DNA of 64,000 nt. Origin: Hawksworthiomyces lignivorus (taxonomy: Eukaryota > Ascomycota > Sordariomycetes > Ophiostomatales > Ophiostomataceae). The notes under the pieces were generated by a model that did not search any database, had not been told where the DNA came from, and saw only the letters and a list, made by a program, of their open reading frames with translations. The DNA lies in NCBI GenBank assembly GCA_002917075.1, contig NTMA01000049.1, positions 226,919 through 290,918 on the forward strand. Direction: 5' to 3'. This document shows positions 1 through 64,000 of the stretch, one piece after another. Made by a program: the position numbers and the translations under genes. Positions within the stretch are counted from its first letter, which is position 1, and every line of letters begins with the position of its first letter.

Positions 1-250
1 CTTCTAAGTCGACGTCTCTTTTCATAAGGATCAACTCAGTTCGGCCTTCTTTCCAAATCCCTCCTTAAAACATTAACGAGATCGTAGGCTTCCTGTGTGA
101 TTTTGGGTTCACGAAATCCGGTTTCCATTTCTGTGTCGGCATACGGAAAAGCATATAGATTCCATTATTTATGACGTTTTGGTAGGAGCTTTCATCTGAG
201 AAGAGAGTCTAGTTGATTAGTATAAAATCACCACGAAAACGAATCAAACC
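1..250. other. No recognisable gene
   Basis: I see no coding signal here. An in-frame TAG at 218-220 closes the frame that opens into the oxoprolinase remnant, and nothing upstream resembles the missing N-terminal part of that protein, so the missing part is absent from the window or has been lost. Confidence 0.5.
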
Positions 251-3062
251 ATACATTCATCAACTCATCCTCTTCCTAAGATCTTTGGAAAAAGCGAGAA
301 TGAGACACTCGATGTCGACATTGTCCGCGCCAAGTTTGTAGAGTTGACCGAGCTGGTCAACAAAGAAACAGGCCAGAAGAAGACTCCAGCTGAAGTTGCC
401 ATGGGCTTCATTAATGTTGCTAATGAGACAATGGCAAAGCCTATCCGAGCCTTAACCGAAGCCAAGGGATATGACACCTCGAAACATAATCTAGCAAGTT
501 TTGGTGGGGCTGGTGGTCAGCATTCTTGCGCCGTCGCTACATCTCTCTCTATTCGCAGAGTTATAATTCATCGATATTCATCGATTCTATCAGCTTATGG
601 CATGGCTCTGGCTGATGTTGTACACGAGACTCAGCGGCCGGCATCCAGGGTATTTACAACAGCTGACGTACTTCAGGACACCATTGCAGAACTCCAGAGC
701 GAGGTCGATGCTCAACTAGTCAGAGATGGTGTCGAAATAGAGCATATTGAGCATGAGATCTACTTGAATCTAAAGTATAGGGCACTGATAACACGCTTAT
801 GATTCGGAAACCTGAAGATGGTGATTTTTTGGCTGCATTTGAGCGAGATCACCAACGAGAAAACTCGTTCACCTTCCCAGGAAAAGATGTCCTTCTAGAA
901 GACATCCGGGTTCGAGGAGTCGGAAAGTCTGCAACAGTGGAGAATATCGCGCCTCAAAGGGAGCTAAGGAACATAAAGACTTTTGCTGTGGAGTCATCAA
1001 CCTGCGACAGCAGAAGCCAAGTCTATTTTGACCAGCACGGCTGGTTATCCTCTCCCGTGTACTTGTTAGAAGCTCTTCCAGCTGGCGGTCTTGTTCAGGG
1101 ACCGGCTGTAATCATCGATGATACGCAAACCATTCTTGTTGAACCAAATGTACAGGCCACAATCCTCCGACGCCACATCATTTTAGACCTTCAAGCGAAA
1201 AGCACGCAGGTACTAGAAGCCGAAGAAACTGACCCTGTGACTTTGTCCATCTTCGGCCACCGCTTCATGTCCGTCGCCGAACAAATGGGTCGAGCATTCC
1301 AGAAGACGTCCGTATCTACTAACATTAAGGAACGTCTCGATTTCTCCTGTGCGGTCTTTTCTCCCGAAGGCCGTCTGGTTGCAAATGCTCCACACGTTCC
1401 CGTCCATCTCGGTGCTATGGAATACGTGGTGCGATATCAGAATGATCTGTATCGGTCAACGCTTCAACCAGGCGACGCCCTGATCAGCAATCATCCTTTG
1501 GCTGGGGGCGTGCATCTACCCGATATCACCATTATAACGCCAGTTTGGAACGGACAAGGCATAGAGATTATCTTTTGGGTTGCATCCAGAGGCCATCATC
1601 CGGATGTGGGAGGGATCACTCCTGGTTCAATGCCATCGAATAGTAGATTTTTTTATGAAGAAGGCGCTATGATCATGAGTTACAAGATTGTCTCTGCTAG
1701 TATCTTCAATGAAGAACAAACGCGGAAGAGTCTATTCATCGAGCCAAGTCAATATCCAAACTGCAGCGGCGCACGGAATTACGAGGACAACCTGTCGGAC
1801 TTGAGGGCGGCCATTGTAGCCAACCAAAAAGAAGCGCTACTCATCATGGCACTGATTGATGAGTACTCTTTGCCAGTTGTTCATTCATATATGCAGGCAA
1901 TATCTGATAATGCCGAGAGTGCTGTGCGCGCTTTCCTTAAAAAGACAGCTAAGGAGCGGAATGGTACACCGCTTGCATTTGAAGATTTTATGGACGAAGG
2001 CGCTCGGATTGCTCTCACCATCCGTATCAATAAAGAAACCGGTGAGGCAGATTTCGATTTTACTGGGACGTCTGAAGAGCAGTTCAGTTGCACGAACACC
2101 CCAAAGGCCATTAGTTATTCTTGCATCATCTACTCGTTACGGTGCCTCATCAACGTCGACATTCCCCTCAATTAGGGCTTCCTTGCACCTCTTCGGGTTG
2201 TCATCCCCGATGGGACCCTCCTAAATCCATCAAAATATGCAGCCGTGTGTGCAGGGAACAGTATCACATCACAAATAATTACAGATGTAATCCTTAATGC
2301 TTTCGGCGTGTGTGCTGCGTCTCAGGGTTGTGTCAATGTTATATCTTTTGGTCTCGGTGGCAATGATGATAAAGGGAATAGTGTTCCAGGCTTTGGCTAT
2401 GTCGAAACCATTGGCGGTGGAGGTGGTGCTGGTCCTACTTGGCATGGAGCCTCTGGTATTCATTCTCATATGTCGAACACACGTTGCGCTGACCCTGAGG
2501 TCTATGAATTACGATATCCAATTGTTTTAAACAGTTGGACGCTACGGAAAGGCTCTGGCGGTCGTGGCCAGTTCAATGGCGGGGATGGCTGTATCCGAGA
2601 ATTAGAGTTTCGAATGCCACTGCATATGTCCATCTTGACAGAAAGGCGTGTTCATCGGCCCTACGGAATGATGGGTGGTGAGCCTGGTCACTGTGGGAAA
2701 AATTTATATATTCGAAAAGAAGCTGGCGGCACTGAGCGCATAATAAATGTTGGCGATAAAATGGAGCTAGATGTGAACATTGGCGACCGAGTTGTCATTC
2801 AGACGTAAGTTTCCCTTGTGTTGTTCATTTCCTCACTCGCTTCCCTTTTCCTAGCGACACTCTACATGTGGTTTCTTTCTCTGCATTTTTGATTCAAATA
2901 AAAACTCTTGAGATTGACTCAAAGGTTAGACCCGGAGGCGGAGCTTGGGGCAAGGTTACCGATGGGCCTCCTATTCATGAACCCAGTGTTCCTCTTCCAG
3001 CTACGTTTGAGCCACATGGAAGTGTGTACGAATGGACGTTAACGGCCCAGTCCGCTGTTTAA
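251..3062 (+). pseudogene. 5-oxoprolinase / hydantoinase family, truncated and broken
   Basis: Remnant of a fused HyuA-HyuB type protein (5-oxoprolinase or hydantoinase family, ATP-dependent amide-ring opening; intact fungal members are about 1,280 aa). The homology starts in the C-terminal part of the HyuA domain (LPKIFG near 272, then NLASFGGAGGQHS near 490-528) and runs through the HyuB domain to the usual PGGGAWGKV end. Three lesions are visible. The 5' two-fifths of the gene is missing. A one-base loss in the G run near 787 shifts the frame (the first frame stops at 800-802, the next continues from 799). An in-frame TAG at 2173-2175 sits where the reading frame continues perfectly on both sides, consistent with CAG to TAG. 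A 125-bp intron (2805-2929) restores the final exon, ending at 3062. The frameshift alone could be a sequencing error; the truncation and stop together make a pseudogene likely. Confidence 0.85.
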
Positions 3063-3610
3063 ATTATTAAACAGGCACATCACCTTATAGGTCTGATAGA
3101 TATGACAGACGTTTGACAGATTTCTCAAGAATAAATAGATGGAACTAAGAAGGGTAAGGTGGCTAAGGAACAAAAGCTTCTGATACCATTATGTAACCCA
3201 CAACATCCCTTGTCTTCAATAGACAATTTGTATACTCTCTTGATAGATAAGCCACTACTTGTCCCAATCTATGTCGATGCCATTGCAACCATGCGTCCTG
3301 CAATAAACTCATTGATCTTTCGGTAATTTTTTAGTATGCAACAGCGAACAAACATCGATATTGTCATTAGAACAGTTACTGGGTGAATGACATAGACTTC
3401 TTCCATCATAGCTTGTCTGTTCTTGGTTTTGGGTTTCTATTTCACTTTCCGCAGTTATCTTTCGTTCAATCAGGCTCATACTACTCCTCAGGACTTCTGT
3501 TCATTATTAGCAGAACCCTCACATTTTTCAATTGTATGGCGTTTCTACTATGTCTAAACGTATTTGAGGATAGAAGAACAATTTGGTGTCAGTTTTTGTT
3601 GTTACTCTTG
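3063..3610. other. Intergenic, nothing recognised
   Basis: Spacer between the 3' ends of two convergent genes. Only short chance reading frames are present. No repeat or RNA gene is visible. Confidence 0.5.
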
Positions 3611-5476
3611 TCATACGATAGCAAATTGAGCTTTAAATAATTCCACAGCCACAGACCGTACATCAACGCGGTTATTACAACGCCGCTGGCGTGTCTGTAC
3701 TTCGTGAAGCAAGTCCGCAACGTTGTTCGCATTTGTTGCAATATTCCCGAGACTGCGAATTATATCCACTATCCACTGACAATCCTGAGGGTCGTCCTCT
3801 TCGCAACCCCAGAGAAAGAGCGGCCAGAGTGCATTCACCGGCAAAGTTTCACAACTTCGGACAAGCGAGTGCATGAGCTGTTTTATGGCACCAAGGGACC
3901 ACTGCACTTCTTGTGGCCTTGGAAGGTGTCGATGAGCAATCCGATGGATATGGACATAGCATCCATGAAAGCTGGCGAGATAGGTCTGGTATGAGCAGAG
4001 AATGGCCTTGGCAAGATCTGGGGAGAGAAGGTTTTTGCCTATATTTCCGACAGAGGTGTGGTCCATCAGAGCTGGACGATGGTCATACAAGTTTGCGAGG
4101 TCTCGCTGGATTTCTGCAGCGATTGCCATCACCTCAGTCTCATCGGATACTGTGCCTCGGCTGCGATGGTAGTGATCGATCTTTGTTATTCGACCGGTAA
4201 TTGACTGGACCTCTTGGAAAAATAGGTCGCCTGGTCGAGAGAGCATGTCGTACAGAACTTCTTCAATGTTTGTCGTGCCTGTGCCTGTCAGATCTGATAA
4301 GCTTTTAGTGCAGTTCACTTGGCCGTCGCCGGTTAGGTATACGCCGGATTTATCGTTGACAAAGCATCCCTCTCCGCCTGCGGAGGCCGCGCGTGCGTCC
4401 AGGATGCGAATCCACGAAATTACGCGCTGTTCTATGGTACGTATGAGCGACGGCAATATTCTAGATGTATTTTGAGGCTCTTAATACGAACCCACCGGGC
4501 CTAAAACGGCTCTTTCTGACCATGGCACAACTTTGTAAGCTAACTTCAGACGAGAATATGCGAGATCGGTGGCGTCGGTGAGCAGCTGCGTGGTTCAGTA
4601 CTCTGAAATGGGCTAAGGGAGCTGTGCAGAAATAAAAGTACTGACGTCTATGTAAGAGAGTAGGAAGATGGCTGTCAAGACGTATTTCAAGTCGTCTCCT
4701 AGCGCAGGGGTTTTCTCCCCTGGCCCAGTCGTCCTCCTAGACAGGTCCTTCGCTGCCCTATTGTAATACATGCGGTGGTCTAAAGTCGGTGATTTCGACT
4801 TCTGCAGCTGCAGCGCGACGAAAGCCATGGCCGAGTCGCGCACCATGAGCGACGCTGCGGCCATAGTTTCGAGGATCGCCCTGGCTGACAGCCACTTAGG
4901 CCCGTTCTCCACCATCTCCAGAATCGGGGGCGGCGTTTTCATCTCCAGGCTCTCTCGGGCATTCGGCCCGCTTGGCAATGCAGGGGTTCCGTACGAGTCG
5001 CTCGACATGACTTGATTTGCTAGGGCAGTGTGCTCAGCCCCTTCCAACCCTGACGACAAGAAGGTTTGTGGATCTAGCTGGGTGGCGTCTCTGAACGAAA
5101 AAAGGTCATTCACCGGGTCTACAAAAGAACCTCCAAAATCAAACAGCTCATTGAGAGGGGAGCTCGCGTCGAACTGTATCTCGCATTGGAATGGTTGAGG
5201 CGGATCTGCGGGAGCGGATGTCTCTCGTGACTCCTGTCTGCGATTGTCGTTTTCCAAAGGGCGCTGAGAATAGGCATATTGATATCCAGTTGTGGGTTCG
5301 TTCCAGTCGCATCTCAGGTTCAGGCGATCACAGTGGCCGCATCGCGGTTTTTTCTCATTGCATCTAACCTTGCGCCTCTTGCAGGTCAGGCAGCCATTAT
5401 GCGATCGTGGATGACGGAGGCGAAAGCCGTGTCGGCGAGGAAGAGTTCCGCGTTTCTGAGGCTGATCGACTTCCAT
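3611..5476 (-). CDS. Zn2Cys6 transcription factor (Fungal_trans_2 type)
   Basis: Nuclear regulator of the binuclear-cluster class. The N-terminal exon (5476 down to about 4645) carries the full CX2CX6CX6CX2CX6C signature (CLTCKRRKVRCN, then CGHCDRLNLRC) within the first 60 residues, after a basic stretch. It continues into an activation-domain homology region (LKYVLTAIFLLSYID). The C-terminal exon (about 4456 to 3611, some 280 aa) has the leucine-rich helical pattern of the Fungal_trans_2 family. The joining segment (4457-4645) must contain one or two introns. A donor GTCAGT after ...LSYID and a short exon reading LLTDATDLAYSRLKLAYK look plausible, but the second junction would need an unusually short intron or a disrupted frame, so the model is not fully resolved. 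The start is the ATG at 5474-5476. It is followed upstream by the aldolase gene, also on the minus strand; its target is unknown. Confidence 0.75.
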
Positions 5477-6081
5477 GGCTCCTCACTCGCATGTGATATA
5501 TGGTGCTGCTTCTTGCTTCAGGCACTGGTCAAATCTCTTTGCATGTTGGATTAGAAGCAGATGATTCGCGGCTGGACGGCAAAATGTGACGGGCGGCCAC
5601 GTATTTGGCGGACAAGTGTCTGTGCGGAGAAACTACGTCGTAAGCATAGAGAGATGCCTCAGTTTGATGGCGCTAGGACTTAAATGGAAGGCAGGGGATA
5701 TCGTTTACAAATTTATTCGTGTTTTAGTTTGAAGCATTGAGTAACGCCTCTGGCCAGGCTAGACCAACCTTAGATTGCCACTGTTTTACTGTACTACCTC
5801 GCTGTGATCTGTGCAATTACCATACGGCAAGACGCCGCAATTATTGCAGCAGTAAAGTCAATTTCGGCCTTTTGTCTTACGTCGTTGATGCCACTTTGGT
5901 ACATACGGTATGACATATTGAATCTTAGTTGGTAGACGAGCTGGGTCTTACCAAAGAATGAATTTTCACAAGTGTATGTATTCAGGTTGTATTTACTGCC
6001 GATTCGTCCCACAAATCTCATGGTCATTTCTCACGAGGTCGGATCATATACCCAGTTCCACCATACTATGTAAACTTATAT
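5477..6081. other. Promoter of the Zn2Cys6 gene and 3' spacer of the aldolase
   Basis: No supported gene. A 77-codon frame at 5794-6027 on the minus strand has no recognisable features. The region presumably carries the promoter of the regulator at 5476 and the transcript end of the aldolase. Confidence 0.45.
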
Positions 6082-7256
6082 TCAAGTAGATTCTCTCATC
6101 TCCAGTTTTCTCTCCACAAGTATCAACTCCGACACCAACTCCACGATCTCCTCTATCTTTTCTGGGTCGGTGAATTGAGGAATCGGTCGGCGGCAGTGCA
6201 CACTGTCTTCAGGGTACTGTCGCATCTTTACCGTGATCAACTTTGATCCATTCAGCCCGGCTTTGGCGAATCCTACCTCCATCTGGCTTACCTTCCTCTG
6301 CAGTTCTGCTGCAGTGGACATCTTCCCGTCCTGGTATAGCTGTTGAATTTCCATTAAAGTCTAACAATATATGTGTTAGTCATTGTTCCTAACTCAAGCA
6401 GGCGCTATGAAACTGGGGAAGGGAAGACAAGGAGATCCTAACACGGGGAAACAAGTTTACTGCTGCCGCCACGCAACCACTTCCTCCTACGGAAAGCGCA
6501 GGGAGCAGCCAGCCTGCTTGGCCAGACAATGCTGCGAACGACGTGGGGGAGCTGTGGGCTGCCGATGTTGCCACCTTGGCGATGCCGCCGCACGTTAATT
6601 TGACGGCGCATATGTTCTCATGGCGGCTCAGAACCGCCAAAGTATCTGGGCTAAGGTCGAGTCCATTCACTACGCTAGGAAAGTTGTAGATAATGACTGG
6701 TATCGGCGAGTTGTCGGCAACCTCGTTGAAGTAGTCAATGATAGCCTGCTGATCCATAGCAAATGCAAAAGGCGCCGGCGACAGTATCAATGCAAAATCT
6801 GCACCACTCTTGTGCAGATCTTGGGAACGTCTGATTACATCCCTCGTACAATTGCCAATGCAGCCTGCTGTAATACATAGTCGGTCTCTTCTATGTTCAG
6901 ACGCAAGCTCTCGAGCTCGCCGGACAAGTTGAGTCGTCTCGTCAAGTGTCAAGGCAGCAGCTTCCCCGCAAGTGCCCGCAACAACAACTGTAGCATGCCA
7001 TTTAGTAATCTCTTTCTTTTTATATCAGGCGGCGTGATAAGTGGGACCACTAAATTGTTCCTAGTATGTAGCAAAACCATCTTAGAGGTTCAGCGAGAGG
7101 AGATGAATACTTACTGCCCTGTAAGCCAGATTTAATCAAATAGGATACATGTTCATCTTGGGTGTGCCAGTCGATGTCTTGTATCGCATCTGCCATGAAG
7201 AAAGTAAACGACGGTGCGTGGATTCCAGGAGGAAACGTTCTCTTATGAATGGCCAT
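6082..7256 (-). CDS. DapA-family aldolase / dihydrodipicolinate synthase-like
   Basis: Class I (Schiff-base) aldolase or lyase of the DHDPS/NAL superfamily. In fungi such proteins are usually 2-keto-3-deoxy-sugar or 4-hydroxy-2-oxoglutarate aldolases rather than lysine enzymes. Three exons join cleanly: 7256-7115, 6987-6443 and 6360-6082. The introns are 6988-7114 (GTAAGT donor) and 6361-6442 (82 bp, with TGACTAAC branch site). The product is 321 aa, the normal family length. Visible motifs are GTCGEAA (phosphate or keto-acid loop, GTTGE in DapA), YNFPSVV with the catalytic tyrosine, and AVKLTCG with the Schiff-base lysine. No lesion is seen. It may work with the neighbouring organic-anion transporter (7910, opposite strand), an inference from position only. 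Confidence 0.88.
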
Positions 7257-7909
7257 GGTGACTGCAGGGAAAACTTTCTGGGGCTCTTAAGGGTCGTAAG
7301 ATGTGCTGAGCTACTCTGCAAGAACTCAAAGGTTTCCTTCTCGATTGCCAGATCTGGTAGAAGTAGGTTTTATTCGCAGCAAGTGTAAGAGCGAGTTGGT
7401 ACAATCATCAAAGAATTCTCAGTCTTCGGCTCGCACTAATGCTATCAAGCAGAGAAGGGGCTCGGCTCGGGACAATGCAAATAGCTCGTAATGTCCAGAT
7501 CGATGTTGGAACATGCCAACATGTCTGTCTTTAACAAAATGTTCTGTGTCGATGATTAGAACTAGTGGATATGACAAATGAATCCATAATGAAGTTACAA
7601 TCGACAATAGACTACCTTGAAGCTAACTTGGCTCTGCTACTGGATGTTACTATGATCAGCAATTGGCTGAGACATAAGCAGTCTGGGTAATCAACTAGTT
7701 AGTCAGCGCTAAGCTACTATTGCTCAGTAGTTCCGACCCGATCGGGTCGCAAGAGGGGGCGATGGATAGTGCACAAATATGCTATGCAGACCACCGACGC
7801 ATGTTCTGGGATATAATCTCCGATATGCTGCAATATCCTTACCAACACCTCTTTGTGAAACCACAGATACTCCAAACCTAAATAACACATCTAGTTCTGA
7901 CATTGTGCT
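7257..7909. promoter_or_regulatory. Divergent intergenic region between aldolase and MFS gene
   Basis: Head-to-head promoter space for the aldolase (start 7256, minus) and the MFS transporter (start 7910, plus). I see no coding signal or obvious binding palindrome. Shared control is possible but unproven. Confidence 0.45.
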
Positions 7910-9573
7910 ATGGAGAAACCAGAAGCAGTCCAGCGAGAGTCGCAGGAGCGACATGTCGAAAATCCAACGTATGGCGAAGGAAGGGTGTATCTAACAGAGG
8001 AGGAAGTGAGCTTCAAAACACTGTCTCTGAGTCCACTAAGATGTCATAGCTGACTCAGGCTTATAGAGCAAAAAAATCCGAAGGAAGACAGACGTCAATG
8101 TATTGCCAATACTTATATGGGTCTACTTCCTGCAAATCTTTGACAAGGCCGTCTTTGGAAACGCCGCAGTTTTCAATATGCAAAAGGAGACAGGCCTTAC
8201 TGGATCACAATTCTCCTTGACAGCATCCATCTCATCCATCGCACAACTGGCCTGGCAGCCATTTTCAAGTTGGTTGATTGTCAAAATTCCGCCACGAATC
8301 TTGATGCCAGTTCTGGTGCTCGGCTGGGGAATAGCAGAGGCGTCAATAGCAGCGGGCCACAGTTTTGGGAGTCTCCTTGCCTCACGGTTCTTTCTAGGTC
8401 TCTTTGAAGCGGGCTGCATTCCTCTCTTCAGTGTCCTCACCGCACAATGGTATCGGCGCGCAGAGCAGCCCGCGAGGGTGGCTGCTTGGTACTGCAACAA
8501 CGGCATTGCAACTATCGTAGCAGGTGTGCTCTCTTATGGCTTAGGTCATATTCCATCAGATATACTTAGACCCTGGCAAATGTACGGGTTATCACTACTA
8601 TGCTGTTGACTGAGCGTAAGCTAACAAGACGTACAGCATCTTTCTTTTTGCCGGCCTCATCACCATTGCTACGGCACCCATGGTATACTGGAGATTAGAC
8701 AACAGTGTTGCATCAGCGCGCTTTCTCACGCCGTACGAGAGGCAACAAGCCATAGAACGTCTCCGCGCGAACCAGATAGGTATCGGTTCAACTGTATTCA
8801 CGTGGGCGCACATATTTGAGCTGGTTCTGGAACCCAAATCGTATCTATGGATCGCATTGGCGTTGCTTCTCAACATTGGTGCGTCCGTGACCGGCACGTT
8901 TGGCCCTCTGATTATCTCTAGCTTTGGTTTTGACTCGTTTCGGTCGTCGCTCCTAAACATGCCATTCGGTGCCGTGCAACTCATCGTCATACTATCAAGT
9001 TCTTTCATAGTGCAAAAGTTTCGGCTGCGCTCTGTCATTCTTCTTCTCTTCATGATCCCAGTTGTTGTTGGCTCGGCCATGCTCTATGCAATACATCGAG
9101 GGTCGTCTACACTTGCCACATTACTTGCCGCGTACTACATGCTCGGGTTTCTCTTCGCAGGGAACACACTCCTCCTCTCCTGGATGGCGAACAACACGGC
9201 CGGTGCGACTAAATCCGCGGCTACCATGGCCTTGTACCAGATAGGATCGTCTGCTGGAAACATTATAGGTCCTCTGTTATTCAACTCAGACGATGCACCA
9301 CTATACCACCCAGGTCTGAGAGCTGTTCTTGGAGTCTTCATAGCTTTTATGGCGTGTGTATGTGTTCAGGTCGGCATTTTATACATATTAAACAAGCTTC
9401 AAGCGAAGAAGCGTGTCCTAAATGGGAAACCAGCTGCGCTTCGTGACCTTTCGATGACTCGAACATTCGAGACTTTTGATGGGAGAAATGAGAATAGTGC
9501 AGTGAGACTCGGCGACCAAGCTTTCAAGGATCTCTCAGATCGACAAAATGACGAGTTTGTGTATATTTACTGA
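7910..9573 (+). CDS. MFS transporter, allantoate permease (Dal5/ACS) type
   Basis: Twelve-helix major facilitator of the anion:cation symporter family, probably a plasma-membrane importer of an organic anion. Exons 7910-8005, 8067-8587 and 8637-9573 give 517 aa, normal for the family. Intron 1 (8006-8066, GTGAGC...TATAG) joins TEEE to SKKIRRKTD. Intron 2 (8588-8636, GCTAAC branch) joins WQMYG to IFLFAG. The family hallmark WVYFLQIFDKA follows the acidic N-terminus, and the SRFFLGLFEAG segment lies in helix 4-5. The C-terminal tail is hydrophilic, as expected. The start was chosen because the first exon reads in frame into the hallmark after splicing. No lesion seen. Confidence 0.9.
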
Positions 9574-10081
9574 TGGTGCTACGAGTCAATCATACAAGTA
9601 GACTGATAGTACTCTCTATTAAACATGGGAGTTTTGCTTTGATCAATTTTTTTTTTTTGAATAACTTTGGAGTATGATACGACTATATATATTTCGGCAT
9701 CTACTTGATTATTATATATTGTTACATAACTCGAGTAATTGCAATTCCTTTCAAACATTCTATTACAGTAATACTTGGTTTGTGTTAGTTGAAAGTTGTT
9801 TATTTTCGTATTCCAAGTTCAAATGATATTGCCTCGGAGAGTTTTTATTTTGTTTTAATTTTTTTATAAAGTTTAATACCAAGAATGTAACAGAATCCTT
9901 TTTTCATTGTTCGTTACTGACACAACAATGGCGCGTAACGAGGGCGGTGTCCTCTCCGACGCAATAACAGCAGACAATCTAAGATGCGTGTCAGTGCATG
10001 CGTCCGTGCAAGTGTTGAAAGGTTGTCAATCTCACGGGTCTATCTGTGATTAGTATTGTAACCGACTGACTACTCGACGGG
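9574..10081. other. AT-rich spacer
   Basis: No coding signal. T- and A-runs (for example 9648-9657) and a low-complexity AT-rich stretch to about 9900. It lies at the truncated end of the MFS relic, so it may include decayed sequence. Confidence 0.45.
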
Positions 10082-10655
10082 TTATACCTTGTAATACATA
10101 CAGACAGCTCCGTTACTTATGCCGGCAAAACACCTCCAGGCAGTGAACAAGGGTAAAAATGATATGTTCCCTAGAGCGGTGCCACTCCGAATAGTGTAGA
10201 GAGTTGACACTATTACTAGGCCGAGTGATAATCGGTATGCTATTATTCGCCCTAGAACGTCCCCAAGCATACCGAATATGAGCTGTCCAACGAGTGCCCC
10301 AAGCAAGCCAAAAGCAATAATCAATGTGCGAGACGTATCCCCATGAGGGAGATATATAAAGGTGATTGCAGGTAAAACAACGTCTATAACTGAGAGGTTG
10401 TAGGAGCTGACCATAATACCGGTTGCAGCGAGCGGTCAGGCACGCCAATCCCAAGTGTTTGACTCGACCTGAAATCCAGACTTTTTCCGATCCTGTTGTC
10501 ATTAGCGATTTGATAGACCTACTGTAGCGCTGTGTTGTCCACGGTAGAAGGGCTAAGATAATGATGTAATGTGAAAAGAGAATTCGGGCACGTTTTACCT
10601 CAGACATTCGCTCTGGTTGCTTGTTGGCTCCAACCGTGATCTGTTTCTGGTTCAT
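10082..10655 (-). pseudogene. MFS transporter N-terminal remnant (phosphate-permease-like)
   Basis: A decayed 5' fragment of a major facilitator gene. One frame (10655 downward) starts with a charged N-terminus containing SEVKRARIL. A second frame (10414-10082) reads SSYNLSVIDVVLPAITF then GQLIFGMLGDVLGR, the loop 2-3 signature of H+/phosphate and sugar permeases. The two pieces are in different frames, and no downstream exon encodes the remaining eight to nine helices. I therefore call a truncated pseudogene; the exact subfamily is uncertain. Confidence 0.6.
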
Positions 10656-13099
10656 CGTTTACCAAAAAGAATCTTAATTTGAGTAGGGCTATTAGGATAA
10701 GTGACTCCTAGGTAAATTGAAAAATAGTCTAGATATAAAATTGTGTAGTGTAATGGTTTTTAACAAAGGTTTTATGGAAGGCTACGAAAAGGTGTCGTTA
10801 ACTTTTAACATTTATGAAGGGGTCCACTGAAGCTATATGTAAAACCTCAACTTACCCTTAGGCATGAACAAAATTGCTAGAACCCAAGTTCAGTAGGTTC
10901 AAGACAGGGGTTAATATTCCTCCTGTTCGCTGGCGTCGGCGTAGTTGGAATGATATGTTCCTGGGCTTATCTGCCGGATGTATAACGACGAACGGATGAA
11001 GGAAAATTGGGCAATAAGGAACTTGAAGAGTTGGGTGGGGGGCTTAGGAGAGCCGAATCAGAAGGTCAAGTTTTCACTTTGCGGACCAAGTTGTGGGAAC
11101 TGCGCCAGAGGTGGAAGTCAAGGCCAGGGCAGAGTTAATCTATGGCTGTCATCAACCTTAAGAATGGCGAGAAATAGTGCGCATCGACGAATCTAGGCAG
11201 AGGATTGGAACTGGTTGATAATGCTATGGCATAATTCTTGTTACAGCCACAGGCCGATTAGCTTGTAATTGTTGGCTTTCAGGGTGGGCAAGAAGACGCA
11301 TGTTTTCGTTCATGTAACGGCCTATCAGAATAAAGCACATAAAAGCGAGTGTGCTATGTCTCTTCGAGCAGTCGATATCTTTCTTTTGAGGCATTGAATT
11401 CTTGCGTATTAATAAAGTCCAAGATTCCTATAGTACAATTTCAAGAACTGACGATGGTTGATAAAGGGGATTACTATAATGTCTGTAGCTTTTGGTTGAC
11501 AAACAATGAGACCTGGCGAAACTTATGGCCAATCGCCATGTCCGAGTGACAGATTCTCTACAGCTTGTACATGGCACCTAACTGAGATTTTCCCGAAGCT
11601 GGTATGAATATACCCAGCATGATTGAATGAACTTTATTTAAATCTTTGTATTGATCGTTGGCGGAGAAAGGTGCTTAACTACCCATACTTAATTAGAAAA
11701 TATACCCAATTTGGCTCGAGAATTTCAAATGGAAATTTGATTCTTAAGATAATCTCCAAAGAAGAATCCCGACCGTAATTGTCCTAGGCTCCAGAGGCTT
11801 CTTTATTTCAGTCATTGGCATCATAACACACCATTCACATGGTGTACATCAGTGTTTCATCTTCTCTGTGACTGTGAGCGAGTCAAACTACCGTAGGTAA
11901 AATGTATTTCACACACTATGATTACAGATACATATGAGCAATAGCTCCTATGAGTAAACTGCGGTTCTTGTTTCGGTGATTGTAAAAGACAATAAAAAAT
12001 TCGAAGGGCTTTTTATTCGCACCTATTCTTCTTCACGAAAGAGACTGTGTATCTAAGAACCAGAGACTATCTAAGCCATGCTTCATAGAAGTACCGAGAT
12101 AACAAACCAAAGCGCATGATATAAATTTGAAACAAAATTATGGGCGTTTATACCAGAGTAGGGATGCGAATCCAAAGGTCAGTTTGTGCTATTACAAACA
12201 TGTTTTGTTTAAGATACTCGAGTTTGATGATCAGAGCGACGACGAGCTATCTAGAGACCGAGTGGCATATTTGCATGATCTCATTGCCACTCAATTCTTC
12301 ATATATGGCTATACATATGTATCTCAAGCAGATAGTACGCCAGTCTAATTCAAGATTACTATGTCAATATTCATATCTCATAACTCATAGACTCTATTCT
12401 CAAGACTACTTATTCAACAATGCGCCACGACATCCTAGAGCTTTTAATGCCATTTCTTGGAATTCCTGATGTGTAAACAAATATTACGGAAACTAGCAAC
12501 TATATTAATTCCACTGACACGGGCAGCCTCATTCGTCATGTCAACTATAATAACTTATTGCCAACTTTTAATCTTTGCCCTTATTAATAGGGATAATTGG
12601 GTTACGCTTAATTTTTCATATAGAATGACACCTCGACTTAAAATAGGCAACAAAATCAAAAGGGGCACATAACTTGAACCCTGTTCAGACATTAGGCCTG
12701 TAGGCGCATTAGGTAGGCCCTGCAGTTGGGCGGGCAAATCTAGGGCCATTAATCTTTAGACGAGGCCGAAATTATTGTCCTTTGCGGTAGGATCCCTCCT
12801 CATTCGAAGACGGATGATAGCCCTTCGGGAGTCTGTCATTGATTAGCGCTGATTGGTCAGTGTTTCTGGTATATCTGTGCTATCTCGTCTAAAATAAAAC
12901 GCACCTAAACTATAAAGAGCCGTACTCCGTACATGTAGCGTTGTCCTGCAACAACCTCTTTGTAATTTTATATCCTTATGTTCATTCATAATTATGCTGA
13001 TCAGCGTCTGCACCACAAAAATCATTTCACATAATCTTCAGAGCTAGGGTAAATTCTATCTGCTAAAGAGAACAAGTACGCTGCTGGAAATCTACTAGA
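10656..13099. other. 2.4-kb AT-rich region without a supportable gene
   Basis: Only short, patternless reading frames. The base composition is AT-rich and stop-dense on both strands. I found no terminal repeats, transposase motif or RNA gene. It may be old repeat-derived DNA, but nothing identifies it. Confidence 0.5.
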
Positions 13100-14722
13100 A
13101 TGTCGCCTGAACAAGTTGAGGTCCAGCTCAGATTTGTTCTCCATCGACAGACCGACGACCGGTTAAACTTGCTTCGAAATGATGCGGTATACGGCCATCT
13201 GACCATTTACTTCTGGGAGGCTATTAACATTAGCACAACCAAAATCTACTTTGAAGGTGGGATGCGTATAATATTATTTACACCTTGCTTGCCCTATTTC
13301 CTATTCCCACTGAAGACTGTCAACCTACAGTATTGCGTTCTTTTACCACTCTTGTATTAAACTTCTTCTAGGAATATCAAGGGTATGGGTCGCTAGCCCA
13401 GTTGCAGGTGCAGTGACCGCGGAATTTCGGGTAAGTTTAGGGAGTCACCTATAGCTGTATTAAAAATGCGTCGCCTAACGTCATCCTCGACAGTTTCTCA
13501 GCCAAGTTCAAGAGATTCCTTTGTCGACATCATGTGGCCTAGAGCGCCTGCCGAGTGGACATAGAATTTCCGTTCCTTTTCACTTTGTTATTCCCCAAGA
13601 GCTAGCAAAGATCCAAGAGAGCACACCTGATCATTGTCTTCAATTGCCGCCATCTTTAGAACTTGGCGATGTCCATATCGACCCTGTAACAAAGAAGCGA
13701 TATGCGCAACCGAGTATATCATACTACTTGCGCGCATTAGTTGAGTATACTGCTAGCGTGGGCAATTCGTCCTACTTTGCAAAAACATGGATTCCCGTCT
13801 CTGTCGTGCCGGTAACGAAGTCGTTCCCTCCTACATACACAGCAGATTTTCCATCTGAATTTCAAGAGCGAATATCGAGACAATTGCGAAAGAGCTTTAT
13901 CGGCAGTGTCATAGGGGATTTAACTATCTCTATATCAGAACCTCTCCCAATGACTTACAGACACTCGACAGAGGGGGGCAATACGCAAGCACGTCTAATG
14001 CTCGAGTTTACCCCTGTCGCATTCCACTCTGCTAAAAAGCCACCACCTCTATTAACATTGACAATACTTACAATTGTTAGAACAAAAACATTTTATGCCA
14101 CAGAACCATTTGCAAGAATACCAAGTCAGAATCAACTAGGTCGCTCTGTCGGGCTAAATATGCATGATGAGTTTCTCTACTTGGGAGAGCAGTTCCAAAA
14201 TGGACTCTCTTGGAAGTATATATGTCTGGAGTCGTCTGTCACACAAAGCAACACCACTCTGTCTTTAAACACGGTTGATATGGACTCCAGCAGCGTATCA
14301 TCACGACAGAATAATGCATGTACTAACAACGAAACACTACAAGGAAAGTGGGTGGCAGATGTTAAGCTGCCAATCGAAACGCACAAGACCATGATACCCA
14401 CATTCTGCAGTGGAATCGTTGCAAACGTTCACACTCTTCTTGTTAGAATACGTGTCTCGGGTGCTCGATGCAGTTCGTTCGACCTAGAAGTCCCTTTGCA
14501 GGTTGTCAGCAGACCTGATGATTTCCCAGCCTCTGGATCACCAGTGACATTATTAATGGATTCAATGAATCACAGCACAACTGCGGAGGAGCTAAGAAAT
14601 TCACAAACGGCACAGCTGAACAGGGCTTTATCTGTGAGCTTATATTATTGTTTGAAGCTTATTGTTTTAACTTCTAACGCGGCTAGGACTTTGACGACAT
14701 TCTTCCCGAGTATTATGAGTAA
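13100..14722 (+). CDS. Arrestin-like domain protein
   Basis: Likely alpha-arrestin (ART) relative; such proteins act as cargo adaptors recruiting ubiquitin ligases to plasma-membrane transporters. Four exons fit perfectly: 13100-13256, 13372-13430, 13494-14633 and 14687-14722, giving 463 aa. The N-terminal fold appears as YGHLTIYFWEAINISTTKIYFEG, then GISRVWV, matching the arrestin beta-sandwich where EG-SR-W follows a strand. A later ISVPFHFVIP...SYYLRALVEYT block is the central arrestin strand pair. The last intron (14634-14686, GTGAGC...CTAACGCGGCTAG) leads to a tiny exon DFDDILPEYYE with an acidic end. No PPxY motif is obvious to me, so ubiquitin-ligase recruitment is not demonstrated. 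Confidence 0.75.
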
Positions 14723-15235
14723 ATGTTTTTTTTTTTTGTCAAAAGGTCGCTGTGGCCCGCAAACAGTAATCAGATGTCAGACAAAACACCAGAAATCTCG
14801 CTTAATTACGTTTCATTAATGGGATAGGGCTTTCAATCAGGAATCTTTAATTATACCTTAGTTCTTTAAAACCTAGACACCCACGCCTTCTTACAGTTCA
14901 CTTATTGTGCGAAAATGTGACCGGCACCTCTTTTCCCGTCACTTTTATGCAATCAAATGATTATTCACTTAATAAATCAATTAATAGTAGGTAATAGATA
15001 AAAGGAATCCAATAAATTAAAAGAGAAAAAAAAGACTGCTACGATATCTTTGCTCCGTCTCTGGTAGCAACTGTAACCTGCCTGCTAAGTAATAGTAGGA
15101 TATACGACTACTTCGTTTCATTCTCCACAACATAGGTCTGGTCGTCGGCCCTTTATATTAAAATAACAAAAGAGACTGATCTATTAATACAGGAAAAAAA
15201 ATCTGTATTTTCTGTTATCTAAAGCTTTATTTATT
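14723..15235. other. AT-rich spacer before the transposon
   Basis: No gene recognised. Short frames past 14722 are intron or 3' untranslated read-through. The DNA becomes increasingly AT-rich towards the transposon boundary. Confidence 0.45.
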
Positions 15236-15246
15236 CTTTTCTCTAG
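15236..15246 (+). repeat. Target-site duplication, left copy
   Basis: CTTTTCTCTAG, identical to 17301-17311 on the other side of the element. The neighbouring bases differ, so 11 bp is the exact extent. This length fits Mutator-like elements. Confidence 0.85.
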
Positions 15247-15324
15247 GATCTTGATAGATGAGCGCCCCCTTTTTACCAAATGAGAGCCCCCCCCTGTACA
15301 TACTTAACTTCTGATTGGCTGAAA
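15247..15324 (+). repeat. MULE left terminal inverted repeat
   Basis: Begins GATCTTGATAGATGAGCGCC and continues through CTGATTGGCTGAAA. The complement is at 17223-17300. It contains a direct repeat of the block ATGAG(C)GCCCCC. Confidence 0.85.
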
Positions 15325-15448
15325 TTCACGTATTATTTTGATTACTTAATTAGGCAAGAAACGCGGTATATTTCAACTATCGTGAGATTACAAAAAATTG
15401 ATGTAAACAACACCGAATTGTATACTGAAATACGCACCGAATTACACC

Positions 15449-17006
15449 ATGGCCACTTCATCGCCTGAGCCCCCCCCTGTCGACTTAGACCCTCCTCTTC
15501 AATTTGATTACTATTCCCGTGATAGTTTATTCCAAGTAATCAATGAGTGGGCGAAACCCCGAGGATATGCGTTTACAACTGGTAAATCAACTTTACACTA
15601 CGGACGGCGGGTTATTACTTATACCTGGTACGGTACTCCTAGGTCTAAAACAAATTACCGACGTCGTCTTACTAGAACTCGTAAGTGTTACTGTCGTTTT
15701 TCTATCTTGGGCAAAGAAATACACGATGGAACGTGGGTAGTACGATATCGAGAGGATTCTGTTACTTTATATCATAATCACCCGCCAAGTGACCATTATT
15801 TTGTTTATTTTGTTCATCGAGATTTTACAAAAGAACAAAATGAGGATATATCAAATTGGCAAAATACTGATATTAAATCTCGTATTATAAGAATATTAAA
15901 TAAATTAAAATCTATTTATATTCGATTCAATATAGACTTTTCATTTATCATTATTATAGATTGTTCTTTTATATATATAAACGTTATTATATTAGTTTTT
16001 TCATCGTTAATCTTTTTTTTATATCTTTAATATATAAATAAACCTATAATACAACATTATAAAACGGTTTTTTAAATAAAAAAAGTATAAGATAAATTCA
16101 TTAAAGATTAACATTTAATTCTTAAGTTTTCAAATAAGACAATATATAAAAAACGTCTATACGATTTTACGATATAATATTTAACACAATATTATAATTA
16201 AATTGAATATTTAAAACAAATATAATTAATAATTTTTTAAAAAAAAAATATAGTCAAAACTTGGACTAATCAATATCGTCACTACAATATTATAGTTACC
16301 TCACGAGTTGAAGTTATTTATACTTATTTAAAAAAACATCTCGAGACTTTATAAAATAATTTTTATAAAGTTGAAAAAGATATTACCAACGTTATATAAA
16401 GCCAAATCATTAAAGTAATCTATATATATAAAAACGAAAAAATAAAACACTAAATTAAAATTCACAATAGTCTCTTTAATTTTGTCTTTAATGTTATATT
16501 TTATAAAACAATGATATTAGTCAACAAATAAAAAGAAAAATTTAAAAACAAAGTCTCTTCTAAATTATACTAGTGTATTTATACGTATAATAGAGTTGTT
16601 TTATATATACGTTCTTCAGACTAAACATTAAAAAATTAAACAACGATACATTTATCAAAACCTTACACTACATAAATTTGATATACGGTGACATCTTCTT
16701 GAAAAAATAACTCCTTCTCGAATTTTATTAGAACCAAAGGTTCGAATTGATAACGTTATACACAATCCAAAACTTCCAGTAAATAGTACACAACGTGAGC
16801 CCAGCGGATTTGAAATAGTTGAGAGATCTGGTCGCAAATGTGGGCTCTATCGGGTTGAAGAACACAATAAAAGAACGTGCCCAACTCTTATAAGCGTCTC
16901 TCCGCCTTCTGAACCAACTGAGGTCGTAAATTTGGTGGATAAGTCACCTTTTTTACGGCTTGGGACGGTCGTTTCGGAACAGAGTGAAGAAACAACGGTA
17001 GAATAG
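15449..17006 (+). pseudogene. MULE transposase remnant
   Basis: The N-terminal part (from ATG 15449 to about 15880) shows the FAR1-like zinc region: a cysteine-rich core around RKCYCRFSI, then DGTWVVRYRED and LYHNHPPSDHY, the typical HNHPPS block, followed by HRDFTKEQNEDI. From about 15880 the frame dissolves into Ile/Phe/Tyr-rich AT sequence. The C-terminal part reappears at about 16700-17006 with ILLEPKVRIDNVIHNPKLP, STQREPSGFEIVE and a zinc knuckle RKCGLYRVEEHNKRTCP, in which the second cysteine position is Tyr, consistent with a C-to-T type change (TGT to TAT on the other strand). The catalytic DDE core lies in the missing or AT-collapsed middle. Not functional. Confidence 0.85.
15890..16690. 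other. Extremely AT-rich core of the MULE
   Basis: Almost only A and T, with runs such as TTTTTTTTATAT, in sharp contrast to the GC-normal flanks in the same element. It looks like concentrated C-to-T mutation of the transposase core. No reading frame of any meaning. Confidence 0.7.
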
Positions 17007-17222
17007 CTTAATTTAGATGTCAGGGTGGAGGACACATAGTGGCTGACTAAGTATGAGGCACAGTGGTTCGTTAATTTGTTTTGGATTTTTTTGGATTTTT
17101 TTGAATTTTTTTAGTATTTGTTTTAATTGATTTTGTTGTTTTTCATCGTATTTACTACTCTATTCAGAATCTCACGATAGTTTTGTAAGGCCTCATACTA
17201 GGCCTAATTAAGTGTTGGAAAG

Positions 17223-17300
17223 TTTCAGCCAATCAGAAGTTGAGTATGTACAAAGGGGGGCGCTCATTTGGTAAAAAGGGGGCGCTCATCTATCAGGAGC
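17223..17300 (-). repeat. MULE right terminal inverted repeat
   Basis: Reverse complement reads GCTCCTGATAGATGAGCGCC and matches the left repeat over 78 bp with a few mismatches. Confidence 0.85.
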
Positions 17301-17311
17301 CTTTTCTCTAG
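17301..17311 (+). repeat. Target-site duplication, right copy
   Basis: CTTTTCTCTAG, identical to 15236-15246. Confidence 0.85.
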
Positions 17312-18379
17312 TTCCAAACTGCATTGTCAAACTCGTCCATCCATTTTAAATATTCATCGCCGGAGTTCACCCATCCTTAAATTCCTTCTAGAAGGACTAG
17401 ACTCTCCATCTCACCGTCATTCTTTTCTCCAATATAGCGCAGTGAACTAACCGTAGTGCCAAGCTCTAAGCCGGAAGGTTGATAGATCCACGAATTGTCC
17501 CACCATAAGAAATTATATCAATTTAAGTTTTCTTGTTGATGATAATTAACCGGCGCGTGCCTCGTGGTCATTCCGACTCAGATCAACGAGAAGAAAGTAT
17601 TTTCCTGGGAAATTCTGCAGGCTGTTGAACATGTTTTAAGACGTCTTCACGGGTACTGGTCCTGGCTTTTGTTTTCGGTGTTGGGTTAGCCATATGCCAC
17701 GGAGAGGCTGGGGCCTGACCAGTTTCTGCGGTTGACGTCATTGTTACTTAAAACCTGAGCCTTTCGAAATAGTTGAGTGAGAGAGAATTTTTGAACCCAT
17801 AAATTAAAGACGATTGATTGTTAAAATTGTTATTCGATATAAATACCCTTTTTGCCTAACTGTATGATTCCAGTAAAGCACTCGCGATAAATTTCACACC
17901 AAAAGCGCAATTACCTAGTCATATATCGTTAGGCGTCGTTAGGGCGTTACGCTATTAGTCCTTCTCATAGGGGAGTCTGTCATTCCCTGGCCCTTGTTGG
18001 CTAACATTCCGAGTTCTAGTGTGAGTTCAGAACATGTTCCATAGCTGTCCTTAGATTTGACTTCTCATAGGTAGTTGCTATAAACTTTATCCCCTTCCAT
18101 TCGGCACAATTTATCTAGATCATTCTTTTATTTTGACTAAGCCGTTCGCTACAATACATAAATCACTCTTTCGCCCCCGATTTCAATCGCTTTTACTATT
18201 GCAACTATCGTTCTTAAATTATAGGAAACAATATTCTTACCGACTTCATCTTATGGATATGACGATATCACCCAAACAGCTAGCAGAAGTCGCCAGTGGT
18301 CATGCTAGTAACGGGTATCTCGCTAAATGATTACTTCCATACGACTAACTTAGAAAACTCTAAGAGCTCGAGCCGTTGA
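17312..18379. other. Spacer between the transposon and the ACR3 remnant
   Basis: No gene identified. A 65-codon frame at 18133-18330 may include leader sequence of the lost ACR3 gene but has no recognisable motif. Confidence 0.4.
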
Positions 18380-18558
18380 AGAGAGAGGGTAAAACATCCA
18401 AAGAAGGTCTCAGTATTCAAGTCTCTCGGCTGGTTAGACCGATTTCTTGCCATCTGGATCCTGCTCGCTATGGTTGTCGGTGTATTATTAGGCAACTTCG
18501 TTCCCAAGATGGGCCCCGCATCGGAAACAAATGGAACTGGAAAATTGAACTGTCGATA
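18380..18558 (+). pseudogene. ACR3 arsenite efflux transporter, N-terminal remnant
   Basis: One frame from 18380 reads KKVSVFKSLGWLDRFLAIW, then LLAMVVGVLLGNFVPKMGPA, which is the conserved start of fungal ACR3 (BART superfamily arsenite/H+ antiporter): the SLGWLDR entry and the first transmembrane helix ending in GNFVP. After GPASE the frame loses similarity and stops at 18556-18558. No later exon with the remaining nine helices or the conserved helix-4 cysteine region follows before the bZIP gene. It is therefore a 5' fragment of a deleted ACR3 gene. Its position next to a bZIP gene and an ArsH gene supports the identification. Confidence 0.75.
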
Positions 18559-18725
18559 GCAGGCAGAAAAGGTGAGGGAAGATATTATATTTCTACTGGC
18601 ACCGGCCCCTGTACCGACGATGACTTAAGCGGTTAAGCTTGGCTACAAGATAGCAACTTCGTCTTGATAGCATAGCACTTCCTTAAACCACCTATGTAAT
18701 AGATCTATCTTCACAGAAGCTGACG

Positions 18726-19578
18726 TCATATGTTCTTGTCTATCAAGTCAAGTATTGTGATATTCTTTACTAAACATTTCCTCGTTACAGAGCATCCTAA
18801 AGCGGGATATACTAGGCATTGGTCACCATGACCTTGTACGTCGGCGACAATGGATGCTGCAATTTCGCATGGCATTTCCATGCTAGACGCTGTTGTGGAA
18901 AACCCATTGGTTGCAATAAACACTTCTGCTCGAAGAGGTGACATTGGCTCGTCATCATACATGATTGCAGCGCCGTTATTTTCATCACAGAAAGACAGGT
19001 CTTGCTTATCACGGTCGATTTTGCTGCATTCATCTTGGCCGATAGGACTGACACTGCTGTCACACTTCATGTCTGCCAGGATTGGAATTGGATGTATTGT
19101 TGCAGTAGATGCGATATCTACTTGTGATGGCGAGCGTGATGATTCTGGACAACCTTGCGCATCAGTAGAATGGAATGAATGCTGTCGCTCCTTGCTTGTC
19201 CAGGAGATGAGGCGAAACCCTCTATCTTTGGCTTCGCTGTGATGACTGTCGTGGTCCACTTCTACACTGTTGGAGCGTAGGTATTGTTCGATCTTATCAT
19301 TCGATACTCCATGACGAGCAAGCATAGTACGTAGATGCTTGTTCTCTGTTGCTACTGCGCGAGCAGCGTTCTGTATGTAAAGACTCGCTTGGACGCCACG
19401 CCGTTCATAGTCGTGCAATCTCCGCTGCAAATCCTCAAGCAGCTCTTTCCGTCGAGCCCGTGATCGCCGTTGGTTGTCACGGACAAGAATTTTGACTTCA
19501 GGGGATATATTCTGCAAGACGCGTTATTAAATATCGCAATAAGGATATTCAGTTAACATGGCCCACCTTCCTGGGCAT
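18726..19578 (-). CDS. bZIP transcription factor, possibly arsenic-responsive
   Basis: Short nuclear regulator. A 12-bp first exon (19578-19567, ATG CCC AGG AAG) splices over a 55-bp intron (19512-19566) to the main exon, giving MPRK-NISPEVKIL and about 265 aa. The basic region NQRRSRARRKELLEDLQRRL leads into a leucine-zipper-like helix (YERRGVQASLYIQ, then ENKHLRTMLARHGV). This pattern is known from fungal bZIP genes beside ACR3 and ArsH. The remainder is Ser/His/Cys-rich without a known domain, with several cysteines near the C-terminus (CDS, CSKID, CLVYPALGCS) that could sense thiol-reactive metalloids; that is inference. The 3' end may contain a further intron. Confidence 0.75.
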
Positions 19579-20445
19579 ACTCGTACGAAGTCAGAGGCTG
19601 ATGAATTGCCTGAGACCAGAGGATTGTGAGATGGAAGAGATGCCTTCTCTGCCAATTCCAAGGCTGTCAATGTCAATTAGAGTTACTACAAGGTACTTGT
19701 AAGTGACGGTAGATCCGAGAAGAAGGAAAAGCTAAAGGAGAAGAAAAGGTAAAAAGAGAAACCTAAAATAAACGGGACAGTTTAGTTAGGTGTGGATGAG
19801 AAAGCTTGTAAGGATCTGCTCTAGAGTTCAAGAGTGGCAAAATAGAAAAGACGGACCAGTATTTAAATATGCTATAAAAGCCCCGAGGCCCACTATGCGC
19901 AGAGTTTGATATGTTTTCCCTTTTTTGCTGACAAAGTGATCACCGAAAAACCCAGTGGTATAATTTAATATCAGCGTATGTTGTACAGCGGAAATATGAG
20001 GATGTGTCTCAGACTCGACCAATGATACGAAGGGAGTGACAAGCACCCTAACACCTGGAACTAGCACCACACCAGAGGCAAAATAGTAACAGCAATATTT
20101 TGAAATATTTATCAGGCTATATAAATAAGACCGAAATGTTAATCTATTTATTCGATTAATCATTTCCTCGTATCTTTTTGATTCTAGAGGTTTCATAACC
20201 TACTAACATATATGTACCTTGCTACTTATATTACGCTAGTAGCTAGGTGAGCTGTCATTTTCCTCCCATCGCACGAGCGTCGACTTATCGAGAAGCTCAA
20301 CAACGCCAAAAGAAGGTGCTACGACTATATGAACATTCTTCGAGCTCCATTAACGTTCTCGTTCCTCCGCAGATATCAACTGCCGTTTCCATTTCCCCAA
20401 TCTCGTTCTTACGGGAACTTCTTGTTCTCTATATATGATAAGGTT
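19579..20445. promoter_or_regulatory. Divergent intergenic region, bZIP and ArsH promoters
   Basis: Upstream region of both the bZIP gene (minus) and the ArsH gene (plus). Short frames here have no family features. An earlier in-frame ATG for ArsH exists at 20329, but the residues it would add look unlike ArsH. Confidence 0.5.
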
Positions 20446-21459
20446 ATGCAACGTCCGCATTCGTCTGCCGCCGTGGTTAGACACAGTGACTTCAACAACA
20501 CTTATGCTTCCAGAGCCACGACAAAGCATATGCCTGACCCGACCTATGCCTTTCGTTCCTTCGCTATTGGCGTTGATGAAGACGATGTTGTTGTCCGTAA
20601 TCGCTATCGGCCCTTCCTTCTTACAGAGTCTCTTACCGCAGATGATTGGGTGGCCCACTTGGAGCTAGACACAGTTATGAAGCTAGTAGAATCGGAGATC
20701 CTTGAAAAAAAAACATCCCAGGTTGCGCATCCTTGTCCTACATGGAAGCTTAAGAAGCCGGCAAGTGCCATTGACCCATTTTATATAAGAGGTCAAGAAA
20801 CCTTTTCTCATGCTATAGACAGGTCCTTCTCTCGCCTCCTCGCATATGAGGCCGCACGTATTCTTTTTCGCCTTGGCTGCGATGTCCGGTTATACGACCC
20901 GGCCGGTCTCCCACAGAAAGATGACATCCATCATTCTCACCCGAAGGTGCAGGAGCTGCGCGAGCTTAGCAAGTGGAGTGATGGCCATGTCTGGATCAGC
21001 CCGGAGCAGCATGGAAACTTGGTGCGTCAGATCTTTATGTTATATCCGACCTTCTGCTAACGGTACCTACAGACTGGCATTTTCAAGCAACAAATAGACT
21101 GGATTCCATTATTGTCTGGGGCGGTTCGACCAACACAGGGAAAAACTCTGGCTGTTGCTCAAGTTTGCGGTGGATCCCAGTCCTTCAATACTGTGAATTC
21201 TCTTCGAATTCTAGGCAGGTGGATGCGTATGTTCACTATCCCCAACCAGAGTTCTGTGCCGAAGGCGTATACGCAATTTACCTCCGAATCAGAAGGCAGC
21301 CGTATGATACCTAGCTCGAATCGAGACCGCGTTGTTGACTGCATGGAAGAGCTCGTTAAATATACAATCTTTATGCGGGATCACTTAGACCTGCTTGGGG
21401 ACCGCTTTAGTGAACGTGAGGAATATAGACGAAATTTGGAAAGCTTAAAGGAAAAGTAG
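20446..21459 (+). CDS. arsH: ArsH-type NADPH-dependent FMN reductase, frameshifted
   Basis: Flavodoxin-like cytosolic reductase; bacterial ArsH oxidises trivalent organoarsenicals. Exons 20446-20760, 20823-21021 and 21073-21459. Markers: [19 protein letters not shown] at the start, the FMN phosphate loop LHGSLRSR with [38 protein letters not shown], and [10 protein letters not shown] with [19 protein letters not shown]. Two oddities occur. First, intron 1 (20761-20822, 62 bp) has a GC donor (GCAAGT) instead of GT. Second, the spliced length is 901 nt, one too many, and the extra base lies in a run of nine A (20705-20713), just before the FMN loop. The insertion and the unspliced intron add up to 63 nt, so the genomic DNA reads open straight through and hides the defect. 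If the A is a sequencing error the enzyme (299 aa) is intact. Confidence 0.85.
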
Positions 21460-21513
21460 TATAAATAGTTGCTTATTATTATAAAAAGCAAAGATAGATA
21501 TGAAATCTTATGC

Positions 21514-21985
21514 CTACCACCATCTCTTCACACCATCCTGCTTAAGAGCCTCTTGGAACGTGGTATAAACGTCAAACATCCCAGTCTCTTGAAAATATGT
21601 GTTCCAATGGTCCATCATCTCTTCCATCTTAGCCGACTCGCTGTCGGCCAGATCGTGAACTTCACCCGGATCATTTGCTATATTTTACAACTCCCAGCGG
21701 CCTGGTCCACGTGGAGGAGGCAGAAACAAAACCTTCCAATCACCAACCCGGACAGCTGCGATACCCAACTGTTCCCAACCTACAACGTCGGCCGCCGAAT
21801 CGTATAAAACCAGGTTCAGATCTGTTGGGTCGCACAGTAACGGCACCCAGGACTTCCCGCGTATATACACGACATTACGGCTATGGAAGTTCGGTACAGG
21901 GTGCTTGATTCCCGCGAGGTCGAGTACTATCGACAAGATGTCCATTACGGTGGTAAAGTTCGGTATAATAACACCCCAATACACA
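21514..21985 (-). pseudogene. Arylsulfatase 3' remnant
   Basis: C-terminal piece of a type I sulfatase: TTVMDILSIVLDLAGIKHP, MRGKSWVPLL-like IRGKSWVPLLCD, GDWKVLFLPPPRGPGRWEL, then after an in-frame TAA (21685-21687) NIANDPGEVHDLADSES and a normal end KRWW with stop at 21514-21516. The catalytic N-terminal half (CxPSR) is absent upstream of 21985. It lies tail to tail with ArsH, 54 bp apart. A non-functional fragment. Confidence 0.8.
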
Positions 21986-22894
21986 CGGACTAGGGAGGGT
22001 GGGAAACAAAATATATAGATAATAGATACCTCCCTCAGTGGTATAAGATTTAAGTCTGTGGCTCGGCGCCGTGGCTACGGAGGCCCACTGACCTGTTATT
22101 CTTTTACGGACGAGACGGGCCCCACAGGGCGAATTGGTGGAAAATTTCTGGGTGATCCGAATTACTAGGCGATTTTGGGCTTAGCGGTCCTGACTGATCC
22201 CATTTGAAGTCTTCGTCCTGATCCGATTTAACGGACGTGGACCGGTTTGACGGGCTTCCGGTGGTCGTACGAAGATACAGACAAGGGGAAAATGATATAG
22301 GAATTACGACGATTCTGGAACCGTTTTCGGATTTTGAATTTGATTTATAGCACGACGATAAATTAAATCCCTAATAGAAAACGACTGAAAACAAAGACTT
22401 TGGTCGGAGGTTTTAACAAAAGGCTTAGTTATAATTAATCCTCATTATTTAAAACAAATTATAAATTTCTTGAATTGCTGTCTTTTTTTATACAATGAGT
22501 AATTTTTCATACAAGTTAGCGCCATTCTAGGATCACAGGAACTTGCCCGTTGGTGACATATACCGAATTTGGTAATTAGTTCTAGCAATCCACTTTTCGT
22601 CGCCGAGCCCTGACAGGTTCGGCCCCGAGCCTTCTGTGGGGTGAAGATAAGCATTGTTTGGATTACCAGTCAGTTGTGCCATAGTTAGCAATTGGAAAAC
22701 TAATGGAATCTGCAGATCGAAGATGCGGCCCAGGCGCTCTCTGGCGCCGGAGACCAGTTATTGTTTCTCCAATTTCACACCTATTTCAAGCTCACGTTCG
22801 CGACCTGCCAATTCTCTAGAGCTATCTTTACCGAAAACCATACTACCTGCCTAGCATTTGCTAGTACACAACGGCCAGCGACCTCTGCTGCATC
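21986..22894. other. Intergenic region upstream of a Zn2Cys6 gene
   Basis: No gene recognised. Contains CGG-N2-CCG sequences at 22063-22072 (TCGGCGCCGT) and 22620-22627 (CGGCCCCG), the second about 270 bp before the regulator at 22895. Neither is an exact match to the cluster palindrome described further on. Confidence 0.45.
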
Positions 22895-25766
22895 ATGAGC
22901 CAGGTGCGGGTTTGTCGCAGGCGCGCCGCCAAGGCGTGTCTCCCGTGTCGCGACAGGAAAGTCCGCTGCGACGTGACCTTAAAGGGCCAGCCGTGCACAA
23001 ATTGTCATCTTGACGATAAGAAATGCACGATTACTGAGAGGGCTTCAAGGCGGTAAGCTGAGCTTGGCAGGAAAGGGCTTCGTTTGTTTGTTGAGACTGA
23101 CTGTGCGGCAGTCGCATAGCACAGAATGACGAGCTTAGAGTGGTCTTCGAGACTGCCCACCAGCCGGTACGAGGAAAGGAAAGTCCAATCGATGTTAAGA
23201 TTCCCGCACTAAGCTGTGGCCTGGTGAGAAGCTCCCATTTGGATCCCCATTCGGCTCAGATTAGCGATTCCAATTCTCGCGAACTGGAGACAGCAGTCCT
23301 TTCCTGTAGCCACACCATGAGATATATATTAACATTTTTCTTTGCCGCAACAGACGGAAACGGCTCAGACACCTTGTGAGAAATCTCCATACATCTCCTA
23401 TCTTCAGGGCAAACCATCCAACCTATGTGACTAGGTACTCCAATACCCGAACCCAGCTACTTCCCAGAGTCGGTCGAATCCCCACTGCTAGCTCTCCTCG
23501 ACACTTTCAATGCACACAATGATTCGCACGATTCAGAGGGGTTGCTCTTCTCCAGCTACTCTTTTGTCGGCGTTGAGAACATGGCTGCGTTGCCGAGAGA
23601 TGATATTGACTTTCTCAAACTCAAGGGCTGCCTTCACCTTCCACCAAAAATCCTTCTTGATGAGTTTTTCCGGCTCTATTTCCTTCATGTGCATGCTTTT
23701 CTCCCCTTCCTTGACGAAGGACAATTCTGGAGCACATATTGCCATCCTATAGTTTCCGGCCTATACAAACCAAAATTCCCTCTGTTGCTCATCCAGTCCA
23801 TGCTTTTTGCAACGAGTGCTGTGAGTCCCTACTTTCTGATTACATGATGCATGAAGAACGACTGACTTTCGGCGAGTTCATACCAAATGCTACCGGACAA
23901 GCCTTGGGCTTTAAAAACATTCGGAGTGCACGATCAGCCTTTTACCAGAGAGCCAAGGTAATGTTTAACTAGCAGTCCTCCGTTGTGAATTAGCACTGAA
24001 GACAATCAACAAGATACTTTACGACTTCAACGTGGAGTCGTCGCCTATCGTGCTCTCTCAGGCTGCATTGCTTCTCACGTCTTGGTGCCCGCTGTTGAAG
24101 ACAGGTCCCCCTGAAATGCCCAATACTCTCTGGTTGAGCATTGCGATACACCATGCTCGATGCAGTGGCGCACACGAAGCCTGGGCACACCTGGAATCTC
24201 CTGAAAGATCCAACACGGAATCACAGTTTGACAAGCTCAGACTGTTGAGAAGGCTATGGTGGTGCTGCGTCATTCGCGATCGAGTTTTGTCGCTAGGATT
24301 ACGCCGGAAGCTTCAGATCGCGACAGTACCCCCAATGCTTTTCGCGGAAGACTTCGAAGATGAAATCACCCGGTCCGAAGTCATCAACCCCGAGAATAAG
24401 CGAAGACTTGTCAGTATTCTCCTGCGAGTAATGGATTTGTGCGTCATTATGACCGAGTTCCTCGAGATAGTCTGCCTGCCCGACTGCTGCCATCCGGGGC
24501 CCGGCCAGCAAGAGGACATGGAAAAACTCAGAAGCTGTCGCAAAGACTTGCACCAGTGGCTCATGGCGACACGCTCGACCATTCCAAGTTCGCAGCTCAG
24601 CAACGAATTCCGGAATCAGTCAGTAATCGTCCATACGAGTTTAATGTACATGTACTACTAGTAAGGACAATCTGATTGAAACCGTAGAATAATGACGGAG
24701 ACCTAACGTGTATGCCGTTTACAGTTATGCTAGGCTAGCTTTGACGCACCAGGAGATATTACTTGGAACTTTTCGGTCAACCCAGCCTGGCAATGACAGT
24801 TTACTTCTTCTAGGAAGCGACAAGCAGCGTCAGGAGGTTGAGGAAGCGGCCTGCGGCGTCACGGGATGCCTGGAGGAACTCAGCCAACTCGGTCTTGTCC
24901 GTTACCTCCCACTTAGCGCGTGCGTACCCAGATCCCCCGGTTTGCAAAATGCAGTGGCACTGATAGTACTGAGTAGGATGGCTTTTACTGCTCTTCCCTT
25001 GCTGCTCAACGTCCTCGACTCGAAAGTATCAACACCGGCAGAATTACCAGCTAAGTCAGCTGCGAAGAAGCGCCGTCTCCACATACTAGTTAAGGCGATG
25101 AAAGACTATGAACCTCGATACGATGGCGTTGAGTGGATAAGTGCTGCTATACGACATATTGTCGAGCTCGCACAAATCAAGTCTACGCTGTCATGGAATT
25201 GCGTGATTTCGGACTGGATGGACATCTTGGCTTGGCAGCCCAAAACATACATACGCCTTACCCTAACCATGGACTTGAGCTTAAGTCTTGCTAGGATTCC
25301 CAATGATAACGATTTGCCTGTTATCCTGAGAAACAGCTATGCCTCGGGGATCAACATGATCTATTATACGCCCTCATTTGTAGGCGATCCCAATTTGAAT
25401 GCCGGGGGAGGCTCATCGTTAAATACCCCCGAGTACCTAGCACCTCAGAAACATTCACCGCAGCTGCCATGCGACATTGAAGATGAGGCGCACAGACCCA
25501 CCAATGCCACTACCGCCGATGTTGTAATTGCTGGCTCGCCTATGCTTGGAGAGAATTTTCAGTCCCTCGAGCAGGAAGAAGATCTTTTGATGATAGGAAT
25601 TTCCTCAGTCGTGTCAGGCAATCGGTCAAACACATATCTCTCCGAAGCTACTCGCGAGTGTTTCAATACATTCGACGACTTTTCGAACTCCGCGAGCGGT
25701 GAGCAGGGCGTCGAGAAGACACAAAGGCCGTCTGACGACTGTGACGATGTTTTCGAATGGGAATAA
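22895..25766 (+). CDS. Zn2Cys6 transcription factor, cutinase-factor-like
   Basis: Large nuclear regulator, 835 aa from seven exons that keep frame: 22895-23052, 23112-23305, 23354-23375, 23457-23820, 23877-23957, 24014-24660, 24725-25766. The third exon is only 22 nt, and its borders and those of its neighbours are the least certain. The N-terminal cluster CLPCRDRKVRCD, then CTNCHLDDKKC fits CX2CX6CX8CX2CX6C and resembles the CTF1-beta/FarB class that controls fatty-acid and cutin use. The middle homology region is clear: FFRLYFLHVHAFLPFLDE, LFATSA-FIPNATG, RSARSAFYQRAK, ILYDF and LRLLRRLWWCCVIRD. It sits between the arsenic-gene remnants and the catabolic cluster, so it may belong to either or neither. 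Confidence 0.85.
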
Positions 25767-26633
25767 ATCTTTGAAGAAAAATGTAGGCAGTTCGCTGATC
25801 ATTTGTTACGTTCCATCGAACTATTAAGTAATCAAATATTCGAATTATGCTATTGTCTCTGAGCTTTACTTTATATGAAAGAATTTATCCCATAGCCACA
25901 GATGCAGCAGCAGCTTCTAATATCGGGATTTTATGTCGTTTAGCTACCAGTGGCCTTTACTATATCTTGTCGAAATATCTCGATAGTACGCTGGTGTCGC
26001 TTCTCTCTTCAAAGCTCCTCAGCAACTATTTTAGTTCATGGTGTCTCTTATACTGTTTTAATGACTAACCTTGGAAGGGTTCCTGACTATTGTAGTAGAT
26101 TGGCTTTAGCCAGGTCTATGATACTGACAGAAGATCGGTAGGTTGGGGCTGATCCGTCTGCAAAATTGACGCCCCGTTTTCCATTATTACCACGAGTTTA
26201 GGAGGCTATTACTTCATACAAAATAAGTGCCTTTAATTTATCTTGAACCACAATTTGAGCCATCTTATCATCTGCTATTGATATACAGCTGCAAGCTAAA
26301 GTTCGTTCCATATAATTACTTTTATTATATGATACCAACTATTTCCCTAAGAATACGGTATTGTCTCACAATAATGGGTCAATAAGATACTGTGACAAGT
26401 CAAGATAACATGACAATGATCATAACGTAGAAGGCTGTCATACTAGTGGCACAAAGAGCGGTACAATATAAATGCATCTCAAAAAACACTTCAGGAAGCA
26501 TTACAGAATCTATTACAAGAAACAAAAAATATAAATGAAGCATGTAAGGGATGTAATAGAATATTCTGTAACTTATGATTAGATGTTTTGCGATTGACTT
26601 CGAGTCTCGGCGCCTTCAGCATCAAATATTATC
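25767..26633. other. Intergenic, nothing recognised
   Basis: Downstream of the regulator. AT-rich, short frames only; no RNA gene or repeat other than the element that begins at 26634. Confidence 0.45.
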
Positions 26634-26741
26634 ACTCGTGCCACGCCCCAGTTATTTGGATTCCGCGAACGCTGCACCATCTAAGATGGTACTGTTCACC
26701 CTAATGCACATATCACCCTAATGCGCATCTCAAAATCTGGT
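26634..26741 (+). repeat. Left arm of the inverted-repeat element
   Basis: Inverted match to 27009-27116; the first 57 bases are identical and several transitions occur beyond that. Confidence 0.8.
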
Positions 26742-27008
26742 ATTTTTTATATATATTTTATATATAATATATAATTTTAAATACTTCCATTATTTTTAAA
26801 AGAAATAAAATAAAAATTTTACTTAAAAATTTTAAAATTTTTTTAAAAAATCAAAAAAGTTCTAGTCAACCCTATATAAAATTATAATTGTAAAAATCAC
26901 AAAAAAAAAAAAAACAACTTAAATTTTAAAATTTATTAAAAAATTTTAATCCTATAACTGGTGTTATTATTAAATAAAGTATGTAAAAATTATTTATATA
27001 GAAATTTC

Positions 27009-27116
27009 ACCAAATTTCAAAACGCGCATTAGGGTGAGGTGCGCATTAGGGCGAACAGCACCATCTTAGATGGTGCAGCGTTCGCGGAATCCAAATAACT
27101 GGGGCGTGGCACGAGT
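27009..27116 (-). repeat. Right arm of the inverted-repeat element
   Basis: Inverted match to 26634-26741; this copy is the more GC-rich and probably less mutated. Confidence 0.8.
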
Positions 27117-27783
27117 ACATATCCAACTAGGAAATCGTTATGCTTAGAGAAGAAAAAGACGATTGTTCTATTCCGACCATTCTATTTGCAGTAAGAAAGT
27201 CTCCATAAAAGCTCGGCGAGCTAGTGCCACTTCGCGACTTCGGCGTCACTTTTGCCTGGCCGAGCGCCGAGGTTTTCTTTACCCCAATACCCCAGCTTTT
27301 CGTAGACTCCACAAGAGCCAATGATTCTCCAAGATAGGATTGCGATTTTGCAAATGCCTCTTAGGCGCAGAAAAGGATCCCACTATGCTGGAGAGAGACG
27401 CCGTGGCTGAACACCAGTTTTCCTAGGAATGGCTCGCTGAGTTTCAATAAACTAGCCTCCAGCACGGATCAGTCGCGTCCGGTCTTTCCGAATCCCCGCT
27501 TCCCGATACATGCTACTGGCAACATTCTACGACCCGATTTTCTTATGATTGTAGCTCAATACCCTCCGCCACGCCTTTCGCTTGCTTAGACGGCTCCGCT
27601 CTTTGGCGGCGCTAACCACCTGGGTTTTTGCGGGTGTAGTGCGGGGAAATTGGAATATGGGACGCTCAAAGATTGAGATGACTTCTTCTTGTGCAGCACT
27701 ATCTCGATCAACTCCTCTCTTACCTTTCTGTGGTTGCCTTTTGGCTACGTATTTGGTTTCTGCGCAAGTAAACACAACCTGCT
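27117..27783. promoter_or_regulatory. Promoter region of the cluster regulator
   Basis: Non-coding as far as I can see. Contains CCGAGCGCCGAGG near 27260, with CCGAG repeated, but no CGG-N2-CCG palindrome, unlike the promoters of the structural genes. Confidence 0.4.
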
Positions 27784-30400
27784 ATGAGTACTGTAGTTGA
27801 GACCGTCATCGAGAGACGGCCTGTCAAGAAGCCACGCGCCTGCTACCATTGCCATGTGCGCAAGGTACGCTGCGACGCCTGGCAGGTTGGCATACCATGC
27901 ACATGTTGTCGACGGCGGAAACAGGAGAGAACATGCGTGTTGGTAGCTACATCGCAGCCAGAGAGGCTCAGGTATGACCCTGTGCAAAGAAACACCGATG
28001 ATCGTACGCCACCGCCATCGCAGATGACAGACGAGAGCAGCAGCGGTCTTCCGCTCTTCAGCTCCCAGCCGCCACCGACCACCAATGACAGCGCGCTTGG
28101 CAACACCGTTGCCTACCATAACTACCTAAGTCACAGCTCTCGCGAACCGGCTCGGCCAGCAAGCGGTCGACTAGACGAGTCGCACCATGCAAGAGAAGCT
28201 CCCCATCAGCCCATGCCCGTGCATACCGTGGACAGCGTCGGTCCCGTCGACGCTGTTGAGACGTTGGAGCCCAGCGAACGAGCATCGAGCGTAACGGCGA
28301 CAGCTCCCTTGGACATTGGGGTGCAGGACGTGGACGCGCCGTTGCGGGTGGCGGAAGACATGTGCCGCAGCACCACGACGATCATGTCACCCATCAATTC
28401 CGCAAACTCTGACGAGTGCTGCCAGGTGATTGAGTATCACGAGGGCGTCACGCCCATCACAATACTAGGCGAGGCCCTGGGAAAGAGCCTGCCGAACCGG
28501 TTGACGCGCGTCATCGTACGCGACGCTGGGACGGATGTGGACCTCCTACGAGGAGCGGCAAAGCTGGTGCCCGCCGACGTGGAGTATCTAGAGAGGAGGG
28601 GTGCTGTAAAGTGTCCGCCGAAGAATGTCTGGTACGCGTCTCACTTTATTTGAAGCTCTGTTTTCGCGGTCGCCTGCATTTTACTGAATTTTGAATTAAG
28701 CAACCATCTTTTCCGACTCTACTTCACATGTGTCTTTCCCTACACGCCAATCATAAACCGAGTCCAGTTTATGCGTGAATACTATGTCGGACGGCACTCT
28801 GGCTTCCTGATGTATTCTATCTTCGCCAGCGCCATACCGCACGCGCCGCTGGACCTGATCACGCAACTGGGATACCAAGATCGCATGAGCGCGCAAAAGG
28901 CATTCTACTCTCTAGCGACGCTTCTATATGACTTCGGCCATGAGAAAAGCCAGCTGAGTCGCCTGCAGGGGTCCATCATGCTGAGCTCCCTATCTTTCTC
29001 CTTTGCTATCGACAAGGACTACCGATACTGGTTCAGTAATGCCTGCCGTATCGCTACCCAGCTGGGCGTGCACCGTCATTATGTTTCTGAGCGGCTAGAT
29101 CCCGACTCGAGGGGGCTGTTCCGCCGAATCTGGTGGACCCTATACAACCGAGACGTCTTGATGGTCGTCTCCGGCCTGGCCAACTTGCGCAAGTTCGACG
29201 ACCGCTACTGTGACGCCGCAGCCCTGACCGAAGATGACTGGACGGAAGGTGACATCCCGCCTGAATTTTCCTCCATCATTCCCGCCGCAACGCACCTACA
29301 TAAGGTGTATGTTCTAGAAAATTGCAAGCTGTCGATTATCGGTAAGAAAACTAATTCATCTCCGTCGTTTGTGTGTGTGTGGCAGTTACTAACTTAATAT
29401 GGCGAGCAGGAAATCGGTTTTTGGAGTATTTCAAGATGCCTGGCAAGGAGCCATCGCTGGCCAAGGTGAAAAGTCTGGAAGAGGAGATTATAGTGTGGAA
29501 GCAGCACCTTGATCCAACAATGTCCATGGGCACGTTCCAGGAGTGGTCGGCCGATAATATCTGGGTCCTCGTCTTGCTGGCCATGAGTTTCCGTTTTGAG
29601 GCAGTGCTCTATCGCGCTTTGCGAGACTATTACAGGCGAGCGGGCGACCAGCAGTCCATGATGCGGGCCAGCCAGCGGCAGGAGAATGCTATGTTTGAGC
29701 TCTCGGCCATCATACAGCGCGCCTCCCTGTACCAAGTCCTTGGACTTTTGCCGTTGTCTTTGTATGTTTCCCTACGTGAGCCTTGCAATTGCTTTGTCCC
29801 TTTTTGCAACCTCCCATCTCCTTCGATCCCCTCTTCGCTTTAGCAATTAGCTTACCTGTCAAAAACTGAAGCATGACCGGCGCGTCTACCATCCTAGCTA
29901 TGCGCATCGAGATCGCACTAGATCCCAATACAAGCACACGCAAAAGGTTGGCGACTAGAGCGCAGATCTTCGCCGAGCTCGAGTACCTCCGCGAGAGCTG
30001 CGAGCACTGGAGCAGCCTTACATGGACATTGCGCATGTTCGAGACCGCCATCATCCGGACGGGACTCAGCCTCGAGAGCGACATTAACGGAAATGACTCC
30101 GCTAAGATGCACAATGGTTCTGGTATAAGTAGCTTGGATAGTATGATGCTGGGCGGTGGCGACGGTGATGTTGGATGCAGCAGTGGCGACAGCGATAGCA
30201 GCGGCAACCAACTGGAAGAACGGCTGCCCTTCCCCGAGATGGCCCATGTTAGTCTTGAAAGTGACCTTTCTCTATTCAACCCAGCTACGCCGGACGACAT
30301 GTTCGCCATAGGCGGCATGAACGACTTTTATGGCGTTTTACCCGTCACGAGCAACTATGACTGGATCGAAAACTTATTTACCCCTTTAGGTTGCGACTAG
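27784..30400 (+). CDS. Zn2Cys6 transcription factor, candidate cluster regulator
   Basis: Nuclear binuclear-cluster protein of 789 aa from four exons: 27784-28631, 28701-29341, 29410-29761 and 29872-30400. All junctions keep frame with GT/AG ends. The DNA-binding domain lies at residues 20-51 (CYHCHVRKVRCD, then CTCCRRRKQERTC). A long Pro/Ser/Thr-rich linker follows, then the fungal middle homology region: HLFRLYFTCVFPYTPIINR, MSAQKAFYSLATLLYDF, ACRIATQLGVHRHYV and LFRRIWWTLYNRD. The class resembles the CTF1/FarA-like regulators. It is the first gene of the catabolic block, next to the monooxygenase gene (convergent 3' ends). Zn2Cys6 proteins bind CGG triplets in inverted or direct order, and CGG-N2-CCG palindromes occur in every structural-gene promoter downstream. 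I infer, without proof, that this is their activator. Confidence 0.88.
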
Positions 30401-31012
30401 TAGTAGAGGAAGGTGTCTGTCTCTCGCTTCTCCCCTCCTCTTTTAACCTGGCCACACCGAGCGCTTAGCTTGCAATGTGTGCGAAGACATAATGGCTTTT
30501 TTTTTAAGATAATACACCGTGTAAGCTTTGGTGGTATGGGAGATTCTAACATGCAGGACCATAGTCGCTGTTCTTTGCCTTGTTAGTATAGCGGCAACGA
30601 TCGTATGTAGCATTCACTTCCCATTACGTTCAGGTTTATGTTTATGCCATTAACTCATATGTTAAGATAATTTTTAGTATATAATGAACAATATTTCATC
30701 ATTATATTCTAACCTGGATAATGACAAAAAAGACAAGAAAGACTTAGAATAAAGCGCATTGATAGGCATCCCCCCCCCCTCCCTCCTCTCCCCCCTTCCC
30801 CCAAATACAGGCCATTTTATCAGCTACATACATAGTATTGGTTAGAAGTATTGTGTTCAGTCAATACGTACATTTTATATGAGATATATCGCCAACTATG
30901 TGACACACGCACACCTTCTCTTCATGTTCCTGCCCACAGCAGCATACGGCAGCGATGACATCAATACACACATACATGTCTCCCATAGCACCCGAAAGTT
31001 CGGCGTACCAGT
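30401..31012. other. 3' intergenic region of convergent genes
   Basis: No gene. Contains a pyrimidine tract around 30771-30800 (mostly C) and AT-rich DNA before it; it probably holds transcript ends of both flanking genes. Confidence 0.45.
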
Positions 31013-32928
31013 TTAGAAGAGCGGCGGAGGGAACGACTTGGGCTGCTTGTCCTGGTCGTTTAGCAGGCCATAGTACCACGTTAAGTCGCGGCCATCAAAC
31101 TCGCGAGTGTCGAAGCCGTTACCTAAGAAGTTGAAGCGGTTCTCCGACAGGTACTCAATATCAAAGTCCTCGAAGCGTGGCTTCTGGAGAATGGTTAGGT
31201 AGTGCACGCGTGAGCCAGGCCAGCACAGCGGCTTTTTGTCTTTCTCGCCATTTTTGAACCACGAACTACATGGACCTGACCAGGCTGTGCGCTTTAGGTA
31301 CAGATCCGCGTGGAGTGTGAAGTTCTCGGCCACTGCCCGGTTGACACGCATGCTCTTGATGTCCTCGATCTGGACCTTTTCAATTACTTGCAAGATGTAG
31401 TTGGTATAGGACTCGACCATGGGTACAACAGAGCCGTGGCCCAGCGGGCCGTAGGGTCCGATATAGATGAAGAAGTTGGGCACCTCTGGCATGGACAGCC
31501 CCAAGTAGCCGACGGTGTCGCCCTTGAGGAACTTGTCCTGTAGATTCCAGCCGTCCACGAGGATGGGGAAGGGTGGTCGGAAGCTGGTGTCGAATCCGGT
31601 TGCACAGATGATCACATCCACGTTGTGCGCCACGCCCTTACCGTCGACAAAGCCAGTCGACGTGACTTCCCGGATCTCTTCCGTTAAGACCGTAGTCTTT
31701 TTTTCGCACAGTGCCTCGAGGAAGCCATTGCCCGGCGTTGGTCGTCGGCAACCCACCCCAAAGTCTCTGGGAACAATCTTGTCAATCAACTGCGGTTTTG
31801 ACGCTAGTTTGCGCTCCATCTCTCGGGTCGAGTATTCCCGGGAATCACTGGCATCCTGGGAGCCGTTGATCAAGAACTTAAAGCGTACGTTGAGCTCTGA
31901 TTCGATGGCCTTGCAATACGAAAGGTACAGCTTAGGATCGCGCCGGAACTTCTCCTTGGTCGCCTCCGAGTACTCAAAATTCTGCCCCCCCGGGCCGGCG
32001 TACGTAGGTGCGAAGCCAGCTGTGATCCAGACCGGCGAGCGAGCCACCACAAAGATCTCGTCGACCTTGCTGATGATAGTGGGCAACACTTGCACGCCAG
32101 AACTGCCGATTCCGATCTGCAACACCTTCTTGCCCGTCAGGTCAACCGACTGATCCCAGTGCGCCGTGTGGAGTTTTGTGCCCTCGAATGTGTGCAGTCC
32201 CTTGATGTCAGGCCAGCGCCAATTGTTGAGCACGCCGCCGCCATGCAAGAAGTAGTCACCGTAGTCGGTAAAAGTGTCGTCGGGGTTATTGTTACGCATA
32301 ACCGTGATCTTCCACCTGCCTTCTACTGAGAGCCACTCGGCGCGGATGATCTTGTGGTTAAAGTGGCAGTCCTTGATCACGCCACTCTTGGTAGCCACAT
32401 CCTTGAAGTAGTTATATATCTCTTCAGACTCGGAGTAGTACTTGGACCAGTCAGGCTTTCGTGACCAGCTATACTGGTAGCCTACGCTGGGGATGTCGCA
32501 TGCACAGCCTGGGTATCTGTTCTCCAACCAGGTGCCGCCCAAGTCATTGTTCTTTTCTGTGACCCAAGTCCCTTCCATTAGCTCGGAAACCCCCCTCCCA
32601 AGTCGCGATCTGTGGACAGTGGTATTTCTGGACACTTACCGTAAATCACCAAAGTCACATTCTCCATGCGCAGACCCAATTGCCGAGCGAAATCGATTCC
32701 ACTGCATCCCATGCCCATGAAGATGACTTTTAGCTTGCGCTTCGTGCCCATGGGTGACTCTCGGATCTTGTATGTGGAAGCGTCGTTCTGCGAAGCGCCA
32801 CTAGTAGCGACGCTGTCAGGAGACATACCATCTAAGGATGAGCTATTTGCGGAGACATTGCTATTGGAATGGCTATTATTTCCGAAGGTGTCGCCGTTCG
32901 ACTGGGATTCTGTTGCATTAGTGACCAT
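31013..32928 (-). CDS. Baeyer-Villiger monooxygenase (class B flavoprotein)
   Basis: FAD- and NADPH-dependent enzyme inserting oxygen beside a ketone to give an ester or lactone. Two exons (32928-32640 and 32556-31013; intron 32557-32639 with GTAAGT) give 610 aa. FAD-binding GMGCSGIDFARQLGL follows a Ser/Asn-rich N-terminal extension. The junction reads [20 protein letters not shown]. The BVMO fingerprint FEGTKLHTAHWDQ (FxGxxxHxxxWD) and the second Rossmann GIGSSGVQV are present. VIICATGFDTSFRPPFPI follows towards the C-terminus. No signal or PTS1. It is divergent from the esterase gene at 33448, a classical partner that hydrolyses the ester product. A CGG-N2-CCG palindrome lies between them. 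Confidence 0.92.
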
Positions 32929-33447
32929 TCTGATTGTCCGCACTAGTGAGTTTTGCCCTTGTGGGAAAAAAAATATTGCCTTGATTGAAAATGCTTAATG
33001 ATATCTATGAAGATATAACTGCTCAAGGTGTTATCTAAACAACTAGTCTGAGGGCTGAATGACACAAGAAAATAGGTTAGAGCTCGGACGTGCGATTAAC
33101 TGCGGCGCCGAAGTACAAGCCGAATGCCTCAAGTGGACTGATACGAGCGTCGTCGCCGAGACTGTGGTAACCAAGATTAGGGGCTGGTGAATAGGGGCTA
33201 AGGAACCTCGGCGGCAGCTACAGAGAAGGTGAAGTATCAGTAGTGTCTAGTAATTGACACCACCACCCCCGAGCCATCTTATTTGGGCCGTCAAGAGGAG
33301 TAACCAGTAGTAGATATCAGATTCCGACCGCTAGTAGCTCAAGTTCTATACTCAATTCAACTTCAATCTTGTCCCTTTCCTACTGCTTTCTGCGACGTGA
33401 AGGTAGCAAGTCAGCAGGTCAGCATACTGAAGCGCTCCGTGGGCATC
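32929..33447. promoter_or_regulatory. Shared divergent promoter, monooxygenase / esterase
   Basis: 519-bp head-to-head region. It holds GCGGCGCCGAAGTACA at 33102-33117, whose GGCGCCGAAGTACA core recurs at 55362-55375 before the MFS gene. Confidence 0.6.
33102..33111. promoter_or_regulatory. CGG-N2-CCG palindrome (GCGGCGCCGA)
   Basis: One mismatch to TCGGYRCCGA. It lies 174 bp from the monooxygenase start and about 340 bp from the esterase start. Confidence 0.55.
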
Positions 33448-34681
33448 ATGGCATCTACAGTTGCGTTACTGCTGCGGCATCCACTACAAAGTCTGCTCTT
33501 CGGCTATAGTTTTTCTTGCCAGTTACTACTTGTATTGCTACGACGTCTTCTATTGCCGCACTTGCCAACCTACCAATCTCTCCGCATTCAGATTCACCGT
33601 GCTTTTCTCTCGGCAGCATCCACCACCTTCCCAGACTTGCCTCGTCGGCTGCCGGTCGGCGAGTTGTCGCCAGCGCGAGCCACAAAGATCGATGATTCTG
33701 GCAGCGCGTACCTCATCCCCGGAGGCCGCCAACTCTCTCAATTCATGGTCAGCGAGACCCAGAAGCGATGCGTTGTGCTCTTTGCGCACGGCGGAGGCTA
33801 TGCGCGCGGTGAAGCCAAGATGTACGTCAACTACATGGAGCGATGGGCCACGCTTGCGGCCGGGGCTGGACTGGACCTCGTGTTCGTCAGCGTTGAATAC
33901 CGTGAGTGTAGCGTAAATGGCGGCAATTTCTCTCGCTAATCTGCCGTGCCCTCATTCTTCGTCTCTGCTAATTAGTTTCCCCAGCGCTCTCAGCGGAGAG
34001 CTCGCACCCAGCGCAGCTAAATGCGTTTGTCTCTGAGTACAAGAAACTGCTTGCGGCACGGATTCCACCACAAAACGTAGTTTTTATGGGTGACTCGGCG
34101 GGAGGTAGGCAACTCCTGGTCTGGTGGGCGGAAAGACGAATTCCTCTCTCCCCCTTTTCTTTACTCCAAATCTGGGTCGTAGTACTTGCTTATCTCATTA
34201 TTCTCTAGGTGGTCTGTCCATACTCTCGGGGATAGAGTTACTGCGGCAGGGACTGCCGCAGCCAGCCGCCAGCGTTTTGATCTCGCCGTGGATAGATATG
34301 GCAATGTCTGCTTACGAAGGCGGCAACGCGGCGGTAGAAAGTGACTATTTTGTCATGGCCAATACTGCCGTGTCGAGATTGGTCCAGCTATTTGTCGGCG
34401 ACTATCAGCCAGATTCGCCAGAGGTCAACCCGCTATACCGTCGGCCAGAGGAGCTTCGCAGCCTGAACCCGCAGCTGATTTTTGTTGGCGGAGGTGAGTT
34501 CGCGCTGTACGACTCGAAAGCCTGGGCCAAAAGGTGCAAAAAAGCTGGTGTGTCTGTAGAGCTTCACGTCGAGTGGGGACAGCTTCACATCTGGGCCATG
34601 GGCTCCCGCTTCATCGAGCCGGAGTTGCGCCAGCGCACTGATTTGTGTATCATTGACTGGATATTACATCATGTAGCTTAA
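33448..34681 (+). CDS. Alpha/beta-hydrolase, hormone-sensitive-lipase family esterase
   Basis: Carboxylesterase of the Abhydrolase_3 (HSL) group. Three exons (33448-33901, 33985-34104, 34209-34681) give 348 aa, the usual length. The oxyanion motif HGGGY, the nucleophile elbow GDSAGGG (split by the second intron) and SVEYPLSAESSHPAQ are visible. The histidine is probably in QLHIWAM and the acid in the preceding GGGEFALYDSK region. A hydrophobic N-terminus (LLLVLLRRLLLPHL) could anchor it to a membrane. Most likely it cleaves the ester or lactone made by the adjacent monooxygenase, an inference from the divergent pairing and from known BVMO-esterase pairs. Confidence 0.88.
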
Positions 34682-35078
34682 GTCAGAGCCAGACCATCAG
34701 GCCCACGCTTCTTTTGCTTTTGCCACGTTTGGTCGTTGGTGCTTCGGCCTATGCCATTTCTATACGCTCCTCTAGCTACAATCAATATATGAATTGGATG
34801 AAGTGCAGGTGTACTTGACGCTCTACTTTCGGTCGACCTTGCGTAGGACACCAAGCTCGTATTAATTCTCGCTCCTCTATAGTAGAATACCCGATCCCCA
34901 TGCTACAAGAAAGATATGCAAGGCAATGTGTTTATGTGATCTTTTTGAAGCCGTTGCCTAGCTCTACAGCCTGTGAGAGAAGTGGGAGTTCCAACGTCTA
35001 GACTAGCATCGCCGCTTGCTTTAGTGTACCCTTCACTTGAAATATTTTATAGAAATGATCTCCATAAAAAACAGCTCA
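34682..35078. other. 3' intergenic region of convergent genes
   Basis: Spacer between the esterase and acyl-CoA ligase gene ends. No coding signal or repeat seen. Confidence 0.5.
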
Positions 35079-37148
35079 TTACAGTTTTGCCGTGGTTTGC
35101 TCAGGCCCAGAACTTGCCGCTCGCCTGATGAGCATCCGTCGCATGATTTTCCCAGATGCAGTCCTCGGAATCTCGTTTATAAACTCAACGCCAGCAGTCA
35201 GCCACTTATGCTTCGATAGCCGAGCTTCAATGTATTTCCGCACTTCATGCTCTGTAAGTTGTTGATCCGGTGCTCGAACTATAAAGGCTTTGGGGTATTC
35301 TCCGTTACGCCTGGAGGAACATTTTAGCAACTTGTTGAGAGAGGGACAAGGGGAGGGAAAAGAGCTTACCTCTTCTCGCCAACTACGGCAGCATCCTTGA
35401 CGCCTGGATGTGTCAGAAGCGTTTGCTCAATTTCTGCTGGTGCCACTTGCAATCCTTTCACTTTGATGAGTTCCTGTAGATATACGCCTGTTAGCTATTA
35501 ACGATCGACCCTCCAGCGTCTTCATCCGCAAATATAGCCTCACAGACCTTTAAGCGATCAATGATGTAAAGCCGACCTTTCGAATCGACATAGCCGATAT
35601 CTCCGGTCTTGAACCATCGGTTTTCTCCTTCAACGACAATGGCGTTCGCTGTCTCCTTCTCTCTTTTGTAGTAACTCATCATGATATTTGGCCCCGATAT
35701 CCAAAACTCGCCCACGGTATAGGGAATGTTCATATCCTTGTCAAAGCTATATTCGGCTACGGGGACCACCTTGGCTCGCATATTTGGGTTCAACCAGCCG
35801 ATGGACCGCCCATCGTCTTGATCATCTTGCGCAAAGCCTGTTGCCGAGCATGTCGTCTCTGTAAGCCCCCAGCCTTGCTTCACTTGAACTCCGGGGCGAA
35901 GATACATTGTCTGAACAAGCTTTCCGATGTCCGGATTTAGCGGAGCGGAACCAGAGACGACCGATTCTATTGCTTTGAGGTTGTACGCGGACGCGCGAGG
36001 GTGCTTCGCAAGGGAGACCAGAAGTGTGGGCACGCCAGTTAAAAAGGTGATTCTATATATGTCTAGATAGAGCAGATACTTCTGGAGATCATATTTGGGC
36101 ATGATGAACACCTTGCATCCAATTATTGCAGCAGTCGTGCAGTAATATGCTTGACCCTTAGAGAAATGTCAGTCATGTTGTTTTTTACCTTCATAGGAGA
36201 AGGAACACATGGTCACTCATCACACTCATTACTTCCACACGCCCTGGAACTTACATATGCATGAAACATAGGTAATGGAGCCAACCAGCGCTCGCCGGAT
36301 AGGTCAATTCGTTGCTTTCGGTTCTTCGCCGACGGGGTATCTGCTACCATGAGCCTCTTGAAAGCCACCTGAGCCGAATTGGAGACGATGTTATAGTGCG
36401 ATATTTCCGCGCCCTTGGGCACGCCCGTTGTTCTGATGCACTGTTAGCCAGTACCTCATGGCGCGATAACGGTTTCGTTGACTTACCCGCTCGAATAGTT
36501 GATTGCAGCCGCTGTCGTTTGTGCCTCTTCCTTGTTGGTAAATTTCTTCCATGTCCATGTCCTAGTACTGTCTTCAGAGGCCCATAGATCTGTCCAATGC
36601 TGTGCTTCATGATTTTTTGTTGTGTTCAGGCCCGAGAATACAAACACGCGAGATTTTGGTAGCCCGACCTTTTCTGCGGCCTCAAAGGCCTTCTCTAAGC
36701 AAGCGGGATCAGCAAGAAGAAGCCGAGAGTCGGAGTCGCCTAACTGGTAAGACAGTTCTAAACATATTTGCGATCAGCTTACTGGAACACCGTGGTAACA
36801 ATGGAAAGCATGTGTGTGCTTCTCACCTGCAACAGAACTGGAGGGCGAGCAGCCCGTGAAGACACAGCCTGAGGCTACCACGCCCCAAAATAGAATAGGG
36901 AAGTATAAAGAGTTGCCAGAGTAGAGTAAGATCTTCTCATTACTCTGCAGTCCAAAGTCCTGCAGGCCTTTTGCCCACCTCTTGACCCATTTCTCAGCCT
37001 GGGACAGACTGAAATTATTGACCGGGTTATCAGCATCAAAATACTGCGGCCGAGCTTGGGTCTCGGGTGTGCTGGAAGAGAAGACGAAGGTGGCCAGATC
37101 GACTGGCGTAATGTCCAATTTGTACGGTGAGTCGTAAATTTGCGCCAT
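35079..37148 (-). CDS. Acyl-CoA ligase (4CL-like AMP-binding), PTS1 AKL
   Basis: ATP-dependent acid:CoA ligase of the ANL superfamily, about 560 aa from roughly six exons. Ordered parts: [13 protein letters not shown] start, [22 protein letters not shown], the P-loop [19 protein letters not shown] (split by an intron), [25 protein letters not shown], the A5 motif [31 protein letters not shown], and [11 protein letters not shown] with the catalytic lysine. The protein ends TTAKL; AKL fits the peroxisomal PTS1 consensus. Start options are ATG 37148 or 37163; the former matches relatives. It is divergent from the AtuA gene with a shared TCGGTGCCGA. It should activate a carboxylic acid produced in the pathway. 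Internal splice sites were judged by eye. Confidence 0.9.
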
Positions 37149-37570
37149 TGTGGTACGATGCATATCTTGTCCAAATACCCGACATTCTTTGTGGTGCGCA
37201 TCGATGACTCCCAATATTGATGGCCAGCTTAAAATACACAATTTTTCCTGAATATTTACTGGATACTACCAGGTTGGAAAAATGGTAGTGTGAATTACTA
37301 GACTTTCCGATCCAGTGGAGAACAGCAACCTCGGTGCCGAGTGACCCTATCCCGTCGGCATCGAATGACCAAGACGCCGTCCCGCTTTGGCATCCCTGAC
37401 AGCCACCCATTGCATCTTTGTGCAGCTCTCAAAAAGAAAAGGCGCTCTAAGTCTGTCAATCTCACAAAGCATAGATATAGTAGAAAACTGCGAAACAAAA
37501 CCTCCAGCTCTGGCCATTGGAAAGCAGAACTAGGCGCTTTATCACTTCAGTTTAGTCTTCAACAGAGAAT
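37149..37570. promoter_or_regulatory. Shared divergent promoter, acyl-CoA ligase / AtuA
   Basis: 422-bp head-to-head region with one exact palindrome at 37331-37340. Confidence 0.6.
37331..37340. promoter_or_regulatory. Palindrome TCGGTGCCGA
   Basis: Exact TCGGYRCCGA, 183 bp from the ligase start and 231 bp from the AtuA start. Confidence 0.6.
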
Positions 37571-39988
37571 ATGGCTCAATCGAAGCTTCCGGTAATGCTG
37601 GGAAGTGTCTCGGGATCGACAGGAGACCGACTTGATGGTAAATTTCACAGATGCTCTTATTTCGTTGCTGCTAAGTTGCTAAACTTCTGCAAAAAGGCTT
37701 GAAGTCCATGCTCCAGGGTCACACGACAGTGGACGTGATCGTGGGCGACTGGATGTCAGAGGTGGGCACGCTTCAAAGTTCGACCGCCAAGGCATGGAAA
37801 CAATATTAGTTTGAAGAACTAACCCAAGAAATTGTGTTCACTAGGCGAATCTAGCTTCGCGATCCCTCCAGCTCAAGCAAGGCCGAGGCAGGGGGTACGA
37901 GCCCGGATTTCTGCATTCCCTTCGCATTGCCCTGGATGATTACCTCACTTACAGGAATCACAACTTGAAAATCGTTGTCAACGCGGGTGGGTTGAACCCC
38001 AAGGGTCTTGCAGAGGATGTCCAATCTCTGTTGTCTAGCAAAGGATCAAACAAGCTAGTAGCCTATGTTACTGGAGACAATCTGCTACCGGAGATTGAGA
38101 ACGTGGCCATTGAACCACTGACTAGATCGACTGGTGATTTCGTGTCTTGGAAAAAGAAGTTCCCGGAAATTATTCAAGCAAATGCGTATATCGGCTGCTG
38201 GGGTATCGTGCGCGCCTTGCAGGAAGGCGCTGATATTGTCATTTGTGGTCGATGCACTGATGCGAGCACGGTGGGTACTCATCTACTATTCCCCTGACTC
38301 TCTGGTTTCCGTTACGTCCTATTCTCTATGACATCTAAGACACAACTACTATAGGTTATGGGAGCCACAGCTTGGTGGCATGGTTGGGGCGTCAATGACG
38401 CTGACTTGCTTGCTGGCAGTCTGATTGCTGGTCATCTAATAGAGTGTGGCTGCTATGCAGTAAGCGTCCCCCCCCCCCCCCCCCCCCCGGGGCCTGCCTA
38501 TCTCTGTACGCATTGCTAAAAATTCAAATATAATGGCGACTGCAGACGGGAGGAAATTATGGCGATTTTGAGGCCCTTCAGCCAAACTACTTCGACCTTT
38601 CTTATCCCATTGCTGAGATATTTGCCAATGGCACAGCGATCATCCAAAAACAGCCCAGACAAAACGGAGTGTAAGTCTCTGCCTACGAGATGAATTTATG
38701 TTGGGAGCACCTAGTTAAAACTTGCCTTTTCTAGAGTCAATATCGACACGCTCCGCGGTCAGCTGCTCTATGAAATACAGGGTCTCTACTACTATAATCC
38801 CGACGTCATCGCAGACTTGACCAATGTCCAGCTCGAACAGATCGGCAAGGATCGCGTACAGCTCTCCGGCGTTTTGGGTAAGTGTGGTGGACCATACGCC
38901 ACCGGATATTGAGCTCATTGGCTAACGAAACATGCCAGGCATTCCTGCTCCGGAGACACTCAAGATTGCTATTATGGCTATTGGGGGGTACCAAGCCGAG
39001 TTTTCCGTATACATCACTGGTCTGCAGGCTAAGGAGAAGGCCCGGAGTTTTGAAAAGATGGCACGCAGGATTGTCGACGTATCCCAGTTTGATGTGCTCG
39101 ACTTCCAGCTTTATGGAACTCCGAAGGAGAACCCGCACAATCAGCTTGAGTCCACCGTACAGCTACGCGTCTTTGGCCAGTCACGTACGCCCAAAGCCCT
39201 AAGCCCTGGGCGATTCCTCGGCCCTATGATGAGTAACCAGTTACAGGGCTATCCAGGACTGACGGCTAATCTTGACTACCGAACGGCTGAGCCAAAGCAT
39301 ATTTGTACGTACTTTCCTGGGCTTATATACCGTAAGAAAGTACGACAGGCAGTCCACTTTATCAAGGATCCCGGTCAGACCATTGCCATTCTCGACGAGG
39401 CAGTCATTACCCCAAAGCATCTGCTTCCCAAGCAGCGAAGCTTCGAGACCGCACACCCAACGCCGTTGGAGAGGTTTGGGCCAACGCAAAGGGTTGCCCT
39501 GGGTGCTGTCATCTTCTCTCGGAGCGGCGACAAAGGGTCGAACGTGAACGTCGGATTTTTCTTTCCTGGCAACGTCAACGATAGAGCTAAGTATGACTGG
39601 CTCCGGAGCTTCCTAACTATTGAAAGCTTTCGCAGTACGGTTCCTTCCCCCTTTTTATAATTTTCTCCTTATCAAGTTTCTAGCATTTCACTGACGTGTA
39701 AAAAGCTCTCATGGCGGAAGAGATAATGCCCGACGCCTTTATCGAAAGATGCGAGCTACCTCGTATCTATGCCGTCAACTTTGTTGTCCACGGTATTTTG
39801 GGAGCGGGTGTTAGCAGCTCACGTAAGATGGACTCTCTTGGAAAGGTTAGTAGACACGGTATCCTAGCAGCCAGAAAGGTAGCTCTTATCGCTGACTCCA
39901 CAATGAAATGAAGAATCTAGCTGAATACCTCAAGGCCCGTCACATAGACGTACCGGTGGCTTTCTCACGAGGAGCGGCGCGCATATAG
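37571..39988 (+). CDS. AtuA / DUF1446 acyclic terpene utilisation family protein
   Basis: Homologue of AtuA, encoded with the Pseudomonas genes for acyclic terpene (citronellol/geraniol) breakdown; its exact reaction is not established. About 600 aa from around nine exons. The first splices give LGSVSGSTGDRLDGLKSML, then VDVIVGDWMSEANLAS. The DUF1446 core shows VNAGGLNPKGLAEDVQ, GDFVSWKKKFPEIIQ, IVICGRCTDAST, WHGWGVNDADLLAGSLIAGH and ECGCYATGGNYGDF. The C-terminal AtuA-like ferredoxin-fold domain shows VALGAVIFSRSGDKGSNVNVG. The last exon ends GAARI at 39988; ARI is a weak PTS1 candidate at best. One intron holds a run of 21 C (38468-38488). It is divergent from the acyl-CoA ligase gene. Confidence 0.9.
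38468..38488 (+). repeat. Poly-C tract in an intron
   Basis: 21 consecutive C followed by GGGG, inside an intron of the AtuA gene. True length is uncertain in any assembly. Confidence 0.8.
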
Positions 39989-40294
39989 ATAGACAAACCC
40001 GTCAGATGAGACTCTCCTCTGCGGGGGTGCAATTTAGTGTAAATGCTAATATGACACTTGCCTGCCACATAAATCTCTCGAAACGCCATACCTTAAAAGA
40101 AGACCACTGCAACATCTATAGAACTTACAGCAAAGAAGGTAGCTGATATCTAGTGTATTACAACCAGAAGAGCAGTTGGCAAAAAGACGGTATTTTGAGC
40201 AGGTCAAGTTATAGCAAAATACCGGTGCGAAAACTATAAAGGGAACTTGAAAGTAGATAAGCCCTCATTATCTACAAGAACATAGCTGAAATTA
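39989..40294. other. 3' intergenic region of convergent genes
   Basis: Short spacer between AtuA and the racemase-like gene. Nothing recognised. Confidence 0.5.
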
Positions 40295-41570
40295 TCAAAG
40301 TTTAGAACACCGCACAATGCCGCGATCAGTGTGTTGAAAGTTATGTCCCTCTGTCCATCCAAGCCAATCGGTCAAGATGGCATCACCGCCGTGTCCCGGT
40401 GTGAGTGTTTCTGCCACCCAACCTTCCCCGGGCACCTCTCTGCGGTCACCAGCTACTGGTAGTGATGGCGAGTGGCTGAGATAGACGACCGGCCTCTGAT
40501 CATAGCCCGATGCTTCCAATTCTTGCTGACCAAGGATCGGAGTGACACATGCGTCTGTGTCGTCAAATATCGATTCCCATTCCGCTCGTGTCTTTGACTT
40601 GAAGATCTGTGTGAGCTGTGTCCGAATGTGCGGCCAAATTGCTCGATCTTCTCGGTTGCCTTGAACGGAAAATCCGTATGGAGTTAACTTTTCCATCAGA
40701 ATGGAAAAAAATTGCGCCTCCAGAGCTCCCCTAGATTTATTTCCTTTAATAATGGAGGTGCCAAGTACAACTGAACTAGAGAATATAGCGCACTTACACT
40801 GCCAGGTACCGCCCATCCTTGGTTTCGTAGGTTCCGTAGTAAGGGCATCCTCCATCCAGGAGATTCGTGCCCCGCTGGCGGTTCCAGAGAGGGGTCTTCA
40901 TGCTTAGTCTCGGTGACGTGGAGATGAACGCGCTGCCGTCGACCATATTGGCTTCCACGACCTGGCCAGCTCCTGTGGTTGTACGGTCAAGCAGGGCAAG
41001 CACGATGCCCAGGAAACAGACTAAGCCACCTCCAGCAAAATCGCCCAGCAAGTTCATCGGAGGTGACGGAAGTTTGCCGTGCGGACCCAACATGGATAGC
41101 ACTCCCGATACGGCCAGGTAGTTGATGTCATGGCCGGCCATGTTCCGGTATTTTCCATCCCGACGGAATCCGGTTATCCGCGCAATGATCAAGCACGGAT
41201 TTAGCAGTCCTAGCTCTCCTGGGCCTAGGCCAAGCTTCTCCAAGACCCCTGGCCGAAACGGATCAATAAGCACATCCACGTTCTGTAATATATCTTTGAC
41301 GACCCGGACTCCTTGAGGAGATTTCAAATCAACTACGATGGAGCCCTTGCGCCGAGTTAGGAGATCTTTTGAAGGCGGAGCGCCGGGCCGATCGACCCTC
41401 AGTACTGTAGCACCCCAGTCGGCGCAGAGCATGCCAGTAAACGGACCTAGCAGTAGAGCGTGAGGACACCAAGCATGGTTAAAAGCAAAACGTGTGGTTT
41501 CTTTCTCACCTGGTGCGAGTCCCGCGAACTCCAGCACACGAATGTCGCTTAGGGGAGGTCTGCTTGTCAT
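40295..41570 (-). CDS. Alpha-methylacyl-CoA racemase-like (CoA-transferase family III), PTS1 SKL
   Basis: CaiB/BaiF-fold enzyme most like alpha-methylacyl-CoA racemase, which epimerises 2-methyl branched acyl-CoAs so that beta-oxidation can proceed. Exons 41570-41510, 41446-40798 and 40730-40295 give 381 aa, the AMACR length. Seen in order: [83 protein letters not shown] and [15 protein letters not shown]. The AGHDIN and LGDFAGGG blocks carry the His and Asp expected for the racemase proton-transfer pair. The C-terminus is CSKL, a textbook peroxisomal signal. It is divergent from the second family III gene. Confidence 0.9.
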
Positions 41571-41994
41571 TCTTTCAACGCAAAAAATAGTTATGCTAAT
41601 ATTGCTAAGAAGAGGGGTTTGCCTGGTAGGTAATAGAAGGCTACAGAGATCAAATGTCATATTATTTCTTGGAGAGAAAGCGGTATGTGGTGCTCCAGAT
41701 GTTAGAATGGCACATCATGTGATAACGACGCACCCCGCACTCTTTCGGCGTGGCTGATTGTTCGGCAACGAGATGGGCTAGGGCCGGCGTAGTATCAATT
41801 GGTTGCACTACGGCTCGGCGACTACATGTACTCTCTCGGTCGCCGTTGCGGCACCGGCGCCTTACGACCGATCATATCAAAAGGAGCATAACACCCTCTG
41901 AAACATACACTTAGCGATCTGTTTCACGTGTCAACTATTCTTAAGGTTATCGCAATTGACAATACTTCGTAACCTAACTGCATCATCGTGCCGG
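41571..41994. promoter_or_regulatory. Shared divergent promoter of the two family III genes
   Basis: 424-bp head-to-head region with GCGGCACCGG at 41848-41857 and a nearby CGGTCGCCG (41837-41845), which is CGG-N3-CCG. Confidence 0.55.
41848..41857. promoter_or_regulatory. CGG-N2-CCG palindrome (GCGGCACCGG)
   Basis: Core CGGCACCG intact, both outer bases differ from TCGGYRCCGA. It lies 138 bp from the plus-strand start and 278 bp from the minus-strand start. Confidence 0.45.
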
Positions 41995-43802
41995 ATGGAT
42001 TCCAACCAGGAGTCGGGGCAGCCCTACTCCATTGCTCGCGAGAGCCACGCAATTCTCGTCACCGAGCTTATCCAGAACCCCTTGCACAGGTCCTTGCCGA
42101 GAGAAGCAAAAGAGCTGGTACAGTTTGTCACGTATGAGGGCTCGCCTTCTCCGTGTCTTCCCATCAACTGGAGACTTGCAGAAAGTGCAGCCTCACTGAA
42201 GGGTCTCGAGGCCATCCTCATCAATGTCTTGCTCAAGCGAAAGTACGCTCAGGGTCCGTTTCCAGTCAAGATTAATACAGACCATGCACAACTCTTTTTC
42301 ATGTCGTCGCTGTTGGTCGAAGTCAACCCGGACTTGTCAGCACCAATCCAGCCAACGCCAATTCGCGAGCTGACTTTGAAGTACGCTGACTACTTCCCGA
42401 ATAAAGACGTGCATAATATGGTCTCGTCACCATTCAGAAAGGCGGTCACGAACATCTATAGGACTAAGGACAACCGCTTTTTCCATCTGCATGCTAGCCT
42501 TAACCCTAATCCGAGTCTGGAAGCTATTGGGTTCCCACTCGACGATCCCACGATCTCAGACGTGAAATCGTCATATGAGCCTTTCATGAAGCGCATTGCC
42601 GAGGAAGATGCCAAGACATGGGACAATCTCCTTGGGGAGAAATATCGACAAGCTGCGACGATCTGCCTGAGCACGGAAGAATACGCTGAGAGCCCTCAAG
42701 GCCAAGCAAATGCCAATGTTGGCTTATACCGGGTGAACCGGCAGGATACGGCACACGAGGCCGGCTGGTGGACGCCAACAAAGGAAACATCAGTCAGACG
42801 TCCTCTGGCTGGACTCAAAATTGTGGATCTGACTCGCGTTATTGCGGGGCCATCAATCGCGAGAGGCCTTGCGGAGCTTGGCGCCAGCGTCATGCGCGTG
42901 ACGGCACCACACCTCGCTGACTTTTCTGGTCTGCACCCTGACCTGAATTGGGGCAAGTGGAACTCTTCACTTGACCTGCGACAAGCAGAAGACAGAAAGA
43001 AGCTTCGCTGCCTCGTTCTGGAGGCGGATATCGTGGTGAATGGCTACAGACCTCAAGTTCTGAACAAATTCGGCTTCGGCCCCGATGACGTTTTCGAGCT
43101 GACAAAGAACCGAAAAAGAGGGATCATTTATGTCCGAGAGAACTGCTTCGGATGGGACGGGCCGTTGGCACATCGCAGTGGATGGCAACCCATCAGCGAC
43201 GCGCATAGTGGTGTCTCTATGGGATTTGGAAGGGCGATGGGTAACAATGAGCCTGTCACGCCAGTTTTTCCGAATTCTGACTACTGCACGGGTGAGGACA
43301 TGCCACATTCTACTACTTCTCTTCTTAATAATCCGACACTCTTTCATCGGCAACTGACTTTTCTGGGACAGGCATCGCCGGCACGTGTGCTGTGATTGAG
43401 GCACTCTTGGAACAGGGAGAAACAGGCGGATCGTATCTAGTCGACACGTCACTAAATTACTACAACCAGTGGCTGACCCGCTCCGTTGGCGAGTACCCCA
43501 AGGACATTTGGAACGAGGTGTGGATGCGCACTGGGCATGAAGTGTTCCGACATTACCAGAGCATGAACCATTCTATTCCTCGGCTGATCGAAAAGATAAA
43601 ACTGGATGGCACGCTCCTTGACCAACGCTTCTTTGAGGAGCGGGTATCCGGTGCACTGAACGGCTTGGTATTCCGCACGCCGAAACCAATCTTACAGTTT
43701 CCTCCTAACAGTGTTGAGCTGCGTTACAACGTAGGCACACGGGGGAATGGAGTCGACCAGCCATACTGGCCTGTAAACTTGTTGACGGAAGTCGTCCGCT
43801 GA
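41995..43802 (+). CDS. CoA-transferase family III (CaiB/BaiF-like) protein
   Basis: Second family III protein, larger (575 aa) and of a different subgroup from its divergent neighbour. Exons 41995-43291 and 43372-43802 (80-bp intron, GTGAGG...GACAG) join YCTG to IAGTCAVIEALLEQGETGG. An N-terminal half of about 270 residues contains a first partial fold (INWRLAESAASLKGLEAILI, then TNIYRTKDNRFFHLHASLNP). The second half holds LAGLKIVDLTRVIAGPSIARGLAELGASVMRV, typical of the CaiB N-terminal Rossmann part, and YRPQVLNKFGFGPDDVFE. The family moves CoA between carboxylic acids; donor and acceptor cannot be predicted here. No PTS1 (ends EVVR). Confidence 0.85.
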
Positions 43803-44288
43803 GAACGGACACCATATAGCTAAAATTACTTGCGTACAAATTAGCTATATGGTCGGTAAGCGGTTCCTAGCGGTGCAGTGTGGGGTATCGAAATGTCACC
43901 CCAACTGAATAAAAAGAAAAAGAGAAAGAAAAAGAAAAAGGAACCGAAAAAGAAGTTTGCGACTTGTGGGCGGAATGGCCGCTGTAAAGCGTATGTATTT
44001 CAACGGGAAGAGAATAGCGATTGTAGATAGGCACTGATCTCTCGCGTTGAAGAGCTGAAATCAGGCCCATTTAACCTAGTCTCATATAATCTGGGCCTTT
44101 CTACTCAACAAAAGCCGAGATATAGAAATCGCTGAAGCTATACTACAATATTGAGGCGAGGAACATAGCTGGAGAGTTATCTATCCGCCATTAAATCCAT
44201 TTGCTACGCATACATATAATTTGATCCTAGCTTTGCTACATTTCCCGCCCACCGAACTCAAGTCCTCCAAAAGACGACAAATCCAACC
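43803..44288. other. 3' intergenic region
   Basis: Purine-rich AAAAAGAAAAAGAGAAAG stretch near 43910-43955 and otherwise featureless spacer between convergent genes. Confidence 0.45.
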
Positions 44289-44914
44289 TTATATCTGGGC
44301 CTTGGGCTCCGTAAAGCCAACACTTGCCTTATTATGCTCTGCTACAGACAACAAAGTGCCGTTGGCCTTGTCTCGCATCTGGCCACGAATCGTCGCAAAC
44401 CGGGCTCCTATCTGCAGCACCTCGCACTCGACCAAGATTTCCATGTTGGCCTTGGCTGGCCGCATAAACGTCACGGACAGATTTCTTGATACGCCGCCGA
44501 ATTCCCAAAAGCCTTTCCTGGCAAGGGGTGCGGCGCACATTGTAGTGCACATGTCGTAAACAAGGGCCAGCGCCCCCCCGTGGATATTGCCTAGGCGGTT
44601 AGACAGATTGGTACCCGGTTTAAGCAGAAACACGGCACGAGATCTTTCAGCGGAGATTAGCCTGATGTGGTTGCGCATGAGCTCATCATCGAACCCCTGA
44701 GGCGAGAGTCAGTAAGTAATTGTGAAAGGGAGGAAAGCAAGAATGGGTTTGTTTTCTCGGATCGTACCGGTCCATTCGGCGAATGCACTTTGTGATATGT
44801 ATTAATGTATGCCTTGATCCGCTCCGCGGGACTGGCAATGTCAACGTCAAAGGCCACTCCAGGAACAGAGAGAAGCTCGACCGGGTAAGCTGCTGCGGAG
44901 GCGTGTGATGCCAT
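44289..44914 (-). CDS. Hotdog-fold acyl-CoA thioesterase (4HBT/PaaI-like)
   Basis: Small thioesterase, 184 aa from exons 44914-44768 and 44696-44289 (71-bp intron; the junction reads NGP-GFDDEL). The hotdog core is clear: NRLGNIHGGALALVYDMCTT (HGG with the catalytic Asp on the following helix), FGGVSRNLSVTFMRPAKANM and VLQIGARFATIRGQM. It probably releases free acids or recycles CoA during breakdown of branched acyl-CoAs. No PTS1. The start was put at the first ATG (MASHASAAAYPVELL). Confidence 0.88.
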
Positions 44915-46006
44915 GGCACAAGAGGAAACAGCGTACTGCCTCGAAAGCACCGGAGAAAATAGACTCACTCTGCCCAGGGCGCGGCGAGCAGCGATAGCTC
45001 TCGGAATTGGTTAATTATGTTCGGATAGCGTCACATGATCCATTACTGTGCACATGCCATCATGATAGACACGATGGGCTATTCTCTTTTTTTGTTCCTT
45101 TTTTGTTCTATGCTAGAGAAGAGAGGAGAAGCAGGGATATTCCGGACTCCAGTGTTTAGCTCTATTATCTTGTAGTATCGGCGCCGAGGTCCCGCCAACT
45201 ACATACCAAGCCTCTGGCCTAGTGAACCAGGGTCGGCTGATTCCTCGGTGACTTAGTTTACAGCGTAATAAAAGGAATGGCACTAGTCTAGCATAAGATA
45301 TAGGTGCCTTCATGTGCTTGTCTGCAAGAGTCGTATATTAAATATTACACCACGAACAATATAGAGACAACTCCGATGCGTCGGCTCTCGTTTTCCTGCC
45401 CTGAATCACTCTTTTGTTCCAGACCCCTACTTCCCTACACATATACCAGAGTGTGCGAAACCATGGCGATGTCAGTTGATTTAAAGAATACCTATCATGT
45501 TATTACTCATAGTATATCAACAATATAAGTCGGTGTTCGCCTTTTTTTTTTGCTATTCTTTTCCTAATTTAACTTCGATGGGTCATACACCTTATCTTTT
45601 GCCTCTAAGTAATTAATTAAAGGCTACTTTGTGGAACTACTTAGGATTTTAAGAGAAGCTTATTAAGAGGAAAATCGGAGATGCCGAGGTTGTTCTCATA
45701 TTACTATTACTATACTATTATCACTATACTTTAAACGTAAATATATATGTTTACTCGACAGATGCCAGACGTCTTTGACGGAGATGCTGACAATTATTTA
45801 AATCAATCTCATAGTAGATCTAAAGGAGCAACGCTTGTTAGCCTACTTTGCCTTGATGCTTGCTGTTATCAATATCTCGCCGATGTCTACTGAACAATGG
45901 CGTGGTGCTTCCTATATAAGAATTTGAATTGGTCCTTGAAAGCCGAAGACGAAGAGGGGAGTACCGTATAGCAGTCTATGGGATACTGCATAGTGGTTCT
46001 CATACG
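44915..46006. promoter_or_regulatory. Thioesterase promoter and 3' spacer of the second ligase
   Basis: About 1.1 kb without a gene. Contains an exact palindrome at 45178-45187 and AT-rich DNA from 45540 to 45760. Confidence 0.5.
45178..45187. promoter_or_regulatory. Palindrome TCGGCGCCGA
   Basis: Exact TCGGYRCCGA, 264 bp upstream of the thioesterase start. Confidence 0.6.
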
Positions 46007-47877
46007 CTATAGATGAGAGCCTAAACTCCGACGAGCCATCTCTTTCAAGGGTAACTTCAGGACTTTGCCAGCTCCATTTCTTGGAAGAGTGTCTATAAAA
46101 TGCACGCCGCCAGTCAACCGCTTGTAGCTAGATAGTCTTGACGCAGCATATTCTATCAAATCTGTCTCGGTGGCATTATTTCCAGGCGAGCGAACGACAT
46201 AGGCACAGGGGCATTCGACTCCACCCATAGTAATGCCAATCACGGCAACCTCAGAGACCCCTTCGTGTTCAAAAAGAACACTTTCCAGCTCTGCTGGAGC
46301 AACCTGAAAGCCCCTGACTTTGATCAGTTCCTAGTCACCGTTAGAGAAGGGATCACCAAGCATTCCGGAGGGGAAGGAGGAGGAGGGAGAAGGACTATGC
46401 GCTCAATGGCAGAATGTTGGGCTGAGCCCTAGACCAGCATCTGACTCACCTTCTTTCGGTCCAGAATAAACCACTTTTTGTCTTCTTCGTTGATGTACAT
46501 GATGTCTCCCGTCTTAAGGAAACCAGCCTCGTCGAAGGCATCCCGCGTAGCAGCTTCATTTCGATAATACCCCTGAAACACAAGCGGGCCACAAACATGG
46601 AGCTCACCGGGAAGGCCGTAGGAAGTGATCTCCCGGCCTTCTTCGTCAATCAGCTTGCCGGTCATGTTTGGCACAAGCATTCCTATACTGCTGGTCCTAT
46701 CATCACCTGGATATAGCACCTTGGCAATAACGCCAGTGAGCTCGGTCATACCGTATGCTCCATTCCAGGGGCAGTTCGGCGGGATTAACTCACGCCATTG
46801 CTTCTGCAACGCTTGGCCGATAGGCGCCGATCCGCATATGCCGTAGCGAAGAGAAGAAAGCTTTTTCTTTTTAACTTCAGTGGGCATGTCCGCGCGCAAC
46901 ACGGCCAACATCATGGCCGGGGCTAGTCCGGTGTCCGTGCATCGGAACCGGTGCACGTTGTCTACAAACCGCACCGCGTCAAACTTGGGGAGCATGTACG
47001 TCGTCCAACAGGCGCGCAATGGCGTGATGTGCGACCAGACTAGAGAGGCCAAGTGGAACATGGGCCATGCCATGAACTGCCGCACCTGGTAGTCGCGGAC
47101 CTCGACGTCATTGATGAGCGTGGCTGCGGCGATAATGTTGTGGTGGGAGATCATGGCTAGCTTCGGGACGCCACTGGTACCACTTGTAGGATATAGACAT
47201 GCTGTTGTATTCTCGGCGGTTTCTATATCATCGAATGCAATCCAATCTTCTGTGCCATGCTGAAGGAGGTTGGCCCATGAACTCGGATCCTGCTCTGTGT
47301 CGGCGAGGGACGTGATGGTAAAGACATTTTTCTCACTGATCCCGCACTCTGCGGCCATGCGACGAGCATTTGCCACTAGCACGGGGGCACAGAAAATGAA
47401 CCTCGAGTCAGAGTCAGCCAGGTGTCGCAGCATCTCGCTGTGCGACAAACCCGGATTCATACCCGTCCACGCCCCTCCACAGGCAACGGCGCCAAAGCAG
47501 ATTACGGGCTGGTAGATCTAGGGGTATGTCAGCTCCTCACCCATATAGCTAGGCTGGCAGCGGGCTACTTACACAATTTGGCGAATATAGGCAAACTATA
47601 TCGCCCGGCATAAAACCCACAACTTTGAGTCCCTTTGCTAGCCTCCTACTAAGGACTTCTACTTGCTTCTTTGACAGATACTCTCGCTCTGGATGTTCGG
47701 CATCTATAAGAACCTACAAAGGCCCATCATGCTATGAGTACCACGAATCGGTCTTACAGTTCCGTTGGTCCAGTTACTGACAGGCTGATTTAGGTCCTGA
47801 GTCGCGTCGGCCGCGAACACGTAGCTGAGGAGGTCCGACGTGGGAATCTGAACCGACGGAATCGGGGAAGGAAACAT
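46007..47877 (-). CDS. Acyl-CoA ligase (AMP-binding), PTS1 SHL
   Basis: Second ANL-superfamily ligase, about 550 aa in five or so exons. The first exon (47877-47758) encodes MFPSPIPSVQIPTSDLLSYV and splices to VLIDAEHPEREYLSKKQVE. Motifs: PGDIVCLYSPNCIYQPVICF, P-loop YPTSGTSGVPKLAMISHHN, AYGMTELTGVI, KTGDIMYINEEDKKWFILDRKK, ELIKVRGFQVAPAELE and GAGKVLKLPLK with the adenylation lysine. The C-terminus reads GSHL; SHL fits the PTS1 consensus. It differs clearly from the first ligase, so the two probably act on different acids. An exact palindrome lies 204 bp upstream. Confidence 0.9.
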
Positions 47878-48489
47878 GGTGGACGTCGAAAGAGCGAGAT
47901 AGCCAATCTCTTTTATTTAGATTCCTGTTTTGGTCTTAGCCTTGGACATATTATAGTTTTTTTTTTTTTTTTTTTTGATATTTCAACCCTTTTGTCCTTC
48001 GTAATGAAGCATACGGCCAAGACAGGTATTATTTGTAATATTTACTTCCATCCGCAACCTCACTATTCCGGCCTCAGCCATCGGCGCCGAGCAACCTATC
48101 TGTATAACGCCAAGCACATAAAAAGGAAAAGAAGAAAAGAAAAAAGAAAAAAAAGGCTGCATTAACCTTTGAAAAAGCGAATCACCTTTTTTCTCCCACC
48201 AAAGTTGATACATATATTGTTTCTTTTTATGGCCTCTTATTTAGTCTCATGACACCAGATCTCTGTATTCTCAGGCTGTAAACGAAGTCCCAATTGAGCA
48301 AGTTATTTTACCAAAGGCAAACCGATATTTGTAGATAAGTGAGTTAAATTACCCACGTTCCGATTTCTAGTTAATCTCTGATAACTCCAGCGTATTTTAT
48401 GAGTGCCTCGGTGCGGTTTTTAAGTGACCCCGAGCCGTAGAGAGCAGCATTCTATAGTGGAGAGAGACATATATCTCGTATCTTGCTAA
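47878..48489. promoter_or_regulatory. Promoter of the second ligase
   Basis: Holds a T run (about 47957-47976), an exact palindrome at 48081-48090 and a purine-rich tract at 48121-48155. No gene. Confidence 0.5.
48081..48090. promoter_or_regulatory. Palindrome TCGGCGCCGA
   Basis: Exact TCGGYRCCGA, 204 bp upstream of the ligase start at 47877. Confidence 0.6.
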
Positions 48490-49548
48490 TCATTCAACTT
48501 TAAAGTCCTTGAGAAAAGCCCAGTATAACTTCTTTTTGAAGCCATTCTTCTCGTCTTTCCAGTCGTCTATCACACCCGGATAGAGATCAAGAACATCGCC
48601 GGCGTCGGCATCGTGAGCGGTTAGCACAAGCACATTGTCACTCCCGTCAAGTTCTCTAAGCTTCTGCTGGCTTCTCATAGCCTCATGGACAGCTTCTGAG
48701 TTCTGTGGATTGACGAGTTCGTAGAACGGCTCGGTGCGAGATTTCTTAGGGTGGATTTGTAGAAAGAGAGCACCAGGACAGGGTGTCCGCCGCGGATACT
48801 GCTGGCTGCTGACGAGCGGGTTTGGATCGATCAGATCCGGAAGCGGACAGTACTCACTCGGGCGAAACTCTCCGCCATGGTGGCAGCAGTCCGCGGCTAG
48901 TACTACAAAGGTTGTCGGAGTCGTTCGAGCAAGACCCATGATGTGACCGATCGTGTGGCCAGGACAGTTAAGGAGGTAGAAAGATCCATCTCCAAAATAG
49001 TCGTAAGCGTCGTATTGCCCTATCTTCAAGTTCACGCTCTGGAAGTCGATCTCGCGCAGCTCTCGGCCGGCATAATCACTTTCAAGGATCCACGAGTCCT
49101 CGCGAGCGGGGTAGCCTGGCAGAAATTCCTCCTTGAAGCCAGGGCCAACCACAAGCGCGGTTGATGGTGGGAATTTGGACGGGTCTCCAGTGTGGTCAAA
49201 ATGGTGATGCGACCAGATAATTGTGGATATTTGAGATATCTCGTCGCCCAGGATGTCTGCGACATTTCTCTTGGACTCGATGGTCATGTGTCCGGCAAAC
49301 TCTCGCGTTCTTGGAGACAGGTTCTCTGGGTCTTTTCGGATGCCCAGGTCGAAGAGAACCTTCTCGCCCGTCTTTCTATGGGTGAGCAAGAAGGAGAAAC
49401 AAGGGCAGTTGAATTCGTCATGGTCATCAATGTGCGGCTGGACGACCATCCCTGTCTTGGCAATGATTTTTGACGTGGAGTCTATGACGGATACCGAAAC
49501 CGTGGATGACGACTCCGGAAACCTGACGGCTGGCGTAAAAACAGTCAT
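48490..49548 (-). CDS. Metallo-beta-lactamase fold hydrolase (lactonase-like)
   Basis: Single-exon gene, 352 aa from the ATG at 49548. The zinc-binding signature HHHFDHTGD (HxHxDH) is intact, followed by CPGHTIGHI (second histidine), VLAADCCHHGGEFRP (bridging Asp and additional His) and LTAHDAD (last His). This spacing and the preceding FLLTHRKTGEKVLFDLG are typical of the AttM/N-acyl-homoserine-lactone lactonase branch. In a cluster with a Baeyer-Villiger enzyme, hydrolysis of a lactone is a reasonable guess, but substrate is unproven. No PTS1 (ends DFKVE). It is divergent from the SDR gene with two palindromes between. Confidence 0.88.
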   Translation of the reverse strand: MTVFTPAVRFPESSSTVSVSVIDSTSKIIAKTGMVVQPHIDDHDEFNCPCFSFLLTHRKTGEKVLFDLGIRKDPENLSPRTREFAGHMTIESKRNVADILGDEISQISTIIWSHHHFDHTGDPSKFPPSTALVVGPGFKEEFLPGYPAREDSWILESDYAGRELREIDFQSVNLKIGQYDAYDYFGDGSFYLLNCPGHTIGHIMGLARTTPTTFVVLAADCCHHGGEFRPSEYCPLPDLIDPNPLVSSQQYPRRTPCPGALFLQIHPKKSRTEPFYELVNPQNSEAVHEAMRSQQKLRELDGSDNVLVLTAHDADAGDVLDLYPGVIDDWKDEKNGFKKKLYWAFLKDFKVE

Positions 49549-49763
49549 GGCTATGGATAGCGAAGACACGTAAAGGCAAAAGAGAGCCAAGTGCAACTAG
49601 ACGTGGTCTTTGGTTTCTCTCAATTATTCGACTGTCGCTGATTTGTCTTCGGTCGATAAAGGATTTTGCCGGAGGCGTGACTCTAAATAACTGTCTCTTA
49701 ACGTTGCGATATTCGGCAATCCGAAAATGATCTTCACTTCTTCGCCACTACCTTTGATTTACT

Positions 49764-49773
49764 CCGGCACCGA
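49764..49773. promoter_or_regulatory. CGG-N2-CCG palindrome (CCGGCACCGA)
   Basis: One mismatch to TCGGYRCCGA; 216 bp from the MBL start. Confidence 0.5.
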
Positions 49774-49809
49774 ACGAAACCCATGTGAAAATCCAGACAA
49801 ACGTGCCAC

Positions 49810-49819
49810 TCGGTGCCGA
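49810..49819. promoter_or_regulatory. Palindrome TCGGTGCCGA
   Basis: Exact TCGGYRCCGA; 186 bp from the SDR start and 262 bp from the MBL start. Confidence 0.6.
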
Positions 49820-50004
49820 AGCGTTCATTATTTTTCTTTTCTTGTACCTGCACACGTTTCTATTCTCTCTTAACGACACTCGAGTCGCACATAAGTACCT
49901 AGAGGGTTATGCGCGATCCTTTCATACTGCAGCCATTCTCATCCACTCTTCCACTCTAGAATTGATTAAACAAACTTTATACATTCATAGTTCTTGCCTT
50001 CGTT

Positions 50005-51346
50005 ATGAGTTATTCAGCCTACAAACCCGGTGTAATCGACTGCACTACTGTAGTTGATACCCGGCGACTTCGAGGAAAGAGTGTGGTTGTAACTGGAGGT
50101 ATATGGTAGCCTCTATAGTTGATCTTTTAAGCACGGTCTTGTTGGCTAATTAGTGACCTAGGTGCCAAAGGAATGGGTGAAGAAGGCGTGCGTGCCTTTG
50201 TCGCAGCTGGGTAGGATGCCTACGCTTCTGCGTTGCTAGTCGGATTATACATTGACGAGTTGCAGGGCGTATGTCACCTTCGGCGATCTAGACAAGGAGA
50301 ATGGTGAGAAACTAGAGAAAGAGCTGAAACCGTACGTGTCGTAACTCTGTCGCGCTCTGTGCTACCCTTATACGCATCCTTTACTCTCGTCAGGCAGTGT
50401 GGGCGGCTTACCACCCCAACAGGAATGTGACGTTTCTCACTTGTGATGTCACCGTGTGGGAACAGCAATTGGCATTGTTCAAAGCTGCTCTGGCACACTC
50501 ACCCCAAAAATCAATCGATGTCGTCGTCGCAAATGCCGGGATCAGTGGCCCTGACGAAGCCTTTGCCATTGATGGTATGAGAGGTTGACATATTGCGAAA
50601 GCTTTGGCGTGATCCGCATTAGTGCTAATCTCCAGTCTCTCCCTCAAAAGACACTAACGAGCCGACCAAGCCAATACTGAACATTCTACAAATTAATTTA
50701 ATTGGAGTTATTTATACCTTGAAACTGGCTCGGCACTACTTCTCGAGGCAGTTTGCCGATAATTCCCACGACCGTTGCTTCATCTTGAACTCGAGTTTGG
50801 TCGGGTTTTTAGACGTGCCGGGAACACCTCAATATATGGCGTCAAAGTGGGGATGCCGGGCACTGATGAGGTGTATTCGCAGGACCACCGTGGTTGACGG
50901 CGTTCGTATCAACCTAACAGGACCATGGTGAGCACCCTGCTCAAGTACCGACCAAATCTCGTACGTATTCGTTGAGACAATGCTTACGTGTGGTTGGATA
51001 GGTACGTGGCCACAACCATTCTAAGCCCGACGGTACAGGAGTACTGCCGAAGCAAGGGCATCGTCTTTGCAGAGGCTGCGGATGCGGCTAATGCCTGGGT
51101 CAAGATTGCCTCGGACCCCTCGATTAACGGTGTGTATATCTCCCTTCTTTGTAGAAAGTCTGGCACATGGCTTATGCACGGCGTGAATCAGGACGCTCTT
51201 TTGCTATCGTTCCCCGCAACATTGCCCCAATGGGATATTTTGACATCGGTAAGGACGATTATAGCGAAGGAGAAGTTCTGAATGATCTCCAAGAGATTTT
51301 GCTCCGAACATCCCACCGGCTGGAGGTCAAGGCCGAAGATCAGTAG
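50005..51346 (+). CDS. Short-chain dehydrogenase/reductase
   Basis: NAD(P)-dependent oxidoreductase of the classical SDR family, about 310 aa in six or seven short exons. The cofactor motif VVVTGGAKGMGEEGVRAF is assembled over the first splice. AYVTFGDLDKENGEKL ends beta-2 with an acidic residue, favouring NAD over NADP. VVVANAGISGP (NAG), the catalytic serine in ILNSSLVG and the active site YMASKWG (YxxxK) are all present. The last exons read RSLAIVPRNIAPMG, then a tail ending KAEDQ. No PTS1. A likely role is oxidation of a secondary alcohol or hydroxy acid after ester cleavage. Some splice positions were chosen by protein similarity. Confidence 0.85.
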
Positions 51347-52300
51347 TAGACGCATTTCCAAGGAACGCATTGCTGGTCACTTCTCTATCAGTTCCAAATT
51401 CAGTCAAAATAGTTTCTTAAAATTGCCCTAGAAGATTAACGGCACTATTGTAATGTTGCAACGAGAGTAATTGAACAGTTGCAACTATTAATGTAAGGTT
51501 TTACAATAAAATGATCACTTTAGGTCACTTTCATCGGTGAAAATATCGTAGTGCTTTATTGCCCATTTATAAGAGAACGGCGTCACGGCAAGTTCGTCAT
51601 CAAATTCGCAGTACATTAAAAGTTCAATCTCGTTCTGAGCGACTTCCTTCCTGCTTTCTGTCGTTGCTAGATGCACGTTGCAAACCTAACCTAGTTCCTA
51701 CTAAGGCAAACACTGGAGTGCCTCTTTGGTAGGATATTAGACATATGGCAAAGACTCCCTAGTCAATCTGTCACTGGAATTGAGTCGATTCCTGTTTGTA
51801 TCTTCAATTAAACAGCTGGGAATAGTATAGTTGCCTATTATTTAGTTAATTATGCAGTTCAAACTAAAGGAAAGAGAGGAAAGGAATTAGTCATAGGCAA
51901 AAAAAGAAGGGGTGGGAGGAGGGAGACGATTTCACTTTTGCAATGGTCGAGATATTGTTGCTCGTCGCACTGGCCCCTTTTCTACGCGATTAGTAGTCAA
52001 TCCAGACCAGTGTTCGAGGATGCCACCAGAAACAAGGAGCGCCAAATCGAACACTCAATCAGCAGGATAGGTGGTGCACTGATCGCATATATGGTCGCTT
52101 TGTAGATCTTGTCGTATGTCTCAACAGACATCTATACAACGCGCATTCTAAACGACACGATGCCGGTACCGTCGACTTTCAGGTCTCCGGCAATTTTAGA
52201 CATCTTTTTATCATATTCTTAATCTACCAGTTGCTAGTGGCATCAACTTAACAGACCTTGACATTAATGTCGGGATGTTCGGTGCTATGGTCGCCCGAGC

Positions 52301-52325
52301 GGGGGGGGGGGGGGGGGGGGGGGGG
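52301..52325 (+). repeat. Poly-G tract
   Basis: 25 consecutive G, preceded by GCCCGAGC. Length probably approximate. Confidence 0.8.
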
Positions 52326-52564
52326 ATCATAGGTACAAACCACACTAGTAATCAGCACGACTCCAGGCAGTGTAAATGCCACAGCATTTCCCTTTCATGG
52401 GAGGATTTCGGCAGGCGTATGACAGCCCTTCTGCTTAGTTTCTGTACCGCACTAAGTGGCTTCTTGTTCTCGGAGATATTACACCTCTCTTTGTATAGTG
52501 GACCGGTAGCCCATCTTAGATGAGAGAAGATATGGTATTGGAGAGCCCTCAATACTGCTCGGCA

Positions 52565-52574
52565 TCGGTGCCGA
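52565..52574. promoter_or_regulatory. Orphan palindrome TCGGTGCCGA
   Basis: Exact TCGGYRCCGA not followed by an intact gene on either side. Confidence 0.5.
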
Positions 52575-53320
52575 TACTTCTAGGAAGGGCCACATGTACG
52601 CTTAGTATTACTCTTTCGAGCCAACCGATGTCACCTCTTCGATAACCGTAAAGTGCATTGTACCTGATGGCTGTTATGTCCCTCACTATAAAGAACTTCG
52701 AGAAAGGAGCATTGAGACGCACTTTCTCAGCAGCTCCGAGTTTGCTAAGATTTGGATGCTCTCGAGTAAGTGACACAAAAACGCAATGGAATTGACGCTT
52801 TGCAATTAGAAATTAGCAATTAGCAAGCGATCTTAGACATATGAAATATATCAGCAGGCACGAACCAAGCAGTTTCTAGTTAGACCGGACTGACTATGCC
52901 TTCAACAAAAGTCAGATGGACGCCCTCCCGGACACCACCGCAGGACTAAACCTAAAGTGGCTAAGAATACTATGAGAATAAGTAAAAAGTGTAGCATACG
53001 TGTATAGAACTTCATTATGAAAAAGCCCCTATAAATCGCACCCTACGTATGGTCTCAAAGGCACATACGATTACACACTCTGATATGGGAAAGTCTAAAT
53101 ACGGGAGTAGATAAATGTTGGTGAGGAGGACCAGTCGCATCTTTTTATTGACTGGCGAATACTGAATCTTATTGCGGTCTTCTATAGAGTACAGAGGAGA
53201 AATATAAGAGCCTCTAGCTATATAATGTTTAAGGTAGTGATATGGCCGAGGCGGTTGTATCTAAGAGTGAGCTTTCGAATTTTCCTGCATTGGCTCCCTC
53301 TATTCTATTCTCCTTGAGGC

Positions 53321-55151
53321 TTATTCGTGAGCAACCTTGTAAGGGTACTTCTTCAACAAGAAATGGGAAGCGAACGAAATAGCCGCACCCACTGCGAACA
53401 GCGCAGTGCAGGTGCCGAAACCCTTATAATAGTTAGGGGCTTCCGATGCCGGGAATAACGCTGAACCGTAGACCTGCGCCAGCTGGGAGAGACCGTTCAC
53501 GATACCTAGACTCACCGCCCTCATCTCTGGATCAACCTCAGCTAAAACAGTAGAAGCATATGATAGGGCAACGGGACTACCTGCCCAAATGGCCGAATTG
53601 ATAAAACAGAGAAAGACATATCGTGGCACGTAGGCAAGAACACCTGTAGCAAGGGCACACATGATCGCCCCCCCTAGCAAGATACTAGCAGTAATCAATG
53701 CTCGTATGTTTGGGTAGATGTCGGAAACGATTGACAACGGTATTGCGAGCGCGAAAGCAACACAGTATAGAGGTGCTGTCATAAACCTAGTAGTCCGTTT
53801 CAGTCAGTCTCGCCAAAAATCGTATATTGTTCCAAAACTTGTCGATAAAAAGCAACTAGTCTATACTCACTGTGCAGTGGTCGAGGTGTATCCGAGGCCT
53901 TGTATAAGATATGGGTAGAAATATGCAAGCGCGGAGCAGCCCACGAACTGCATATACGGCACCGCAAGAAAGTAGATCCTCCAATTCAAAACAGATTTAC
54001 AGAAGGCTGTCCATTGGCTTATGTCTTTGCCTTCATGGCCTTTCGCCGATGTGATGGAGTCTTTCAGGAGTCGTTCCACGGCCATAGATCTCTGCTCGGG
54101 AGTGAGTCTCTTAGATGTTGCCGGATAGTCGAGGAGACCGAAGGGTGCCACGACTGCTATGGAGACAGTTAGGACACCTTCAATAATGAACAGCCAGCGC
54201 CAGCCGGCAATTCCTCTAGCACCGTCAAGATTTCGGCTAATGGCCCCAGCAAGAACACTACCGAAAGCGCCAGAGAGAATGCAGGCGCTCAAGAATAATG
54301 TAAACCGCTTTGACCTGTTCGTACAAATCAGAACAAAATATACAGCCATCAGCGTAGTAGCTATGCGATAGACCATGACCTACTGTTCTTCTTTCTTATA
54401 CCAGCAACTAATGAGATAAAACACGCCTGGCTATGGCATAAATTAGCTTCAGTCACTCAGGGTCTTAGTTAGAAACCGCGGGGAGGTAGGCATTGCTCAT
54501 GTACCGCAAATCCTGCTTCACAAACTCCCAAAAGGAATCGTATAGCCAATAGCTGACCCTTAGACTGAACGGCACCTAGACAGGCTGCACAAGTCCCCCA
54601 CAGAAACAAAATTGTGGGAATGTAGATCGACGGGCGAAGACGAGAGATGAGCATACTGCGGCCTGTTAGCGGGGGGCCATGCTCTCCTCTTTTTATTTTC
54701 CTGTAAGACGAAAGGCCAGGTAGTCGTAGACCACTTACTTTGACGGTGTGCTTGTAATAACGTAACCGACTAAAAAGATGACAACCGCATGATAGTAGTC
54801 ATTGTCGCTCAATTTGAGCGCCTTATTCATGCCAGCTACGTTCGCATTACCAAGGTTAGACCGGTCCTGATGATATTAGCATCCACCTGATTTCAAGCAT
54901 TAGTAGGAGCTTAACTGATGGTCACGCACAAGATAGCTTAGAACCATGAGTACCCAGAGAGTAGGCATTAAGTAGAGGTCAATCTTCCACAAAAGCCGTC
55001 TCTCTGTGACTTTCCTGGCCTTATCATCCAGATCTGTATTCTCCAACTCCTGATTTTTCTCAAGATCTTGGCTTTTCATCTCAGCCTCTAGTTTGTCATT
55101 CCCTTCAACATGTTCCTGAAGAACGGAGTCTTTGTTGTCAAGCTGGGCCAT
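53321..55151 (-). CDS. MFS transporter, anion:cation symporter (Dal5/TNA1) type
   Basis: Twelve-helix importer, about 500 aa in seven or so exons. A charged N-terminus MAQLDNKDSVLQEHVEG leads to RRLLWKIDLYLMPTLWVLMVLSYL, the family entry signature. Later blocks: SRLRPSIYIPTILFLWG, LLAIRFLLGVCEAGFA, which splices over an intron to PGVFYLISCWYKKEEQ and again to SKRFTLFLSACILSGAFG, then WRIYFLAVPYMQFVG and the final helices ending PYKVAHE. Splicing is needed to recover the helix-5 PG motif; without it a false stop appears at about 54469. An exact palindrome lies 209 bp upstream, so I place it in the cluster as the likely substrate or intermediate importer. Confidence 0.88.
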
Positions 55152-57146
55152 TGTGCCGTTAAGGTGCAGAAAAAGCGCGCAAGAAGTTGAGGCACAAGAG
55201 TGTTGATCAGTTCGCCTTTTTCTAATTTCCGTTGCGGCCTTCTGCAGTACTGATATAGCATGAAAGCGAACTAGATTTCTTAAATCTTCAACGGAAAAAG
55301 TGACAATATACTCAAAGCAGTGGCAACCCCATGGGGTAGAACGTCCCAAATGATCGGGATCGGCGCCGAAGTACACTAGTAGAGTTCCATTACCGCTTAG
55401 CGTTTGTCTATGGTGGCCGATAAACAGAATTATTTTGCCATAATTGTGCGAAGCTCAATTAAACAACACTAAAGTATTTTCCATTCTCCAGTGCCAAAAC
55501 GAGGCCTTTTTTTTTTAGCTGAGCTTTATCGACTTTTGTATGTATCAACTTATGTGAGTTTTGTCCACCAGGCGTATAGTATTATGGCTTGGTGTGAGAC
55601 TTACTATTGGATTTAGCGCTATCCGAAAACGACCAAGTAGGGGCAAGGTGCTGGGTGTCCTCGCGCTACAGAGGCCAGATGATACTTTTTCGAAGCAATA
55701 GGCTATCCAAAAGTCGCCCAAGTCACCTCTATTCGTCAATAGAGGATTAAGTGCTCGTTTATTTATCGGCGGAGGCTAGCGAACAAGCTGACAAGGTTTG
55801 GGCATGAAGGCTTTGAACAAGTTCTAGGGCTGCCACATTGACTTGCACACACATGTCGGTGACTTCATGTTGTTTTGTGGCCTTGCTGATGGCGACATGA
55901 CAGCATTAGCTGATTGCCTTGGCCGTCGGATCTCTTGCACCTGGCATCGGCTAAGAGCGAAGCAACGGAATAGTTGCTATCATTCGCTACCTTGGAAGAA
56001 GGTGGAGCGAAATTCTATGTGTCTAATTAAACAAAATGATGAAACTTTGTTGACACGACTGAACGCTTAAGAAGAATAAGCACAGGTAAGAACTTGTGTA
56101 GAATTATATCCAAGTCTCTCGGGCTCCGATACCGCCACGAACACGCATGTTCTAATTTGTTCTTGCCAGTATCACATACGTAGCAGGCCAACATTCCAGG
56201 TGTCAATCGCACCTTAGGGAAATAGCACTGATTAACATGCGTGTGGGTTTTTAAATGGGTTGTCTCTCGATGTGGGTGTCTAGAACGCAACTACCAAGAA
56301 CATACATGTTAGCATCGATGGAGTGTTGCAAAATAAGCAATTAATCCAATCTCGTTTACGGTGTATTTCGCTAATCAAGTTGCTCCCCTTTCTCCGCGCA
56401 ATTTCACACATCAGCTAAGCTTTTTTAGTCCGCCAAAAAGCGGAGGTATGGCGTTCAATCCTGTCTACCTACTGAGCCAAAGCTAATTATCTACGTCCGT
56501 ACAAGGCGTAATCATCTGGGTTAGAAACTGTTCCAAGCGGAGGTATATGTAAGTAATTTATAAATTAATCTATGCTGGAAAAGTAAACCCAAATTCCAGC
56601 GTACATTAAACGCTTACCTAAGAAATTTCTTCACATAAACAGATTTGCTATCGCTGCAAGACTGTATATAGTACAGAATTACCGAGCCGAATGCATCTTG
56701 AATCTCGGCGCTCGGTGACATATGCATAAATTCAAGCTAGAAACGGGGCCGAGTCTATACTACATTATGTTGCTGTATCCACATATACAGCACAGTCCAG
56801 AGGACAACTAGTAATAGTCCATAGCACAGCTTTGATCCGACGAATCATACCTCGTCTCCATCGTCTTGGATTATGCCTCTCTCGCTGAGCATATCCAATA
56901 ATATCTGCAATTACAAAAGTAAGATCCGAATATGGGTGGTTCCCTCCCAACACGGGGAAATGGGGAAAATGGGGGAAATATGGGGAATTTTTCAGTGAAC
57001 GAATATATAAGAAAGCAACCAGTCATACACCTTTGGCTTTTGTTATGTCGTCTCGACTATTACCTTATTACTTAAGTTAATTATAAATATCCGAAGACAC
57101 GATACATCTATAAAATTAATTAACACGAATATCGGACACAACAGTC
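55152..57146. other. 2-kb intergenic region, cluster edge
   Basis: Carries the MFS promoter with a palindrome at 55360-55369. Beyond about 55500 it is featureless; several short frames (for example 55843-56070 and 56027-56290) have no family features. A GGGGAAATGGGGAAAATGGG stretch lies near 56954-56990. Confidence 0.45.
55360..55369. promoter_or_regulatory. Palindrome TCGGCGCCGA
   Basis: Exact TCGGYRCCGA, 209 bp upstream of the MFS start; the following AGTACA is shared with the site at 33102. Confidence 0.6.
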
Positions 57147-59538
57147 ATGGATAATATTGAGGCAAGAGAGAAAGAAACAAGTGAACATATCAACACTGTC
57201 GCAGCGGATGTGGACGAAGACACCGAGTCACCAACGGCTCGTGGTGTTGAGATCGAAGACATTCCTAATAATTACTGGTGGTCCTTCCGTTTTCTCGGTT
57301 CAGTTTTCAGTATCATTCTGCTGGCTGTTTCTCTTTATATTAACTTTGCCTTACCTGTATGTCTCCCTCCTGAATATTCAGTGTTTCTTTGAAGATCCTT
57401 TAACTCCTAGAGTTTTCATTAATTGTTCAATAATGTAGGCAAGTTCTTTAACGGTAATTAACAATGATCTTGGTATGTATTATTTGTAAAAAAAGTAGTT
57501 TGATAATTAATATTTTACTAACTAGTTGGTTTCGAGGATATTCGCCGAGCTACATCTGGATTACGGAGGGCGCACTTGTGGTGACGTGCGTTGGCTTGCT
57601 TATCGTGGGACGCATGGGAGATATTATCGGGCGGCGCTATTTCCTTATTGTCGGCCAAGTGTTTGCTATCACTGGCTCAGTGGTCTGCGCTAAAGCGACA
57701 TCTATAAATATGCTTATTGTCGGATCTACCATCTACGGCGTTGCCTCGACTACACAGCTTACTTTCCCCTTCAGCATTCAAGAGCTTGTACCAAACAAAC
57801 ACCGGGGTATCGCCCAGGCCGTCGTGATCGCCGCTGTTATCCCGTTTGCTGGCTTCGGACCGATCATTGCGCGTGAGCTTATTGAGTATTCAGACATGGG
57901 CTGGCGGTAACTTTAGAAACAATTTCCTAGCCTGTACCTCGAGCTTGTTTATAAGGGTTATGGCTAACAGTTATTATTGTGTTACAGATGGTGTTATATG
58001 ATCAATGTTATTATTAATAGCTTCACGATGCTCTTGCTCCTCTTTTGTTACTTCCCTCCAAGCTTGAGTCAGTTACACTCTAAATTGACTTGGCAGACAG
58101 AGCTTTTGCGGCTCGACTACGGCGGTATTATTCTCTTTTCTGCGGCCACGGCGCTACTTTTAGTTGGCTTGAGTACGTTGCTTAATATAACACTAGTTAT
58201 ATGGGTTGATTTATTCTAACATTATATATACTGATTAGACTGGGGCGGCAGCACCTACTCGTGGACTGACGCTCATGTTCTTGGCCCACTTATTTTGGGA
58301 TGTGTCTTATATATAATTTTCGCATTATACGGTAAATCTTTCAGATAAGTGGTTATATATCTTAATGTCTATCTAGCTAATAGTCACTTTAGAAAACTTC
58401 ATGCCTCTATCACAGCCCCTTCTACCGATGAAAATTTTGACAAATCGCGCCTATGTAGCTCTTGTCGTCGTCGCTGGCATTGCTCAGATGGCATTTACCG
58501 CGCTTTCTATTATATGGCCACAGCAAATAGAAAACGTATATACAACAGATAACATCAAGATCGGATGGATGTCGGTACGTAAATCTTTTTTTAGCGTACC
58601 AGTGGTTTTATGATATTCTCACCCATGAACTAATATTAAACTAATGGCTTGGTTTATAGATTTCATCTGGGCTGACTCTTGCTATCAGCCAATGTATCTG
58701 TGGCCCACTCATGAAGGTATTGGGTCACATCAGGATACAACTAATTGTAGCCAATATTCTCTTGTTTGCATTCCTCGGCGGCTTGGCTGGGACGAACCAG
58801 CATACTGAGACTATGGCCGTTGTTGTACGTTTAAAAGCACAACATTATCTATACGTTCTGTTTCTCTAGTTAGTGGTTGACCCTTCTCTCTAGTTCACGG
58901 CTTTTGCAGGCTTCTCCGCAGGTTGGTCAGAAGCACTTTGTCTTGTCGGGAACGGCCTTGTCAACAAACCTGGTGACCTTGGCCTCGCTAGCGGGTTTGC
59001 TGGCTCGATCAGACAAACTGTAAGCTTAATATCGAGTATGTAGTGAATTTCTTTGTGCTTCACGCATGAATTTTCTTCTCAAAAAGGAAAAACGTTTAAT
59101 TATTTGATTTACTTAAATCTGCCTTCAATTACAGCCAGCATCTATGTCGCTATCCTACAAAACCGTATCGCCGTCAACCTCCCTAAAGATGTCTCCGCGG
59201 CTGCTGTTAACGCAGGCTTACCGTCTGATTCCGTCGCTGCAGCTGTAAACGCAGCAGCCAACGGCACGGCGGTAGCCATAGCGACCGTACCCGGAATGAA
59301 CGCGACCATTGCCGCGGCCATAACAAGCAGCGTCAAGTCGGCGTGGTCAGCAAGTTTCGCTACGGTATACTACTCATCGCTGGCGTTCGCGGGCATCGCC
59401 ATCATCGCGGCCTTCTTCACGACCAATTTTGATAAACAGATGACGAACTACGTGAGCCGGCGAATCGGCGGTACGGTGGCTATGAATATTGTGGCGGAGA
59501 AGACGATTACTAACAAGCACTTGGCCGACGAAGATTGA
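57147..59538 (+). CDS. MFS efflux pump, TRI12/DHA2 type
   Basis: Fourteen-helix drug:H+ antiporter-2 relative of the TRI12 family, about 560-590 aa in eight or nine exons. Seen: acidic N-terminus with IPNNYWWSFRFLGSVFSII, FRGYSPSYIWITEGALVV, GRMGDIIGRRYFLIVGQ (loop 2-3), FSIQELVPNKHRGIAQAVV, the family marker LSWGGSTYSWTDAHVLG across a splice, LVGNGLVNKPGDLGLASGFAGSIRQT, and a long Ala-rich stretch near the end. Small introns such as 57357-57439 are AT-rich. One junction near 57470-57530 is uncertain in phase. No cluster palindrome is near, so I do not place it in the catabolic cluster. Exported compound unknown. Confidence 0.85.
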
Positions 59539-60317
59539 ATAAATTCTCGAGACTGGAAACAGATTATGGATTGGTAGATAATAGTCTATTGATTGTAAGG
59601 TACGATACATAGGGTATAACGAATATGAAATAATACAACTCTTATAGGTGTCGTTACAAAACAATTAGCTAGTTTCTATATATCATTACCAATAATCATA
59701 ACGTGACTGTAGTCGTAGAGCATAAACACCTAGACGTATACTTTTCGTATATAAGAGGTAAATAGAACTTATCAAAGGAAAATAAAGTGTTTGGTTGAAT
59801 ATAAAAGTTAGACATTTTCATATTATTAACTTGTCTTTTAAAGTTTATTTTCTTTCTTCTTCTCGTGTCCTCTAAGTAATCATTCTAACACGGTTTAATT
59901 GTAAAACCGTTTCTATTGTAAAATATTTTGGTTATAATCGTAAACGTTATACTTAAATAATCATTCTAATAAAATATACATATTAAACCATTAGGGAATT
60001 TTTACCTCCTACTGTACCAATACCCGTGTGTATTGCATCGCTTTCTTGTATTGCGTCGCAATAAGCTCTTCTTGGACCATGCCATCCTTGTTAAATACAA
60101 CCTTGAGCCTTGCTCTCTCACACAGCTGGGTCTAACCTCTTTCTTTCTCTTCATTTAAAGCGCGATACGGCCGCGTCAAAAAAAAAAAAGGGCTTTTAAT
60201 GACCGTCGTAAGCGAACACGTTCGAACCAGAACGCGTAGAAACATTCCTATGCCGTCTCTTTCGTTATTGTTCTTCGAACTACCCACCTTGTTTTTGAAA
60301 AGATCTTTGCAAGGACG
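59539..60317. other. AT-rich intergenic region
   Basis: No gene. Strongly AT-rich to about 60000 and an A-run at 60180-60190 just before the subtelomeric pseudogene. Confidence 0.45.
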
Positions 60318-61487
60318 ATGGCCGACGTCGAGAAGCTCTTCACCCGCTTTCGGCTGCGTCTCGATGCCGAAGCGGGTGTTCTTCTTTGTTTTAACGATGG
60401 TTGTCGCTTTGCCTTAACCAACAATATCTCCCAGTTGGACAGACATCTCCGCGAAAAGCACAACGTCCCGGCCAAAGAGCGGGAAGCAATTGCTGACCAC
60501 TTGCGCGCGCGCGACAGTGCTCTGCGGGATCCTGCAGAGGCGCTCCTACGCCCGGACGGGTGTCTCTATGACCCTGACCTGCTTTTATTCGATGGTTTTT
60601 CGTGCAAGTGTCGTCGTCTTCGTACAATTAACAAACAGACAATTTCTCGACACGTGTCTGAGATGTACGAGCGAACCAGGACCGATCTTCGCGTGGGTAT
60701 AGAAGTCATGTACGACCTCGTGTATCTCCAAGTCTGGACAAAAAGCCCGAAAGAAGGGCGGTATTGGATTGTCGAACGACACGGCCGAACGATTCGGTTG
60801 GTGGACGGCGAGGAGGCCTTCACTTACCTACGGGACGTGTTTGAACGTGAGTCTAGTCGAAATACAACGTAGATGGAGCAGAGTAGCGGCAACGTAAGGA
60901 CCGGTAGCGGAGCGCCTACATTTACCGACCTTCGACCGTGGATGGATCGGACAGGTTGGGAAGCGACATATAGAAACGTCAATAAGCCGTTACTCCAATC
61001 TCTGACCGCTATGCCCTCCTTTGTGTCGCAACCTCGGGGCCGTATTCTAAGTAAAACAGAAAGTGGCACTGGCCGCGCGCAACTCGACTCAGACTTGATT
61101 AGTTCGACGGAGGACGAGCTGAAGCTCGCTGCTCTCGCAGCTGCCGTGGACTAGGTTGTAGTCAGATGCGAGCAGACGACGCGGACAACGGACAGGAACA
61201 TGCTCTGTTGGATCTACAGCGTTAAGCCGAAAACTTGTTATGAAAGGCCCTTCAGGTTTGTAGCCCATGCGTCGAGCAGGAAAAAATATGTGGCGCTCCT
61301 CAAGCGCTTTATCGCGATGGTTTTCCGCTTGTACTGCTTACCTAAGGATGTCCGCAGGAATGCGGCGGGAATCAGTTTTAAAAGGACACAGATTGAGAGT
61401 ATTGTAGCGATATGGGAGCACGATGTATGGAAGCACGATGGTGTGATGACGGCCGACTCGCCTGGAAAATGCACGGCAATTCATTAA
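60318..61487 (+). pseudogene. OrsD-like (DUF3505) C2H2 protein, subtelomeric, interrupted
   Basis: A single frame from ATG 60318 to TAA near 61485 is interrupted by two TAG codons (60870-60872 and 61152-61154); similarity continues in frame after both. The first part shows the BED/C2H2-like pattern LLCFNDGCRFALTNNISQLD with RHLREKHNV, then FSCKCRRLRTINKQTISRH with Tyr in place of the last expected His. The middle reads PWMDRTGWEATYRNVNKPLL, the third part CWIYSVKPKTCYERPF and FVAHASSRKKYVALLKRF, all typical of the fungal OrsD-like family often found near telomeres and in mobile islands. TAG for CAG and Tyr for His are both C-to-T in a CpA context, the RIP preference. An intron that removes neither stop is visible, so I call a pseudogene. 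Confidence 0.82.
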
Positions 61488-62302
61488 CTACACACTACAT
61501 TTTTATTAAGCTATTAAATGCAGAAAAATTCAGGGATTTGAACAGTATCATTTTTATTGCTGTTGCTCTTGATGCAGTCTCGTGAAAAAAGAAATAAAAT
61601 TTCAACACTCGAGCTCGAGTTCCGCTCGAGGATGAAAATTCTCGAAACATGGCCGACAAAAAACCAGATTAGCCGAAATGGTTTTTAAAGTGGAACCAGC
61701 AGGTGAAAAAGGTGAGGATGAAAATCCGACTTGACATAGACGACACAAAATCCGGATTAGGATATCAATAAGAGATGAATTGGCAGACCCCAGAAAAGGG
61801 GTATGGGTTCACGTTTTGTTTACTACCCCTTTTCGCTGGTTATGGTTTGTACGGTCTTGTTTTCTGCTTTAGTTTCACATGCCTATACATTTACGTTCAA
61901 ATTCAATGTACGGTACATGCGTACTTTTCAAGAATCTTTTCGTTTTTAGAATTTTTCTTTAATAGATTCCTATTAGTTTTAGTCTGTTGGTCTTCTATTT
62001 CTGGTTTTATTCAATGTATGGCATCTACACAAAGCCGTCGCCGACCACGCAAATACCTTACAGCCGACGTTGGTCGCTTTTGGATCCCGAGATTAGCGAG
62101 GTGTTCTGAAGTCACCAATTGCAGAAGTGTATGAAGAGGTAGGGTGAAATTTAATTAGTCCTCATAAGCACAAGGAAATAGTGTAAATCACTAGCAATGT
62201 TCCAACGTTGGACGGAAGGCACGGCGTTACATGGCTTATGCGGATAATTTCTTGAGAATCCCAATCTGTGCGCCAGTCATACACCCCGAACCTGCTTCCC
62301 TC
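61488..62302. other. Subtelomeric spacer
   Basis: A 119-codon Phe/Tyr/Leu-rich frame at 61775-62134 shows no family and is not annotated. CTCGAGCTCGAG lies near 61606. Nothing else recognised. Confidence 0.45.
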
Positions 62303-63076
62303 TCACCGCGTGGGCTTCCCCCGCTCCCAGGGTCCAAACTTCTTGTCTCCTGATTGAGGGTCATATTCCTTGCTCTGCGATAGCCGGATACGATTTTGTG
62401 TCTCGTCGTTCACTTTGTCCTTCCACGCTTTGTTAAGTCCTCGTATGTACCTCTCCCGGAGCCGTGGTAGGTACTGTACGTCGTTGGCACAATATTCTAT
62501 CAGCGCCAGATCGATTGGCCGTTTGTTAAACGCTTCGTACGAGCCGCCTTTGTCAGGATGAAATAACTCTAGGCCTTTGTCCTTGGCATTGTTCCAATTC
62601 TGTGTCCGTTCAGATGAGAGAGATGCATCATTCGTGATGCACCGCGCCAACCCGTTGACAAAGCGGCGCCTGCCGGGCGGGCGAGCTGCGTTTTCCATCA
62701 GCTGGATGTCCTCGACACCTTGGAGCCGCACGCCATAATGGCTGAAGAGCGCGTCTGAGTCGTTCCGGACGTCAAAAAATACTTTGATTGTAGTCGGAGA
62801 TTCGAGAATGGACTTGAGGGTAGCACTAGAAGGTGATTTTATCGTAAAAGCCGAGTCCTTTAGTCTGTGAATGTCGACCAGATACACACGATTTTGAGGC
62901 TGCACAAAGATGGTAATAATCGAAATGCTTCCATGTCGAGAGAGGCTTATCCCTTCTAGATCGACGTACAGGAACGGCGTGTCGATATTTGTTGGAATGC
63001 GTTGGATTTCGTCGATGAGATTCAGAGCCGACTCCTCGGAATCTACGAGTTTGTAGGAGGCGTCGTAGTTGTCCAT
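62303..63076 (-). CDS. DEDDy 3'-5' exonuclease domain protein (EXD1/Rrp6-like)
   Basis: Intact single-exon gene, 257 aa from ATG 63076, only about 0.8 kb from the telomere repeats. Exo I FLYVDLEGISLSRHG gives the first Asp and Glu, Exo II KVFFDVRNDSDALFSHYGV the second Asp, and Exo III LIEYCANDVQYLPRL the Tyr and last Asp, so all four metal ligands and the tyrosine are there. No helicase or HRDC domain. The same family in fungi includes many small proteins of unknown role; related domains process RNA or degrade DNA ends. No intron or lesion seen. Confidence 0.88.
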   Translation of the reverse strand: MDNYDASYKLVDSEESALNLIDEIQRIPTNIDTPFLYVDLEGISLSRHGSISIITIFVQPQNRVYLVDIHRLKDSAFTIKSPSSATLKSILESPTTIKVFFDVRNDSDALFSHYGVRLQGVEDIQLMENAARPPGRRRFVNGLARCITNDASLSSERTQNWNNAKDKGLELFHPDKGGSYEAFNKRPIDLALIEYCANDVQYLPRLRERYIRGLNKAWKDKVNDETQNRIRLSQSKEYDPQSGDKKFGPWERGKPTR

Positions 63077-63865
63077 GTCGTCTGGAGAGACATCAAGGCG
63101 GTGCTGCCACTGATGTTTCTCGGGCAAAGAAAGCGAAGACTGGGGGGCTTTGGTTTATATGTAGCAATTCATATCGAGGGTGTCTCTCTTTTAGGATTGC
63201 AGCTCGGAATTCCAACATGGTTGGAAAAGCAAAGTCGGATATTGCATTCTTTCGAAAGACACGACTTTGCGAGTATACAGAATTCCAATGATCGGGAGAT
63301 TATGTGGAAGTACAATAGATACGGTGGTAGCCTTCTTGATTTGTTTGAACTGAATCCCTCGCACAGAGTACGTTCCAATGTATCATTCGTCTTTTTATTT
63401 TTAATTTTAATTTTAATTTTATTATTTTATGTTTTATGTTTTATGTTTTATTTTTAAAAGAATATCAATTATTTGAAAACTTGAGAAATCAAACTACGTT
63501 TCTAGTGACTTGATTTACTACCTTGGAATTCAATGTCTCAAACCACATTGTAGGAGAGAGCTGACACCAAAACATGCTAATCATGTATTTCCAATACAGA
63601 CCAGTAGGCCTCTATTTGTGCTGTACTTCATGACTACTAGAAATAGCCATATGATTTTTCCTTGTGCCGAGGCTTATATATATCACCTCCTTCGTCGGAC
63701 TAGATATGGAATATGTGCTGTCTCAGCACTGGCCTTTCCAGCCCGACATCGAGCAACCCCAGAAACGTTTTCGTTATTTAGATTCATACCGTCTATTTAT
63801 TTAGAGATACGCAGGACGACACACATCTCAGAAATATTACTTTGTAACTAAATTACGTCTATGCG
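63077..63865. other. Telomere-proximal spacer
   Basis: AT-rich pentanucleotide and hexanucleotide-like tract (ATTTTA/ATGTTTT type) at 63396-63455. No gene with recognisable features; a 113-codon frame at 63510-63851 is unsupported. Confidence 0.5.
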
Positions 63866-64000
63866 TAGGGTTAGGTTAGGGTTAGGGTTAGGTTAGGGTT
63901 AGGGTTAGGTTAGGGTTAGGGTTAGGTTAGGGTTAGGGTTAGGTTAGGGTTAGGGTTAGGTTAGGGTTAGGGTTAGGTTAGGGTTAGGGTTAGGGTTAGG
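63866..64000 (+). repeat. Telomere, 17-nt higher-order repeat
   Basis: The chromosome's right end. From 63871 the sequence is seven perfect copies of a 17-nt unit, TTAGG-TTAGGG-TTAGGG (63871-63989), preceded by TAGGG and followed by TTAGGGTTAGG. The G-rich strand runs 5' to 3' outward, as expected. Unlike ordinary fungal TTAGGG arrays the shortened unit recurs at every third position. Confidence 0.97.

Follow-up and report, generated by a model that had tools for sequence, protein, structure and literature searches.

The palindrome TCGGYRCCGA is very probably an operator-like element of a gene cluster located in a stretch of 64,000 nucleotides (C136:226919-290918, hereafter the window). This reading, which is drawn from sequence, is based on the statistics of the palindrome, on its position with respect to genes and on the lack of any copy in the cluster's four short convergent gaps. 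The genome scanned comprised 43.7 Mb in 191 contigs, and the gene models were drawn by eye, without a gene finder.

The identities of the cluster enzymes were assigned by Pfam, NCBIfam and PDB comparisons. Next to two regulatory genes, TF1 (22895..25766, + strand) and TF2 (27784..30400, +), the cluster contains a Baeyer-Villiger type flavin monooxygenase (BVMO; 31013..32928, -; PF00743), the nearest solved structures of which, in the PDB comparison, were cyclohexanone and steroid monooxygenases, an alpha/beta hydrolase of the HSL type (33448..34681, +; PF07859), acyl-CoA ligase 1 (35082..37163, -; PF00501), an AtuA family protein (37571..39988, +; PF07287) and two CoA-transferases, namely, the family III enzyme CoAT1 (40295..41570, -; PF02515) and CoAT2 (41995..43802, +), also of family III and 75% identical to a Fusarium protein. 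These are followed by a 4HBT (hotdog) thioesterase (44289..44914, -) and acyl-CoA ligase 2 (46007..47878, -), both assigned by profile matches, an AHL-lactonase-like lactonase of the metallo-beta-lactamase (MBL) fold (48490..49548, -; profile and PDB comparison), a short-chain dehydrogenase (SDR; 50005..51280, +; PF00106) and the MFS transporter MFS1 (53321..55151, -; profile and structure-library comparison). Judged by this gene content, the cluster looks catabolic. By established chemistry, such an enzyme set would presumably lead from a ketone via a lactone and an acid to a CoA ester and onward. The gene set points to a substrate that is probably a cyclic ketone, perhaps a cyclic terpenoid or steroid-like ketone. 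Judged by title, none of the literature joining AtuA, CoA-transferase and Baeyer-Villiger enzymes dealt with such a cluster.

A pattern scan of the window detected six exact copies of TCGGYRCCGA and no others, precisely at the positions given in a preliminary description of this DNA (37331, 45178, 48081, 49810, 52565 and 55360). All six fall inside 18 kb (span, 18,039 bp). Shuffling of the window yielded a mean of 0.21 copies per 64 kb, and at least six copies were reached in none of 100 shuffles. When one mismatch was allowed, the palindrome was found at 22 places in the window, compared to 4.65 expected. Genome-wide, there were 384 exact copies in 43,707,421 bp, or 0.56 per 64 kb; the earlier estimate of well below one copy per 64 kb thus agrees with both the shuffles and the genome rate. 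The reversed-pattern control word occurred 333 times, so that the palindrome is hardly commoner than its control in the genome as a whole and its excess is local. The genome-wide scan had been proposed in the preliminary description as a possible refutation, and the overall density does not refute the local enrichment. The 384 sites correspond to 0.16 expected per 18 kb, and the probability that a given site is accompanied by five others inside 18,039 bp is 7.3e-7, or 2.8e-4 after multiplication by 384. The palindrome also stood out in an analysis of inverted words in the intergenic DNA from 30401 to 57146 (9,348 bp), in which 256 four-base half-sites were combined with gaps of 0 to 12 bases (3,328 words) and the 13 words seen at least three times were scored. 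TCGG-N2-CCGA ranked first of the 3,328 words (6 observed versus 0.062 expected; P = 7.6e-11); CGGC-GCCG (4 observed), which ranked second, coincides in part with those copies of TCGG-N2-CCGA that have a CG centre.

For the analysis of site grouping, we listed all 172 sites with a TG/CA centre and part of those with a CG or TA centre; it covered 44 contigs, leaving out contigs with a single listed site or, by eye, with at most two per 18 kb. The group in the window was the densest non-repeat group among the sites listed genome-wide. Spaced by multiples of 126 bp, the five sites of the next-densest listed group, on contig C131, probably belong to a tandem repeat. Three listed sites per 18 kb were also present on C127, C128 and C115. 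On contig C128, which was rejected as a further candidate group, four of the five listed sites lie inside 21 kb; of the three sites in the 20 kb read there, L061:1141 falls in an open frame of 461 codons that resembles ankyrin repeats, and the frames around L062:121 and L062:623 measure 116 and 269 codons, respectively.

The exact palindrome is present as TCGGTGCCGA at 37331..37340, where it is common to ligase 1 (168 bp) and AtuA (231 bp), at 49810..49819, in the promoter region shared by the lactonase and SDR genes, and at 52565..52574, in the 2-kb gap between the convergent SDR and MFS1 genes. The variant TCGGCGCCGA is located 264 bp from the thioesterase start (45178..45187), 203 bp from the ligase 2 start (48081..48090) and 209 bp from the MFS1 start (55360..55369). 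MFS2 lies at the far end of the MFS1 promoter gap. Three near matches that had been described as retaining an intact CGG-N2-CCG core do so, namely, GCGGCGCCGA at 33102..33111, common to BVMO (174 bp) and the hydrolase (337 bp), GCGGCACCGG at 41848..41857, which has two mismatches and is common to CoAT1 (278 bp) and CoAT2 (138 bp), and CCGGCACCGA at 49764..49773, common to the lactonase (216 bp) and SDR (232 bp). As previously claimed, all nine sites are intergenic in the eye-drawn models. Eight of them stand 138 to 337 bp from at least one gene start, in agreement with the 138 to 340 bp initially given for all sites; the exception is the site at 52565.

The cluster contains seven promoter-bearing gaps, which are those of BVMO/hydrolase, ligase 1/AtuA, CoAT1/CoAT2, thioesterase, ligase 2, lactonase/SDR and MFS1. 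The core CGGYRCCG was present in all seven, with eight copies in 5,504 bp, and in none of the four short convergent gaps of the cluster. Its background frequency was 0.14 per kb in 195 kb of other loci of the same genome. This background set consisted of 47 partly overlapping loci (195,220 bp) fetched around genes and left out four loci fetched by motif (L001-L004) as well as nine loci from the window's own stretch; its two exact matches to the full palindrome represent the same site, on contig C120. The preliminary claim that the motif occurs in every structural promoter therefore holds for the core, whereas the exact word is limited to five of the seven gaps, the other two containing degenerate sites only. 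Similarly, a site had been assigned to each of four divergent gene pairs; all four have the core, but only two have the exact word, and the MBL/SDR pair has two sites instead of one.

The site at 52565 lies between two convergent 3' ends; the SDR gene stops 1.3 kb before it, and the stop of MFS1 is 0.75 kb away. It is in no recognised promoter, and all placed gene starts are more than 1.5 kb away. The same gap harbors the core CCGGTACCGT at 52163..52172, and a six-frame reading by eye of its 2,040 bp (51281-53320) revealed no recognisable gene. Either there is an unrecognised or lost gene at this place, or both sites are idle. The six exact sites fall in open frames of 74 to 184 codons; random positions in the cluster gave a median of 134 codons and a 90th percentile near 497 codons. 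Considering this spread, frame length by itself says little about coding, and the sites are not clearly marked as non-coding. The first four of 16 listed sites on contig C1 were in open frames of 214 to 572 codons.

Beside the cluster are two neighbouring Zn2Cys6 genes related to the Far/CTF1 regulators. The preliminary description had named a single regulator, at 27784 (TF2), and had overlooked the adjoining TF1, a second gene of the Far/CTF1 type. Spliced by eye, TF1 encodes a CTF1-beta-like protein of 835 amino acids and TF2 a protein of 789 amino acids; both contain PF04082 and share similarity with the Far/CTF1 family. The Zn cluster of TF2 scored 20.6 bits against PF00172, just below the cut-off of 21 bits, and has the Far/CTF1-type pattern RAC-x2-CH-x-RKVRCDA. 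In TF1, the domain reads KACxxCRxRKVRCDV, which is of the CTF1 kind, and the Zn2Cys6 assignment was made from the six-cysteine pattern. A tree of 48 proteins separated TF2 (21 rows), TF1 (13 rows) and FarA, CTF1-alpha and AmdR (14 rows) into three clades, so that TF2 is outside the FarA/CTF1-alpha clade in a tree whose deep order is unsure, since long branches meet in it and midpoint rooting was used. The last zinc loop has 8 residues in the readable domains of the TF2 clade (11 of 21 rows), compared to 6 in FarA and 7 in AmdR.

We consider it moderately probable that TF2 is the regulator that reads the palindrome. It is favoured over TF1 because its relatives in some other fungi appear to be linked to a cluster enzyme and because of a site next to a TF2 paralogue on C120. 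Among representative protein records, those of TF2 and CoAT2 relatives had a longest contig of equal size in four of the nine species listing both, which are Cladophialophora psammophila (A1O5_10435 and A1O5_10441, tags 6 apart; longest contig of both records 673,898), Fonsecaea monophora (AYO21_10772 and AYO21_10776, tags 4 apart; 1,637,973), Cladophialophora immunda (180,573) and Xylogone sp. (6,927,901). These records suggest that TF2 relatives are linked to the cluster CoA-transferase in some other fungi. Against a role of TF2, the longest contigs were unequal in the other five species, namely, Exophiala mesophila, E. bonariae, E. oligosperma, F. proliferatum and F. decemcellulare; in the latter two, the TF2 and CoAT2 tags are from different strains or assemblies, and F. 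decemcellulare has contigs shorter than 8 kb. Within the genome scanned here, the TF2 paralogue with the best score is located on C120 (40% over 131 residues), and an exact site (L055:5467) is present in the approximately 1-kb promoter between this paralogue and a divergent MFS gene. The chance expectation of a site in this gap is about 1%, with six paralogue loci (L029-L034) looked at. The stretch downstream of the C120 paralogue (L056) and the locus of a TF paralogue with AtuA on C112 (L057) have listed cores, none with the full TCGG/CCGA flanks. No exact site and five one-mismatch words were found in the 10 kb read of a paralogous AtuA/CoA-transferase stretch on C2 (L054), an observation that counts against the proposed operator and that would be expected if another regulator serves that stretch.

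Further observations speak against an operator read by TF2. No exact site was found in the promoter of TF2 itself, which has only the bare core CGG-CT-CCG (27590..27599, 185 bp upstream), a weak site for which chance is possible. The exact site at 52565 is outside the recognised promoters, two of the seven promoter gaps have degenerate sites only, and TF1 is equally adjacent to the cluster. The palindrome might instead be the operator of TF1, with TF2 as a co-regulator or as the regulator of another step. TF1 reads as a complete protein, its domain is likewise of the CTF1 kind, and its promoter contains TCGGCCCCGA, a TCGG-N2-CCGA site with a CC centre, at -267 (22619..22628) and TCGGCGCCGT at -823, a sign of autoregulation that TF2 does not have. 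Relatives of both proteins also occur in Fusarium sp. NRRL 52700 (P0241 for TF1, P0003 for TF2; longest contig of both records 174,804). However, the exact site on C120 adjoins a paralogue of TF2, and among the best 120 of 122 TF1 relatives, scored from the 7,998 candidates with the largest number of shared words, Cladophialophora and Fonsecaea are not represented, in spite of the apparent linkage of TF2 and CoAT2 in these genera. Control by TF1 is unlikely. The earlier proposal of an operator of the 27784 regulator is well supported as far as the operator-like element is concerned, with binding by TF2 being plausible.

It is less likely still that the palindromes are read by a broadly acting Far/CTF1 or other regulator whose gene lies elsewhere and which would control the cluster as one of many targets. 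In PMC5068947, CCTCGG is given as the word recognised by FarA and CTF1, and this word contains TCGG; putative CCTCGG sites also appear in PMC10512302. Two of the six exact palindromes are extended to this word, that at 37331 by its left flank (CCTCGG) and that at 45178 by its right flank (CCGAGG). The promoter gaps contain six CCTCGG/CCGAGG words in 5,504 bp, distributed over four of the seven gaps, versus 24 in 64 kb, and three of these six stand before the thioesterase gene. In addition, there are 378 further exact palindromes elsewhere in the genome. On the other hand, four of the six exact palindromes are without the extension and three of the seven gaps without any CCTCGG, the listed sites form no denser non-repeat group than that of the window, and six of the eight exact sites elsewhere for which frames were measured are in frames of 214 to 572 codons, the exceptions being L055:5467 and L062:121. 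Judged by this distribution, a Far-type regulator may act at individual promoters but leaves the presence of the palindrome in all of them unexplained. A chance run of G+C-rich words, to which the three listed sites per 18 kb on C127, C128 and C115 might point, is highly improbable in view of the shuffles, the inverted-word ranking, the genome-corrected P value and the segregation between promoter-bearing gaps, which have the core, and short convergent gaps, which do not. The least credible explanation, with hardly any probability, derives the sites from a dispersed repeat or mobile element, of which they would be remnants. An element with terminal inverted repeats is indeed present nearby, in the TF2 promoter, and the sites at 33102 and 55360 have six further bases in common on their right side. 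However, the 25-bp flanks otherwise agree at no more than 13 of 25 positions, with no run longer than 4 beside the site, and the element (26634-27116) is devoid of CGG-N2-CCG. The flank comparison thus largely contradicts this explanation.

The operator-like element resembles sites proposed for fungal cluster-specific regulators. According to PMC4006717, TCGGN3CCGA, proposed but not proven as the GliZ site, is found in the promoters of every gliotoxin-cluster gene except gliZ and gliA. Its half-sites are identical to those of our palindrome and likewise face each other; the GliZ spacer, however, has 3 bp instead of 2 bp, and the gliotoxin cluster is biosynthetic. This likeness concerns the sites. 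The PglR site CGGN3CCG of the Fusarium PGL1 pigment cluster was found in a similar way, as a CGG palindrome over-represented in five cluster promoters (1.9 per kb versus 0.10 per kb in the background; PMC4872168), and differs in its 3-bp spacer and in serving pigment biosynthesis. As for operators of the GliZ and PglR kind, the palindrome is over-represented in the cluster promoters, stands upstream of most or, by its core, all cluster genes and is accompanied by a Zn2Cys6 gene inside or beside the cluster. TF1 and TF2 are related to FarA/FarB and CTF1-alpha/beta in their Zn2Cys6 and PF04082 domains, whereas the site here is a palindrome, and TF2 groups apart from FarA, CTF1-alpha and AmdR. 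In the literature searched, the matches listed for TCGGYRCCGA, TCGGNNCCGA, CGGNNCCG and the exact 10-mers concern ruthenium-DNA complexes or X-ray data processing, and TCGGN2CCGA or CGGN2CCG in a regulatory sense was not found among the matches listed. The arrangement of a cluster-specific Zn2Cys6 operator is thus known from GliZ and PglR, and the new detail is the 2-bp spacing.

In the mechanism that we propose, TCGGYRCCGA would represent two facing TCGG half-sites (CGG-N2-CCG) and be the operator through which a cluster-specific Zn2Cys6 activator acts. This protein, most likely TF2 as a dimer, would bind one or two copies 140 to 340 bp upstream of the structural genes, and in four cases one stretch would serve two divergent genes, such that the catabolic enzymes and the transporter would be switched on together when the substrate is present. 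Binding and dimerisation of TF2, its action as an activator and not as a repressor, and the nature of inducer and substrate are what we infer from these data. It is conceivable, if rather doubtful, that the TF2 relatives of Fusarium, Cladophialophora, Fonsecaea and Xylogone form a distinct regulator lineage in which a longer zinc loop is paired with a CGG-N2-CCG operator of tight spacing, and that the regulatory connection between operator and enzymes in a ketone-degrading cluster was transferred or retained as one unit across distant fungal classes.

The palindrome provides a clean, testable hypothesis and not a new kind of system. If the hypothesis is right, the gap of 2 bp between facing CGG triplets, tighter than the 3 bp of GliZ and PglR, would be a data point on the spacing of Zn2Cys6 dimers. 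The word would also predict the regulon of an uncharacterised catabolic cluster, and direct tests would become possible for the limits of this cluster, for its regulator and for a gene that may be missing near 52.5 kb.

Among the nine sites of the palindrome TCGGYRCCGA in the putative catabolic cluster, the longest flank in common was observed for the near match at 33102 and the exact match at 55360, the right flanks of which were identical for six further bases (AGTACA). Elsewhere in the genome, the word TCGGTGCCGAR was found five times on contig C131 (positions 144943-145709), spaced by multiples of 126 bp, and these copies probably form a tandem repeat. Two CGG-N2-CCG words were located inside a 2-kb convergent gap of the window (51281-53320), in which no gene was recognised by eye; this gap may be the trace of a cluster gene that was either lost or left unannotated. 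Long runs of G and C were present at 52301-52325 and 38468-38488, and are likely to be length-variable or sensitive to assembly.

Matches to AtuA were spread over 16 contigs genome-wide, including that of the window. Another stretch with AtuA and CoA-transferase genes, alongside a bZIP-like gene, was observed on contig C2 (122000-131999), and the exact palindrome was absent from it. The cluster itself is adjoined by an OrsD-type domain protein (PF12013; 60240-60869).

To the left of the Zn2Cys6 regulator genes TF1 and TF2, the G+C content dropped to 0.33-0.38 at 14001-18000 (0.46 overall). The TF2 relative from Aspergillus nanangensis (P0014) was annotated with an N-terminal PF07883 domain, which is due either to gene fusion or to an error in the gene model. 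The TF2 promoter contains an element of ~480 bp with long terminal inverted repeats (26634-27116), which matched its own reverse complement by 71% and had related ends on contigs C101, C106, C111, C120, and C121. Regulatory sequence that once lay in front of TF2 may have been displaced by this element.
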